Shown here: positions 1 to 64,000 of the stretch, piece after piece
How positions within the stretch are numbered: the stretch's first letter is position 1
Layout: the number at the start of each line of letters is the position of its first letter
From: Isoetes taiwanensis
Lineage: Eukaryota; Streptophyta; Lycopodiopsida; Isoetales; Isoetaceae
Assembly: GCA_021234155.1 (NCBI GenBank)
Contig: JAJEKV010000006.1
Span: 26,509,916 to 26,573,915, forward strand
DNA: 64,000 bases
Direction: 5' to 3'
Translations under genes and position numbers: made by a program
Notes under the pieces: model-generated
Database searches by the model: none
The model's input: only the letters and a program-made list of their open reading frames with translations
What the model was told of the DNA's origin: nothing

Positions 1-1448
1 TCTTTTTTTTTTTTTTTTTTTTTTCACATGTATTGCTTCTCGCTTAATTCTCAAGTATTCAAATTAATATATATATACAAGTGGCGAGGTCACATAATTC
101 TTAGCTAAGTCATTGTGGCCTCTTTCATGGATGCACATTCATGGCATTCCGCTGCTCCCCTCCACTTCCCTACTAAGACTCCGGGCCAAGACCTGCAGTA
201 GTTCACGGGGCTCATTAGTGGCACATTTCAACCATAAAAATACTATTTTTCATCCTATGGTTTGTAAGTATCATTCTATTAAAACCAATATCATTCATGG
301 TTATCAAATGTTTTCCCACAATTTCTTTGATCTAGGTGCTCTTTTCTCAAGCATAATAGAGGTAATCGCGAATCGCATTCGAGAGAATGAGCAAGACGGT
401 TGCAAGTATTTATAGTTTTATTATAATGCTTTACCCTCTAATTAGGTATGTGTGAGTTTATGCATGGGTTTTAATTTGTTGTGTAGAGGAAAGGGACGAA
501 GCCGAGAAAATAGGAGGAGGACTCCACGAGGTAGGGCAACGTCGATGTCTAAGACGCTAACCTCCACCTATCACTACACCAAAGTTTGCATAAGAGATAG
601 CTTTTATAAAAATAATAAATAAATGAATTGTTTTTGCATGATATTTGTGCTTTCTCGCAGCCCTCCCACCGCCCCCGCCTTCCTCGCAAAACATGTCTCC
701 CGGCCGAGAGAGACCAAATTGCATATATATTTTGCCTTTTGACACCAACGCCAGCTTAGGGGTGTTCTCCCGCCCATTCCCCAACCACATGTTGATTTTT
801 ATCTGGCCCACGCCTCTCGGCGAATATTGAGAATGCTAGACGAATGGACCCCGCTCTAGGCAAGAGACGGAAATGATTTTTCTAATGCAAGGAACTTTGG
901 AGGAAGATTTTCAATGTAAATATATATCCACCACGTATCAAACATTTCTTTGCTGCGATGTTAGAGATGCTCATTATCTCATTATTACTTCCCAAAGTCA
1001 AGAAGTAGTGGAGCAAATGTGACTCACAACGTTCAAAATCGCAACGATCATCACTGTGGTTCTGGGATCCAAGAACATGGTCGCCGGCCTGACTTGAGAG
1101 GGAAGGATCCCGACGACGCCCACGTGTCACCAAGAAGAGCGCCCATTTCGCTTTTGTTTTATTAATCGCAAGTCATTTGATTTGGCCCCTAATATACCCG
1201 ACCATCATATTAATAATAATTTTTTGATGTGAAACATATTATTTAAGATATCAACCTTTTAAATATTAGTACTTTGTCATCTAAATTTGTTGTTTTGTTC
1301 ATTCTCTTCACTTAGAATACATTGTAAAGTGCTCAAAAAGGTTCTTAATCGACGAGATGTGATATTGACGGTAGACATAAACACGCCTTTTATATACCCA
1401 CCATTTATGCTTCAGGGACGATCTCCCTAAGAAGGGATGATGAGGAAG
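1..1448. other. Left flank, no gene recognised
   Basis: No convincing coding frame, RNA gene or element end is visible. A poly-T tract runs from about 2 to 24 and could be the poly-A tail of a minus-strand retroposed sequence cut by the window edge. A pyrimidine-rich patch lies near 660-690. The short open frames here are not supported by any motif. The segment ends at the left TIR of a large transposon. Confidence 0.5.
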
Positions 1449-1474
1449 TAAGTCGGATTTAATTAAAGTGGGAC
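1449..1474 (+). repeat. Left terminal inverted repeat of element 1
   Basis: Reads TAAGTCGGATTTAATTAAAG followed by TGGGAC. It matches the reverse complement of 13535-13560 except at positions 7 and 8 (GG against CT). Confidence 0.8.
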
Positions 1475-2339
1475 TTATTCTATTTCTATTTTTTTCGAAC
1501 CCGTTAATTTACATAAAAGTAGCACCCCGCTCGAAAACTATCCTAAATTAATTTTGAATAAAAACTCAATCCGAAAGCTTTTTCCGCCAAGCCCTGTGTT
1601 CGCAGTCGAAACAAAAACAATGCAACCTAAAACAAAGGAAATTCCATTAAAGTTTGAAACCAAAGATCTAGTTGAAAAAGAATTTTTATTAATAAATTGA
1701 ACAGATAAATGTATTTTTACATCTGACGCAGAGACCATGGCTGGTCTTGGTCACACCAGCTACATCATCTTGGTAGGTGGTCCACCTTAGATTAACTTGT
1801 GGCGCTTCTTCATGCCGCCGGCCTCGTAAGCCTTGGGGGCAACCCCAAGAGTGTGTGTGGAATGCCGATCGTGGAGGTGCCTCGAGCTACCGGCCACTCG
1901 CCCACCGACCTCCACCGCCCCCCAGCCTCTTCATCGAATATGCTCCACCCCCACCTCCGTGGATGTTGTTATGCAATGCTTGCAAGATGCTTTGAGCTTG
2001 CCGGATCGCTCCTTTGCTTTTCGCCGTTTCTTTATCCCTGTGGTGTAGCGAAGCAACCCTCAATCTTCAAGGAAAGCAACCTGTCCCAAAGGCTTCGCAA
2101 GAGTGTAGCGTGGACCGGATCTCACGCTGCAATCCATTTCTTCCGCCTTGAGCTGGATCCGTACGCCCGGAGCGCCTCGTGATGCCCGAAATGGACTGTG
2201 GCCGGTGTCGGATCTGGGCCTCGAAACCACCGGAGCAAGGAGAGTATGATTAACAATTACGGTCATTAGTCAAAACGAAGAAAAGAACGTTGAAATCAAA
2301 TTACAACGAGAACATTCATTCCATACAACCGCATCCAAT

Positions 2340-2680
2340 GACGTGAAGTAGTGTCTTTCTCGACTCATGAGCCGAGAAAGGCCCGTAAAGTCAAAGTACA
2401 ACCATACTCATTAGAATATGGTTGCATCCAATCACACACCTAAGCATACAAATGCTTTTGTCAACGAGAAAATTGAAGATGCCTTTCTCGACTCATGAGT
2501 CGAAAGGCCTGTGAAACCCAATGTACAAGCATTATCATAATAGATTGTATCCAAGCATTTCAATCAAAAATGGTTTCATCAATAGACAGATGCCTTTCTC
2601 GACTCGTGAGTCGAGAAAGGCATCGAAAACTCAATATACAAGTATATTCATTACAAAATGGTCAATACATGTTTCACGCT
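2340..2680. repeat. Three tandem units of about 120 bp, each with a palindrome
   Basis: Three similar units each contain a palindrome (2355-2380, 2481-2508, 2592-2621) followed by a similar spacer with a run like ATATGGTTGCATCCAA. The third palindrome has 14-bp arms, GCCTTTCTCGACTC and its exact complement, around a 2-base centre. The arms of the other two carry single changes or a small deletion. They belong to a wider set of TTCTCGACTC...GAGTCGAGAA palindromes across 2.3-9.2 kb. Confidence 0.75.
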
Positions 2681-3676
2681 CGATTACAATATTCACACAA
2701 TTTGACTATCCGAAAAGCAAGGGTCACTTTCTTGTTCACCAAAGTATTTGTCGTCCATAGCTTTCATGATCGGCTTGCTCTCGGATCGGGTTCCGTGAGG
2801 TTTCGGATAGTTCGTAAGCACATCGCGACAAGAATGGCGAAGAGGGATTCCGCCAAGATAGATGTAGTCCGGGACAACCACCTATCCGCCTCATATTCTT
2901 CGTGTCGATATGGCTTAGCAATGATTGTATTTTTGCTGCTATGATAGCACTTGTAGGCGGAGTCGCCTATGATCGGGCCAGTTGTGTTTGCCATAGTCCC
3001 GAATTGCTCATAAACCCCGGCCCAAAAATTTTCACCATTATAGGCTTCCCTTTGTGATGGTCGGATCGAGGTCCTTCACATGTTCTCGACCCTTTCGCTT
3101 CCCCAAACGAACTTGAACTTCAAAACCGAAAATGCCGAGAACACCAAGAACATTGACAATATTTTTTCTTTGCCATACAAGACCATATGCCCACTTCAAT
3201 CCTCGTACAAATTCACCAATAATTTCTTTAGCTCTAGGCCCTGATACACTATTTTATGCCTGCTTTCATTGGGATCCGCGAGGTGTTAATCTCGGGACGC
3301 CTTGTCGTGGTATACCGCAGCTAATACCCATTGACGCCAAATATTACAAGCTTGGTGGGACCAAATGATCCCAGCTTGGAGTTTGGCTCCACCATATTTC
3401 CGCTCATCGATCCAAATGCGGATCATTATCTTTTCGTGTTCCTTCCGGGCCGCGGAGCAGTGTCTTGCTCGATTTTCATTCTCATTCTCCTCGCGACGAA
3501 CCGCTGGAATCCATTGACAATGATCCCGAGTCGTTGAGCTGGAATTCTCAAATGATGACATCCGGCCGAAGGAACGAGTTTTCGACCATGCGAGTCGAGA
3601 ATGAAAAGAAAAGGTATTGAAAGGAACGAGTTTTCTCGACCATGAAGTCGAGAAACACCGATAGAGCAAAGTAAAC

Positions 3677-4117
3677 TCACCTCAATCTCGTGTTTTCAAT
3701 AATGTTTTCGGCAAAGATTCTCGTCCAAACCTTCGACATCCTCGCCTCCGCCAGTTTGTCTCCCTCGCCCCTCGCCGCCTTTATCGCTCCATTTGTCTTC
3801 CTCCCCTTGAAATGCTCATGAAGCAGATCCGTGTATGACCGAATGGTTTCAACCATGTCCTTATTTCCAACCACGGATATAGGTTTCATTCCAAACAAAG
3901 ATAGCCCCCCGAGAGAACAGCCATTCATGTACCACTCGTGATACAATTTGATCTTCCTCACCAAGTCAAGTTGGTTATGAAGTACTTGATAACTCTTGGC
4001 GGATAGGAATTTATGTATAGGACCCCACGCACCATCTTTGCCGACCTTGTCCATCGATGGAACATCCTCCATAAACCCGCCCCTTCCGTGGTTCCATCTC
4101 GCTTCTTGAGAGATCAT
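3677..4117 (-). pseudogene. Left-arm coding remnant of element 1 (146-aa open frame)
   Basis: This is the longest open frame in the left arm. It translates to a mildly basic protein with the stretch DLVRKIKLYHEWYMNGCSLG and a charged C-terminal part (RGEGDKLAEARMSKVW). The frame continues upstream of its first methionine after a frameshift near 4120-4200, where DKWWSSEHHYLDKFMISQEARW-like sequence precedes it and a CKAPNCQH stretch lies in a neighbouring frame. I do not recognise the family. Position and strand correspond to the minus-strand left arm of the second element, but I could not align the two by eye. It may be an accessory or DNA-binding protein of the transposon. Confidence 0.35.
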
Positions 4118-4599
4118 GAACTTGTCGAGATAATGATGCTCGCTAGACCACCACTTATCCAGGTGCGAATCACGATCTTGAAATCAAAACCAAAACTATG
4201 TTGGCAGTTTGGTGCCTTGCAAGCCAAGTCTGCACTCATGATCAAGTTCGTGATATGGAGTGCATGATCTTGTTGGTGAAGTTAATATCACCGCCCATTT
4301 GAGACAAAGAAGCTGTTTGATTGCCCCAAGATGCAAAAGACAAGGAAACCGAAAGTATCCAGGTCGGTCATGTCCGTGACACGCCTTGTACCAATCGCCT
4401 ATGTCGTCACTTTGTCATAAAAAAAGGTGGGGGTCTTCGATCATATTGATGGCAAATAGTGCCACGGGTCCAAAAGCCAGTTCCAGACCACCAAATCCCC
4501 AGTGTCCCAAAGTAACCAGAAATGGGGAGCTTATCGTCTCGGCTTTAAATGGGACCACCCTTCCAAGCTTCCTTTCAGAATTGCCATAGCACGCTCAGG

Positions 4600-5212
4600 G
4601 AAAGGAAGGGTTTTGACGCTACGCTCAGCTTGGTGTTGATGTAGGGTTGACATAGACGTTCAATTCCTTCATGTCTTCCTCATCAAGGGCAGCCTTTTCC
4701 TTTGTAATAATCAAAATCATGGTATTCATTAGATGCAACGCTGCAAAACTCCGCGATGCCTTCTAACGCACTGGCCGCTTTTAGGACTGTGGGCATAACT
4801 TTGCGCCCCGCAATTTAGAACTCCCGGTCTTCCTCAAAGCAGGATTGTTCCTCCAAGATTTTGCCTTGTAGGTCAAGCGCTTTTGTCCGTGAGGCCCCTG
4901 TGATCCTCTTCATGAACTGCTTTGTCAACAACTTGGGGTCCGCCCTGCTTGAAATTCTCCATTGTCATTCTTCAGCTTGCCTCTTGTCCATTGAGCCCAT
5001 ATGTCGGGCCATTTCTCCCGCACCGCCTGCTAAGAATGAGGTCATATTGGTCCGAGAGACTCCCCGCCTTTCCTTGGTGTTCTCTTCTTCCCCTTTCTTC
5101 CTCTCCTCGCCATCTTCCTCGTCCCCTCCAGCAGAACATATCTGACATAGTTTCTCAAAGGTCTTCCACTTATCCGAGGGAGCCCCTGTTTTTTAGGACG
5201 CCACCTGCCTAG
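4600..5212 (-). pseudogene. Decayed charged, coiled-coil-like remnant in element 1 left arm
   Basis: Read on the minus strand across several frames, this stretch gives a highly charged segment (GDEEDGEERKKGEEENTKER) followed by GEMARHMGSMDKRQAEE and, further on, LLTKQFMKRITGASRTKALD. Stops interrupt it, so it is not a usable gene. The composition suggests an acidic, helical region of the same left-arm protein as the neighbouring remnants. No family is recognised. The lower-GC flanks and repeated palindromes around it argue against a host gene. Confidence 0.25.
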
Positions 5213-5299
5213 CTTGTAAGGATATCTCGTCGATAGTACGTATCTCGACAATGTACCAATGTCGAAAGCATGAAAGTATCTACAAACACCCAATAAACA

Positions 5300-5720
5300 A
5301 GTAATAGAAGGTTTTCGACTCATGAATGGAAAAGTCCCTTGAATGTCTAATTTTCTTTACTGGCTTTCGACTTCAAGGAAGTCGAAAGCTCAGATCCTTG
5401 ATTGCATACTGGCTTTCGACTCGCGGAAATGAAACCCCGATGATAATCGCAAATGTTAGGATGGCCGAGGGCTTTCGACTTCGCTGAAGTCGCAGAAAGT
5501 CCTTGAATGTCTAATTTTCTTTTCTTGGCTAAGGGTTTCGACTCGCGAAATGAGAAAGCTCCACATCCCTTTGATTTTTACATTATTTACTCCACGGCAC
5601 CGACTGGCGGTCGAAAACCCGATGATAATCGGGTAAATGTTAGGATGGGCGGGGCTTTCGACTCTTCTACAGCGAAGTCGAAATGGAAAGATTCAGAGTT
5701 ATTTACCTTCACGAGTCGCA
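5300..5720. repeat. Second cluster of GGCTTTCGAC palindromes in element 1
   Basis: Several copies of a variant palindrome occur here, for example 5364-5388 (CTTTCGACTTC, 3-base loop, exact complement) and 5471-5499 (same arm with an inserted CGCA). Others lie near 5310, 5410, 5530 and 5655. Spacer pieces such as TTGAATGTCTAATTTTCTTT and CCCGATGATAATCG are also repeated, so the cluster is a degenerate tandem array. Confidence 0.65.
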
Positions 5721-5940
5721 CTTTCGCTATTGTGTTAAAGGGCAGTGGCTAATCTTTGGGCCAGTTCTTGCCGGGTCTCAATAAAGAACTCTGCACTGCG
5801 ACTCGGCATATCTATCAGCGATCCTTTATAAACCTCCTTCTCCGTCCTAATGCCAGCCACCCTCACCTGAATGCCGGACCGCTACAAACCTTAACCGGAC
5901 TTCTTTTCGCCGGATCTTCCTCGGACTTCGGCTGAACAAC

Positions 5941-6261
5941 TCACTCCTCGATCGATCTTGTTAAAGGTATGACATCCATGAGGCGTTGGATGCAAGCGGG
6001 ATGTCGCGACCATCGTTCATCTCCAAAGGCGTAACGGATTAAATTCAATGGTTGAACAAGCGGCATCTCCGTAAACCGGTAGTCTAATGTCCAAAGAACT
6101 GACTTATGTGATATTCCCAACGGATAATCTTGAGCTAGACGCTCCATTTTCTCGTGCCCCTCGGGAAATCCCGATCGATCATCCTGATCGAGGTTTGGGG
6201 AGTCGACCATATCTTCGCCTCCTTCACATCCGATTCCTCCTGTGGGTGTCATCATCCCCAT
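5941..6261 (-). pseudogene. Left-arm remnant of element 1, unrecognised (106 aa)
   Basis: An open minus-strand frame includes EMPLVQPLNLIRYAFGDERW and ends MDVIPLTRSIEE. The end weakly resembles an ADVVPFDPITR stretch encoded at about 35950-36000 in the second element, in the matching part of its left arm. That supports a shared ancestral protein but is too short to be decisive. No known domain is recognised. Frameshifts on both sides show decay. Confidence 0.25.
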
Positions 6262-6535
6262 CTTTGTTTTTGGTGGACTTTTTGTGTATGAACCACAACT
6301 TCATTCCCCACCGCAGAGTGTTGTAGAGTCTTCAAGACAAAGAGAAGTGAAGCTCCCTCAGATTGAATGCTTTTTTTCCGACTGAAATCTCCATACCAAG
6401 CTCCCCGGATGTTAGGGTTCCGGGCCCTTCATCCCTTCCAGATCCTTCCACCCAAGGTTCTAAACAATTTAAAGGCGCCTTTTTTTTCGGTGCCCTTAGC
6501 CTTGCTCATGGAAGAGTGAGAATAATTTGAAACTG

Positions 6536-6883
6536 CTAATTTTTGGTGCGATAGAACTTACTCTTCCCGCAGTCCCCGACATGTAGTGTTAAATGCTTCG
6601 AATCGGGCGCAGACTTTGAGAGCACAACACCGATTTTCTTGTACTTGTCTCCTGAGCTCTTCTTGTCCCTTTGGTGTAGAAACAGATCTTCTCCTTCCCA
6701 CTTGTCGATACCTCGACATACCACCAAGAATCGTCCCATTTGTTTAAGAAGCTCGCCTCCAAATCCCTCGATGACGAAGAATGGAGTTCGCCAAAGATCA
6801 CCAAAGAGTCCGAGGTGAATGCTGCAAGAAGAAAGGATGGATCGCCAAGGTATTCCCGACAAAAGAAAACCTCGAGAGCTCAC
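6536..6883 (-). pseudogene. Left-arm remnant of element 1, unrecognised (115 aa)
   Basis: Two overlapping minus-strand frames share this stretch. One gives SSRGFLLSGIPWRSILSSC and the other gives FLNKWDDSWWYVEVSTSGKE followed by KICFYTKGTRR. The second has the look of a folded domain with aromatic residues. A frameshift probably joins the two. I cannot name the family. It lies toward the outer (5') end of the presumed minus-strand transcription unit, whose start would be near the palindrome-rich middle of the element. Confidence 0.25.
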
Positions 6884-7849
6884 CGGGTGTTTTTCTTCTT
6901 CTTGTCGCCCGGTAGAAGCATCCTCCCTACCGCTTCTTAGACGGAGTCATGTCTATATGCCCTCATCCTCTTCGCACCCCCTCTCAGAATTAAGTTTCCT
7001 CCGCTGGTTGTGAGTTTTAGGACCCATGTAAAAAAAAAGATCGGCGTTCTTTAGTTTGAACTTAAGGACATGCAATCATTTATGAAAAGAAGCGGCTAAG
7101 GGTACAAAGACGGTCGGCTTTTAGCCCCGCCCAAACACTATTTCGAAATTTAATCACATCAAGGGACTAAGTGAGTGGAGCGAGTTTATCTTCCTGCCCC
7201 ACCTCGAGGTCGGGGGATCATCAGAGGCTTAGCGACTTGAGAGATAGCCCGGCAAATAAAGGCCTAACGGCCTTGCATATGTGTGTTTTTCGACCCATGG
7301 CGATCCCTATTACCGCCGGAGTTGATTTGATCGATGAGCACCTGAGCTAAGGTGAAACTTGAGAGGAGTCATGAACCAATCGAACTCTACATCTGCCATG
7401 GAAAGGGGATACGCCTTGAAAGTCGCGTTGATACAAACAGTATTAGATCACGAATACACTCTTGAAGAGACCGGCTGAAGCAAAGACTCACGGGTGAGGT
7501 CATGCCCGGGATCCGCGATACAGCGGCCTACAAAATTCAAGGTGAAGAGGTGAGTTTCAGAGATGCCTATGTTATTTAAACTTTGTAGAACATCGCCGAT
7601 GTGTTTAAATAATAATGGAACTGGCGATAAGCTCTGGACGGATTAGAGTGTTTTGTCCAAAGATTTTTCAGCTTGAGAGATGATTTACTCTCTAGGTTGA
7701 GAGATGCCTCCGCAAAGGAAACATTGGATCTGGGGTAAAGAATTCCCGCTTTTAGGTGTGTTTCTTCATGGACTGTTTTTTGGAATGTTGTACATAGATC
7801 AAAGCTAGGACTAAGGCCCGAGATGCGGTTCAAATGCATCCTCTTGTAG

Positions 7850-8990
7850 TTAGTCGAGGGGCCTCCACCCTGTCCGAACCACTCCTCTTCGCAATATTCG
7901 AGGAAGATGGTTCAAGGAGAGTGGCTCGATGTGCTAGAGGCACTTGGGACTAAAAAAATGTAATAGAAAGTGCAAGACTTGTAGAGAGAATGCAAGCCTT
8001 GGCTTCCTCCTCAGGGTTTCCCCTGTGGTTGTTGTAGAGGTTTCCACCCGGGCCCGAGCCCCTCCCTTCGCAATATTCGACGAAGATGGTTCAAGGAGAG
8101 TGACTCGACCGGTCGAGGCCACCGCTACCGCATACGTGAGAATTGGTCGGTTAAGGGATTCTCGACTCTGCGGTCGAGAATGCCCAGCTTCTGTCACCAT
8201 TCTCATTCGCAAATTCGAGGAATGCCTTAACCCGGCAGAACTGGGGTTAGTACATGTGCCAAGATTGCGGTTGGGTAAAGACATTCGGAAACTTCCATGG
8301 CCAGGAATCTATCTGTCTTCTGTGGTTTCCTGTGGTTAGTTGTAGAGGCCTCCACCCAATCGCAGCCCATCCCTTAATATTCGACGAAGAAGGTTCAAGG
8401 AGGCGGTCTTTGATTGGGTAGAGGCCACTAGACCTACCGGGAGAATTGGGTTGCTAAGAGTTGGAGAAAAACCTTACTTCCCTTAATGTCAAAGATAGAA
8501 GGAAGTGTTTTAAGGCTGTCTGCAGACCAACAAACCACAACGTTTTCGACTCCGAGTCGAGAAGCGGCCAAACTGTCCGAGGAAGATAGAAGGAGAAGAT
8601 GGTTCCGAAGAGGCGGTCTTTGATTGCAGAGGCGGTCGCGACCACACACATGGGAGAGTTGGAGTTGCTAAGAGTTGACTGAGGCAGACAAAAAAAACCA
8701 CTTCCCTCGCAATGTCCGAGGAAGATAGAAGGAGAGGTTGAGACTGTCTGCCCGAGCCAGCTCTAGAGTGCACTAAGAGCTGCGTTTTCACCGACTCCAC
8801 GAGTCGAAAGCGCCCGACACCTCGGTGGTTAGTCGCCCAGAGGCCTCCACCCGCCGGAACCCGATCCTCGCCCGCCCAAGGAGCATGGTTCAAGGAGAGT
8901 GGCTCGACCGTTGGGAGGGCACACTGCGACTGCACAAAGAGCCATTGGCAGAGGTATCACATTCTCGACTCCACGAGTGAGAAGGCCGCA
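7850..8990. repeat. Degenerate tandem repeat of roughly 180-250 bp units
   Basis: At least four diverged units share, in order, GTAGAGGCCTCCACCC-like sequence, a CCTTCGCAATATTCGACGAA-like block, GATGGTTCAAGGAGAGTG and CGAGGCCAC, then AGAATTGG. Starts are near 7855, 8035, 8340 and 8830, with a partial unit near 8596. Palindromes of the TTCTCGACTC type sit between units (8158-8181, 8542-8563, about 8961-8983). No coding function is apparent. Confidence 0.6.
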
Positions 8991-9090
8991 GCGAGGGTTC
9001 TAAAGAATGTGAAGACATTGGGTAGCCGTCGGATCCCGTCGCGAAGTCGAGAATCTCAACACGCCCGGCAGTCGAGTAGGTACCTCCCTC

Positions 9091-9135
9091 TTCTCGCCTC
9101 GCGAGTCGAGAAGTTCTCGACTCGCGAGTCGAGAA
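9091..9135. repeat. Two adjacent TTCTCGACTCGCGAGTCGAG-type palindromes
   Basis: Positions 9114-9135 form a perfect 22-nt palindrome (TTCTCGACTCG plus its complement). Positions 9091-9112 are the same sequence with one mismatch, one base apart. These are the cleanest copies in the window and close the palindrome-rich part of element 1. Confidence 0.8.
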
Positions 9136-10180
9136 GAAGGCCTGTACTTCCTGGATTGTTGGCAAGCTGAAGTATTCTCAACTCGCCACTCCCTTCTGCA
9201 TGTCTCCTGCAGTGGATTTGCTGTGAGTTAGAAATGGAGATTCCGTGAAGCAATTCCTATTCTGAATTCTTGCCGAGAAAGACATTCCTAGTTATTTTCT
9301 CATTAATGCTCGCAATATCTTACTTCCTAACACCGGGGCCTCGATGATTTCTATCTCTCGGTTGTTTGCTACTATAACCACTATTCTCACTTGTGCATGT
9401 ACAATGTATTCAATTCAACCACAAGCAAGAAAAAGATAACAAAAAACAGAAAACAATACAAAGATTAATAAGATTAATGAGAAAACAGAGAATGCTGGAG
9501 AACAAAGACAGAGAAAAGTGGAGAACAAAGATGTAAAAATGAGATTAAAAAAGGGTATGATATTACAAAACATACCCTCGAAGATTTTGTGGATGAGGAG
9601 GAGGCTTCCGAGTTCGCCTCCATGTGGGTATAGTCGCTGACAAAGCGTGAATAAGGATTTGTCTGGTCAAATTGTATCGTGGATTAATAAGAGCCTCTAA
9701 CAAATGTAATATAAGAAAAAATGCACTAAAAAGACTTACGTAAAACTAAAAGCAAACTAAAAAGGGCCTCACACTTTCTTCTCGGTGAGAACGCCGCCAA
9801 ACAATGAATCACAGAAACTTTGGCCCGAAGCCGCCCCCATCCGTCGACCAAGCCGCTTGTCATAAGATGGCGCTGAATCGCTTTGGCTCGACGATCGCCT
9901 GTCCGGTAAAGCGGGCCCTAAAGGAAACAGGGAGGAAGAGAGATCGAGAAAATGGGAGGAAGAATGGTTTGGGGGAGAGGAAGAGGGTGCAAGCATTAGG
10001 CCGCACCCTCAACCTCGTAAAAAGTGCAATAATAAAACCATTGTCACGCAGGGCCATGCCTCCATGACGTGGCAAGTGTGGATTCTGACGGGTTACTTCG
10101 CTTTAGCCTCTTAAGAGGCTTCCACGTGGCCATGACAAAATATGAAAGGGTAGGTTATATGCTTATGTATTTAATAAGGT
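9136..10180. other. Middle of element 1, no gene recognised
   Basis: This stretch separates the palindrome-rich left half from the plus-strand gene on the right. It includes an A-rich segment (about 9420-9560, repeated GAGAAAACAGAG/GGAGAACAAAGA pieces). No frame with recognisable motifs is present. By layout it would hold divergent promoters for the two arms, but no promoter motif can be asserted. Confidence 0.4.
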
Positions 10181-10440
10181 TTCAATGGTTGTATTTAATA
10201 TGGTTTCAATGGTTGTATTTTAATATGGTTTCAATGGTTACAATGTTTACATATGGTTTAGAATGAGTGTGGTTGTATGCTTTAATATGGTTATATGATT
10301 TTAGTTAATATGGTTGTATGGTTTGTATATGGTTTGTATATGAGTGTGGTTTGTATGGTTTTATATGGTTGTATGGTTTGTATATGAGTGTGGTTTGTAT
10401 GGTTTTATATGGTTCATATGGTCATATTTGTGGTGTTTGG
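10180..10440. repeat. TATGGTTGTATGGTTTGTATA minisatellite
   Basis: The segment consists of variants of ATATGGTTTCAATGGTTGTA and GTATGGTTTTATATGGTTGT in tandem, including an almost exact duplication of a roughly 45-bp unit between about 10330 and 10410. It lies just 5' of the plus-strand gene of element 1. Confidence 0.7.
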
Positions 10441-11059
10441 GGCTATATGGTTTTAATGTGAGCTTTTTCATTCGTGGAGCATGTGAGATGAGTAAAATGG
10501 AGCTGTGGAATTCCAAAGGAGGCCATTGCCCTAGGCTCCAATGGAGGAAGATGGGTTGCCTTTTGTTGCACCCTTGCAACCTGCATCCGGTATTTGGTAG
10601 AGGGGTATAATAACCAAGTAGCTGATCCATTTGATAGTGTGAATGATGAGAGGGCGAGATGAACATCTTGAGTTGGCATTGTGAAGCTTCTTATCGGTTG
10701 ATACTATCATGTCCCAGGAAGCTCTAGTGATTGCATTGTGTGCCTGGTGGGTCGCTGGAGTCCCAAGCCCGCTTGAGATGGCCAATTAGATTTATTACAC
10801 ACAAGAATGGTGATACTCTAGAATGCCCTATGAACTACACACCCCAAGGCCCACCCAAGGCCATGTGGAAGATTTGGTGGTCGATGAGCATCCTTTGATC
10901 ACAAAAGGAAGAGACGCTATGTCTTTCATAAAAGGCGTACCAAAAGGTGCCCAAGAGGCCTAGAAGTGACAAATATTTAGAAAGGATGGAAAGTATGGCA
11001 CCAACCAAAGAAAACCTGAGGCAATTAGGGGGACAAGAGTGTTGCAACTCTAGATTGCA

Positions 11060-13363
11060 CAAAGCATTACAATATGGATGACCTCGCAGGTATAAGGTCC
11101 CAATACATTGGACAAATTTCAAAAAGATAGGATTAATTTCATTTACTCCTTGTGTAGGAATTCCAAAATGATGAAAACAGGTGACTACTTATATCAATTG
11201 AGGGAATGAAGGTATGTATGAGAGCATTGAGATGGATTCTTGGGGTGAGCAAGTCTTCATTTTACGATATCGAGCAGGTTAGAAAAGGCACACTTTGTTC
11301 CAACATGGTAATGCACTCACTTTGAAACCTAGAGCAAATACTCTAAAGGCCATTGCGCCTTCGAGAGCTTTGTGAGATACATGTCTCAATCTATGCCCCA
11401 CAAGTCGGATGAACGAAAGCACCTGCAAAGTAGGTGCAAAAGAGTGTTGCCACAACACTATATCCAAAAGGAGTGCCTTAAGGAGGTCAACTCCATCCTA
11501 GAAACTACTGGAGGTAGGCCTCTTTCTCAATCACATTTCAGCAAGTTATGGAGCACTCACTTCTGGACGTGAGTGTCCTACAACACATGCCATTCTCAAA
11601 GTGCAACACTTGCATTCAACTCAAGGATACACTTGCATCAACCGCAATAGAGAAAGAAAGAATGGCAATTAGGAGCAATTTGCGATCACCAAAGGGACCA
11701 AATATCATGTAGACAAATTGTATTGGCAAAGGAGAACATTTTCCGAGATGCACCGACAAATTTTTGTGTATAATTCATGATAAGATGGACCAACACAAGA
11801 CTTTCTTTGCCAAAGCTAGATCTCTTTACCCAAGCGTTGTCAAAACGCTTTTCATGAAAGTAAGTCTGGCGGGTGTATTAACACATGGTCATGGAACTGA
11901 ACATATGGTCATTTTGTGCTTGATCTATGGAGAGATGATCCAAACTTCCATGTGAGCTCTATTTTCAAGTGCCTGAGAACACTAGAGAAAGGATCGATAG
12001 AAGGGAGGAGGTATTCCCTTCAAAGACCCATTTTTGAGGCTTTGATGGATGATCAACCGCTTTGTTACCAAAGGCGATAAAAAGCTCACATCCAAGGTGT
12101 CTAGTGAATCAAGGAGGACTTGGGATGATTTCCCCTTACTTGAAAAAATCACCGCCCGAGGAGCTATGTGTTCAGTTGGACAACTGTTGGAAAGAAAACA
12201 AGAATAGATGGATGTTTGGGGCAATGTCATACTTGACAGCAGTGGGAGTATTCAAAGTTGTGAAAGTGGGATTCATGATGGTTGGGCATACGCATGATGA
12301 TATAGATGGATTCTTTGGAACTTTCTCCACCAAGCTCAAGAGAGAAAACGTGACCACTCTCCCCAACTAATGGATGTGTTTGAGAGTCGCATTGACCCCA
12401 ACCCAATGGCTTTCTTGATGGATGAGGTTGCATTGGAAATCATTTGTAGAAGGATACTTGCTAGATGGCAAGGACCAGCTTGATGGACACACAAAGCCAC
12501 TTCAATTCAAGTTTTGGGTTAGGGATGGAATACCAATCATGCAATATAAGTGGAGACCAGACAAGTTGTGGATGCCCCAGTATAAGGTATCGAGTTGTGG
12601 CAAAGGGGTGTCAGAAGTTCTCATTCCTAAAGGGCGCCCAAAACCACTACCTCCCTTCAAGACAGTCAAAGACTCTAGCCAACTGGTGAAGGGCATCAAG
12701 GATTACATAACGCACTGGGATGATGTTCGAAATGGAAAGCACACCTCCACTCTTAAGAAAAATCAAATGGACTCCCTAATCAAGCACCGGAGAAAGTTGT
12801 GACATGCTTAGAAACCGAATGCCATGTGGGAGGGAGCTAAGAGACTGCCTGCCGTGAGTCAAGATGGGAGGGTTCTCAAGGTGCAAGCACGCCTAAGAAT
12901 GCTCACTTGGGTCCCAAGTGGTTTGTGGGAAGTAAGGCCTCAAAGCCAAGTGGTTTGATCTTCCCGAGTGGGATCCCTTTGAGGACATCAAGGAAGGATA
13001 CTTTGTGCTAGTAAGGCCCGATGATGAGGACCGGCCCAATATGGTTAGGGGTGGCACTCTCCTCGATGTGACCACCACTATGCCCGATGGAGAGGAGTTG
13101 GGCCCCGGATTCCAAATTCAATATTGGGAGCCCATTGGGAGGCACAAGAAGGGCAACTTGAAGGAGCAATACACCCATCGGGCCGAGAGAAGAAGTGGAG
13201 GCCAAATTATGCCGACCCTCAAAGGAGGGAATTGGTGGAGTGTGTGATATGGTCATATCCAAGTTCTCACATTGCAAAAGACAACACACACAAGATCCCA
13301 AGAAAGGAGATGGACAAGGCCATGAGCAACCTCCATGCTATATCATTGTATGAGGGTGCATAA
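11060..13363 (+). pseudogene. Decayed DUF7869-like (putative DDE/RNase H-like) transposon gene of element 1
   Basis: Frames broken by several frameshifts spell one protein. It starts with an N-terminal piece VCMRALRWILGVSKSSFYDI (about 11210-11270) and a KECLKEVNSILETTGGRPLS piece. Then come IIHDKMDQHKT (11770-11795), LTHGHGTEHM, VQLDNCWKENKNRWMFGAMS (from about 12170) and MMVGHTHDDIDGFF (12270-12310). The C-terminal part has WDPFEDIKEGYFVLVRPDDE and WRPNYADPQRRELVE, ending 197 bp before the right TIR. The QLDNC...NKNR...GHTHDDID pattern is what I recall for the plant and animal proteins catalogued as DUF7869. The three spaced acidic motifs suggest a catalytic triad (inference). Longest open pieces are 12062-12370 and 12422-12802. 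The copy at 38904-41990 has the same motifs at nearly the same spacing. Confidence 0.7.
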
Positions 13364-13534
13364 TATTGAGAAGTTTGAAAACTTTCTCAACTAGTGGTTT
13401 GTAAAATTTATGAGGAAAACAAGTAACCCAATTCTATGTGTGTCATGTGTAATTCTATTCAAGCAATCAATTCAGAAATTTCTTTTATGGTGTGTGAGTC
13501 CCATTTTCAGTCCGAGTCCCAAAATTCAAGATTT

Positions 13535-13560
13535 GTCCCACTTTAATTAAATAGGACTTA
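13535..13560 (-). repeat. Right terminal inverted repeat of element 1
   Basis: Its reverse complement starts TAAGTCCTATTTAATTAAAG and matches the left TIR at 24 of 26 positions. It is followed by AG, matching the AG before the left end. Confidence 0.8.
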
Positions 13561-14614
13561 AGTGTGTTTTATACTACACCGAGGGACGCGGTCACAAATA
13601 ATATCTCTCGTTTATGGCCTCCCCGCGGTATAGGGGAGTGGCCTGGCGCTTATGACCAACGCGAAATAGAGAGCGCCAAAATAAAATGAAATAGAGTTTC
13701 CTGTAGATAGAAAAAAGCAAAGGCGCGAACCGAAGAAGCTCACTTCGATGATGGGCGAGCTTATACGAAAAAGGAGGTACATGACCTAGTCATAGTCTTG
13801 TTTTTATTATTTTGATATGGCGTTGATCTATCGATTTATGTCAAAGGCACCATGTGGTCAAGGAACCGGGCGCAATTTGCGAAAAGAAGGAGGCGATTGG
13901 TCAAAAGTCCCTAAACCACTTTTAATCTCCACAAGGAAGATATCAAGGTATTTTTATTTTTTTTTTTGTCATTCGCTCACTTTAACTTGTGATAATGTTG
14001 TGTGCCTTGCAATCGATTGCATTCGAACGCAAAGGATCCGCAAAGCAAACATAGAGCCCTCCGACAAAGCAACTAAAAGCACGCCGAAAGGCGCCTCATT
14101 TGGGCTCGGCGGCCGGGAAAGGGTTTCATTATAGATTCGTAAGAGCTATATTAGTTCACATTAATTTTAATAAGAACTTTAAAATGTCACTAGCTAATAC
14201 TCGCTATATTGTCATAGGAATATCTATACGGGTTTGCCCCTAACAAGCAAAGAAGTACAAGTAGCTACTTAACGTGGGAGTCGTTTATCCTCAGATCAAC
14301 AGCTATAATGACGAGGGAACTCTCCCAATTCGCTGGAATGCGGGGTGCGCTTGTAGAAAATTATTATAATTCTATGAACTACATTAATACCATATTCTTT
14401 TGGTTTTATAGGAAGCATGCGGATATGAATGAAGGTCTAGAGCATGACATGGGGCCTGGGCAGGCGAGGATCCGCAAACGTCCGGAGAGCCATCCAATCG
14501 CAACCGCATACCGGCCGGGTTTGAGGCGCCCTCTAACTACGCACTCGGATGACTACCCAATCCAATCAACTGAGAGAGTAGCTCTAGGCTAAAAGGGTGG
14601 ATACCCCTCTTCAC
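13561..14614. other. Flank of element 1, no gene recognised
   Basis: Short open frames occur (13817-14134, 14308-14592), but they show no motif and no splice context. The sequence near 14450-14590 is coding-like in composition (RKRPESHPIATAYRPGLRRP) and may be a piece of another old element. Nothing can be named. Confidence 0.35.
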
Positions 14615-14805
14615 GAAGTCTTTTGTGATTATTTAAAAATATAAATACAATTCACTTTTGTGATTATTTAAAAAAATATAAATATAAAAATAATTTTGTG
14701 ACTATTTAAAAATATGAATATAAAAACACTTTTGTGATTATTTAAAAATATTTTTATATTTATATTTTTATATAAATATATTTTTTTTTTTTTTTTTTTT
14801 TTTTT
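14615..14805. repeat. AT-rich tandem repeat ending in a poly-T tract
   Basis: Four imperfect units of CTTTTGTGATTATTTAAAAA plus an A/T spacer run from 14615 to about 14750. They are followed by alternating A/T and then about 27 T residues (14779-14805). On the minus strand the T run would be a poly-A tail of the GC-rich block to its right. Confidence 0.7.
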
Positions 14806-15312
14806 ACATCGCCGTCAGATGCGACGTGATCCACGTGGCTTTTTTTTTGCCACGCGGCTTTTATATACGCCGATTTTCAATTTTCCACGCAGGTATTCCA
14901 CGCATAACGCCGCATGCGACGATATACACGGGGCTTTTACGCGACGACGTATATTCCACGGTATATTCCACGCGGTATATTCCACGCGGTATATTCCACG
15001 GTTCCGTTCCACTGGCCACGCCGCATGCGACGATACACACGCGGCTTTCACCGCACGCTGCGGGATTTTGGTGATGTTCCACGGTATATTCCACGGTATT
15101 CCACGGTATATTTCACGCGTCACGCGTGCGACGCCCCGACGCCCGTGATCACGCTCCACGTCTGGCCCGCGCTGACGCCGCTAACGCCGTGATGCGACGA
15201 CGCGTGATGCGACGGTTCCAGACCGACGCCGCTGACGACGCCCGAAGCGACCGCCGACGTCAGCCGCGACGTCGCGCAGATAAAATGCGCAGACGTCGCT
15301 ATTGGCGTCGCT
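14806..15312 (-). repeat. CpG-dense block with GGTATATTCCACGC repeats, poly-A on minus strand
   Basis: A sharply bounded GC- and CpG-rich block lies in AT-rich surroundings. Tandem copies of GGTATATTCCACGC and shorter CGGTATTCCA pieces run from about 14948 to 15118. The right part is made of CGACG/CGTCG words, and ends GACGTCGCTATTGGCGTCGC. It abuts a long T tract on the left, so on the minus strand it would be a poly-A-tailed insertion. Open frames on both strands are by-products of the repeat and show no domain. Confidence 0.5.
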
Positions 15313-15743
15313 AAATGACCCTTTTCTTGTTGTGAAAAGATGCTTTTAAGCACTTCCACATCCATCTAAAGAAACTTTAAAAGGGTTAAGATTCAACGTA
15401 GTTGTTACTTATAATAGAGATTAAGCATTGTTCTGCAAGAAAAGACTCAATCAAACTATTGAGAAGGAAAGGCACTTTGAGAGAGTGCTAAGAACTCGCA
15501 TTGCACGTCTTGCAAAACAATTCATTTTCTCTTTGCCTACATGTTATAAGCATCTACATTGTTTCTTGACAGTAAGGATCCATGTAGAGCATCACACACA
15601 TTTGAATAACATTCTGAAACAAAGAATGGCACCTTGCTGCATGCATGATTCCCCGCACTTACATGTATAAAACAATAAACTCTTATTCTATTTTCATTAT
15701 AGAAAGCTAAAACGAAAACCTTCACCTATTTCAAATATTCCAT
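15313..15743. other. No gene recognised
   Basis: A 243-bp open frame (15428-15670) has no recognisable motif. Nothing else is supported. Confidence 0.35.
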
Positions 15744-16101
15744 CGATCCGAGACATCGGATCGCCATTCTAGAATGGGACGAGCATGCATGTTTTGCATG
15801 CATGCGGGCGGCGCATGCCCGTTCTGGTTGGGAGTTCGCTATTTTAGGCGTGTTTCTGCTTCGACTTCTCATCGGCGCTTCCTCTTCTCTCTCAACAGTA
15901 CCTTATTCTCTTTGAATTATTTCCCAGGCAGGGGAGGGGCTTCTCCTTGCTTGGTTTGGCCAATTTGGCGTTTCTTTCTTCTTTGCCCTTTTCCCGCCTT
16001 TAGCCTTTCGTCCCGTGACCTTCGCCCTCGATCCTAGTTTGTTAAGGAAGTCCTTTGTATTCGTGCCATTTGTTGGTTTTATCGGAGTCCCATTCTAGAA
16101 T
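15744..16101 (+). mobile_element. Structured TIR repeat, unit A1
   Basis: The unit begins with a 20-nt hairpin, CGATCCGA-GACA-TCGGATCG (15744-15763). Then comes CCATTCTAGAATGGGAC and a run of GCATGC words, and it ends with GTCCCATTCTAGAAT (16087-16101), the exact inverse of the inner start. The body (TTGGGAGTTCGCTATTTTAG, CTCGATCCTAGTTTGTTAAG) is shared with the unit at 16106 and with two units near 54.2-59.2 kb. It is short and has no coding capacity, so it is probably a non-autonomous element. The family is not recognised. Confidence 0.6.
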
Positions 16102-16105
16102 CCCA

Positions 16106-16741
16106 TCAATCCGGTGACATCGGATCGCCATTCTAGAATGGGACGAGCATGCATGTTTTGCATGCATGCGGGCGCATGCCCGCTCCGCTTGGGAGTTCGC
16201 TATTTTAGGCGTGTTTCGCGCTTCGACTTCTCATCGGCTTCCTCCTCTCTCGCCAGCATCTTTATTCTCTTTGAACCCACCCTCCCCTTCTTTGTTATTG
16301 TATTTTTATCGCGGGCACGCCAGAATCAGCCCTCCACTCGAGGTTTGTTTTGTCTTGTTGTTTTGTTGGTGATGTGCAGTACGTTAGCGAAAGCGATCCG
16401 CTTCCGACTTTCCATTCGTGGGTTTTGGGAGCGATTTTATGCCTTTACGCTTGTCCAGCCCCTTGTCAAGGCTTATCACTAGGTTTTTCCTCGAAAACCC
16501 GAAAGGGCTGGGTTTTTAATCCCATTGATAAGCTTTCGGCAGTACACTAGCCCGCCTCTATTAGCATTGTATTTTGTTGGGGTCCAAATGATATAATTGA
16601 TTTTCCCTTTATTTTTTATGGGTAGTTCGCATGTGTGCGGCTACCCACTATCCACCATTGTAGAAAATCTGCTGAGATGAATGAGAAGCAAGTCTAAGTC
16701 TCGGGCGGTTTGTTGGTTTTATGCGAGTCCCATTCTAGAAT
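16106..16741 (+). mobile_element. Structured TIR repeat, unit A2 (longer form)
   Basis: It lies in tandem with the preceding unit. It starts with an imperfect form of the same leading hairpin, then CCATTCTAGAATGGGAC (16128-16144), and ends GTCCCATTCTAGAAT (16727-16741). Compared with A1 it has an extra 3' part with a strong inner hairpin at 16464-16540 (arms GGCTTATCAC...GATAAGCTTTCGG, inner loop CCTCGAAAACCCGAAAGGG). The downstream text TAGTTCGCATGTGTGCG...TCCACCATTGTAGAAAATC is also kept in the unit ending at 59156. Confidence 0.6.
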
Positions 16742-17541
16742 ATGAGGACGTTAAAGAATCATGGGTCTAGTAGCTCTGCCAGGAAACCTATGAAGTGCAT
16801 TTTAAAATACATAAGACAAAACTGATGGATCAGCTTTGAGGACCATGCCGCCCCTGAAAACCGCTGGACCTGTCTATGCCGGACCTCGTTGCCACTACCA
16901 GACAAAAAAAAAAACGTAAAAGTACTGTAGCTCAAAAACATTCCTGCCCAGCATCAAGAAAATTCTCCCGCATGGTGGAAAGGGAATGACCGTACATGCG
17001 GTGTTTCAGGCACGCAACCCAACACCTTTCCATTTTAATAAAGAAGATTAAAATGCAAAATTTATATGAATATCTATGATCATTTTGTTTCGATTCCACA
17101 AATCTTCATCTAAGATGGAACATATATATGGCTAATTTAATTTGTCATCTTTGATTTGTTACAATGACTCTTTATTTGCAGGTGCATGTATCCATGCTTC
17201 TCCATTTTTTTATTAGCTCCTTATGCCCATGGCACTGCCATATGGCATGACGTACTATCTATCTATTAATCATGACCATGATTGCTTCGTATATTGAAAG
17301 TGGACATGCCAATGTTTTAGCGAATGAACCAGAATCATATGCAACAAAACAATACAAGGTTCTTCAATATTGTTTAAGCATATTCATGTCTTCAAAGACT
17401 AGAGCAATACATGTAGCATGCATTATTAAATAAATTCGATTTTGACTCCTTAGACTCCTACAACCTATACAAACTGTCATAGCTTAGTTAAACATTCATA
17501 GGTTTTGAAATTATGCCAGCAACGCTGGGCACCATAACTAG
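16742..17541 (+). mobile_element. Helitron 3' part (5' end not found)
   Basis: The end has the Helitron pattern. A hairpin at 15 to 30 bases past 17500 (17515-17530, GCCAGC-AAC-GCTGGGC) is followed by ACCATAA and CTAG at 17538-17541. No matching 5' terminus was found between this and the repeat at 16741, so the start of the feature is only an outer limit. It carries no recognised gene. It directly abuts the next Helitron. Confidence 0.5.
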
Positions 17542-20500
17542 TCTTATATCCTATATTATAAAATTATAGTGTTTGTCCGTCGTGCATGTCGCCCTAAATC
17601 GGACGGCGCGGATCATTTCGGCCTAGATCTAACGGATTAGGATCAGTTCTTCGATCTATGTCCACTTCGGCGCTGCCAGCGACCTGCCATAACAAGGAGA
17701 GCTAAAATATCTGCTTTCCATTCATTTGTATACTCCTTGAATCAAGCTTTCTATTGCTTCCGGTTTTTTGCTATGGCATAGGTTTTGTTCCTTCGGCCCT
17801 GTTCGACAGCAGAGTGCCTATTTGATTTCGAGTTTAGGCATGAAGGCAGGTAACTGCCGGCCCAGATATGGGATAAGATAACTCTGGTTGGGCGATCTAA
17901 AACCAGTCTCTGTCTTGCTCAACACCACAGAACCATGGTAAGGCTTGAAGATCTGGGCAAAATGCCCCTTCTCACCCATATGAGCTTGGATTCTTCCATC
18001 TTAATCACAGGTACAAACCCTTCTTCGTTTTTCTATTTCTGTGAAATTTCATGTAAGTTGATGCATTGTAGCTATGAGATTTGGCAGCCCATGGCGAAAA
18101 GCCATAGAGCAGGGAGCAGCCAAAACAGGGGCAGCCGGATTGAGCCAAGGGGCTGCCGAAATTTCCAAAGGGGCAACTGGGGTAACTGGGATTTTGCACA
18201 GGAGCAGCTGTATTAGCGGAGGCAGCCGGATTCTAAGCCAAGGCAGTCGGATTCTGAGCCAAGGCAGCCAGATTTTGATGTGGGCGGGCTGCTGGGCCAT
18301 GAAATCCGGAGGAAATCCGAAGATTTCGAGCAGAAGAAGCGGTGGCATGAGCAAAGGCGGCTGGGTTTTGAGCAGAGGCAGCCGGATTTGGAGCATGGGC
18401 ACCCGGATTTGCATGGGCACCCAATGATTTACTCATGCTTGGTTTTCTGCCTATAGAAGTGTTGCAGGCCTGAAGCACAAAATATGCAGCACTCGAGCAG
18501 GTATAGAGCTCAGCCAGCTTTGCATCCAGGCAGCGCTTTAAGCTGTGGCTAATGTCCTGTTTCTCATTCTCAACTTAATTCATTTGAAGGTACATCTACT
18601 TGCTCTTGGAAACATCTTTCTGGCATTTTTGTAAAGTCTACCGAATTGAAAGTAAAGTGGGGATGCGCTTTTATGTCTAGCTGTAAATGATGTGTTTGTG
18701 ATGAGAGCTTGGTGGAAGTTAGTGTTGTTCATTTCACCGTATTATTTTTGCTGGTGACTAACATTTAGCATCTGACAGGGGATTTTGTGGTGTGGATCTT
18801 GGTGTGGAAGCGATTGCTCTATCATCCAACACACTCTGATGCTTACAAATCGGTTTGTGCTTGAAACCTGTGGGAAATGGTTTAGTGTTTTTGAAGCTTA
18901 AATAGCTACTATCCTACTCTTAACTTAGATTTTAACTTAGAGTTTATTTAAATGATGGATGTGGGATGTTGAGATCGTCAACACTGCAATGGAAAGAGAA
19001 TTCTGATATTAACTTTATGGCAGAAAAAATTGGGTATGATTATTTTACAGGAAAACAGACATCATACGTGGGAAAACGTGTAAAGTGGGTGGATTTTCCA
19101 GCTTGACGTTTACCTCAGGTGAACCTTACTAGATTGGTGTTTGCACTATTCAAGTAGCTAGCATAGTAGGTGGAAACATAGGACCAATCGGTGCATGTGG
19201 CTTAGCAGGAGAGAGGTAGTGTCTTACAATTTTGAAGGGGGATTTTGATTCGATACATGCTTTAAGGCCTTCTACGGTTTTGGTTCTGGTGGATACTACA
19301 ATATGAAATGCCTTCCATCTAACCGATTGAATTTCTGAAACCTGACAAATTTTGCAGAAGAATCTAGCTATGATTCTTGATGTGCCTTTACTTGGTTTAT
19401 TTGCATTGTGAGTGATGCATTTCTTTTCGTCATAGTACTAAGAGGGTGGCTTTTGATTTCAGATGTGAATATAATATTATGCAACTTTGACATGCTTTTT
19501 CAAACAAGCAATTGAGAATCATTTGCCAAAAGGTAATGTTTTCTGACCCCTCAAGTTGTCATATTGCTTTTAATATTGTCATATTGCTTTTAATATTGTC
19601 ATATTGCTTTTGGGGTTTGTACTTTTCAGTTAAATTGCTCTTAAGAAGTTCCACTGGAGCAGAAAATATGTTTTTGGATGCCATTGTTGAAGAAAAACCC
19701 CATAGAGAAAGCCAAGAATGCCAAGATGAGAACTAAAACCAAAAGCCAATTTTATTTTCCTTTACATCTAATCCACAGCAGAGATGTGCTACTGCAATAG
19801 GTCTCTTCAAGTGATGAACTAAATGTGCTTTTCTGACTTACAAGTTATTCATTTACAGAGGAGGAAATAGTCAATATGGTATGAAAGGGGTGTTGTGCAT
19901 AATCGCTCAGAGGGATGATATTTATTTTTGAATTTGCTGTAAAAGCTTGAAATGCTGCTCTATAGTAGTGCAAATCACATGAAAGCATTCCTTGATAGAG
20001 AATTTGGATGGATTGAACTCATTATATATAATGACTCTATTGTGATAGAGTTTTTAAAGGGCTGATTCATATGGATTCAAAGCTGTGATAGGTGAAAATG
20101 ATTGTTTGCAATTCATATCTTTTTGAACATTTGGGTGCTTTAAGTTGGGCACACAATGGCACAATGAGTGATTAGGTCTTTAGTACAACATTCAAAGCCT
20201 TTCTTACTCGATAAAAAGTAACCAATCTATTGTAGATGGCCCAAATTACAAATATGCAACTTTGTTGAAAGAACACATAGCTGCTCCAACATCTTCTTAT
20301 TGAGTTCTTGGTTTTAAAGTTAGATATAAAAGAGGATCAAGATGCAATCACAACAATGACTAATAGAAAAGAAACATGCACTTTTTATGTCTAATAATAT
20401 GTATTGTAAATCTACAATAAACAATCTTGGATAGAATACAAAGATTCCCCTTTCTTTTTTTTTGAATCAACGTGCATCAAGTGATAGTGCGCCAACATAG

Positions 20501-20750
20501 ACATAAATGTATTAGAAAGTAGAGCAATGGAATCTTTTCTTTGACTCGCTAACACTTCTTCTGAAATAAATATGCAATCCCTTGAGGAGGAAGGATGGAC
20601 AGATAATTTTGCATTGCATTCCTAATTCTAATTCTATAGATGAAATGCTTGACAATTAATAGATGAAGTCCGTATAATTGAAGGTGTCAAACTACAAGAA
20701 TTCTCAATGCTCATCCAACTTAGGCCCAGCAACGCTGGGCATTTTTCTAG
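17542..20750 (+). mobile_element. Helitron, array unit a (3.2 kb, non-autonomous)
   Basis: The 5' end reads TCTTATATCCTATATTATAA; TCCTATATTATAAAA at 17549 is an alternative first base. The 3' end has the hairpin GCCCAGC-AAC-GCTGGGC (20724-20740) and CTAG at 20747-20750. The subterminal text CCCTAAATCGGACGG is shared with the other Helitrons here. No Rep/helicase coding is visible, so it would depend on proteins from elsewhere. The left end touches CTAG of the previous unit and the right end touches the next 5' terminus. Confidence 0.7.
18005..18436 (-). pseudogene. Ala/Asn/Pro-rich coding fragment inside Helitron a
   Basis: From an ATG at 18436 on the minus strand a single frame gives a low-complexity sequence with repeats of AQNPAA and HANPGAHAPNPAAS. 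It is interrupted by one stop near 18234 and continues as NPAASANTAAPVQNPSYPSC and CPFGNFGSPLAQSGCPCFG. This could be a captured exon of a host gene, since long repeat-rich frames with one stop are typical of such captures. No family is recognised. The plus-strand frame here (GGSRILSQGSRIL repeats) is its mirror. Confidence 0.35.
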
Positions 20751-23576
20751 TTATATTATAATGTTATTGTGTAAGTGTTGGACCCAGCCCTAATTTTAAC
20801 GGCCCAGATTCGACCAAACCAATGGTGATGATAATGCCACGTCACAAAGTTTTGAATGGCGCCTGCTGCATTCCTCCAGTGGTATCCACATGCACGCCAC
20901 AGGTGGAACGGCACTGCTAAGTTCGACAGCTTCTTCAGTAGATTTATGCTCTGATGCAGAAGATCTGTGTTCAGATTTTATGCTGGGATGGTCTTCGTCT
21001 CTCTGTTTCAAGATTTGGTTGAAAATTTGGACAGTCCAGATAGCCCTTTTCTTCTTGCTTTAGTGATTTAGGGGTTCTTTAGTGATGGAAGAGCAGGCCA
21101 AGGTTTGCAACACCCATCGCGGCAAAGCTCGGCGTCACTATCCTCTTTAAAGCACCTTTCGCTTCTTCAAGTTCGGCTCCACAGGATTCGAATGGAGCTT
21201 GGGATGGCACACACTCTTGATGATTCATATCTAAATCCACAGGGCCAATTTCATGCCTGAATGGCTTTCTAGCAGATCTCTCACAACTGTAAGGCGACGA
21301 ATTGCTGCGTTGGCTTCTAAGGTGCATTCTCTGTTAGCCTAGGGTTTAATCTTCATTAGGCATGAGTTTAAATTCTGTATGTTTGTTGAACGTTCTTTAA
21401 GACATCTGGGATTCTCCTTGCGAATCACCATTCAATCACATAGATTGAATACACAAATTGTCAAACACGTCGTCATCTATGAAAGTTATTTTGATGTTTG
21501 GTAGGCAGCTACCAATACTACTGCACTAGGGTGATGCTTTGGAGTATTGTGCCTTCTTAAATGTTCTTTACATTTTACAAATCACAGATAAAGCATTAAG
21601 CTTCAAACACTGCTTACATGTGGATGAAATTTTCTGCAGTAGAGTTGCATGTTCATGCTGCTTCTATTTCACGGTAATTTTAAGCCAGTTTACAATGCGA
21701 TGGAGATGGAAGTTGGAGGTGAGAAGAATATCCCAAAGCATAGTGCAGCAGCAATGTTCTGTGGTGTAGGCCTTCAGGTAATTAATTTATTGACAGTATT
21801 ATGCAAGCAAATTCGTGTCATGGAATTGCAAATACATGTTCTTGATGCCAAAACGTCGCCAATATTTTTATGAGATTTAGAAAAGCTGTAAGGAACAGAT
21901 AGAAACCTGACAGGAACTGATGCTCATGTGTGTGATCCCCTTGGAAACCTATAAAATTCAGGACCTATACATGTTTGTTGTGGCCAACGTCATTATCTGA
22001 AGATTTCAAAACCACCGCCATAAGGCTTTGGATGGGCATACATGGTGTGCATTATCTTCTATTGGAAAAGGCTTCAGAAAAGCTTTGTCATATCATCAAA
22101 GCCAACAATGGACCAACAATGTTTATCGGCTCGCCACAAGTCGTTAGCACTTTTAGACACTTTGGGAGTTGTCCAATGTGTCTGACATTCTTTCACTTGC
22201 AGGAGATCATTTGAGTAGGTTCAACAACTATTCAAGTTTTGAAAGGAGGTTTGTTTTCTAAAGAATAAAATCATAAATTGGAGGGCCTCAAGACCTTGAT
22301 CCGAAAGCAAATGCTTTCACAAAGCCGATAGTTTTAGTTTTATACACAAAGGATTTGATATCGCATGAACATGCTATCATGTCGGCCAAAGCATCAAAAG
22401 ATAAAGCATATTATGCTCAAAACATAGTTGAAAAATGAATGCAACATGGATAATGTAAGGTACGTCTATCAAGCTTATGGCAAATGGTTTCATTGGCGAT
22501 TTGTTGTTTGTTGTCAGGCAATAGATCCCACTGCTATGATGCCATATCAATACAATAAAAGGTTTCGTTTGATGATTGATAGGTACTGCATATAGGAGAA
22601 AAACAAATCTTATGGGGCCCAAAAGGAACAAAATGTGCCGCATCAATAGCATGCTCACCTATGATGCCATACTTTTTCATCTAATTCTAAGACGAAACAT
22701 GATATAATAGATGCTTTTTTTTTGTAAATTCAAAAATTTTCATCAAGGGTTGGTTTTCATGTTCTTGCCTTATCAGGCAATTTTGATTGATCTTATTCCT
22801 GAGCAAGCTGAGAAAAACAATTCACAAGGGGCCCAAAATGGAATAGAAAATTTCTGCACCCATAACATGCTAAGCTATGGTATCATTTCATTTTTTAAAC
22901 TTGAGGCCAAACGTGATACAATTGATGCTTTTTTGATGTAGATCCTTTGTCTTTTTCTACATTCTTCTGCAAAATTTCCTAATGCAAGGTGTAGAAACTA
23001 TAAAAGGCATGCATCTCAGAATAAATCACCAAAAAATGACTCAATGGCTTCACTGTACTCAGCATTGTCTAGATGAACTGTAGTGCCCACCATTCTCAAG
23101 CGCTTGAGAAAAGCTTTGTCAATGTTTTCAGAAACTTGAAAGCATTTTGACCTCTTTCTACAACATTCAAGACCCATTCATTTTTAGAGTTTGGAGGAGG
23201 AAATTATTTTTCTAACGCCTGCCATCTATTGTGTACAAAGTGTGCATGGTGTTATACAAAGGTAAAAAAATACAAAGGTAAAAAAAAAGTTCTGTCTTTT
23301 AAATATCAACTCTGGAACGTCATAGAACGTTTTAATTGCTTTAATCCTGATGTTGTTTTGAATCACTCGAGGGGGTGATTGCTTTAATCCTGATGTTGTT
23401 TTGAACTACTCGAGGGGGTGATGTAAATATTACATTGGCATAAAAGATCTATTTACAATACTGCGGAAAATGTATGATTAATAAGCTCAAGAAATAAGTA
23501 AAGTATGCCCCCAGCAAGTTCCATTGGATTGTACACCTTACCAAATTATGCCCATCAATGCTGGGCATTGTAACTA
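20751..23576 (+). mobile_element. Helitron, array unit b (2.8 kb)
   Basis: The 5' end TTATATTATAATGTTATTGT lacks the first TC but is otherwise the same as the complete end at 54835, and the match continues for about 45 bases. The 3' end has a variant hairpin GCCCATC-AAT-GCTGGGC (23550-23566) and CTA at 23574-23576 immediately before the next TC. The 21110-21380 segment is also present in unit d. No transposase coding is seen. Confidence 0.65.
21079..21380. repeat. Captured segment shared by Helitrons b and d (copy in b)
   Basis: Blocks such as TTCATGCCTGA, GGCTTTCTAGC, TTGCGTTGGCTTCTAAGGTG and TTAATCTTCATTAGGCATGA occur in the same order here and at about 24890-25130. The minus-strand frame (82 aa, starting MHLRSQRSNSSPYSCERSAR) could be a first exon of a captured host gene, since the conserved text around TTAGGCATGAGTTTA would be upstream of it. 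The gene is not recognised. Confidence 0.5.
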
Positions 23577-24603
23577 TCCTATATATTATAATGTTATCCA
23601 ATATGTTCCGTTTTCCATCACACCATAGATTGGGCGGCTAAGATTAAATCACGCCATGTCGCATTCGTCTCATTCCTTTTTTTCTCCTTTCATGTCCTCC
23701 TTGGCATCGCAGCTGAGTAGAAGCTCCACTTAGAAGAACCGTGGTTGCTGCTCAAAGTCTCTGATTTGAAGAACCATGATTGCCGTGATGCGCTTCAAGC
23801 AAGTAGGGCTTGCATATAAAGGAAGCCAGGGCCAAAACCAGGTTTTTCCATAGGCCATGGTTGGCCTTGAAATTTGCAAGGCCGAGTCCTAGCGGTCTAT
23901 ACAAAATTCCATGGCAATTGGAGCTCTCAGTTGGGAGCTTCGATTCATAAAGCCGGTCGGGGAAGGAGAACAACTTTGTTGATCCAAATGGGTGGGGGAG
24001 TCAGGATCCTGTTATAAGCCACCCTTATATTAAAGGGTGTACTTCCCGTAGCTAAGATACGCACTATACCATACCATTTTGTTCAAGCATTTTGTTTGCC
24101 TTGCAAATTGCACGACTTCACTTCCAAAACTCACAGTGGTTTAAACTTTTGTATCTATTGTAGGCGTAGAAAAGGCAGCCAAATGTCTAAACCATCTACA
24201 TGCATTATGAAAATCACAATTCACAAGAGAAACAAAACGTGGAGATCTGGTAATGTAGCAAAACATCAAAAGAGAAACATAGCAAATTGTAAATCTATTA
24301 AATTTTAAATGATGTCTCATATGTTTCACAAAGGGTTAGTTAGCATTATCGTATGCTTACTATATCCATGCATCCTATGAGAATAGCTTTGTAAGTTTCT
24401 TATATTACACCCATTATAACGTGTATGTTGAATAATAAATTCCCAACGTTGCATATTAGAACGAAGAAGCTCAAAAGTTTATAATATATTCCAAGTGAAG
24501 CCTATCTCAAGATTTCAAAGTTAGTTTATATCTCATTGTTTACTTCTCTATGATCATCTACGTATATCCGACTTATGCCCAGCAACGGTGGGCACTATTA
24601 CTA
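23577..24603 (+). mobile_element. Helitron, array unit c (1.0 kb)
   Basis: The 5' end TCCTATATATTATAATGTTA directly follows CTA of unit b. The 3' end has the hairpin GCCCAGC-AAC-GGTGGGC (24577-24593, one stem mismatch) and CTA at 24601-24603. It is the smallest unit of the array and holds no recognisable gene. Confidence 0.6.
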
Positions 24604-24869
24604 TTATTATAATATTTTAGTGCCACGCCCTAAATCGGACAGTTTTTATTCATTGGTGCCACATGACATACCTTTTCTTAGGGTTTTTTCTTACGGCTGG
24701 AATCCTCTGGGTGTTGTTGTGATGCATGCTATTTCTAACTTGCATGCAGATCGGGCTCTGCAATAGCCCAATATAAAATTATAATAAGCATGCAGATCGG
24801 GCTCTGCAATAGCCGAATATAAAATTATAATAATAATAATCATCTCTAGCGTTTTAGGCTTCCTCAGCT

Positions 24870-25140
24870 ATGGCAGAGTGGGAAGGTCTGCAACAAACAT
24901 CGAGGCATCACCATCCGGTTCAAGGCACCATTCGCTTCTTCGAATTCGGCTTCACACCACACTATGGATGATTCATATATGAATCCACAGGGCCGAATTC
25001 ATGCCTGAGTGGCTTTCTAGCTGATGTTCCTCACAGCTGCAAGGCAATCCGTTGTTGCGTTGGCTTCTAAGGTGCTTTTGCTAACCCCAGGCTTTAATCT
25101 TCATTAGGCATGAGTTTACCTTCTGTATGTTTGCTCTGAA
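24870..25140. repeat. Captured segment shared by Helitrons b and d (copy in d)
   Basis: Same ordered blocks as at 21079-21380, with small indels. The copies are clearly diverged, which argues for common descent from one ancestral capture rather than recent duplication. Confidence 0.5.
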
Positions 25141-25350
25141 GGCATCACCTTACTATACCAGCCACTGTGATAAGAAGATCATTAAAGGTTTTCTACAGTT
25201 TGGATTCGCCCCACATCTCCGCTTTGACATTTCTCTTTGTAGGAAATCGAAGCAGGGGGATTGCAAGAATGGATTTATGATCAGAGCATGGGTCATGTGG
25301 GAGGATTTAATGAGATAAAAGGCTTCCAGAGTCAGTACATAGCCTCAGAA

Positions 25351-25738
25351 CTGGATGTTGCAGTAGCAATACAAAAGCAAGGGAGGTTTTGGCACTGATC
25401 CAGAAAGGTCGTGTTCTTACAAAAGACAAGGTATCTGGTTTATCAGCATTTTATTCAGAGCATGATCCTTTTCTTCAATTGTTGTAATGTGTGATATGCA
25501 GGAAAAATATCCCGATAGTTACTTGCATTGCATTATTTATACTGGATGTTGCAGTAGCAATACAAAAGCAAGAGAGGTTTTGGCACTGATCGAGAAAGGT
25601 CATATTCTTACAAAAGACAAGGTATTTAGTTTATCAGCGTTTTATTTAGAGCATGATCCTTTTCTTCAATTGTTGTATTGTGTATATGCAGGAAAAATAT
25701 TCCAATAGTTACTTGCATTACATTATTTTATACTTGAA
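25351..25738 (+). repeat. Tandem duplication of a 191-bp unit
   Basis: The unit starting CTGGATGTTGCAGTAGCAAT at 25351 begins again at 25542 with a few substitutions. Each copy has a coding-like stretch: the second reads TKAREVLALIEKGHILTKDK, the first has QKGRVLTKDK in the corresponding frame. A GTATTTAG/GTATCTGG donor-like site follows, then a polypyrimidine stretch and a TATGCAG acceptor. It looks like a duplicated captured exon plus intron. Source gene not recognised. Confidence 0.6.
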
Positions 25739-26870
25739 ATTGTTATGCATTAAGATGAGAAGGCAGGGATGGGTTACTTGGATGATCATTACGCACATTC
25801 GAGTTTCTAAGGTCATTTTAATGTCCTGCTGGTTAAGAGTATTAATGCATTCAGCTATTCAAATACCTTGCAAGCTGGTATAGCAACAAACAAGGCCATA
25901 TGATGGCTGCAGATACATTTTATGGCATGTAGGTTCTGGGACATCTGATTTATATATTTGTCATGGAGTAATGTTAGCTACGCAGTTTTTTAAATAGTTG
26001 GAAAAGCTATGTTGTGATAGCAGGATCATCCACATTGTGGTGGTTGTGTTTTCTTTTTGTAAAGAATGCCAGGCAGCAGGCACCTTACAACTGCATTATT
26101 ATCTTCGCAGGGATGAATTTTTGAAGAATAAGGAGGCTTTTATTGTTTTGAATAAATTAATGAACTGGCACAACTTAAAGACCGCATTTCATTAGAAGCC
26201 TACAAGGCAAAGTAGATTAGAAGAGAATGAGCTTTTGGGAATGTGATGACTGGAGTGGTTTAAAATTGAGAAAGAAATAATCATATAGCAAGGAGAAAGA
26301 TTTTGAAGTCCTGATATAAAGAAGCAGAATGAATAATCAAATACCATTACGTGTTATGTTTATGTTATGTTACAGTACCCCCATGTTGTTCAGAAACTGA
26401 AGGCTTGATTATTGAGCACATAAATGCAAGTTCCACTTCCGGTGCCAATGAGATTTGCAAATTTAGCATCACGTTTATCTCTGATTTAGATTTAGAGGCA
26501 AAACAAAATGATGGAGGAGAAGCCCAGCAGTTGAGAACTGTTCAAGTGCCCAAAACAAAATGATGGAGGAGAAGCCCAGCAGTTGAGGACTGTTCCAAGT
26601 GCCCTCTTAACTAATGCTCTTCCACCAATTAATCTATTATCTCCCACTTATATGTTTCTTATGTTGACTAATAAAAATGCCCTCTTAACTCTCTCATGCT
26701 TGAGTTTCTTATAGTGAGCCATGGTCGTATCTATATTGCCTTCACGTTACAAGTTATGTTAAGGAGAGTACAAGTTATGTTAAGAATAGAATAGGATAGA
26801 TTTTTTTAAGGAGAGTATAGTTTTGTTTTGTTGCATTCATAAATTGCTTCTTAAGGTTCGTGCTATCACA

Positions 26871-29800
26871 TCTTATATTATAATGTTTTAGTGCAAGTAA
26901 TGGACCACGCCCTAATTTGGACGGTTTGGATTCATTTATATGGCGTGGCATCATCCTAACCTTTCCTTGCAACTTACCTCTCTTTAGGCTTTCTTCTTCA
27001 AACGCGACAATCTGATAATCCAGACCCCGGTCGGTTCTTTACGGCAGGAGCTGCTTGACAGAGCCTGATATCGCGGCAGTCAGATGAATCCAAACCTTTA
27101 GGGTTTCTTTAGCTTCCATTTCGTGTTACAGCTTTGGGATTCCTTCAGCTCACGGCTATGGTTCGGATGGCGTTTTGTGCAGAGGGTTGCAATGGCTATG
27201 GCTTGCCAATCCTAGAAGAGCTTTGTTGCCCAACATGGCCCTTTTGGTCGAAACGCATGGTTGCAACATAGCATCTACTTCTGGACACAAGATAGCTGGA
27301 ATTATTATAGCAAATGGTGATGCCGAGATTTGCCCTCAGTAGAATTCAACGATCTTAAACTGATGTTTGCTTTGGCTATGGCGGCAAGCTCCCTCAATTT
27401 GCTTTATCTCTTTTTCCAGGTAACATTGCATACCACTGTGTAAATGCAAAATCCAAAGAATCTGAAGAAGTTTTTAGGCTATTCCTGTCATGGAAGCATG
27501 TTCATCTTCAAAGATGATCTAAGATGCTTAGTGTTGGTCGAAATGATTGAATTTGGCTCTGTCCTTTTATATTCATGCATTAAAATAGCAGTCGAAAGGG
27601 CGTCATAACCAGGTTATGTTGCTCCTGTTTGAGATCAAGAATCTGAGTTCCAAAAGGAGGCATCACATGTTTCCAACTCATTGAGAAAACAGTGAGTTTT
27701 AGAATTTAGTTACAGCGAAATGATTTATGTTTTTCATGAAAGTGTTTTATGTTTTGTTCACGTTTGCAAGTTTTTTTAATTCTAGGAAAAGCTGGGGGCA
27801 GAATTGCACAAAAAGAAAGTAGTTGATTGCAGCAAATAAAGACAGGGTGAAAGACCACCTCAAAAAGCAATTTGTGTAATGAGCTTTAGACCATTACGTT
27901 GTCTTTCATTCTGGGCAAAACAAGGCATTGACATAGTGCACATTGTATTATTACTTAAGACTGGTGAAGCTATCTGCTAATTTGATGTGCTGATGGTCAA
28001 TACATGCTGACAAAGGTGAAATACTGTGCATTGTCGAATGAATTTGTATTGTGCAAAAAGTCGGATTAAAGAGAACAAAGAAAAGGTGTGCTTCATTCTA
28101 AACACCTAAAGTAGTATTTAACATGCACACACTGTTCTGCTACAGGAAGAAGTAATGGTATGGCTCAGAGTATGCAGAATGAAGCTGACCCTTTGAAAAC
28201 TTGTACAACAGCTATTTATATTTAAACACATTGCTATCCCGTTAAACTTTTGTTCTTCTGAAGATACCATAGAGTTTGTTATCATCGGATCTTGGGGGTG
28301 ATAAGGTCTTTAAGAAAACCCACAATTCTAAGGCAAAGGTTATTTGGAGCGGAAAAGCTAACAAATAGACCAATATTCCAAGTGAATCGGATTTCTAGGT
28401 TTCTGCTGCTGCAAGGTATCTGCACACAATGAAACTATTCGTGGAGTTGAGTTCAAGGATTATCCATAGGGATACAATTTTGGTTGCATATATGTCTTCA
28501 AATTTCTGTTCTGTTCTAGGCTGGTGGATGAATCAAAGTCTGGTATCCTTTATGCCGGTGTTCAGAACTATGTAAGGCCTTCTGGAGTAACAATTGCAAT
28601 AGTGAGGAAAGATTTATAGGACATGCACAACCCATAACTCCTGTTATGCTTGATTAATTTACAAGATACATGCAGATATGTGGTCTGGTCTTTAAAGAGC
28701 TATTAGAACAAGGGGGCTTGGAAAGCACTGAAGAAGGAAAACTTGGAGAAGTCGAAGTTGCTGTATTATGCTATAGATGCCAGCAATGGCTTCTACAAAT
28801 GCCCTGCTGAGAAATCAGTGAGATCTCTCATGAATGTGCCTTTCACTATGCCAACACCTGAACTCGAGGCTGCCTTCATCAAAGAAGCTGCATCTTGAAG
28901 TATGGTACAACACAAAGTTCATAGATCTATTGATGGAGTCAGGTCCATTTACAATGCCATGCCTAAGGCTGAAGTGGAGAAACTGGTCCGTTTGATGACA
29001 GATTTCCAATCTAAGCATTGATATCTTTGAAATTCAATTATATGTGCTCGGCTGATCAAATATAATAAGATCACCACGATGTTTTCTTGAGATTTATATT
29101 TAAACAGTTTACTTCTCCAGTATTTTTAAAGCACGTTAAGCAAGCAAGGTAGTTCATAGGACACCGGATTAGCACGTTAAGCAAGCAAGGTAGTTCATAG
29201 GACACCGGATTTGGATTTTTACTGGAGACAGAATATAGATTTTTACCGAGTTAGAAAAATGAGAACTGAACAAATGCTGGATTGATTGTCGGTGGGATTT
29301 ATTCCCCTACATGAAGAGGTCATGCCTGATCTCAATTTAGAAGCTTCTTTTCCTCCTAATTGCCATTCATTTTGCTCTTCGTTTCATGTCACCATGATCC
29401 TTCAATGATCAGTTCAACTGACATGTTAAAAACGTTAAATATTTGTTTGTTGCAATTCATAGAGATATAGGGTATATATTGCATGCCTCCTTCATGATTT
29501 AATCAAATTGGATAGTCATAGTGGTGAGATATGATCGAATTGGATGGAGGTTACACCAGAGACAAGACAGTTCATGAACGTAAAAGGGACTACTCGGGAT
29601 TGTGGAATAGGAACTACTCTGGATAACTTTTTGAAATGGAATATATCTTCATGCAGAACAACTCATACACATGGCCACTCACTATTCAGTTCCCAAAATG
29701 ATCTAATAGCCTAGAAGTTGCTCTACACAAATGCACAACTTTCCAAAATGATCCAATGACACAGAAGTTACTGTATGCAAATGCATAAGTTTTCAAATTA

Positions 29801-30209
29801 TACCCAGAACATTTATAAGTTCCCAAATTATGCCTTACCATCCAATTTTCCCAGCTGCTTAGAATGCTCCTCATCTACCTAGATGTACTTCGGCCTACTA
29901 AAAAATGAGATCTAGAACCCAAATACAAATATCAAATTTTGATATATCAAATATTGTGTCATCGTTTCATCAAATAAGTCATCAATTCCTCATTAAAATA
30001 AGCGTGGAATTACTTAATAATTGATGTGGAATTACTTAATAACTTATGAATATGATTGTGGCATTTGCATATGAAGAGACAAGGCCATGTGCCAATTTGT
30101 TCTGATTGGGTATACCATTGTGTGGACCTCTCTCTTAACAACAAGAAGCCATTCAAAAACATGCATGATCGAAACGGTTATGCCCAGCAACGCTGGGCAC
30201 TATTACTAG
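26871..30209 (+). mobile_element. Nested Helitron e (3.3 kb) carrying phosphoserine aminotransferase exons
   Basis: Complete ends are visible: A, then TCTTATATTATAATGTTTTA from 26871, and the 3' hairpin GCCCAGC-AAC-GCTGGGC (30182-30198) with CTAG at 30206-30209, then T. Insertion between A and T without duplication is the Helitron rule. It sits inside array unit d. It has no Rep/helicase gene and instead carries several exons of a host gene in the sense direction (28281-29021). Confidence 0.8.
28281..29021 (+). pseudogene. Captured phosphoserine aminotransferase fragment (C-terminal exons)
   Basis: Phosphoserine aminotransferase is the PLP enzyme of the plastid phosphorylated serine pathway. 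Recognisable pieces run in the correct order. First come GSWGDKVFKK (one extra G shifts the frame) with KAKVIWSGKANK, then NETIRGVEFKDYP (about 28430-28470). After an intron-like gap come [20 protein letters not shown] and TIAIVRKDL (28525-28615). After a second gap come [56 protein letters not shown] and [20 protein letters not shown], ending at TGA 29019-29021. The frame contains stops and frameshifts, the N-terminal half is missing, and the active-site lysine region is degraded. It lies within Helitron e, so it is a transduplicated fragment and not a working gene. Confidence 0.85.
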
Positions 30210-30673
30210 TGCCCTTATATTTGGCAACAATTCACTATGGCTTCAATAATATTGCCTTGGCATCTACTTACTACCACACACTATAGCCAATAAACGTATT
30301 CTAACTCCACCTAAATGTTGTGGAGAATGGATCAATAAACTTGGAGAGATTACTTGAACGATTGTTGCAAGAGGCCCTTATGATAAAGTCTTGAACACGT
30401 GGTGAACGGATCATAAACTTGAAGATAATATTTGAATGAACATAGAAAGATTGCAAGAGGCCCTTATGATAAAGTCTTGAACACGTGGTGAACGGATCAT
30501 AAACTTGAAGATAATATTTGAATGAACATAGAGAGATTATCTGAACGAACGTCGCAAAAGCCCCCTATGTAAAGTCTTGAACACTTGGAAAGTAAATATG
30601 AAAGTAGGTTTCTCCGATTTCTCTATTGTTAAGGTTCTCAAACTATGCCCAGCAACGCTGGGCACCATAACTA

Positions 30674-32226
30674 TGTATTATATAAAACATCTTTCTGGAC
30701 TTTTACACTCCGTAAGGGCAAGGTGCAAGGCGAGGAGCGAGGTACAAGTCCACTGCTGAGACCTGCATTGAGCCTCCTACATGGCATCAAAGTCCACAAG
30801 GGTGTTTTAGTGAACTTAAAAGGAACTTATGTTAAAATTACGTGCGTTTATTAAATTTACGTGATTTAAAAACAGTGTAATTTGATAGTAATTTCAACAA
30901 AGATCCTTTAGCACTATTGTTAAGTTGACATAGCAGTGTACCCTTGTAGCTACTGCTGTTATAGCTAACTTAGCAATTGCTCTATGTTTTGATTAATATA
31001 ATCCACCGCTGCCAAGTTATTCTTATGGGATTTCCCAATATTTTGTGGCTTGTCTATTCCCTGCATCCTTCAATCACACTCCTTTGGAGATGCCTTATGC
31101 ATCTCAATGATGTATTGTGCACAATATGTGTTCATCGTACCATATTCAGGGTTATATGCCCGTTAGACTTCAAAAGGTGTCTTTTGTCTTACCAATTCTC
31201 TAGTAACTACACCCTTTGGGTTATGTAGGGGCCATCCATCCATGATATGACACGTGTTCCCTTTTTATATAATACCGACCACCTTCTGAACTGAATACTA
31301 TATATCATACCCCCCTACATGAAAAATGGCCTATAATATCCTCTCATGGCACTTCCATTCAAAGTCCCAGTTATGATTCAAATATACTTTTCAAGCACAC
31401 TGCACATCTTTGAGACAGTTGCACCCCGAAAAATTAATGTACTAAGAGGAATTTATTGAATACTATTCCAAAAATTTATCTTACTAACACAATAAATTTC
31501 TTGGGAATAGCATTTCAAGATAGCATTTACATAATGGTACATATTGTGGTATTTTTCTTTTTCTTTTTCTTTTTCGTTTTCTTTTTCTTTTTACCTTCTA
31601 TACATACAGGTTTAGGTAGTTTTGCTAAGACTTTAATAATGAGGTAGTTTTGCTAACACTTTAATAAGATGAACATATTTATATTTATGTTGAGAAGTAA
31701 CAATCAACTTTACACCAAAAGATACACCGGTTTTAGTTTGCAGACGTAGTTTTACCTCAGTTAATTTGTTGTTAATTTGTTTTACCTCACTTAATTTGAG
31801 ATTATTTCCCTCAAACAAAGTGACAGGTACAAAGGTGGTTCAAATTCAAAAGCAGGCAAAGTAGACAGAAAGGGGAGAATTAACATAACCTTTCATCCGT
31901 CCATGCCCTCCAATACGGACCACAAGACATTAATAAGCACCAACCCATACTGAGCCAGCATTTTGTTTCCCTTCCGTATTATTACCAATTTTCGTGGCAT
32001 GCATACTTACTTCAGACTGAGAAGGTCAGATTGATAACGTCAGTAACTTACCAAATTCTCCATTTTGTCTTCAATTTATATTTGTGTTGATAAGTTCCGT
32101 CCTTTAGGCCACCAAATTCACCAGTTTACAGATTCAGCAGATTCATCATTTACCAGATTCAGCATTCTGATCTCAGTTTAGACTTGTCTCTGATAAGGTT
32201 GGTGTAGTTAGAGTGCTGATAGCAGA
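30674..32226. other. Right of the Helitron array, no gene recognised
   Basis: AT-rich sequence without convincing coding frames. A TTTTTC-type pyrimidine run lies at about 31552-31595. Repeated CAGATTCAGCA words occur near 32130-32165. The 30300-30540 part, just before the array end, contains a near-exact duplication of about 95 bp (AGGCCCTTATGATAAAGTCT onward). Confidence 0.4.
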
Positions 32227-32307
32227 TTGGCCTATAAAAACCAGAAGCCAAGCCTGGGGAGTTTGGTCTGCTTGATTTGTTTGAAGACGAAGAAGTTTGA
32301 GCGTGCA

Positions 32308-32634
32308 ATGGCCGTTGTGATGATAATGGGGGTTTGGTTAGCTCATGTTAGCTCAAAACGAATCCGAACTGCGGTCTTCTTTGGCGGTTCTATCAAGGAT
32401 TCGGGAAATGCTGCAGCATTTGGAATTGGTGTGGCTATGGAAATGATTATTGTGGCTCGAAACCACTCATGCAATGTAGCGGTGGATCCATGGCTGATCC
32501 ATTCCGCGATTCTTGAGCACGCTGTTCGCAACCGCACCCTCAAATCAAAGAAAAAGAATGCTGAGGACATTGCTCACAGCCACACCCTCAATGCAAACAA
32601 GCATATTAACTCCACTTCACCTGGCAGAGTGTAA
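32308..32634 (+). CDS. Hypothetical small protein, duplicated-segment copy 1
   Basis: The frame from ATG 32308 encodes about 108 aa starting MAVVMIMGVWLAHVSS, which looks like a short secretion signal. It ends with NAEDIAHSHTLNANKHINST and a stop at 32632-32634. The C-terminal 45 residues are also encoded in copy 2 (46314-46568), but upstream of that the reading frame differs between copies (GNAYCGSGNYLMQCSCGSMA in copy 2). At least one copy is therefore frameshifted, and the protein may not be real. No family is recognised. It lies just upstream of the insertion site of element 2. Confidence 0.3.
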   Translation: MAVVMIMGVWLAHVSSKRIRTAVFFGGSIKDSGNAAAFGIGVAMEMIIVARNHSCNVAVDPWLIHSAILEHAVRNRTLKSKKKNAEDIAHSHTLNANKHINSTSPGRV

Positions 32635-32891
32635 CCTTATATCCTTATTATCTACACTCTATCTTACTATCTATCCACCCATCCATCCATTCACCTGCAT
32701 GGCAATATTTGTTCTGCCTCTTTTATATCCAGTATAAATAACATTTGGATGCTTTTCAGCTGTTCGCTATAACCTATTCTACTTTCCTACATATTGTCTC
32801 GTGTTGCTACAAAACTCCTTCTCTTGATGTTGCTTGTCTTTGCATAGGTATTATTCACTAAAGAGTAAGTTTAGGAACTACATTGTTGAAA
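32437..32891 (+). repeat. Duplicated 1-kb segment, copy 1, left part
   Basis: Sequence here is nearly identical by eye to 46360-46814, and the segment resumes at 43352 after the transposon. Shared text includes CCGCACCCTCAAATCAAAGA and TTCTCTTGATGTTGCTTGTC. Confidence 0.8.
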
Positions 32892-33244
32892 TAAGCACGA
32901 ATTCATTAATTAGAGAAATTTGGAATTCTCGTTTAGCATGAAATAGGTTAGCGGGTAGCCATATAGTGCAAAAACTACTACCAATTGAGTAAAAGTTGGC
33001 GTTTTTTTGCACAAATTCTGCAAATGCTTCAGTCTTATTCGGAAATATAGTTTTTACTGCTAATGCAAAGGTTCACCGCGAGTATAACGTAGTAGGAGGA
33101 GGGAGTGTGAAAACTTCTGAAGAAGCCTTGAACGCGATGTTTCGCAGCTGAAAGGAGAGACGAAAAGAATGTGCCTTTTATTAAAACCATATGAGAGCAT
33201 TGTGTTAAAAGAAGGTACCGAGGAGCAAGGATATCACACAAAAT

Positions 33245-33613
33245 TCAAGATAAAGCCATGTAATTGTTACATGAGAGGATCGCTACAGCGATTATTTTTA
33301 GCATTAAACATATGGTAAAAGATATGGGTAAAGACAAAACCAAAGTTTTGAAACAAAAATTTTCATTGAAGGAAGTAATATACAACATAATTAATTGATT
33401 GAAGGAGATAATTATTCGATTGTGTTTGGATACTTGATCGTGTATCACACCCATTTCATTGGCCATGCGATTGACATGCTCTCTACCCAATTCCATAGCT
33501 TGTGTTGTGTCCATCTCACGAATAACCCAGGACCTCTCGGAATCCCGAACACCCATGGCGTTTTTGCGATGCGCCTGCAGATGTGAATCAGGCTCCCATT
33601 CTTCATCATCCAC
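33245..33613 (-). pseudogene. Element 2 left-arm remnant, helical charged region
   Basis: The minus-strand frame includes VDDEEWEPDSHLQAHRKNAM and REMDTTQAMELGREHVNRMA, then EMGVIHDQVSKHNRIIISFN. The pattern of charged and hydrophobic residues suggests a helical or coiled-coil C-terminal part. It sits at the outer end of the left arm, so it would be the C-terminus of the minus-strand product. No family recognised. Confidence 0.3.
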
Positions 33614-34359
33614 TTTGATTTGCTCCCCGCCTATAAGTTAAGTTTTGCAAGAGCTCCTTGCGGTAGCATTCTCATGTGGATGATAGAGCTTCGCTTCTTC
33701 TTTGTGTACACGATGCTCCTGTGACCCAAGAACCTCATCTTGGTCAATGTCCATGTCTTTGTTAGTCCGCTTCCATTTGCTTTGGGTCTGTTTCCATGTG
33801 TTCTACGCCTAATGTATTCAAACTTATGTTAAGCTGTCAAGAAAGGCATGTACCCATCAAGCTTCTCATTAAGTGCATTCAATTTTTGGAAAGTGGGCTC
33901 GTGGCTTCTATACCTTTTTCCGCCTCTTCAAGCAAGCGCTTTGTTTCTTGCATTCTCTCTTAGTAGGACTTAGCATCGAGGTTTTCCAAAATGGAACCCA
34001 ACTTTGATAGATCTCAGTTTTGGGTGATATCGATGTCGGTTGAGCTGGATCGTGGTCAACATTCTCTCGCTTCGGCTCTTCCTCAAACCCATCGGCACTT
34101 GGATTGGCCATCTTATCAAAGCGTTTCAAAGAACGCCCTCGGGAAAGCGCACACTTTACGAACTTTGAAAGCCACGCTCTTTTTGCCTTGCATAAGAGCA
34201 ACCACGAAGTCGGTAGAAAATTTAAAAAAAAATCCGTAACACAACCATCGGTTCGGCACCGCTTTGTTCAACAATATGGTAGGCATAGGAGGTTTTCACC
34301 GGCATTTCAATACAAGATCTCCTTCCATTGCCGCCCATTTGAATCTTGGTTTGCCTGTA

Positions 34360-35349
34360 AAAAGAGTCTGATATTTCTTTTTTTATCTTCTCGTCGGCAT
34401 CCTCATTACACTGCTAGCGGCATTGGAGGCAATGGTGTTGACTTAGGAGCCTTGCCGCAGTGTGGACATAGGTGAAGCTCCAACTCACAGTTTGCACAAA
34501 AAGCTACCTAACATCACTCCCGTTAATGCACATATGACTAATAAAGTACTGATGTTCTTTCACCCTTCTTTTGCTCTCCCATCCCATTTCTTCATAGGAA
34601 CCTAAAGATAGGTAGCCACCGCTGCGAATTTGCTTCGATGCTTGAACAAGCAATTGGGCAAATTCAATCGCGCATGATAATGACCAAGTGATAAACTTTG
34701 GCATCCGTCATGGTAGCTATCCTTGTAAATAGATCTCAGTATTTCTTGCAATCCCATACCTTGTTTATCCCTCGGATGTCAATAAATATCGATTAATACA
34801 GATTCTCTAACACTTGGGAGGAAGTAGGGATGCCATCCTTGGTCAACTTTGCTATGACAATATTTTTCTTTTCCTTTCTTTTTCTAGCCTCTTACGGCTT
34901 TAGAATATTCCCGATTGGCTCCAAAAAGGCTGTGTAGGTTACCTAGTGTATGATCCTTGTTATAGTTAGCCTTCACGCATTATCAGACGTAAGATCCGAT
35001 ATATCCATTATTCTCGCTCGCTTGAAATCGGGAAAAGCCCGAAGCAATTCCTCCCAAATATCGAAATCCTTTTGCAGCAAATTTGAGGCATAAGACAAAA
35101 TTTCAAGCCTCATAAAAGTGAGGGTTTCCGATGTCAATTGCCCGTTGTTCCGCAATCAAATCTCCCGCTATAACCCGACCGCACCTTTAAATAGGTCTTG
35201 CCTTCTATAATCTCATCGAAAGCAAAAATGTGGACAACTCTGCATTCGACATACCTCGTAGAGCAACCGGAGCCGGTCTTGTTAAAGAAGTCTTTGGATG
35301 GTTTGTCCGGAAACTCACCATGATCGTCACCGAAGTTTCTACGACTCAC
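34360..35349 (-). pseudogene. Element 2 left-arm remnant with a CPHCG zinc-binding-like motif
   Basis: Pieces in several minus-strand frames read RYVECRVVHIFAFDEIIEGK, QLTSETLTFMRLEILSYASN with LLQKDFDIWEELLRAFPDFK, and ELHLCPHCGKAPKSTPLPPM at about 34430-34490. The CPHC motif could be half of a zinc finger, and KAPNC in element 1 (about 4220) might be its counterpart, but this is weak. Stops separate the pieces. A DNA-binding accessory protein would fit but is inference. Confidence 0.3.
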
Positions 35350-35595
35350 CCACGGCCGGCAACTTCCATTAACTTCTTGAAAACCTTCTCATCCATAAAA
35401 ATGAATTGCTTTTCATCCTTAAGCTCCTCGCACTTTCAAGGTGGTCGCGTTGCAATTTTATGGAAATCTGGCAACAATTTCAAGGTCATCGGGGATCGCG
35501 GATCGCCAACTTGGCAAGTAGAAAACAAATAAATACCTTCCAAGCTGAAGTTTTAGCTGTCCCTATAGGTCCTTGTGGAGGGCAACCATAAGCCT

Positions 35596-36240
35596 TTAGC
35601 CGATGACGGTTGTTGCGGCGCCAATCGGTGGCTCTCTCGTACCGGTGTTTGCAATTACTTCAAGTTGCATTGAATACTCAACTCTATATATTCCTTGTCT
35701 CAGTAAGATTTCCGTTCGGCACCCTCGATCTTCTTCTAGCATATACTTTGGCAAATTCTCGTTCTTTGCTTTCGAACTTCGTAGGCCGTAGAACAAAGGA
35801 GTTGTGCAAAGACAAATATCCGTGGTTGCGGAAATAATATAAAATTTCTTGCCCTTCAAATCTTCCGGATTGCTCCATGTCACCCTCCTCCCGAAAGATA
35901 GACAACCGTCAGTCAAATCTACATAACGAGTGTCCAAAAGATAAAGAATTAGTTACCTGGTAATAGGGTCAAACGGAACGACGTCAGCAGGGTGAGGACC
36001 TCTGTCGGGTATGTCTTGAAGCTTTTAACCGTAGTTTGAACATGGTCATTTGACCGCATTCAGTGTGTCAAGTTTGCCGGGTGCGGGTTCACAATCAAAA
36101 ATAGAAATCTTTGTAAACCAATTAACCCCTAAGGGGTAGAACCTTTTGAACTGCTTCAAGCTTCGAGTGGTTTGCTCACCATCTTGCGTTCCTCTTCGAT
36201 TGAACTTCAACTCGACCGAATGGCGTGTGCTTGGGGCCAT
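35596..36240 (-). pseudogene. Element 2 left-arm remnant (two open pieces)
   Basis: The upper piece (36046-36240) encodes HSVELKFNRRGTQDGEQTTR and FYPLGVNWFTKISIFDCEPA. The lower piece (35596-35937) encodes VDTRYVDLTDGCLSFGRRVT and KFYIISATTDICLCTTPLFY. A stop-containing gap with GPHPADVVPFDPITR lies between. Together they look like one decayed protein. No family recognised. Confidence 0.3.
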
Positions 36241-36332
36241 GTCAATGCTAGTTTAGAGGAGGCATTCAAATCGCGGGGGTTTGAGAACCGGCTGGCCTGC
36301 GGGCTATCCTCATGAGGTGTCGATTCTTAAGG

Positions 36333-37099
36333 CTAATTTTGAAAGGATGGAATTTTTTGGAATAAATCCACGGATGTATTGCTATCTGGGGCCTTCATAG
36401 CAATAGGAAGAGTAGGGTTAACAATACCGGAGGGGTTTATCGTGGATTGTGGTTCTTGAGCAATTTCTTTTGGTGCTGAGGTCTCTCCCAAAGTAGCAAT
36501 AGGCTTCACACTCTTTTTCTTGGCCACGGCTCTTAGCCAATTGGTGTCCATCACGGAGGGCATCTTCTCGTCCCGAACCGCTTTCAAGGCAATGTTTCGA
36601 GGCTTCTTGTCTGTAGACAAACCATTTCTGCATGTCGAGAACCCGAGCAATATGTCTCTGTTTCCCTTTATACCTGACAAAGAGAGAGATTCATAGGATG
36701 GCAACAACCAGCCATACCCCTTAGCTGACGTCGGGACGTTTTTCCCTCGTATTTGCGGCTTGTTCATTTTGCTGGCTGTCATCAAAGACGGGTCATAATT
36801 GCGCCATTTCAAAATGTACTCCAGAAACTGCAATGCTTGTGGGTCCTCAATGCTGCATATGATGGCATCTTGCACATTGTTCTTCGTGCCTTCCCACATT
36901 GCCACCACTATGCCAACTTGTTCAACGCCCTCGGCTTTTTCCGGTCGCGAACAGCCATGTGTCCTTTTCTGCGATCACCCATAATATGCGGTAGAGAAGC
37001 TCGTGTAATCTCGATACACCATTTCCTTTCATTGGAAGGGGTTATAATACGGACTGGCTCGACATCTGGTCCTCGGAAGAGAGCAAGTGCTGTAAACAA
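36333..37099 (-). pseudogene. Element 2 left-arm remnant, longest open frame (191 aa)
   Basis: The 36333-36908 frame encodes MVAMWEGTKNNVQDAIICSI with EDPQALQFLEYILKWRNYDP and a basic, Ser/Pro-rich tail. A frameshift near 36908 joins it to an upstream piece with EPVRIITPSNERKWCIEITR and RRKGHMAVRDRKKPRALNKL (36908-37099). This would be the N-terminal part of the minus-strand product, starting beside the GC-palindrome middle of the element. The family is not recognised. A regulatory or DNA-binding partner of the plus-strand protein is possible but unproven. Confidence 0.4.
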
Positions 37100-37159
37100 A
37101 AGCCTGTAGTGAGTGCCTGGTAGGCTGCATAATGTGGTGCAATAAAAAGGTTTAAACTA

Positions 37160-38920
37160 CTGTAGAGAAACGCGACCGCGATCCTGCCAAGCGCCTAAAA
37201 TAGAACTCCACACAATCAGCGGCCGCTTTTTGTGTAGCACTTAAGCACGGCAAAGAAAACATCACGCCGCGAAACTAATGACCTACTACACTAGTAAATC
37301 GATGAACAAATCTATGCTCAGCCCGGATCATGTCACGGGATCTTGATGAGCAGCTACACTTATGAAGACCGCTATCCGAAATTATAAAACCAATCAAAGC
37401 AAGACCATGCGCGCTGATCTTGATGAGCAACTACACTTATGAAGACCGCTATCTAGAAATTATAAAACCTATCAAGCAAGACCGCGGCCGCTGATCTTGT
37501 CGAGCATCTATACTTATGAAAACAATAGAAGTTCTAGTAGGCAAGATCGCGGGCCGCTGATCTTGCCGAAAAAATGTTAGAAAATACCTTCTCCGAGGGA
37601 GTCCTTAGGTGCCATGGGATCGTGGTGCTTGGTTCAAGATCTGAAAAATGGGTTTTCTTTGGAGTGGGGGCCTGGAGCCGAGGTCGGCTACGCTTAGGCG
37701 AATGAAATCGCGGAGTAGAAATTCGTATGAATGTTTTGAGTGTCAATTTATAGAACGCGGCGTGAAATTAAATGCCCCGCCTCCCTCATGATGGCGCGTG
37801 AAAAACGCGTGCGCCATAATGGCGTCGTCACACGGCGCGCATAATTACCGCTGGCCGCGCTCGTATTTATTCCCCGACATTAATGCGTCGTCTGCGAATA
37901 TACCCGTCCGGAAGGCCGCGAACCCGCGTCACGAAGGTCTTTATCCACTTGGGCGTCCGCTTCAATTTTGGGTCATAATTTCGGACTGACACTTTATCCG
38001 ACCATAAATGCCTCCAAAATATCCCGGTTCTTTACGGACCGGCACGCAAAATTTGAATTGAGAACAAACCAATTCGAAAGCGGAAAAAAGCCAATTCAAA
38101 TTTCATTGTTTTGCAAGATCTTCGAGGGCGCCGAGCGCCGCCGGGCCAAGTTTGGGCAAGGATTTCTTTGCAGAATTCGCATCCGCTTGAAGGCGCCGAC
38201 GAGGGCCGATAATCCGCTTTGCAATCCACCACTACACACTCGAATTCTGCAACCGCATTGAATTCGGGGTTTCTGCCGAGGTAAAAGGCCTATTCTGATG
38301 CATATCCCTCACTGAAGTGAACTGAACGTATCAGTAATGCACTGAATTTCAATTATAACTGCAACCTCCAAGTCTCTGCACTAACATTCACTATGTATTG
38401 CATGGATTGATAAGATACCTCCTGATACTTTGTTGCAACTATGTAAAAATAGATGTTCTAAGCACTCTGGTGTGTTTATTATACAATGTAAACGTGTTTC
38501 AAGTATATGCTTTCTTTCTCTATGTGGATGAAACTAAACACTGTTTTTATGAAACTAAACACCGTATTCTGTGAGGTAGGAGTAATGCCTTATTCTGTAA
38601 GTCAATCGTTTAACTTTGGTGCTCCACGAGATCGCGGTCGCGATACCTTCAACCATCTACACTTGCTATTGACCAAAGAACTCCCAGATATCGATAACTT
38701 AGAGTTGAACCCACTAGCTAGCCTCGAAATTTGATTTGCACGAGTTCTTATTGAAACAGCTAGTGAGAATGCTTGCAACTAGCGCGACCGCGTTCTTACC
38801 CATGCTCGATAAGATCGCGGTGGCGAAAGTCATGACCATTTCTTATTTTTCAGTTCATATTTTTTGTAGTGGTTTATGATCACGGTGCTTTCTACTCACT
38901 AGGATGCGGCCGCCTATTCA
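37160..38920. repeat. Middle of element 2: dispersed GCGGCCGC / GCGACCGCG palindromes
   Basis: Short CpG palindromes recur in an otherwise mixed background: 37168-37180 (GCGACCGCGATC), 37219-37226 (GCGGCCGC), near 37484-37492, near 37546-37558, 38629-38642 (GATCGCGGTCGCGATAC), about 38783-38796, about 38813-38824 and 38904-38912. They differ in sequence from the TTCTCGACTC palindromes of element 1 but occupy the same interior position. The AT-rich interval 38280-38600 is without a recognisable gene. Confidence 0.55.
37339..37600. repeat. Tandem repeat of about 77 bp between the two arms
   Basis: Units start with GATCTTG at 37339, 37416, 37493 and 37559. Each contains CTACACTTATGAAGACCGCT and AAATTATAAAACC-like text, and the later ones end in the GCGGCCGC palindrome. 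The spacing is 77, 77 and 66 bp. Confidence 0.7.
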
Positions 38921-41900
38921 CGCGACCCTTGTTTGGAGGATGGCTGATGTAATTCCGCTGTATCTGCTGGGGAAAAAGGTGGCAGAAGGAAGAGTCCACA
39001 ATTTCGAGCGCCATCACAATTCGACTGTCCCGGAGGGTATGGTTGTCGTTTCAATTGTGAATGTTACGATGGATGATTCTGCTACCAATTCCCCCAATTG
39101 GAAATAGAAAAATGGGTGAAGTGGGGACTTTTGTGTTGTGGTACAAGAAGGACATTGTTGCTCCACTAGATAGACATGAGGAAGCTTGCACCCCACCAGG
39201 TCGATAAAAAGGATAGACCGGCGGAGACGAGGGAATGAGGGGTTCGCCACTAATGAGGCGAATCATGTGCAAGGGCTTTCTAGAGATGAGTTAGTTGAGA
39301 AGGCGTGCACACTCATGCATGAATGCTTGCTACATGGCTTATGCCTATGGTGTTATCGTTTTTGCCCGATCCAAACCATCTTTGGTCCGGCGTGAAGTTA
39401 GGGGAAGGCTCGATAGTCGCTACTATCATGAACATTTTTCCAATGCCCTAAAAAGATCTCTATCTTGTTGCCAGCCCTGTGCGTAAAATGCCCCAACCGC
39501 ATGACCTTGTGAGATGGCCCATAGCCCTCGTGCTCGTTGATAACATTCCGCCACTCTTGTGGTTGCGGTGAAGGAGAAGGATGTGGAGAATGAACCTTAC
39601 TCCATTAGACCCAAATTGGCATCACCAAAAAGAGACCTTTACAGATGGTCAATCTGGAGACCCGAACACGCCCGGCCACCGGACTAAATGTGAAAGAAAA
39701 ACTAGTGCTCAGGGCTATTCTAGACTTCAGTCATCAACTGTCTTTGCATGAAACGATCTTTGTGCAAATTTTACATCCCAGGAGATAGCTTGCATGAGAA
39801 CCTTTTACTGGAACATGAAGTCCTCGGAGCGCACAACTTTTGCATATAACATGCTAGATCTTTGCTCTCAAAATGGTGTAGTCCGCAAACTGATGTTGAA
39901 TAACAAAGCAGTGTCGCGTGAAAGCATGGCATAAAGCCTATGGCATTCCCATTTCCACTTTTACAAGTGGAAGAAGCTCTTCAATGACGGCCCGTAATTG
40001 CCGAAAGCACGAAATCTTGGGTCTAAGAAGCCAAGGTCTCATACTTTGGCTGGCAATGCTGTGCTATCCATGTTCATAGATGAAAACGCAGAGACGATGC
40101 CACACCGCTCGAAAATTATGAGCGAGGGTAGCAGACAAAATGTTAAGAGGCTACCTTCGGTATTGACTAAGAAGGATATACATCAAGAAGTAGATATTTC
40201 CGTTCACGAGATGACAGTGCAAACATATTTCTCCTTCGTCATTTAAATGCGCTTGGAAAGAGAATCATTCAGAGGTAGCAATAGCTAAGAGGATAGCATT
40301 TTCCAAGTGTAACACCCGTATTGTCATAAAGGAAAAGCTTGCTAAGACCGTAGATCCAAACGAAAGAAGGGTACTTGCAATAGAGAAAAATCACATATGA
40401 CGGCCCGGATTTCATGCGGGGAGCCTTTCTTTGGTCTGGAGAGCTTTGTCGCATAGATCTCCCCGAGCACGCTTTAACCATTATACATGATAAGATGGAT
40501 CGAGAATAAGACCATGGTCCCTCGCCTAGAGAAGCTAGCAAAGTCCATGGAGGGGTGAACGCATCGAAGGTCGGTGTTCTGAGGTGCTCTCATGCACGGC
40601 CATGGTATAGGTGCCTTGGGCCACTTCTCCTTTGGACCTCCGCCTGATGATTCTAATTTTCATGTGGGATCCTTGAATCATACCTTGAAGACACTTTGGA
40701 GAATAAATCGAGGATAATTGGGGCCATTTGAGAGATCTTGATCGTCTGGCGGTGGGGTGCAGCAATTTTAAACACAAACTAACCTTAGGACAAAAATGAT
40801 GAATGGCGGTAGAAATGATTTTATGCCTCCTATCAAAGGCCCCATGGTAGCAAACAAGTTGCCTAGGAGGCTTTACTTGCAGCTAGATAATTGCTCAGGT
40901 CGAATAAGAATAGATATCTTTTCTCTTACTTGTCATACTTGGTTTGGTTAGGTGTATTTGATCAAGTGCAAAATTGGGATTCATGATGGTTGGACACACC
41001 CACGATGACATAGATGCCCTATTTGGAAACTACTCTACTCTAATGAGAAGATCAGATGCATTGACTATTCCGGAGCTTATGCAACTCTTGGTGCAAGTAG
41101 TTCAAAGGCTCCTTCACCTTACCTTGTGACAGAGGTTCCCGATTGGAAGGAATTAGGTGAAAGGATTTATCCCTGATAAGAAGGACCGTTTATGTGGTCA
41201 CTTGGAACCTCTACTCTTCAAGTTTTGCATGAAGGATGGATGGCCACTAATGTTCTACAAGATGAGGCGGGGCATAGGGAGTGGCTCCTAAAAGGGAATC
41301 GAATGTGGAAGGAGGATGCCCAAGGTTTACCTATGATTCCGAGAGGGTCACCTAAGGTCCTGCTGACCATATGGGAGCTTGAAAGATATAGGTGCATTAA
41401 GAGCTTCTATTGCCAAGTACATGATGCCTTTGGGCAGCCTATTTCTAGAGTTGGCGATAAGTCATGGTCCAACACATATATGAATGAAGTTATTGACTCT
41501 TGGTCCACCTTTGCTGCGAGTGCTTGGTGACGTGCGCCCCAGAGAGTCGTCATTCAGGATTTCTGGCCCAGCACTAGGCAAAGTGCATTGGAAGAACCCG
41601 AAAGAGTGTTTGTGGATGAGCACATTGAAGCATCTCATTACGTTGGGCCTTTCTCGGGTAGACCCAAGAACCCAGTTGAAATATTCGACCCCTACCAAGA
41701 TGTCAAGAAGGGAATGCTCTTGCTAATCAGACCACATGATAACTGCCCCGAGCATGGATGGCTTTTGCGCCGAAGAGGACCCAATGAGAGGACCCTAATC
41801 TCCCACATTATGAAGAGGTGTTTGTCTCTTGGTTTGAACCTCATTGTTTAAAAGGAACCTCATATGCAATGCAAGATAGGGATTGTTGGAGCAAGAATTG

Positions 41901-41990
41901 GAGACCCAATCCTAATGACCATACGCTACCAACCTTTGAAAACAATAGACTATGGTTGGGCCGTAGAGACCAGGCCATTGTCGGGTGATC
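38904..41990 (+). pseudogene. Decayed DUF7869-like transposon gene of element 2
   Basis: The same protein as in element 1, spread over several frames. N-terminal pieces are weak (38904-39107 and 39186-39500). Clear motifs are LTIIHDKMDR (40489-40500 for HDKM), MHGHGIGALGHFSFGPPPDD, LYLQLDNCS (40880-40894), MMVGHTHDDIDALFGNYSTL (GHTHDDID at 40992-41015), FDPYQDVKKGMLLLIRPHDN (about 41690-41745) and WRPNPNDHTLP (about 41905). First-to-second motif spacing is about 391 nt (403 nt in element 1) and second-to-third is 112 nt (111 nt), so the core is collinear. The longest intact piece is 41192-41530. Stops and frameshifts make it non-functional. A DDE-type nuclease role is inferred from the acidic motifs. 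Confidence 0.7.
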
Positions 41991-41999
41991 CCCAGTAGT

Positions 42000-43245
42000 G
42001 TTAGGCTCTCGGTTGCAAGAATTAGTGGCTAAAGAAGCTAAGGGCGATGATGAGAACTCTTGAGGTATGCAATGCTCTTTTACATAATTACTATATCATT
42101 CATAACATGAAAGTTACAATAGACTAGTTATTATTTGTTACGCTCTGCGTTTTCCATCTCAACACAAGAGCTCTTACACTATACAATGCTAAATGGGTGA
42201 TTCATTCATCTTCGGGATCCGTAGTAGTGATCCCCGATATCTCATAGCTCATTCGCTTCGGGGAAGCCAAATCGGATGGATCATTACACGAATTGACGCT
42301 TGAGAACCTTGAATCTATCCAAAGCTTTTCTTCAGCGGTAGGGATCAAGAAGAAGATGCCCATCTAGGCAACCAACAAGATCGAGTGGCTCATTGAGCAC
42401 TTGATCGCCTCGATGTGGTGAATTGATGAAGGCAAATAATCCATGTGAGAGGAATGAACTTTAGCCCCAAGTGAGAAGCTTTTATAGTGAGGTAGAATTA
42501 TTGAGGTGAATTATTGGGGTAGACTTCGCCATTATTGCTCGTGTATAAGACCGTTGTATAAATACAAGTATAATACATCTTTAGTATGGATATATGTATG
42601 CGTTTAATATGCGTATGTTTCAAAACATGTTTGCTTGACCAATTTAGCTATGATTGAATTCAATGACATCTTCTTCGAGAATAAGTGGAGGTGGGATAGC
42701 ACATCGTTACAATATACTTTCGGTTAAGGTGCATTGATATTACATCCTTAATCGTAATGCTATTACATCCTTACTTAGTTATTAGGTACCCATGTCATTA
42801 TTACATTATTAGCGAGTCTGCGATTCACTGCGTCATCAACATCAAAGCTCGTGGATGCCATTCACTCATAGATCTCGATCGGGAACCCAAGAAATATGGA
42901 CTTTAACGCGCGAGTGAGCTTCCCGCAAGCACTAGCAGGTCCATCAGCTTTAGATAAGAGCCATGGATCAAGCTTAACGCTATTTCTAAGCGCGTTCGCC
43001 CAGATCGTTGTAGCTCAAGTAACACTTGAAAGAGCGGATGTGCTTTCGGACGCGAGGCATCGAGGAAGCCATGGAAGATGAATGGCCTCTACCCCTCGTG
43101 AAGCCGTTTTATAGTGAAGTAAAATTATTGATGTGAATTATTGGCGTACAATGTAGGGCCATTATTGAGCTTATACGAGTGTCATGTACACGTACAAGTA
43201 TAACACAAAATTTGTATGTATATGTGTATGTTAATTACCTCATGT
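42000..43245. repeat. Subterminal duplication of about 620 bp at the right end of element 2
   Basis: The stretch TTTTATAGTGAGGTAGAATT with ATTGAGGTGAATTATTGG and TACAAGTATAATAC near 42480-42580 recurs as TTTTATAGTGAAGTAAAATT with TACAAGTATAACAC near 43105-43205. The upstream text is more diverged. No coding function is seen; it separates the gene from the right TIR. Confidence 0.5.
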
Positions 43246-43351
43246 TTGTTGGGGTCGAGTACTAGGTGAAAGTATTCGTGCTTGAGCAAATAAGGTGTGC
43301 TCAAAATTCTCAAAATTGCGTTATTTTATCCAATTAATGAAATCATGCTTA

Positions 43352-43905
43352 AATAGATAACTCATCTGACTGTTGCTTGTCTTTGCATATGTATTATTCA
43401 CTAAGGAATTAGTTCAGGTACGTTTTTAAAATAGATAACTCATTCTTGTCTTTCCACTACAGAAACCACGTATATAACTCGTACAAATCTGCATCTGATA
43501 GAGTTGGTTGCGTCTATTAACGTAATATATAACTTAATCCTTTGTCTGGTGCCAATGCACAACAGACATCTTAACAAGTGCTTCGTTGTAATTTTAGCTG
43601 CCTCTTTTCATTATCTTGGCTTCTTACCAATGGGCCAAGAAGAGTCAATGTATTATATAAGAAGTTCACTAGTAAACGTGTGCCTGACATTACCGGGCTA
43701 ATGTCCTGGCTTAATATGGGTTTTACTTGGCATTTAACATCACTTGCAACTTCTGAGGACATCACAGGTTGATGCTTGCAAGAATGGATATGATTTGCTT
43801 ATGTAAATATTGTTGTCAAAATTGTCTAAATGATTAGTTTGGGTTTCTAGTAATAGGTGTTAGTGGGTAAATATTATCGTGTTTTGGTGGGATATGTGTT
43901 TATGT
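43352..43905 (+). repeat. Duplicated 1-kb segment, copy 1, right part
   Basis: Continues the segment interrupted by element 2, and matches 46815-47386. It contains a coding-like stretch present in both copies, NGPRRVNVLYKKFTSKRVPD (43635-43700), which may be an exon of an unrecognised gene. Confidence 0.75.
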
Positions 43906-44810
43906 AGCAATTTGGAGCATTTTGTCATATTATTTCAGTCAGTGTCATTGCTGTCGATGTGCATGTGTAGGTATGCATGCTTTTCTAAAGATTTTGCCGC
44001 CCTTGGCAAATACGCAAGCATGGTAGCAGTTTCTCCCTCCCTCAAAGTGCAAGTACAAAGTGTCCAACATGATGAAATATAGCTATCTAAACATATGTAA
44101 TTGAGTTTCTAATTTTTCTTTTTTCTTTCTTCGTGTTCTTCGCCGCAATCTAAATTCTTATTTTGTTGACACTTATTCTTGTGGCCACTATCAAACGACA
44201 CGCGACCTGTTGTAAGGCTGTGATTTGTAAGACCTGCTGTAATGGCAAATCCCAAGCCATAGCCAGCTTCTGGTTATAGGGGGTGGAGCAGATGGCTATC
44301 GCTCGAGACAAATCGGCCATGTTGGGCTCAGTCCCAGCCATGCTTCGACCTTTAGGCGCCAGTTTCTTCTAGCTTTAGGTTTGGTTTTTTCTTTAGGTTT
44401 GGTTTGTATGCAGATTAGCAACAGTCTGGTCCTCTGCATCAATTGATACCATCATATAAATGACGATACCCATGCTATGGGACTTTTTTGTCTTGGGTCG
44501 GCAAATACATGCATAAATCCTTCAGGTGATTAGTGGAGGATCCAGGGTGTATGTTTCCGATTTCAATATACCATTTGTACTGTTCAGAAACTTCCTGCGA
44601 TTCGTCGGGTACCACGTCAATCCCATTGTAGACAATAGCCTCTTCAAGCTCTTTGACAGCAGCTATAGCTTGAGCAATGCGAGGGCCGGAACCAACTAAC
44701 CTGGTAGTCTGTTTTGCCCTTGCTATTTGTTCTGCACAGCACCAAAAATTCAGTTAGATCAAAATTTTCTGTCCGCATACAAAGACATCAGTGAAAGCCT
44801 AGATGACATC
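43906..44810. other. Flank of the duplicated segment, possible last exon
   Basis: This is the uninterrupted continuation of copy 1 beyond the point where copy 2 is broken by a Helitron-like end. An exon-like piece after GTGTAG (43970-44082) reads YACFSKDFAALGKYASMVAV and ends with a stop. The rest shows no gene. Confidence 0.35.
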
Positions 44811-44819
44811 AAGGGTCAA

Positions 44820-45170
44820 ACTGGGCGGGCGCCCAATTTGGGAGCGAGGTGTTTAATATCCATAGGAATTTATGAATCCTCACATTATAAACTGGGCAAG
44901 CGCCCAATTCGCTCAGGTGCCTCAAAGGGCATAATGGGCAGGCATCCAATTTGCCCACTCGGGGGCTGGGGGGGGGGGGAGGAGGGGAGAGGAGGGGGCT
45001 CTATTGCCAATGTATGTGTCCCCAAGGGACTCCCCCAAGGGGTTGGGTACCTGTTGTCATCCCCAGAGGCCTCCCAGGGACAAACAGGGCCCTGTAGCCC
45101 TCAAGGGCTTCAAGGGCCTGGAAGTCCTCAGGTGCCTCAAAAGGGAATAATGGGCGGTCGCCCAATTTTC
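44820..45170. repeat. Four dispersed TGGGCGGGCGCCCAATTT-type hairpins
   Basis: Copies at 44822-44839, 44893-44909, 44935-44952 and 45150-45166 have arms TGGGC and GCCCA around a short purine centre, each followed by AATT and preceded by an A-rich word. Between them are a G-rich run (44967-44995) and repeated CCTCAAGGGC/GGGCCC words. The 191-aa open frame across the region is a by-product of this repetition. Confidence 0.6.
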
Positions 45171-45299
45171 TCATTCGGGGAGAAGGGCGAGGATTGGGGT
45201 GGGGTTGCCCTCGGAGCTGCTACTACTTGCTGTCATCTTAAGGGGCCTTCTAAGGTTGTGACAGGGTCTGATAGCCCTCGAGGGCCCGAAGGGCCTAGT

Positions 45300-46259
45300 T
45301 GAGGTCTGCATAGCTATGCATGCTATGATCCTAGGCATCCTTTCAGGTCCGGACAGGGCCCGACAGCCCTCAAGGGTCTAGTTCAGATGTGCATAGAGTG
45401 GCCTGCCTGTTCAAGGTTCAAACAGGCGGGCACCACTACTTTACTGCTACAATGAGACTAGAAGGCATGCATTTACTGACCTGACAAGCATCTATCTAGA
45501 TAGTTAAAGAGTGTTCTTTAGAGGAATAAAGTATGGTGTACCTTTCTGTACTTGTGGGGCGTGTTGCCATCAGATAATGGCCGAACAAGGAGGAGTCGCC
45601 AGCAGAGGCGCAATACCAGAAAAGGATAGAATCGTATAGGTGTTGGACTGTCTAGAAGCGAGAAAACTAGGTGATGGAAGGAGACGAAGTGAAAAGTTCG
45701 TGCCCCGGAGACAAGAAACGGTTAAAATCTGGCATGCAAAAGGCAGCATGCATGTTTAATAGAATTGGGCATTATTGCTTAAGAGGAAGGCCAACTATTT
45801 ACAAACTACCCTTCTAAAAGCAACCTGCAAGCTATTTCGAGCAAAATGAAAATGTACTTTTTCTCAAATTAATGAATTGGTGCTTTATAAATCCCATTTT
45901 GGCACAGCACCACAAGCTTATTTGCTTGCTTCCTTGTCCAGGAAAAAGCTTGTAGCTATTGCATCAATTCGCATAGGGTCCCACAAAGTTACAGATTGAG
46001 ACAGGTAGATGGGAGCGGCCACAATTGCCAGGAGAAGCAAGATTATGTGCATGCTGTCAGTTACAGGTTATCGAAGATGAAAGCCATACTCTGCTAAGAT
46101 CTCCTGCTTTTTAGCATTCCATTCCATGCTTCCACAACTTCTCAGAGCCCCATCTGTGCATGACTTGGCATTATACATACTTGAGGTTCTAGATGAGCGT
46201 CTTCAATTATTGCGCCCTCAGTAATCATCGCCTACTTATATCTTGCTTGTCTAGTATCA
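45300..46259. other. No gene recognised
   Basis: Repeated words such as GACAGGGCCCGACAGCCCTC and GGGTCTAGTTCAGATGTGCA continue to about 45400. Beyond that nothing is identifiable. Confidence 0.35.
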
Positions 46260-46568
46260 TCATTACTGAGGCAGGGGTTTTTTAATCCTAGTAGTAATAG
46301 TTGTACTAGGCCATTGTATGGGTTCCATGGCCTCTTGGTCTTCGTGGAAATTAACACTAGACCTGTCCCTGGAAATGCTTATTGTGGCTCTGGAAACTAC
46401 CTCATGCAATGTAGCTGTGGATCCATGGCTGATCCATTCACGATTGCTGAGCACGTTGCTCACAACCGCACCCTCAAATCAAAGAAAAAGAATGCTGAGG
46501 ACATTGCTCACAGCCACACCCTCAATGCAAACAAGCATATTAACTCCACTTCACCTGGCAGAGTGTAA
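46260..46568 (+). CDS. Hypothetical small protein, duplicated-segment copy 2 (5' partial)
   Basis: The frame open from about 46262 reads GFFNPSSNSC, then PVPGNAYCGSGNYLMQCSCG, SMADPFTIAEHVAHNRTLKS and ends NKHINSTSPGRV before a stop at 46566-46568. Four to five cysteines in the middle suggest a small secreted, disulphide-bonded domain, but no family is recognised. Copy 1 has lost this frame in the cysteine part. It could be one exon of a larger gene, since no good start codon with context lies nearby. Confidence 0.35.
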   Translation, partial: SLLRQGFFNPSSNSCTRPLYGFHGLLVFVEINTRPVPGNAYCGSGNYLMQCSCGSMADPFTIAEHVAHNRTLKSKKKNAEDIAHSHTLNANKHINSTSPGRV

Positions 46569-47386
46569 CCTTATATCCTTATTATCTACACTCTATCTTA
46601 CTATCTATCCACCCATCCATCCATCCACCTGCATGGCAATATTTGTTCTGCCCTTTTATATCCAGTATAACTAGCATTTGGATGCTTTTAAGCTCTTTGC
46701 TATAACCTATTCTACTTTCCTACATATTGTCTCATGTTGCTACAAAAATCCTTCTCTTGATGTTGCTTGTCTTTGCATAGGTATTATTCACTAAAGAGTA
46801 AGTTTATGTTGAAAATAGATAAGTCATCTGACTGTTGCTTGTCTTTGTATAGGTATTACTCACTAAGGAATTAGTTCAGCTACGTTTTTTAAATAGATAA
46901 CTCATTCTTGTCTTTCCACTACAGAAACCACGTATATAACTCGTACAAATCTGCATCTGATAGAGTTGGTTGCGTCTATTAACGTAATATATAACTTAAT
47001 CCTTTGTCTGGTGCCAATGCACAATAGACATCTTAACAAGTGCTTCGTTGTAATTTTAGCTGCCTCTTTTCATACTATTGGCTTCTTACCAATGGGCCAA
47101 GAAGAGTCGATGCATTATACAAGAAGTTCACTAGTAAACGTGTGCCTGACGTTATCGGGCTAATGTCCTGGCTTGTGGGTTTTACTTGGCATTTAACGTC
47201 ACCTGCAACTTTTGAGGACATCATAGGTTGATGCTTGCAAGAATGGATATAATTTGCTTATGTAAGTATTCTTGTTGTCAAAATTGTCTAAATGACAATA
47301 TTAGTTTGGGTTTCTAGTAATAGGTGTAAGTGGGTAAATATTATCGTGTTTTGGTGGGATATGTGTTAATGTAGCAATTTGGAGCA
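46360..47386 (+). repeat. Duplicated 1-kb segment, copy 2 (empty site for element 2)
   Basis: Nearly identical by eye to 32437-32891 plus 43352-43905. The position of element 2 corresponds to GAAAA at 46811-46815, which is uninterrupted here. The right end of the match stops at A 47386, exactly where a Helitron-like 5' terminus begins. Confidence 0.8.
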
Positions 47387-49900
47387 TCTATAATAAAAGC
47401 AAAATGTAGTGTGTGCAGAGGATCTCGGCCGTCAAATTGTTTTTCCACAATTTCAGTAGTTAGTTATTATTTTGAGAAACCAGCGTGAACGATTTTGCCC
47501 AGATTTTCACTCCTTCCTTCAGTGGTTTGCTGGCCACGGTTTTTTTTTTTACCTCTGTTGGCGGCCCTCCTTCCTGAAGAGATCGTGTTTCATTTGGCTT
47601 TTGATGAAGTCAGATTTAATTTCTGTCTATCTGCTTGCAAAAGCCATTCTGTGAAGTATTTTGCCGTATTCTGTGAAGTCCCCAGAAGCCATAGGAACCA
47701 TAGTCGGTGGTTTCGGTTTATAAGAGCGGCAGTTTATTTTCTTAAGGAGCAGACATGATCAAGTTTCGCTTCACAATTACAGCTTTTCATGGTGCTAAAT
47801 GAACGGATTTAGGAGGTCATGAAAACCCTCAGGCATAGCACAGGCCTTAAATATGTGGTACGTACGCCCAGAGGTGATTTCGATGGCAACTCGGAACAGC
47901 GGATTCAGATCCAGATAAGTAATCATTATGTTTTTCTTTTTCGGATTATATTTATACCTGACAGCCTTTCCCATAATCTTTGCTATTGTGTTCTTTGGAG
48001 TTTGCCTGTGGTTTGTCATTTTTTATATGAATACTGAAGTCTGTGCTTTTCTCGGAAGGCCAAATATGCCTTGCAGGTACGTATCTAATATCCAAATCTA
48101 TTGTTCTTAAGAGTGCTCATGTATTCCCATCTGGTCATTGTGATTATAGAGAAATTTCCTTGCAAAGGTTATAGGAAAATGAGTATATGGCATTAGTGGA
48201 TGTTGTTCAAGATAGGACAAAGGTTTTGGATAGCGTCTGGGCAAAGATTGAAGGGAGTTTCATTGTCCAAGTTATACCCGAAAAAACTATTTTCTACTTA
48301 GAAGGACCTTCGGCAGGAGGTAGGTGCACCAATTCTGAGGGTAGTTGCAATGGTGATTCTGGCTGCCAAATGGTGAGCGAGTCTTTATACATTTTTGATG
48401 GATATGGATTATAGGAATGCCATGTTTATGCCAACATATCCACTATATCCACTTAACAGAAACAGGAGCAATGTTCTAAGGAGTCCAATTCCGCACAACC
48501 TACTGATGGGCACAGAGTTGAATCAGCAGTTAATGACCTTGCTTCTCACTATCAGAATTGTCATATCATAGAAAACAGTAATTTTGCAGATGGATTGAAA
48601 GGATAGTCCGGACATTCTTGTACAATATCCCTGTGCGAGGAAAGAAATGACTACAAGGTTCTTCCTCACAAAGGAAAATATTTTGCAGCTACTTCAGGTC
48701 GCAAAGAAAGTTGGCAGGGGATTGAACAAGATATAACTGGTAGGTTGAAAGGAAGCACATTGTATGACGTGCATGCAATGGTTAGGATCCATGGAGGATC
48801 TGATTCTTCAGAGGTTGCTGCAAACATCTGAACGCACACTATATTTCTCTTGGAAGGTAAGAGTTTTGGCCAGCTCTAACTTCATCTCTTGATATGCTGA
48901 CATATGATGTTGCATATCCTAGTGATACACCATTTAACACCTCGCCGGGCCTTAGGTGAAGTAACTAGCTCATATTGGCTAAACACCGGTATTTAAACTA
49001 ATGTCAAAGTTGTCTGATTGTATAACAATAACAGGACTAAATTTATGTGCCACATGACACCTATGTTAGACTCGTCACTTGTTCTTATAACAGATCCAAA
49101 CTCCTCCCAAATTGGTTTGTTTCTTTGTAGACGCTAATTGTGCATTTGCACAATCTTGCAAGATGTCAAGGAGGATAGGTATCTCTCTGCTCAAGTGCTG
49201 GATTTCTTATACGTATAGAGGCTATATAATTGTTGGTTAGGATAAGACTCATGCCTTGCAGAAGGAGTATGCCATTTTGTCTATGCCATTAGTTTGTGAT
49301 GTGAGGTAATTTAGCAGAATGTGGATATGAAACCCTCAATAATATTAGCTTTAATACCATTGCAAGTGTGAGCTATATATCAGGTTAACTTTTTGCTGGT
49401 TCATGGAGGTCTTTATATACAACAGTGAATACTAGCGGAGATAAGATTTTATTGATTGGTTATTGATATGTTCAGGATTAATGCATCAAAGTCTCAATGG
49501 AGTACATTGGAGGGCGAATTTTGTCTTCCATGTGCACCAAAGAAGGTCGTCGCTTATCTTGAAGGGCCACCAGCTGGAGTTGACATTCTTGTTGACAACT
49601 TTTCTATTACAATTGCTGAAAAGAAAAATTTGCACGAACATATTTCTCCTCCATTGCCGGTAAGGCTACAAAATGCATGCTATTAAAGTCTATCCGAGTC
49701 TATGTTTTTCCCTGAAAGTCGGATATGCTTGCCACAAGAACGAGCTAGGAAGGTAAGAAGCTCCTTAGCTTCAAATTAGAAATGCCTAATTGTTTTGTTC
49801 ATGTGGGGTCTTTGTGCATAAGTTGTCTCTCATGGGATACATTGGTTAAATTGGTATTAAAATAACTTCAATGGCATGAGTAATGAAAGCCTCCACTCAT
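47387..49900 (+). mobile_element. Helitron-like element with captured xylanase exons (5' end only)
   Basis: The duplicated segment breaks after GGAGCA, and TCTATAATAAAAGCAAAATG begins at 47387. The other copy reads GGAGCA then TTTTGTC without a break, so insertion was between A and T. The start TC and the subterminal GATCTCGGCCGTC resemble the window's other Helitron ends (…CGGACGG). The 3' end was not found: no hairpin plus CTRR followed by TTTTGTCATATT is visible. The right limit given is arbitrary. Confidence 0.5.
48187..49659 (+). pseudogene. Captured GH10 xylanase fragment: CBM22 modules across three exons
   Basis: Three exons with consistent splice sites are seen. Exon 1 (to 48372, then GTGAGC) has VWAKIEGSFIVQVIPEKTIF and YLEGPSAG, the end of one CBM22 module. 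Exon 2 (48466-48855, then GTAAGA) has a linker followed by NIIENSNFADGLKG, HKGKYFAATSGRKESWQGIE and QDITGRLKGSTLYDVHAMVR, the start of the next module. Exon 3 (49476-49659, then GTAAGG) has SQWSTLEGEFCLPCAPKKVV and AYLEGPPAGVDILVDNFSIT, its end. CBM22 modules bind xylan at the N-terminus of plant GH10 endo-xylanases. One stop (TAG near 48602, where tryptophan is expected) and the lack of a catalytic domain mark it as a fragment. It follows a Helitron-like 5' end. Confidence 0.8.
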
Positions 49901-50110
49901 ATATATGCAGATGCTTGGAAGACTTGGCCCTCTATCGAAAAGAATTGAAAATTATGATGGTGATTTTTATTCTCTGGTGCTGATGTGGAAAAGGACTGCC
50001 CTTCTAGGCCTGATAATATGCTTTTTGGTATCATCTTGATCTTGGTTCTCATGTTGCTACATGGAAGAAAAAGGTTGTTATTGTTCAACACCACATAGTG
50101 TGAAAGGTAT

Positions 50111-50542
50111 TTATCCAACTTGATTCCTTCTGGTATGCATGAATATATGCTTTTTTTCAATGTTTGGATTAGCCTCACGTAGCATCGGGGTGAGATCCTG
50201 GTCGACATACAGAGCAGTCCCCTTCAATTGCCTACTCTGACGCAGGATGGCCTCACGTACTCGCATGTCTGCCATCGTGAAGGTAACAACGCGCGGGCGA
50301 TCTGTGCGTTGAGTCCCAAGGCGGCTTGCTCTAGCAATGTGTACCGCAACCGGAAATGCCATTCGAGATAGGATCTCATCACCATAAACGCTTTGGCGAG
50401 ATCTTCTCTGCCTCCTCCGAGAGTCCACGCACCACCACATTATGGCGTCGGTGGCTGGCTCCTCTCGCTCAGCGAAGTCGAGGGGCAACATTAGCTGTCC
50501 CAACAGGTGATGCCTGTTGGCTGGAGCGTGTGGGCTGCTCAC
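50111..50542 (-). pseudogene. LINE ORF1-like protein fragment
   Basis: The 143-aa minus-strand frame includes FPVAVHIARASRLGTQRTDR, PRVVTFTMADMRVREAILRQ and SRQLKGTALYVDQDLTPMLR followed by EANPNIEKK. This is the pattern of the L1-type ORF1 protein: RNA-binding domain end, RxRPVVVxF strand, KExIL helix, then the C-terminal domain with a VYLFQDL-like strand. ORF1 proteins bind LINE RNA. It is not in the right order to belong to the minus-strand LINE at 52216-53717, whose 5' side lies to the right, so it is a separate truncated copy. The ATG start near 50542 is inside a longer frame, and the 5' part is absent. Confidence 0.6.
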
Positions 50543-52147
50543 AGCGAGGGCGATGTGGTGTGTGAGGTGGAGGAGGTGGTGTCTGTCTGCCTGTTTGGCG
50601 ACCGTGGGGGGGCAAGGGCGCGTCGCTTGGCTGTCCCTCGTGTTTCAGGCCTCTGGCGAGCGAAGTGCATAAGTATTTTTGCTTCCTTTTGGTTGCTTGT
50701 CTTTCATAATGGTTCGTTTTAGATTCTACTTCTTCACCACAAACATCAGAAAGTGTAGCTTTTTGTTTCTTCTAGTCTTAGGACTCTCTTAGTACTTTAT
50801 TCCATAAAACCCATAGGAAGATATCATAAGCCATTCATTATCTTCTATTCTGGAAAGCCATGATCATGTGTTCACTTCCCATGCATGAATCGAGGCCTGA
50901 TACACTCAGAAATGTTTGGCAGAGATTGTATGCAACTTTTAGGGTATGCACAAAATTGTGGCACCTCATTACAGGTAATTTGTGTCGGGAGCATTGGCAC
51001 GCAGTCCATATAGTGAGAAGGGAGACCTGATTGCAGTAGCTACAGTAGTAAAAAGGATACATACTAATGGAAAGTGGCGCAACGGGTTTACAAGTGAAAC
51101 TATCCTATCCTCAGAGTATGCAAAATCACATACTTTTTCTTTCTTTTGCTAATCATTGTTTTTTGGTTCTGAAAGTCATAGACAACTTTGTAGAGACCAT
51201 TGCAGGCAACGTAATTTATATTTTAAAGTGAAAAAAAAAAAGAAAACTTGACAGCCTTGTGATGCATATGCAGAATTTTGTCAGTACCAAGCGTTGCTAT
51301 GATATCAAGAATGACACTCATGGAAATGAATGGAATTGCTATTCAAATGGTGGATAGAATGTACAATCTCCATGATGTTTATCGTATTAAAGTGAATATG
51401 CTCTGGCTAGTAGAAGAATACATTGTTTGGATCTTACTGCCATTGCATCTAGAGCAGATATAGTTGGACTTAGTGGTAGATTATTTGTTGAGCAAAACTC
51501 TTATATTAGCTGCCAAGAAATAGTCTAGTCAAGCAGAATTTTGTGTATCAGATTCTTTTCTTGAAATTTGATTAATTTGTTACTGTTGTTTCTAAAATAA
51601 ATGAGAATTAATTTCTTACTGATCAACTATGATCAATTTGTACTTGTTTTTGAAATGAGTATTATCTTACAAATGATAACATGGTATTATTTCGAGGTAT
51701 GTTATTTCAGGGTATTATCTGAAATATAGTATTAGCTTACAAATGGTAACATGGTATTATTTGAAACATGGTATTATCTAAGACAAGTTATTATCTTACA
51801 AATGATAACAGGTATGAATTTACATTTTTTGAAGGGAGGATTGTGACACCAGTGTAACGGGGTATTATCTTACAAATGAGGAAAATAGGGATTGTGGCCA
51901 AATACCCCGATTCCAAAGATCCATTATATCCCCTATTGTTCGACATAAAAAGGGGATTTTACCAACATTTTGGGGGGTACTTTTCGGGGTATTGGAGCAC
52001 CTTTTTCGTAGTGTTATGAGCGTGTCTCAAAAAACAGAAGTCATGCTAGACATAACAGAATAGTTATTGTGCTATTGTCTATGGGTCAATATCTAACAAC
52101 AGGAAGTGGAACAGTAGAAAACACCCTTCACCAAATTATACACCTCC
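50543..52147. other. Mostly unassigned; contains a minisatellite at 51655-51830
   Basis: Tandem variants of GGTATTATCTTACAAATGAT and AACATGGTATTATTTGAAAC run from 51655 to about 51830, with a last copy near 51870. An exon-like piece after TATGCAG at 51273 (NFVSTKRCYDIKNDTHGNEW) has no recognised source. Two direct copies of AATCGTGGAAGTATACCTAG plus CC lie just beyond, at 52148-52191. Confidence 0.4.
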
Positions 52148-52215
52148 AATCGTGGAAGTATACCTAGCCAATCGTGGAAGTATACCTAGCCATCTACTTC
52201 TTAAACTCTGCATCA

Positions 52216-53717
52216 TAAGAATAAGAATAGAATAGAATAGAATAGAATAGAATAGAATAGAATAGGTTTTTAGCGTCCACGGAGACCAATTGGCCTATGG
52301 GACACAAACAAAAAGAGAGCAGCAAGCGTATTACTGACAGGATTAAAAAACCCCCGCCCCGAAGGGTTTTCGAGGGAAAAACCTTAGCAATAATAAGCAT
52401 GCTGGCAGACTGTACAATTGCATAGGACAGTTCAAGACCGTCCCGGAGGACACAAACGAGTCCGGGCATCTATAACCTCCTGGAGGTATGACCCCAACAA
52501 ACCCACGGCCGCCGTAGTCAATAACGGTGCAACGGCTGGCGGGGCACTAGTAGTCGAACATACCGGCTCTGGGATATGGGCAAATGCCGGCGGTCACGAG
52601 GGTATGACATTCATCCTCAAAGCGGCGCCACGGTGGCAACACTGGCAAAGCCTTTGCTCTCGTCTTTGCCCGAGCCCAACGCCCTATTTCAATACGGGAG
52701 GCGATGTGCACCGATGCGAATGGAAGCTATAAGTCCGCACTTCTTGGGCGGTGGGTGTACAAATGCGGTGTGGGCCTCTTTGGGAGCCTAGGATTGACTT
52801 GCTGGCGATAGTGTGCCCGGCTTAACGTGCATCGAGCCTCTACATCCCGAGGCTTGCGAAGGAAAGTAGCATCTAGGTGCAGTTTAAGTGCATCGCGATC
52901 TTTCTTTGTCGACACGGACTCATCTGTTTTGCTTTGCGCCCGGTGTGAGAACCGAGCTTGCTTGTCTTGCCAGCCGGGATTTCGGTGTGGGGGACCCATT
53001 CTTTGTGGCCAAAGCAAGATGGGGCAAAGCGTATATCAGCCATCGCGACCACCTTTTGGAAGGAAGCGATATGGCGTTCCAATGCGGCCGTTGGAGGGGT
53101 AGAAAGCTGTCTTCGGGTAGGATCTGTGCGGGCTGTGGACTTCACCCCCGGGCCCCGCGCCCGAAGGCCTTGGCACCTTCGAGGTCATGCCGGTGTTGAG
53201 GGAGATCACCAGGACCCGCCCGCCCCCCATACAAAAGGGACCGGCTCAACCAAGGCCCGAAACAAATGTGGTGGTGGCCCCGAGTACAACTTCCTTGTGG
53301 CGGTTGTTACTGCATGGCATATAGTGCTTTCAACCAGCAAGTGACCCATTGCGATAAAGGCGCATCCCAATGGGTGGTAGTTGAGAACTCAATCCCCAAG
53401 TACTTGTAGGTCCGAGCCACCTCTACCTCTTGCCCCGGTAAGTGAAGGTGGGAGGCCTTGGGCGGCGGGACGATGCAACTAGCGAAGACCCTAGTTTTGG
53501 CCAAGTTAACTTCGCATGCCAGTGATTTGGCAAAAAGTGTCAAGAGCATCCAGGTGACACTGCATGTCCTCTGGAGTATAGGCCATGAGGTTGACATCAT
53601 CAGCATATATGAGTTGCCGGAGTGTGTGATGCATGAGATGTGCGCCCGCGCCTCCATGCGCAGAGAGCCAATCTTCCAACTGATCAATGAGGAGAAAGAG
53701 ATCAAAGAAAAAGAATA
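52216..53717 (-). mobile_element. 5'-truncated LINE with a (TATTC)n tail
   Basis: On the minus strand the element runs from about 53717 to 52216. It carries a reverse-transcriptase remnant, an untranslated stretch, the terminal motif GGTCTCCGTGGACGCTAAAA (52266-52285) and about ten TATTC repeats (52216-52265). AAGAATAAG occurs next to both ends and may be the target-site duplication. The terminal motif is shared with two other 3' ends at 61.8 and 62.15 kb that have different tails. A hairpin-prone block at 52341-52390 (CCTCGAAAACCC and its surroundings in reverse) resembles the inner hairpin at 16464-16540. Confidence 0.7.
53307..53705 (-). pseudogene. Reverse transcriptase fragment of the LINE
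   Basis: Two minus-strand frames together give the RT palm and thumb. LIYADDVNLMAYTPEDMQCH with LDALDTFCQITGM (about 53530-53640) contains the catalytic YADD. After a frameshift comes EVNLAKTRVFA, then LPGQEVEVARTYKYLGIEFS and HWDAPLSQWVTCWLKALYAM (53307-53520). Further left, SRSLLYGGRAGP (about 53230) fits the LLYG motif that follows. The enzyme copies the LINE RNA into the target. The upstream fingers and any endonuclease are absent, and stops confirm decay. Motif order matches the LINE-type RT family rather than LTR elements. Confidence 0.75.
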
Positions 53718-54244
53718 AGCATCAAATAAGTAAGAATAAGATAGATTGTCTCAACAATAACAAAATTTAAGTTTAAAAAGAAAGCTTAATATTCAACTGC
53801 AATAATGCTTGCAAAGCCCTGTTGCACATCTCTCTATAAATTCCTAGAAATGCAGATACATCAAAGTCAAAGCTAATTAAAACTTCAGAGTTGTATACTA
53901 ATGTGCAGTGATGTGAACCAAAGAAACATTCATCAATTTTTGGAACATCGGAATCCTTTTCCGACATTCAAATTCCTCAAAACCTTAGAAATATAACTTA
54001 AAAATAATTCCAATTTTTTTTCCACCAAACCGGAAAATCCAAATTTAAACAATAGATATGCTAGAGTGAGTACATAATGCTTCAGGCTTGTGCTTCAGGA
54101 GCATTGTCTTGTGCGTGCACAGTAGATGAGATTTGTACATAATGGTAATGTTTACCTGTGATTAATAAACTTGTTTTTCGTCCTTAAAAAAAAAGTGGGT
54201 CACAAAGCTATATTTAGAATGACAAATGGTAATGACAATGTCGT
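53718..54244. other. No gene recognised
   Basis: AT-rich, with a 64-aa open frame on the minus strand (53773-53967) that shows no motif. A 10-A run near 54187 precedes the structured repeat. Confidence 0.35.
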
Positions 54245-54614
54245 CGATTCGCGTAGCGAATCGGCATTCTTGCTCAAGACGAGCATGCATGCATTGCATG
54301 CGTCGCATGCATGCATCGCATGCGTTTTAGGCCGTTCATCAGGTTGGGCGTTTGCTACTTATTGCAGAGTTCTTCATCGACGTTTCATCGGGCTTTCCTC
54401 TTCTCTCGGCCGTACCTTATTCTCTTTGATTTGTTTCTAGGCGGGGAGGGCTTCTTCACCACTTTGGTTTGGCTCCAATTGGCGTTGCTTTCTGTTTGTC
54501 CTTTCCGGCCTTTAGCCTTCATCCTGTGACCTTAAAATCCTCGATCCTAGTTTGTTAAGGAAGTCCTTTGGTATTGGCGTTTTGTTGGTTTCATGCGAGT
54601 CGCGGTGCAAGAAT
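54245..54614 (+). mobile_element. Structured TIR repeat, unit B1
   Basis: It begins with the hairpin CGATTCGC-GTA-GCGAATCG (54245-54263), then GCATTCTTGCTCAAGACGAG and GCATGC words, and ends GAGTCGCGGTGCAAGAAT (to 54614). The body matches unit A1 at 15744. The leading hairpin differs from A1 at two stem positions, and both changes are compensated on the other strand. It is followed in tandem by unit B2. Confidence 0.6.
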
Positions 54615-54834
54615 ATGCGTCGATTCGCGTAGCGAATCGGCATTCTTGCTCAAAGGCGAGCATGCATGCCCGTTGCATCGTCGCGTGCATGCATCGCTAT
54701 CGTTTTAGGCCGTTCATCGGGTTGGTTTTTGCTTTACTTATTCGAGTTCTTAACTTCGTGACGTTTAAATAGTAGCTTCCTCTTTCTCTCGGTCGCACTT
54801 TTCTCTTTTTGAACCGCTCCCCATTAACTTTTTA

Positions 54835-57800
54835 TCTTATATTATAATGTTATTGTGTAAGTGTTGGACCCAGCCCTAAATCCAAAGGCTGAGATTTAAG
54901 GTTGAGATTTAATGGTTGAGATTTGTTTGGCGGCCCTGGAACAAACGGGATCGTGCTAATTTTGACACAAATCCGGAATCTCAGAATGTTGAATCCGGAA
55001 TGCTGGGCGATGGCAGTCTCGGAATGGCTATGGGGATTCTGCCTCCTCTTCAGTCTCAGCCCCTTCAGCCCACTTAACTCCAGCTTCAAATCCAAAACGA
55101 CGAACCCCAAATGGAATCTCCTGCAAGTGGAGCTATGGAAGATAGCAGAGTTTCGACCCCTATTCTTTACGTCAGTGATGGACAGAGAAAAGAGGACCGT
55201 TTGCCTCAGTGGGTTATCATGAAATTAAAGATCTGATCTCTATTAGGGCAGAACTCGAGTTGAGTTTTACATAGACAAAACATAACAAAACTCTCTGGGA
55301 GCTCAATCTCTAAAAAGATGAAGGAAAAAGGGTTTGCTTCAGAGTTTGCATGCGATTTTTCTTCAAGCAGGGCAGAAATCAAACCAGGGGAGTTCCCGCA
55401 GACGAAATCAGGGTTCCGACACAAATCCGTGGAGAAGCAGCTATGGCGGCTAGCATGTAGCTTACTTTGCTTGGTGATGCAGCTGGTTGCTGGCCGAACA
55501 TCAGTTCCAAGTACAGAAGTTCTGATAAGGCTTCAAGAGCTTTAGGGTTAGTAAACAGGCCCTGTTTATGGATCTCTTCTGTGGTATTGGCATTAACAAA
55601 CAGGCTATGGTTGTTGGCTAAATGCTACATGCAAAGCTTGCGTTTTTATGGACTCCCCTTTGCAAATTGTTTGATATTTGCTCTTTGACGCACCCCTTGA
55701 ATCTAAATTTCACATTAACTTTCCCATTATTGAAAGATGCAGTATCTGTGTGAGCTGGTTTCTTCACGGCGGGCCTGGAGCATGTTCTTGATTCTTCTTG
55801 GTGTGGGTTTTGGTGCAGGCTTGGGTGCCGAAATGATGCAGTTAGGTTGAAGAGGCAGTGCTATGATCTTTATATTTCCTCTTTGTCACAGCCATGGCCA
55901 GGAGAGGCTAAGCTTGGTTGTAGAAGAGTAGGCAAGGTGTGACCAGGACGAGTATGAACAGAGATGAATGGCAAGAGGCTGAGATGATGGCGGCGGCATG
56001 AAAATGGCTCCTCCTGGTAAGTACAACAGGTATGGTTTGATCTGAACACAAAATGCAGCTCTTTTTACAGTATGCTAGAAACTGCATTTGCTCTGTAGGT
56101 TTTTGAATTTGAGATTTAGATTCTGGTTCTTTATAGCCTGCCAACCACAATCCAAACCTGTGTGATATTTTGAAATGATGCTGGGCAGAACATGGAGCAC
56201 AAGTTATAAATTTGCCATGCAGACATCCTTTGCAGTACATGTATTGCTATCAAATATTTGTAGCTCAGAAATAAGGAACGTTGGTTTGCGAGGAACATCA
56301 AAATTAGTTGAGAGAAGGATGAGAAAATCATTTGTGTTCCTCCGTTCTTTATCTCTTATGCAGCTGCACATGGCATTCTAGCTACACAACGTAGCTACAT
56401 ACTTATTTTCACCATTTGAAGTATCAAGTTGTAATTTGCATCATCATACATGGAAAAAGTACAAAAGTTGTGTAAGCTGCTTCTTTTTTGCTATTAAGCC
56501 ACATGTTCTGGCTTTTTTTGGACTGGAAGGCCCAAGTTTTGTGGAACACATTGAAGCCTTGGCTCTAATGTATGCATAATATACACCAAACATATGGTTG
56601 ATGAGTAATTGTTGGTTATATAACAGGGGGATTTGCATGGAGAAGCATGTATCCATGTTGCAGCAAATGATGATAGATGAATATCTGAAATTGAAGCACC
56701 AAGAAAAATGAAAGCATAGTGTATGCGTTCTTGAATCTCGGTTGTACATTTGCTTAGGTCTTTCAAATGGAACATTGCCAGTGCAGTGCAGTGCAAGATG
56801 ATAGTGTGGCATTATTTCCAATAAATCATATACTACACAATATCCTCCAGAAACTTGCCCAACATCAAGCCCATGATTTTGATGAAAAATAAACATCTGG
56901 CTATACAGAGATGACAACCAGGCCTGTGACATTGCTACAGAAAGATTTGAAGACTATTCAAAACAGGCTTTGGAGTTCCATAAGAAATGTCCTACCAATG
57001 ACATATCTGCTCATGATGCTTTGAAAATTTATATTTTAATGGTTTATCATATCCTGCATTTTTAATTGGTTGCCTTTATCACGTCTACATTTTTAATTGA
57101 CCATGCTTCATAGATATAAGAATGTTATATACATGAGCTGTTTAATAGCAATTGTGTCTATTCTTTTCTTTTATGGCAATTTGTAATGCATAATTGTGTC
57201 TATTCTTTTCTTTTATGGCAATTAGTAATGCATGCTACAATGCGGAACATATGATGATATTATAGTGCACACATTTTCATGAATGATATGAATCAAATAC
57301 ATGCACCCAATATAACACAATTCTAAGAAAAACTGTTCTTGGTAAAGAGTTTGTCACGGTTGGTAATGGTTTGCTTTCTAAACATTTCTATTGGCAAAAG
57401 GTGCATTAGGGAGTAGCCAAAATAATTGACAAACGAAGAGAAGTACTGAAAAGTAGCTCATTTACACTAGGATAGTTCACCTTCAAAACCTTCAAATTGG
57501 TATGCGCACTGAGTTATCCACATCTAATTCCACATCTAATTGATAACCCAATGACTGCGAAAACATCTTTGTATATTAGCTTGGAGTTCATTTCCAATAA
57601 TGGAAAATACATTTTGTATCTGATGCATTAGCATCACGCAGTGGTAGTATGTCATCCTAACATGAAAAAATATATCAATCACGTGGTGCTATTCTACTGA
57701 AAGCTCTCAGAGATATGATGCAACACTTCTAACATGAAGGAGATTTTTCTTTTAAACGTCGTTTAAACTTTGGAAAGTTTTTGTTATAATAAGAAGTTAC

Positions 57801-57870
57801 AATTCGCATTGCATCCAGAACATTTAAAGGCTTCCAAGTTGTGCCCAGCAACGCTGGGCACTGTTACTAG
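54835..57870 (+). mobile_element. Helitron f (3.0 kb, non-autonomous)
   Basis: After A 54834, TCTTATATTATAATGTTATT begins at 54835. The 3' hairpin GCCCAGC-AAC-GCTGGGC (57843-57859) is followed by CTAG at 57867-57870 and then T. The first 45 bases match array unit b. The interior (for example 54900-55230 and 55318-55545) has coding-like stretches, such as GEFPQTKSGFRHKSVEKQLW, that may be captured exons, but none is recognised. No Rep/helicase coding is present. Confidence 0.75.
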
Positions 57871-57983
57871 TTATATTTTGTGCAAGTTCTGTTTATCATG
57901 TTTTTCCACCCGGTGGGTGATGCTTTTTTTCCGCCCACTGGGTGATGCTATTCTTTGGTATGTTTCTCGTTTGTTGTTGGTGA

Positions 57984-58770
57984 CAGGGTAAATTTTAATG
58001 GCCCTAAATGTTTTTCTCTTCAAATTAAGGTTGGCTAAACCTATAAAAAACAAAAGTTCTTAGATTTTTTTCTTGGCGAAATTTGATAAAATAAAGCCCT
58101 TTAATTATCTTCCCACTTGGCTAAAATGTAAAATTTATATGACATGAAATTCTGATGTTGGCGAATTTTTCTTGATCCCCAGCTAAAGTGCAACTATTTA
58201 ACTTCAAACTTTGGGCACCGATTAGTACATGAATGACATTGATTCAATATGCTTCTTTTACAAAACGATAACAAAGTTGTTCAAAGTACAATTCATAAGG
58301 AACAAACAATATCGTTTGAAGGAACATGCATGTTTACGTTGGGGTCAAATGCATCCAAATGGTGAATTTGGTGATAAAGCCAAGAAGAGATCACTACTAT
58401 TTAAAGCTTAAAATGCACATCATGTAACATTGTTCATAGCATTTAACCTAAACAACTTGTAGATACAAATTCAAAATATGATTGAGGTAGCTAATGGCAA
58501 TTCCTAAATGAAAGAGGTCCCTGAATAGAATTGGCATGGCTATTTGAATTGATTATGGTTCTCCTAATCAACTTTAGAGAGGGCGATTCAGTACACCATA
58601 CGAAGAAACAATCCCTGGCTAAACTCTAAGCGCTTGAAATTTACCCCTTTTGGAGTGGCTAAATTATGCTTTTTCTAAAAAAAATGCCTTTATAAACTTT
58701 AGCCATGAAATTTGACTAAAGGTCTAAAAAATCGCCATTTGGCGAATTTTAGCCACTCTTTATTACCCTG
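57984..58770 (+). mobile_element. hAT-type non-autonomous element with perfect 8-bp TSD
   Basis: Ends are CAGGGTAAATTTTAATGGCC on the left and, in reverse complement, CAGGGTAATAAAGAGTGGCT on the right. The flanks are exact 8-bp copies of GTTGGTGA (57976-57983 and 58771-58778). The paralogous unit A2 has a single GTTGGTGA before TGTGCAG, confirming the empty site. Length 787 bp with no transposase, so it would rely on an hAT enzyme elsewhere. Internal repeated TTGGCTAAA/TTTAGCCA words form inverted subterminal repeats. Start CAGGG and the 8-bp duplication are the hAT hallmarks. Confidence 0.85.
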
Positions 58771-59156
58771 GTTGGTGATGTGCAGGTACAGGTTGGCGAG
58801 CGCCATCCATTTTGACTTCTCCATGCGCGGGTTTTTGGGAGCGATTCTATGCCTTACGTTTGTCTAAGCCCCTTGCCGAAGGCTTATCACTAGGGTTTTT
58901 CCTCGAAAACCCGAAAGGGCGGGGTTTTTTAATCCCGGTGATAAGCTTTCGGCAGGTACATCAGCCATTCATCTATTAGCATTGTATTTGTTTTGGGGTC
59001 CAAATGATATAATTGGATTTTCCCTTTATTTTTCGTGGGTAGTTCGCATGTGTGCGACTATCCACTGTCCACCATTGTAGAAAATCTGCTGAGATGAATG
59101 AGAACCCTATCTATCGGGCGTTTTGTTGGTTTCATGCGAGTCGCAGTGCAAGAATG

Positions 59157-59868
59157 ATGGTAATAAGCTACACATTTTGTAGAAGATAAACCAGAGACCA
59201 ATCCAGCATTTACCTATTTAATAACAATACCATCCATAGGCATTTTTAACATCTGCAAGGAAGCAGTAAATCACAACATATAAGTAATGGCTCTGAGATA
59301 ACATTGTTGAATTTGCAAGGTCGTGTACCCATAAGCATCATTAACATCTCCAAGGAAGCAATAATTGAAGGCATGCAGATATCTGGCTGTTGTGTTTGCT
59401 ACTTAGACATTTATTCTGGATTAACAAAGAAAACGTCAATTTGCAGATTCCAATTCTATCTATAACATACTGAGAAATGGCAAAAATGAAATGCCTAATC
59501 TAAATGTCATAGATGCATTGGCCTTATGGCCTAAAAAAGAAAAAATAGACCTTGTATTATGGTAGATCGGCACGAACATGACTTCCTATTATGATACACT
59601 TGCAATGGTGAAAGCAATGCCCAGATCCACATGCAATTTATACTCCAAGCAGCAGCAACACTTGCACTGGTGAAAGCAATGCCCTGATCCCCATGCAATT
59701 TATTCTTTAAGTCGCACTACAATATATAAAGCAAACTGGTGTAAAGCTCATATTAAGATGGGCAACCTATAAAAACGCAAACAATGATTTTATGTTAATG
59801 CCAATATTCCAACATTGAAAAACATTTATGTGGAGAATGAGAATGCTTGCTAGAAAAAGAGGGCATAC
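59157..59868. other. Probable intron or downstream part of the minus-strand gene
   Basis: No further exon can be supported here. Two direct copies of a roughly 36-bp stretch with TTGCACTGGTGAAAGCAATG-like text lie near 59600-59700 (CACTTGCAATGGTGAAAGCA and CACTTGCACTGGTGAAAGCA). Confidence 0.3.
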
Positions 59869-60565
59869 TTGAATTTGTTGCATTTTCTAAACATGAGGTC
59901 CTGGATTCTGAAGCCGGGCGGCTGCAAAAGCTTTGTTCGTTTACGCTTGTATGCGTCAGCATTTCTTTTCTCCTGCATCAAGTAGACAAAGCAAATAACG
60001 TATGAAAATAGACTTATCAAGTATGATAATGTCAATGCTCTTCTAATGCTTGGCAAACATGCAAGAATGCTCTTGTATCATAGCCGTCACTTATCCATGC
60101 AAGGACTATAATGTCCCTGGCACAGAAGAATTTGCTAAAAAACAGTATGACATCACGCTCATTATTTTCTCATGTGTAACAATAATAATAAGATTACATA
60201 AACCTGCCATCCTTTGCTGTTAGTTTCTTCGAACATAGAAACCTGAAATACATTATCTCCTCCACTGCTTATGGTGGCATTTGCAACACTTGTGTTCGAA
60301 ACCTGAAATACATTATCTCCTCCACTGCTTATGGTGGCATTTGCAACACTTGTCAGCTCTTCCAGGTCCAAATCACATGGGTCATAATTAAAGAGGTCTC
60401 CAATGAGATCGTCTAAAACTCATAGTCCACTACACAACAAAAACCGCCATAAAAAGCGGTTACAGATGATTCTAAATGTTTCATGCATGATAGACTTACC
60501 TAAGGCAGTGCAATGGCATTGATAAGAAGGCAAAGTTTGAGACAGCGCAAACAAAATAAGGGTGC
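59869..60565 (-). CDS. Unrecognised gene, three consecutive exons
   Basis: Read on the minus strand, exon A (60565-60500) starts after TTTTGCAG and ends before GTAAGT. Exon B (60412-60204) starts after TTTTAG and ends CAG before GTTTAT. Exon C (59972-59869) starts after GATGCAG and ends before GTATGC. One frame stays open through all three: CHCTALDDLIGDLFNYDPCD, LDLEELTSVANATISSGGDN, FEETNSKGWQ and EKRNADAYKRKRTKLLQPPG with FRIQDLMFRKCNKF. The protein is acidic then strongly basic, suggesting a nuclear or nucleic-acid-binding protein (inference). Exon B contains a 60-bp in-frame duplication. First and last exons are not identified. It may be a host gene or another captured fragment. Confidence 0.45.
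60241..60360 (-). repeat. 60-bp exact tandem duplication inside exon B
   Basis: ACCTGAAATACATTATCTCC and the next 30-odd bases occur twice with period 60 (60241 and 60301), identical up to about 60353. On the coding strand this doubles the 20-residue unit NTSVANATISSGGDNVFQVS in frame. Confidence 0.85.
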
Positions 60566-61185
60566 CTGCAAAATGTTAAACCCAAGGTTCTCAGAACATA
60601 TATTGACCTGGACCTCCGAATCCTGGACCAAAAAAGGAAAAATCACCTTGCACAAATGAAAACCCTAAGGCCAAGCTTTTCATAAGAAACTGAATTTGCT
60701 CCTATTTGCAGAAGAATGCCAACAAAAAAGGTGGTGAGCCTTCATTCCATAACCATGAAAACTCTTGGAATTTTGATGCATTTTATAATATAAATGGCAA
60801 CAAATATTTACAACTATGATACTTCTCTTATTCGCAGTAGAAGACCAATGCCATCAAGCTGTTAACGAATGGGTCCTGCAAGTTTAGGGTCAGATTTGGA
60901 ACACAGAGAAATAAAAGAGCAAAAAGGCAAACCTTAGATGAAATGCAGAATCTGACATAGCAGGATCTCATCTCAATCACTCGATCCTTAAGGCCGTAAA
61001 AAAGTCCCTCTTTTTTTTGAACCTACCTTTCGTCCATTTTTTTGGAAATTTGAAAATATTCGCCTTTTAGCGAATATTAGCAGTTCCCTTCTGCCCCTTG
61101 CAGGACGCAAATGCAAATTTTAAATTCCGCTCTGCCATGCCTTTCAATGCTAAGCCATCTCTTCCTCGAGATTTCCTGGCGCCTG
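60566..61185. other. Upstream of the minus-strand gene, no exon supported
   Basis: A possible splice pair is seen on the minus strand (GTGCAAGGTGATTTTTCC near 60640), but no frame confirms it. The rest shows nothing specific. Confidence 0.3.
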
Positions 61186-61330
61186 CCTGAGCGCCTGGGC
61201 GACGCAGTGAAGGGTGGCGTTGTTGGCGCCTGCCGGAGCGCCGGCCTGGGCGCCTGGGAGGTGCAGTGAAGGGTGGCGTCGTACCTGAGCATGCCTGAGC
61301 GCATGAGCGCCTGAGAGCATGCTTGAGAGC
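61186..61330. repeat. GC-rich tandem duplication (about 75 bp)
   Basis: CCTGGGCGACGCAGTGAAGG with GTGGCGTTG recurs as CCTGGGAGGTGCAGTGAAGG with GTGGCGTCG. Further CCTGAGCGC words follow. The long minus-strand open frame over 61077-61769 depends on this repeat. Confidence 0.6.
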
Positions 61331-61619
61331 TTGAGGAGGCACCTTCACCGCCTTCCCTGAGCTCGGGTGTTTTGGCGCTCGGATCTATTGCATGCGATTC
61401 AGATTCAGCTTCAGCCTTATGGATGCATGTGGCGGGGCATGTAGATGCATGTGGATCAGCGTGAAGATGGAGATTTAGCGCATGCATGCGTCCGCGCCAG
61501 TACTTAGAATCAGCTGTGAAGAGGTTACGGTTTGGGGGCGTTTGGTGAAGGTTTGTTTTTTGGAGGTATGCTTGTTGCTTTTTGCAACAAAGATGGATTT
61601 TGATTTGTGAGCGACCATA

Positions 61620-61823
61620 ATCATCCCGGTAACGGTTTTTCCCGTGGTTTTTAATCCGGCCATGGTGATTGTGCTTTTGCTCCGCGTTGTGCTTTTGTTT
61701 AAGGGCTTTGGCCCATGTTCTTGTTTGGACTTGATCCGTGGACTTGATCCCCCATGTACTTGGTCCCATAAGCCCGGATGGGCTTCCGTGGACGTTAAAA
61801 TGATTATCTTATCTTATCTTATC
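61620..61823 (+). mobile_element. LINE 3' end with an (ATCTT)n tail
   Basis: The stretch TTGGTCCCATAAGCCCGGAT with GGGCTTCCGTGGACGTTAAA (61760-61800) matches the 3' terminal motif of the minus-strand LINE at 52266-52302. It is followed by TGATT and four ATCTT-type repeats (61804-61823). An upstream GTTTTTAATCC word (61648) also has a counterpart in that LINE. The 5' limit is not defined; no RT remains. Confidence 0.6.
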
Positions 61824-61937
61824 CATCTCTCTGCATTAGTGCAAAGAGATTTGTATTTCAATTTCTGAAGCTTGAGGTTTTCACTGGCTTTGGTGCTTCA
61901 GGACTTGGGTGTTTTAGAATTGCTCCTTCTATAACGA

Positions 61938-62094
61938 CAAAAACAAAAACAAGAACAAGAACAAGAACAAGAACAAGAACAAGAACAAGAACAAGAACAA
62001 GAACAAGAACAAGAACAAGAACAAGAACAAGAACAAGAACAAGAACAAGAATAAAAACACATTCTGGTATTTCTAATCTAATCTAATCTAATCT
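61938..62094. repeat. (AAGAAC)n and (TAATC)n simple repeats
   Basis: About nineteen AAGAAC units run from 61938 to 62052, followed after 20 bases by four TAATC units (62073-62094). The second could be another LINE-type pentanucleotide tail, but no terminal motif precedes it. Confidence 0.85.
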
Positions 62095-62130
62095 GAACCC
62101 GAGATGACATGAAGCAGCCACCTTTGACAT

Positions 62131-62336
62131 GTTCTATGGCCCATATAGTCTCCGTTGACATAAAGTTCAATCCAATCCAATCCAATCCAATCCAATCCAA
62201 TCCAATCCAATCCAATCCAATCCAATCCAATCCAATCGAATCTAATCCAATCCAATCCAATCCAATCCAATCGAATCCAATCGAATCGAATCGAATCCAA
62301 TCGAATCGAATCGAATCGAATCCAATCCAATCCATC
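62131..62336 (+). mobile_element. LINE 3' end with a long (CAATC)n tail
   Basis: GTTCTATGGCCCATATAGTC followed by TCCGTTGACATAAAG (62131-62165) matches the terminal motif of the LINE copies at 52266-52302 and 61760-61800. About 170 bp of CAATC repeats follow, with CGAAT variants clustered toward the right. Only the last few tens of bases of the LINE can be recognised. Confidence 0.6.
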
Positions 62337-62690
62337 TCATCTGATCCAATCCAATCGATCCGATCCGATCCGATCCGATCCGATCCGATCCGATCCGATC
62401 CGATCCGATCCGATCCGATCCGATCCGGGTCGGGTTGCCGGGTCGGTCGGGGTCGGGTCCGTCCGTCCGGATCGGGTCCGTCCGGCCCGGGATCGTCCGT
62501 CCGGCCCGGGTCCGGCCCCGGGCTGGGGTTGGTCGGGCTGGGGTCGGGTCCGGGTCTGGTCTGGTTCCGGGTCCGCTCGCTCTGGGCGGGCGGGCGGGGG
62601 CGGGCGGTCCGGTCCCGGTCCGGTCCGGTCGTCCGGGTCCGTCCCGGTCCGTCGGGTGCGGTCCGGTCTGCGTCCGGTCTATCGAACCCA
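62337..62690. repeat. (GATCC)n array passing into GGTCCGGTCC-rich sequence
   Basis: After a short bridge (CATCTCATCTGATC), about fourteen GATCC units run to 62428. The sequence then changes to GGTCGGG/GTCCGTCCGG words up to about 62690. Long open frames on both strands (62109-62696, 62242-62709) exist only because of the repeat and are not genes. Confidence 0.8.
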
Positions 62691-64000
62691 AGATGATAAC
62701 ACTACTCAAGCCTCTAAGCTTTGAGGATGCCTTTGTCTCTGAGTATCAATCTCTCGGGTCTCTGAGCTCGTCCTTTGACACCTTGACTTCATTCACTTCT
62801 ACATATTTCTACTTTCTCCATATTTTACCCCTCAATTACTCAAGATCCATTTCGAACATGAAGGACCATTGGGATAGAGTGAAAGCTTGTGAATTCGCAA
62901 CAACAACATTTTTAATTATAGAGTGAATGACAAATACAAGTTCCCAATGAATATGGAATATAAAAAACATTAAAATCAAATTTTATAAAATGGAAATGGA
63001 CATCAATAAATGATAAAGCAATAAGATAGAGCCCTTTATATACCTGACAGCCCTACGGTTCATGCAGAATCGTCTATAGAAGACTCTTCACATTTAGTTT
63101 TGTGCCCTCTAGTGGTATTGCAAGTAGACTGCTACTGAACTATATGGGCCTTGGGATCAACCTGTCTAGCCTTAGACATACTTGCCAGTATGCATTCTAG
63201 AAGCCATTTAAATTGGAATGCATTTAATGGACCATATCCATTCTATTTAGTGAATTGTATCAAATCTAAAAACCATATAGTTCTGGAATGTATGATAATC
63301 TATATGTCATTCGGGAACCATATCAATAATAGGATATTCTTGGTGATCATGAGTATTCTAGAAACCATGTGGTTCCTAAGATTTGTATATATTCCAGAAA
63401 GAGTATCGATTGGTAGTGTTGAACCATATGCACTTTGACAAGAGGTGCATGAAGAACCAAATGCATTTGATCTTTAGTCACTAATGAACCATAACAATTC
63501 ACACCGTGTCCTGGTAGCCTATTATAGCGATGACATATGACAGTCCCCTAAACCATTAATAGAGCAGTGATAACTTTCTGTTTTAAGAAATCCAAACTTG
63601 AAAGAAAGAAAGAAAAAAAAAAAGAGAGAGATTTCTAAGTTTGAACTTATTAACCATCAAGATAAGATGAAAGAATATTTCTAAGTTTGGAGAAGCTAAT
63701 CTTCTTAACCATTGAGATATAGTTCAGAGGATAATTGTATTGTCCATATTTTAAGCGGATAGATCTCAAGGTCTTGCTTTTCGATGGCAATTTTGAGTGT
63801 AGAATATGCAAATATGTGAGAAGAGAAAACCATCAAATGTTCAAATACGCTTTGTCATAAGATGCCAAAACCCACTATTTGGTGAATGAGTTGCCCCTTT
63901 ATTTAAGGCAATCCAAAAAGATCACAAGGTACAAATATTACAATGAAGCAATGTGAAATAAAATAAATAAATTCGTAAGTTTCAAAGGACAAATTATGCA
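62691..64000. other. Right end of window, no gene recognised
   Basis: Short frames (for example 63151-63438) show no motif. Several near-repeats of AACCATAT/GAACCATA and GTTTGAACTTATTAACCATC-like text occur between 63200 and 63720. A purine run (GAAAGAAAGAAAAAAAAAAA) lies near 63601-63630. Confidence 0.35.

Follow-up and report, generated by a model that had tools for sequence, protein, structure and literature searches.

Within a 64,000-nt window of the Isoetes taiwanensis genome (the whole stretch of DNA that was analysed; genome size 1.66 Gb), two large elements with inverted ends each carry a minus-strand left arm and a plus-strand right arm, the latter encoding a protein with a domain to which Pfam gives no function (DUF7869, PF25273). 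This raises the question of what mobilizes such elements, and what the left arm contributes. Our reading, which we hold with considerable confidence, is that both are large two-arm cut-and-paste DNA transposons with an RNase-H-fold DDD transposase in the right arm and a divergent accessory gene in the left.

Element ends, target-site duplications and copy number

The terminal features of the two elements are as follows (TIR, terminal inverted repeat; TSD, target-site duplication), with TIR matches counted starting at the AAG terminus.

1446..1449: left TSD of element 1, AAGT, matching 13560-13563
1450..1474, + strand: left TIR of element 1, AAGTCGGATTTAATTAAAGTGGGAC, 23/25 matches to the right TIR
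13535..13559, - strand: right TIR of element 1
13560..13563: right TSD of element 1, AAGT
32889..32892: left TSD of element 2, AAAT
32893..32917, + strand: left TIR of element 2, AAGCACGAATTCATTAATTAGAGAA, 21/25 matches to the right TIR
43326..43350, - strand: right TIR of element 2
43351..43354: right TSD of element 2, AAAT

The true termini are AAG...CTT, so that element 1 spans positions 1450-13559 and element 2 positions 32893-43350 of the window. The TIRs of the initial annotation are thus real and had been placed within 1 bp at each end; the T with which they began lies outside the element, since the base preceding AAG differs from copy to copy in the left-end loci fetched. As that annotation had proposed, further copies with the same ends were searched for, and both elements proved to be members of high-copy families: for each of the four ends, the best 40 genomic matches (the window's own included) of 911-1617 first-look candidates were scored. 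The common sequence starts at the same AAG in 28/28 fetched left-end loci, the two window copies among them, and the boundary of the left TIR of element 1 is constant across the 8 family-1 loci fetched. Given the 40 scored matches per end and the uniform AAG start, the termini are not due to chance.

An exact 4-bp TSD was present in 19/20 two-ended copies of the two families: in both window copies, in 12/12 family-2 copies beyond the window and in 5/6 such copies of family 1, the TSD of the remaining one (copy h) having a 1-base mismatch. A 2-bp duplication (AG; AA), as suggested earlier, is ruled out by these 4-bp duplications in the window and in extra copies of both families. The exact TSDs are 91% A+T (69/76 bases; n=19). 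At the right end of element 1, the best 40 of 1560 candidates each had a rounded identity of 100% over ~260 bp, and at that of element 2 the best 40 of 1617 were 98-100% identical; with 98-100% identity between the window's right ends and their best-scoring matches, the spread was recent.

These termini bear on membership in the CMC (CACTA/EnSpm), Tc1/mariner, piggyBac or Kolobok superfamilies, which we regard as highly improbable. The TSDs are a variable 4 bp, not TA as in Tc1/mariner, and the TTAA to which piggyBac and Kolobok are restricted occurs in 1/19 exact TSDs. CACTA elements are large and have two genes, as do the window elements, and have CAC termini and a Transposase_21-type enzyme; indeed, long frames of a different type occur no more than 20 kb from two family-1 left ends (copies a and g), and one of these frames is Transposase_21-like. 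Against this stand the AAG termini, and the pieces searched of six two-ended family-1 copies (window, d, e, h, i, j) and of element 2 contained no Transposase_21 match.

Elements 1 and 2 are distinct families of one DUF7869 protein lineage with a common two-arm layout. The single family proposed initially was rejected at the DNA level, the lineage and layout being what the two have in common: their right arms show collinear protein-level similarity, and between their left arms no homology was found except one weak 57-residue match (1.8e-4).

The DUF7869 gene of the right arms

Both right arms contain the pieces of one protein.

11713..11952, + strand: HDKMD piece of element 1 with the first acid (D codon 11779-11781)
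12053..12367, + strand: DUF7869 core of element 1 (Pfam 2.2e-28), with QLDNC (D codon 12179-12181) and GHTHDDID (D codons 12296-12298 and 12305-12307)
12419..13244, + strand: C-terminal pieces of the same protein in element 1 (WRPD, WDPFEDIK, WRPN)
40486..40500, + strand: HDKMD of element 2 (first acid)
40772..40948, + strand: QLDNC piece of element 2 (Pfam DUF7869 0.0042, below cut-off), with a frameshift soon after in the window copy
40962..41126, + strand: DUF7869 piece of element 2 with GHTHDDID (Pfam 2.2e-13)
41531..41985, + strand: C-terminal pieces of element 2 (FDPYQDVK, WRPN)

The motifs listed in the initial annotation (HDKMD, QLDNC, GHTHDDID, WDPFEDIK/FDPYQDVK and WRPN) were all recovered on the + strand of both right arms, whose products are collinear through their C-terminal motifs as described there, and the proposed likeness to DUF7869 is borne out by a Pfam match in each element. 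The HDKMD-QLDNC-GHTHDDID spacings had to be corrected from 403/111 and 391/112 nt to 397/111 and 394/112 nt for elements 1 and 2, respectively. The HDKMD motif of element 1 also occurs in the relative L048, where it aligns with D287 of the relative L049.

Genome-wide, DUF7869 yielded 9902 first-look candidates, of which the best 150 were scored, 150/150 being above cut-off, with surrounding open frames of up to 945 aa; 0/14 control genomes had a match. When all 150 scored hits were compared with 40 family-2 right ends, at 15/40 ends a hit lay 2.17-2.82 kb inward on the expected strand, and at 0 on the opposite strand, versus a mean of 0.012 and a maximum of 1 for randomly shifted hits. The protein proposed earlier as transposase thus lies in multicopy elements bounded by TIRs and TSDs, its distance from the right end being almost constant. 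The gene is broken in both window copies and in both further family-2 core stretches fetched; long open DUF7869 frames are found in at least two complete family-2 copies, which have perfect TSDs and frames of 477 and 508 aa. Intact relatives measure 873-984 aa, and dN/dS was 0.09-0.16 in 18/21 fern-type pairs, these being the pairs where it was computable. The literature searched contained no link between DUF7869 and transposition.

Conserved acids and predicted fold

Alignment A3 (15 sequences) excludes L084 (identical to L076) as well as L089, L051 and L052 (not in frame at the first acid). D367 and D409 are invariant in it, and D287 and D406 are at least 90% conserved, so that three acidic positions are conserved among distant DUF7869 homologues. 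In L049, the Pfam match covers residues 308-497 and begins downstream of the first acid, D287 lying 21 residues upstream of the domain.

The core of RNase H-like DDE/D enzymes has the order beta1-beta2-beta3-alpha-beta4-alpha-beta5-alpha, with acids on beta1, on beta4 and after beta5. The AlphaFold model of DUF7869 is predicted to have this topology, with strands at 281-288, 315-322, 326-333, 361-367 and 393-399, helices at 341-353, 372-387 and 406-421, and each acid at its canonical position. Confidence is moderate for the model as a whole (pLDDT 66, pTM 0.55); the core blocks within 271-460 have pLDDT 64-92, mostly at least 77, and the D406/D409 block 66. An earlier model from 9 sequences was poor (pLDDT 43), and our conclusions rest on the second. 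The top PDB matches in Foldseek were mainly RNase-H-fold proteins (PIWI, UvrC, terminase nuclease, PFV integrase, ISCth4, Mos1), at a weak level (best 1.3e-3, none reaching 1e-3; query-normalised TM-score at most 0.18 among the 50 listed matches, which also included several non-RNase-H proteins). A viral structure library gave no match to the model below 1e-3. The acidic triad and RNase H fold anticipated in the initial annotation are thus supported by conserved residues and a predicted structure, and DUF7869 looks like a DDD transposase that would catalyse the cutting of the element ends.

Left arms and the divergent partner of a sister lineage

The left arms of the window elements contain the following open pieces; a palindrome family inside element 1 is listed after them.

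2767..3075, - strand: open piece of element 1, itself with no Pfam match
3289..4183, - strand: additional open pieces of element 1, none matching a family above cut-off
34976..36974, - strand: open pieces of element 2, none matching a family above cut-off; the largest, of 213 aa, is 36336-36974
2358..9134: dispersed palindrome family TCTCGACTC..GAGTCGAGA, 11 half-sites

All 11 palindrome half-sites of the window fall inside element 1 (shuffles: mean 0.24, largest 2). A stretch of copy i that looks homologous to the 2767..3075 piece (L045:1358-1900) resembles HAD/NIF phosphatases (NIF 6.5e-4, HAD-IIID 1.4e-4, both below the curated cut-off) and has an IDDSAYKC motif. When the left 8 kb of nine family-1 copies were combined into a plurality consensus, the longest left-arm frame measured 177 aa, consistent with short exons or decay. 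The left-arm gene of family 1 appears to be a probably multi-exon one with HAD/NIF-phosphatase-like pieces, different from that of the lineage described next.

Another DUF7869 lineage, present both in I. taiwanensis and on fern-associated contigs, has a left-arm gene divergent from DUF7869 that encodes a ParB-like part, assigned by motif only, followed by an N6/N4 DNA methyltransferase. The methyltransferase matched PF01555 (E 4.1e-8) above its curated cut-off (26.7 bits), with 33.9 bits in L074 and 30.4 bits in L083; the preceding ParB-like-motif part had no match among the library families searched, and a PHROGs search returned nothing useful. Within 9 kb of DUF7869, a divergent methyltransferase was present for 16/150 hits (control mean 0.53) and a divergent ParB-like motif for 21/150 (control mean 0.44). 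Terminal repeats of this lineage were seen on one contig only (L083), without TSD. The enzyme resembles beta-class N6/N4 methyltransferases (PF01555; CcrM, MboIIA, RsrI) in its PF01555 match, in weak PDB matches to RsrI and MboIIA, and in its DIPYG and DLFSGTG-like motifs, in what we take to be the permuted order of that class. It differs from known members in being encoded in an apparent eukaryotic DNA transposon, divergently from the transposase and behind a ParB-like-motif part. Retrotransposons carrying cytosine methyltransferases, as described in the available text of PMC5890265, are likewise mobile elements with a DNA methyltransferase; theirs are C5 enzymes, whereas here an N6/N4-type enzyme accompanies a DDD DNA transposon.

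The two window families gave no such match: searching fern-type exon profiles against frames of at least 40 aa from six family-1 copies and element 2, the best E for ParB-like/methyltransferase exons was 0.15, and 0 of the first 100 family-2-type DUF7869 hits lay near a ParB-like motif. A family-1 left-arm gene of the fern type, alike by eye in a short stretch, was rejected (profile E 0.15, pairwise E 1.3). The left-arm partner proposed initially thus has a counterpart of methyltransferase type in the sister lineage, and none was confirmed in the window families.

DUF7869 might instead be a passenger or accessory protein, with transposition carried out by the left-arm product or by a protein supplied in trans. 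Some broken copies still have young ends, which implies that mobilisation in trans occurs, and the sister-lineage left arm also encodes a DNA-acting enzyme. We nevertheless judge this improbable: DUF7869 is common to both families, whose left arms have no clear match; the conserved acids and the RNase-H-like model belong to DUF7869; and neither of the left-arm families found, one a methyltransferase and the other HAD-like, is a nuclease.

Proposed mechanism and relation to known superfamilies

With DUF7869 as transposase, the right-arm protein (the domain plus the upstream stretch holding the first acid) would bind the inverted AAG...CTT termini and cut AT-rich target DNA with a 4-bp stagger, producing the 4-bp duplications. 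The left arm would supply an accessory gene, transcribed divergently, whose product in one lineage would be the ParB-like and beta-type N6/N4 DNA-methyltransferase protein. The target of the accessory protein may be the DNA or chromatin of the element itself, which it could mark, bridge at the ends or protect from silencing, with family-specific palindromes as possible sites; linkage of the accessory gene to DUF7869 in the sister lineage is observed, and the role of its product is what we infer.

Sola, a known superfamily, may include these elements (in Sola2 or in a group sister to it), DUF7869 then being Pfam's unnamed Sola-type transposase domain; we give this slightly less than an even chance. 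It is a matter of name, and compatible with the DDD transposase mechanism. In the available text of PMC10741241, Sola elements have a DDD transposase, 4-bp TSDs, TIRs of 11-1124 bp and a length of 2-9 kb, sometimes >15 kb, and are known from a moss; that of PMC3627910 gives dictyostelid Sola2 AT-rich 4-bp TSDs and an 888-aa transposase. Compared by these descriptions, the window elements agree in their 4-bp AT-rich TSDs, large size, transposase near 900 aa (intact relatives against 888 aa) and occurrence in a seed-free plant, and in a DDD triad, for which D287, D367 and D409 (or D406), conserved in A3, are predicted to lie suitably on the RNase-H-like fold. They differ in that the AWWT TSD pattern described for the dictyostelids fits 4/19 exact TSDs here, in their AAG termini, and in the methyltransferase/ParB-like partner of one DUF7869 lineage. 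Tentatively, and with appreciable doubt, DUF7869 could be the hallmark of a eukaryotic DDD transposon superfamily not recognised so far, with 4-bp TSDs and ends of AAG type, which keeps its transposase and exchanges the divergent partner by lineage; one widespread lineage (quillwort, apparently fern) would carry its own N6/N4 methyltransferase linked to a ParB-like protein, so that DNA methylation encoded by the element could occur at family-specific palindromes in these plants.

Under the DDD transposase reading, a domain of unknown function that is present in very large numbers in one plant genome acquires a function open to testing, and the chemistry is directly accessible to experiment through young copies whose ends are exact and whose open frames are long. 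This reading further indicates a lineage of DNA transposons in which a DDD transposase is accompanied by a DNA methyltransferase of bacterial type, a possible route for N6/N4 methylation into plant genomes that bears on transposon escape from silencing.

Relatives outside the plant genome

Viral contigs contained no DUF7869 relatives, whether searched by protein or with the GHTHDxID pattern. Among the bacterial and archaeal genomes this pattern occurred at 16 loci; BLAST identified DUF7869 relatives at 13 of them, with Pfam agreeing for some, and three (L075, L082, L088) showed none; we infer that the 13 are eukaryotic DNA in mis-binned MAGs. PF25273 was matched by the relatives scanned, L048-L050, L053, L074, L076, L079, L086 and L089. 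L074 also carries a Gypsy-like frame, identified by motif.

Element boundaries and target-site duplications

The inverted repeats described in the initial annotation are present in both elements of the window. The host genome (1,658,258,908 bases in 1110 contigs, with the window in contig C1067) was searched with the element ends (left, 252 bp for family 1 and 269 bp for family 2; right, 261 bp and 262 bp), and further copies of both families were found. First-look candidates numbered 1305 (family 1) and 911 (family 2) for left ends, and 1560 and 1617 for right ends; as 40 were scored per search, the window's own included, end copy counts are lower bounds. Left-end loci were fetched and compared for 28 copies, of which 8 belong to family 1 and 20 to family 2 (the window copy counted once in each); in all of them the shared sequence begins at AAG and the preceding base is variable. 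The elements were therefore delimited as follows.

1450-13559, element 1 (family 1), boundary from the AAG start common to copies
12053-12367, DUF7869 (PF25273) in element 1, Pfam 2.2e-28
32893-43350, element 2 (family 2), boundary from the AAG start common to copies
40962-41126, DUF7869 (PF25273) in element 2, Pfam 2.2e-13

The flanks are AAGT/AAGT at element 1 and AAAT/AAAT at element 2. A right end, searched as an exact pattern, lay within 20 kb in 6 of 10 further family-1 copies fetched; five of these six carry exact target-site duplications (TSDs; TTCC, ATAT, CTAT, ATAT, TATT), and the sixth a mismatched one (AAGT/AAAT). Exact 4-bp TSDs were found in 12/12 further family-2 copies (AATA, TTAT, TTAT, TAAT, ATTA, TGAA, AAAT, TTAG, ATTA, TTAT, TTAA, GAAA). 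Since 4-bp TSDs are thus exact in 19 of 20 two-ended copies, both window copies included, the 2-bp duplication proposed initially was wrong. A or T accounts for 69 of the 76 bases of the 19 exact TSDs.

Sequence comparison of copies

The best 40 of the 1617 candidate family-2 right ends share 98-100% identity with the window copy, and the best 40 of the 1560 family-1 candidates 100% as rounded; for left ends, identity between the window and other scored copies is 85-88% (family 1) and 96-97% (family 2). Two-ended family-1 copies are 77-97% alike across compared blocks over 800 bp, and in comparisons with copy i, a further family-1 copy, the last 2.3 kb are most alike (93-97%) and the rest less so. 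As the right ends are near-identical and the left ends and other blocks more divergent, the elements look mosaic, with young right ends. In element 1 and the further copies d-j, left arms diverge and right ends are nearly identical, as if right arms had been homogenised or left arms exchanged.

For two family-1 left ends (C907:1262025, stretches L029/L030; C1055:8411125, stretches L041/L042), no right end was found in the 20-kb stretches, the far halves of which hold long frames of another kind, one of them Transposase_21-like (1.7e-5, below cut-off). The C907 left end has a family-1 right end 29.4 kb away, the pair being a nested or much larger element.

Linkage of DUF7869 to the element ends

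The PF25273 profile search of the host genome yielded 9902 first-look candidates, of which 150 of 150 scored were above cut-off and mostly stop-free, and no matches in 14 control genomes. A family-1 copy carries a 349-aa open frame with DUF7869 motifs (L048:470-1516, PF25273 7.9e-41), and open frames of up to 945 aa surround family-2-type matches. When 40 scored family-2 right ends were compared with 150 scored family-2-type DUF7869 matches, 15 ends had a match on the expected strand 2.17-2.82 kb inward, and no end had one on the other strand; randomly shifted matches gave a mean of 0.012 and at most 1 (500 trials). Of these right ends, 13 of 40 could be paired with a scored left end at a distance of 8.2-16.5 kb, and 8 of the pairs enclose a DUF7869 match. 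Two complete family-2 copies with perfect TSDs have kept open DUF7869 frames of 477 and 508 aa; the frames are broken in both window copies and in two further family-2 core stretches fetched. Because broken copies have near-identical ends, mobilisation in trans is indicated.

Acidic residues and predicted fold

In the 15-sequence alignment A3, numbered by the host DUF7869 protein L049:449-2599, D367 and D409 do not vary, and conservation of D287 and D406 is at least 90%; D287 belongs to the motif xDxM(D)Q and lies N-terminal to the Pfam match (308-497). The second AlphaFold model, built on these 15 sequences, has a mean pLDDT of 66.1 and a pTM of 0.55, with 10-residue pLDDT means of 64-92, mostly at least 77, in the core (271-460) and of 66 in the D406/D409 block. 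The predicted elements are:

281-288, strand holding D287
315-322 and 326-333, strands, then helix 341-353
361-367, strand holding D367, then helix 372-387
393-399, strand, then helix 406-421 holding D406 and D409

This predicted order is that of RNase-H-like DDE/D nucleases. The RNase H fold anticipated in the initial annotation is supported by predicted topology and acid positions; Foldseek against the PDB gave no match below 1e-3, and TM-scores were low. The 50 matches listed of 242 mostly have an RNase-H-like fold (QDE-2 PIWI, 1.3e-3; herpes terminase nuclease, UvrC, Argonautes, PFV integrase, ISCth4 and Mos1 transposases), and at least 7 have another (five acetyl-CoA carboxylase chains, a MutS-beta chain, norovirus protease). 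A PDB sequence search with L049 gave no match. The proposed fold rests more on topology and acid positions than on scores.

DUF7869 relatives outside the host

The degenerate pattern GHTH(D/E)xID..F had no match in viral contigs; among the bacterial and archaeal genomes it matched 16 loci, 13 of them with DUF7869 relatives. Eight of these come from a single MAG of sample ERR2144891, named uncultured Trichormus sp. The fern Azolla has Trichormus (Anabaena) azollae as its cyanobiont, so we infer that these contigs are fern DNA binned with the symbiont. In seven of the eight loci the gene is one continuous open frame of 873-924 aa, whose product shares 38-39% identity with L049 over 718-741 aa, and dN/dS among the seven genes is 0.09-0.16 (18 of 21 pairs with computable dS, many dS values being high), which argues that the fern-type protein is kept under selection. 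Among MAG relatives, L079 (963 aa) is nearest to family 1 (31.7% over 350 aa).

The 13 contigs (L074-L089) belong to MAGs labelled cyanobacterial, planctomycete, Flavobacteriaceae and Bacteroidetes; their DUF7869 relatives look eukaryotic. One 8-kb sequence is shared by two MAGs that bear different names (L076 = L084), and its 1068-aa DUF7869 protein (L076:259-3462) has a weak upstream OTU-protease-like match (0.034, below cut-off).

Left-arm partner gene and palindromes

The fern-type contigs carry a minus-strand gene left of DUF7869. Its long first part shows, by eye, a ParB-like motif run, with no match in the library families searched; further exons contain CGDV...IADIPYG and VLDLFSGT, the latter matching PF01555 (N6_N4_Mtase) above the curated cut-off (4.1e-8 in L074, 4.7e-7 in L083). 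In the L083 element (locus 506-6549, 6044 bp) both arms lie inside an inverted repeat (32/34 positions); a duplicated flank was not found.

In the host genome, the methyltransferase exon has 1326 first-look candidates (best 1.8e-21) and the ParB-like exon 2706 (best 6.6e-44). Between 150 scored DUF7869 and 150 scored methyltransferase matches, 16 DUF7869 matches have a divergent partner at 4.9-6.1 kb, other orientations giving 2 pairs and randomly shifted positions a mean of 0.53 and at most 4 (500 trials). With 139 main rows of ParB-like matches, 21 pairs were divergent and none otherwise (control mean 0.44, at most 4). As divergent pairing in the host exceeds the control and recurs in the fern-type contigs, the methyltransferase-type/DUF7869 gene pair is an old unit common to both.

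No ParB-like match lay near the first 100 of the 150 family-2-type DUF7869 matches, and profile searches of window-family frames recognised neither ParB-like nor methyltransferase exons. A left-arm piece of one family-1 copy is HAD/NIF-phosphatase-like (NIF 6.5e-4, HAD-IIID 1.4e-4, both below cut-off); the element-2 left-arm pieces searched had no family match above cut-off. The window families' left arms thus appear, at sequence level, to differ from the fern-type left gene.

The palindrome TCGACTC-nn-GAGTCGA is dispersed through element 1 (2358-9134). The window holds 11 copies of its half-site TCTCGACTC, all of them inside element 1 (shuffle mean 0.24), and five other family-1 copies hold 1-9 full palindromes each. 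Fern-type L087 and L078 have palindromes above block-shuffled sequence, mainly of TCGATGC..GCATCGA or TCGATAC type; L074 has four of TCGATGC/TCGATAC type with no overall excess, and none were found in the L083 element or element 2. Speculatively, element proteins may bind or modify the DNA at these palindromes, which would fit a ParB-like or methyltransferase partner. In element 2, CGCGACCGCG is repeated at 37171-38825 (three exact copies and one mismatched), possibly as its own repeated site.

Proposed mechanism and classification

Beyond the ends, TSDs, linkage and conservation observed here, we infer a catalytic role for DUF7869, which most likely makes its cuts at the AAG...CTT termini and, with a 4-bp stagger, inserts into AT-rich DNA; the probable target of the partner gene product is the DNA or chromatin of the element itself.

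The closest known superfamily is Sola, likened by description (triad, TSD, size) rather than sequence; superfamily lists in PMC10045372, PMC9587614 and PMC10294476 were also consulted. Sola is described as having a DDD transposase, 4-bp TSDs and lengths of 2-9 kb, sometimes above 15 kb, and as known from a moss (PMC10741241); the window families share the 4-bp TSD and DDD triad. Dictyostelid Sola2 has AT-rich AWWT TSDs and an 888-aa transposase (PMC3627910), whereas AWWT fits 4 of the 19 exact TSDs here. CACTA, Tc1/mariner, piggyBac and Kolobok were excluded because termini or TSD differ. DUF7869 was not mentioned in the literature searched, and among the papers listed for one exact motif string and for methyltransferase-carrying DNA transposons none was on point. 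We file this transposon type as a DDD DNA transposon with an unusual partner gene, its likeness to Sola being one of description.

Copia-like polyprotein and LINE-like reverse transcriptase frames, recognised by motif, lie beside or inside family-1 copies (L036, L038, L046). The window also contains simple arrays of ACAAGA (61937-62059, about 20 copies) and CAATC (62168-62426, about 52 copies).
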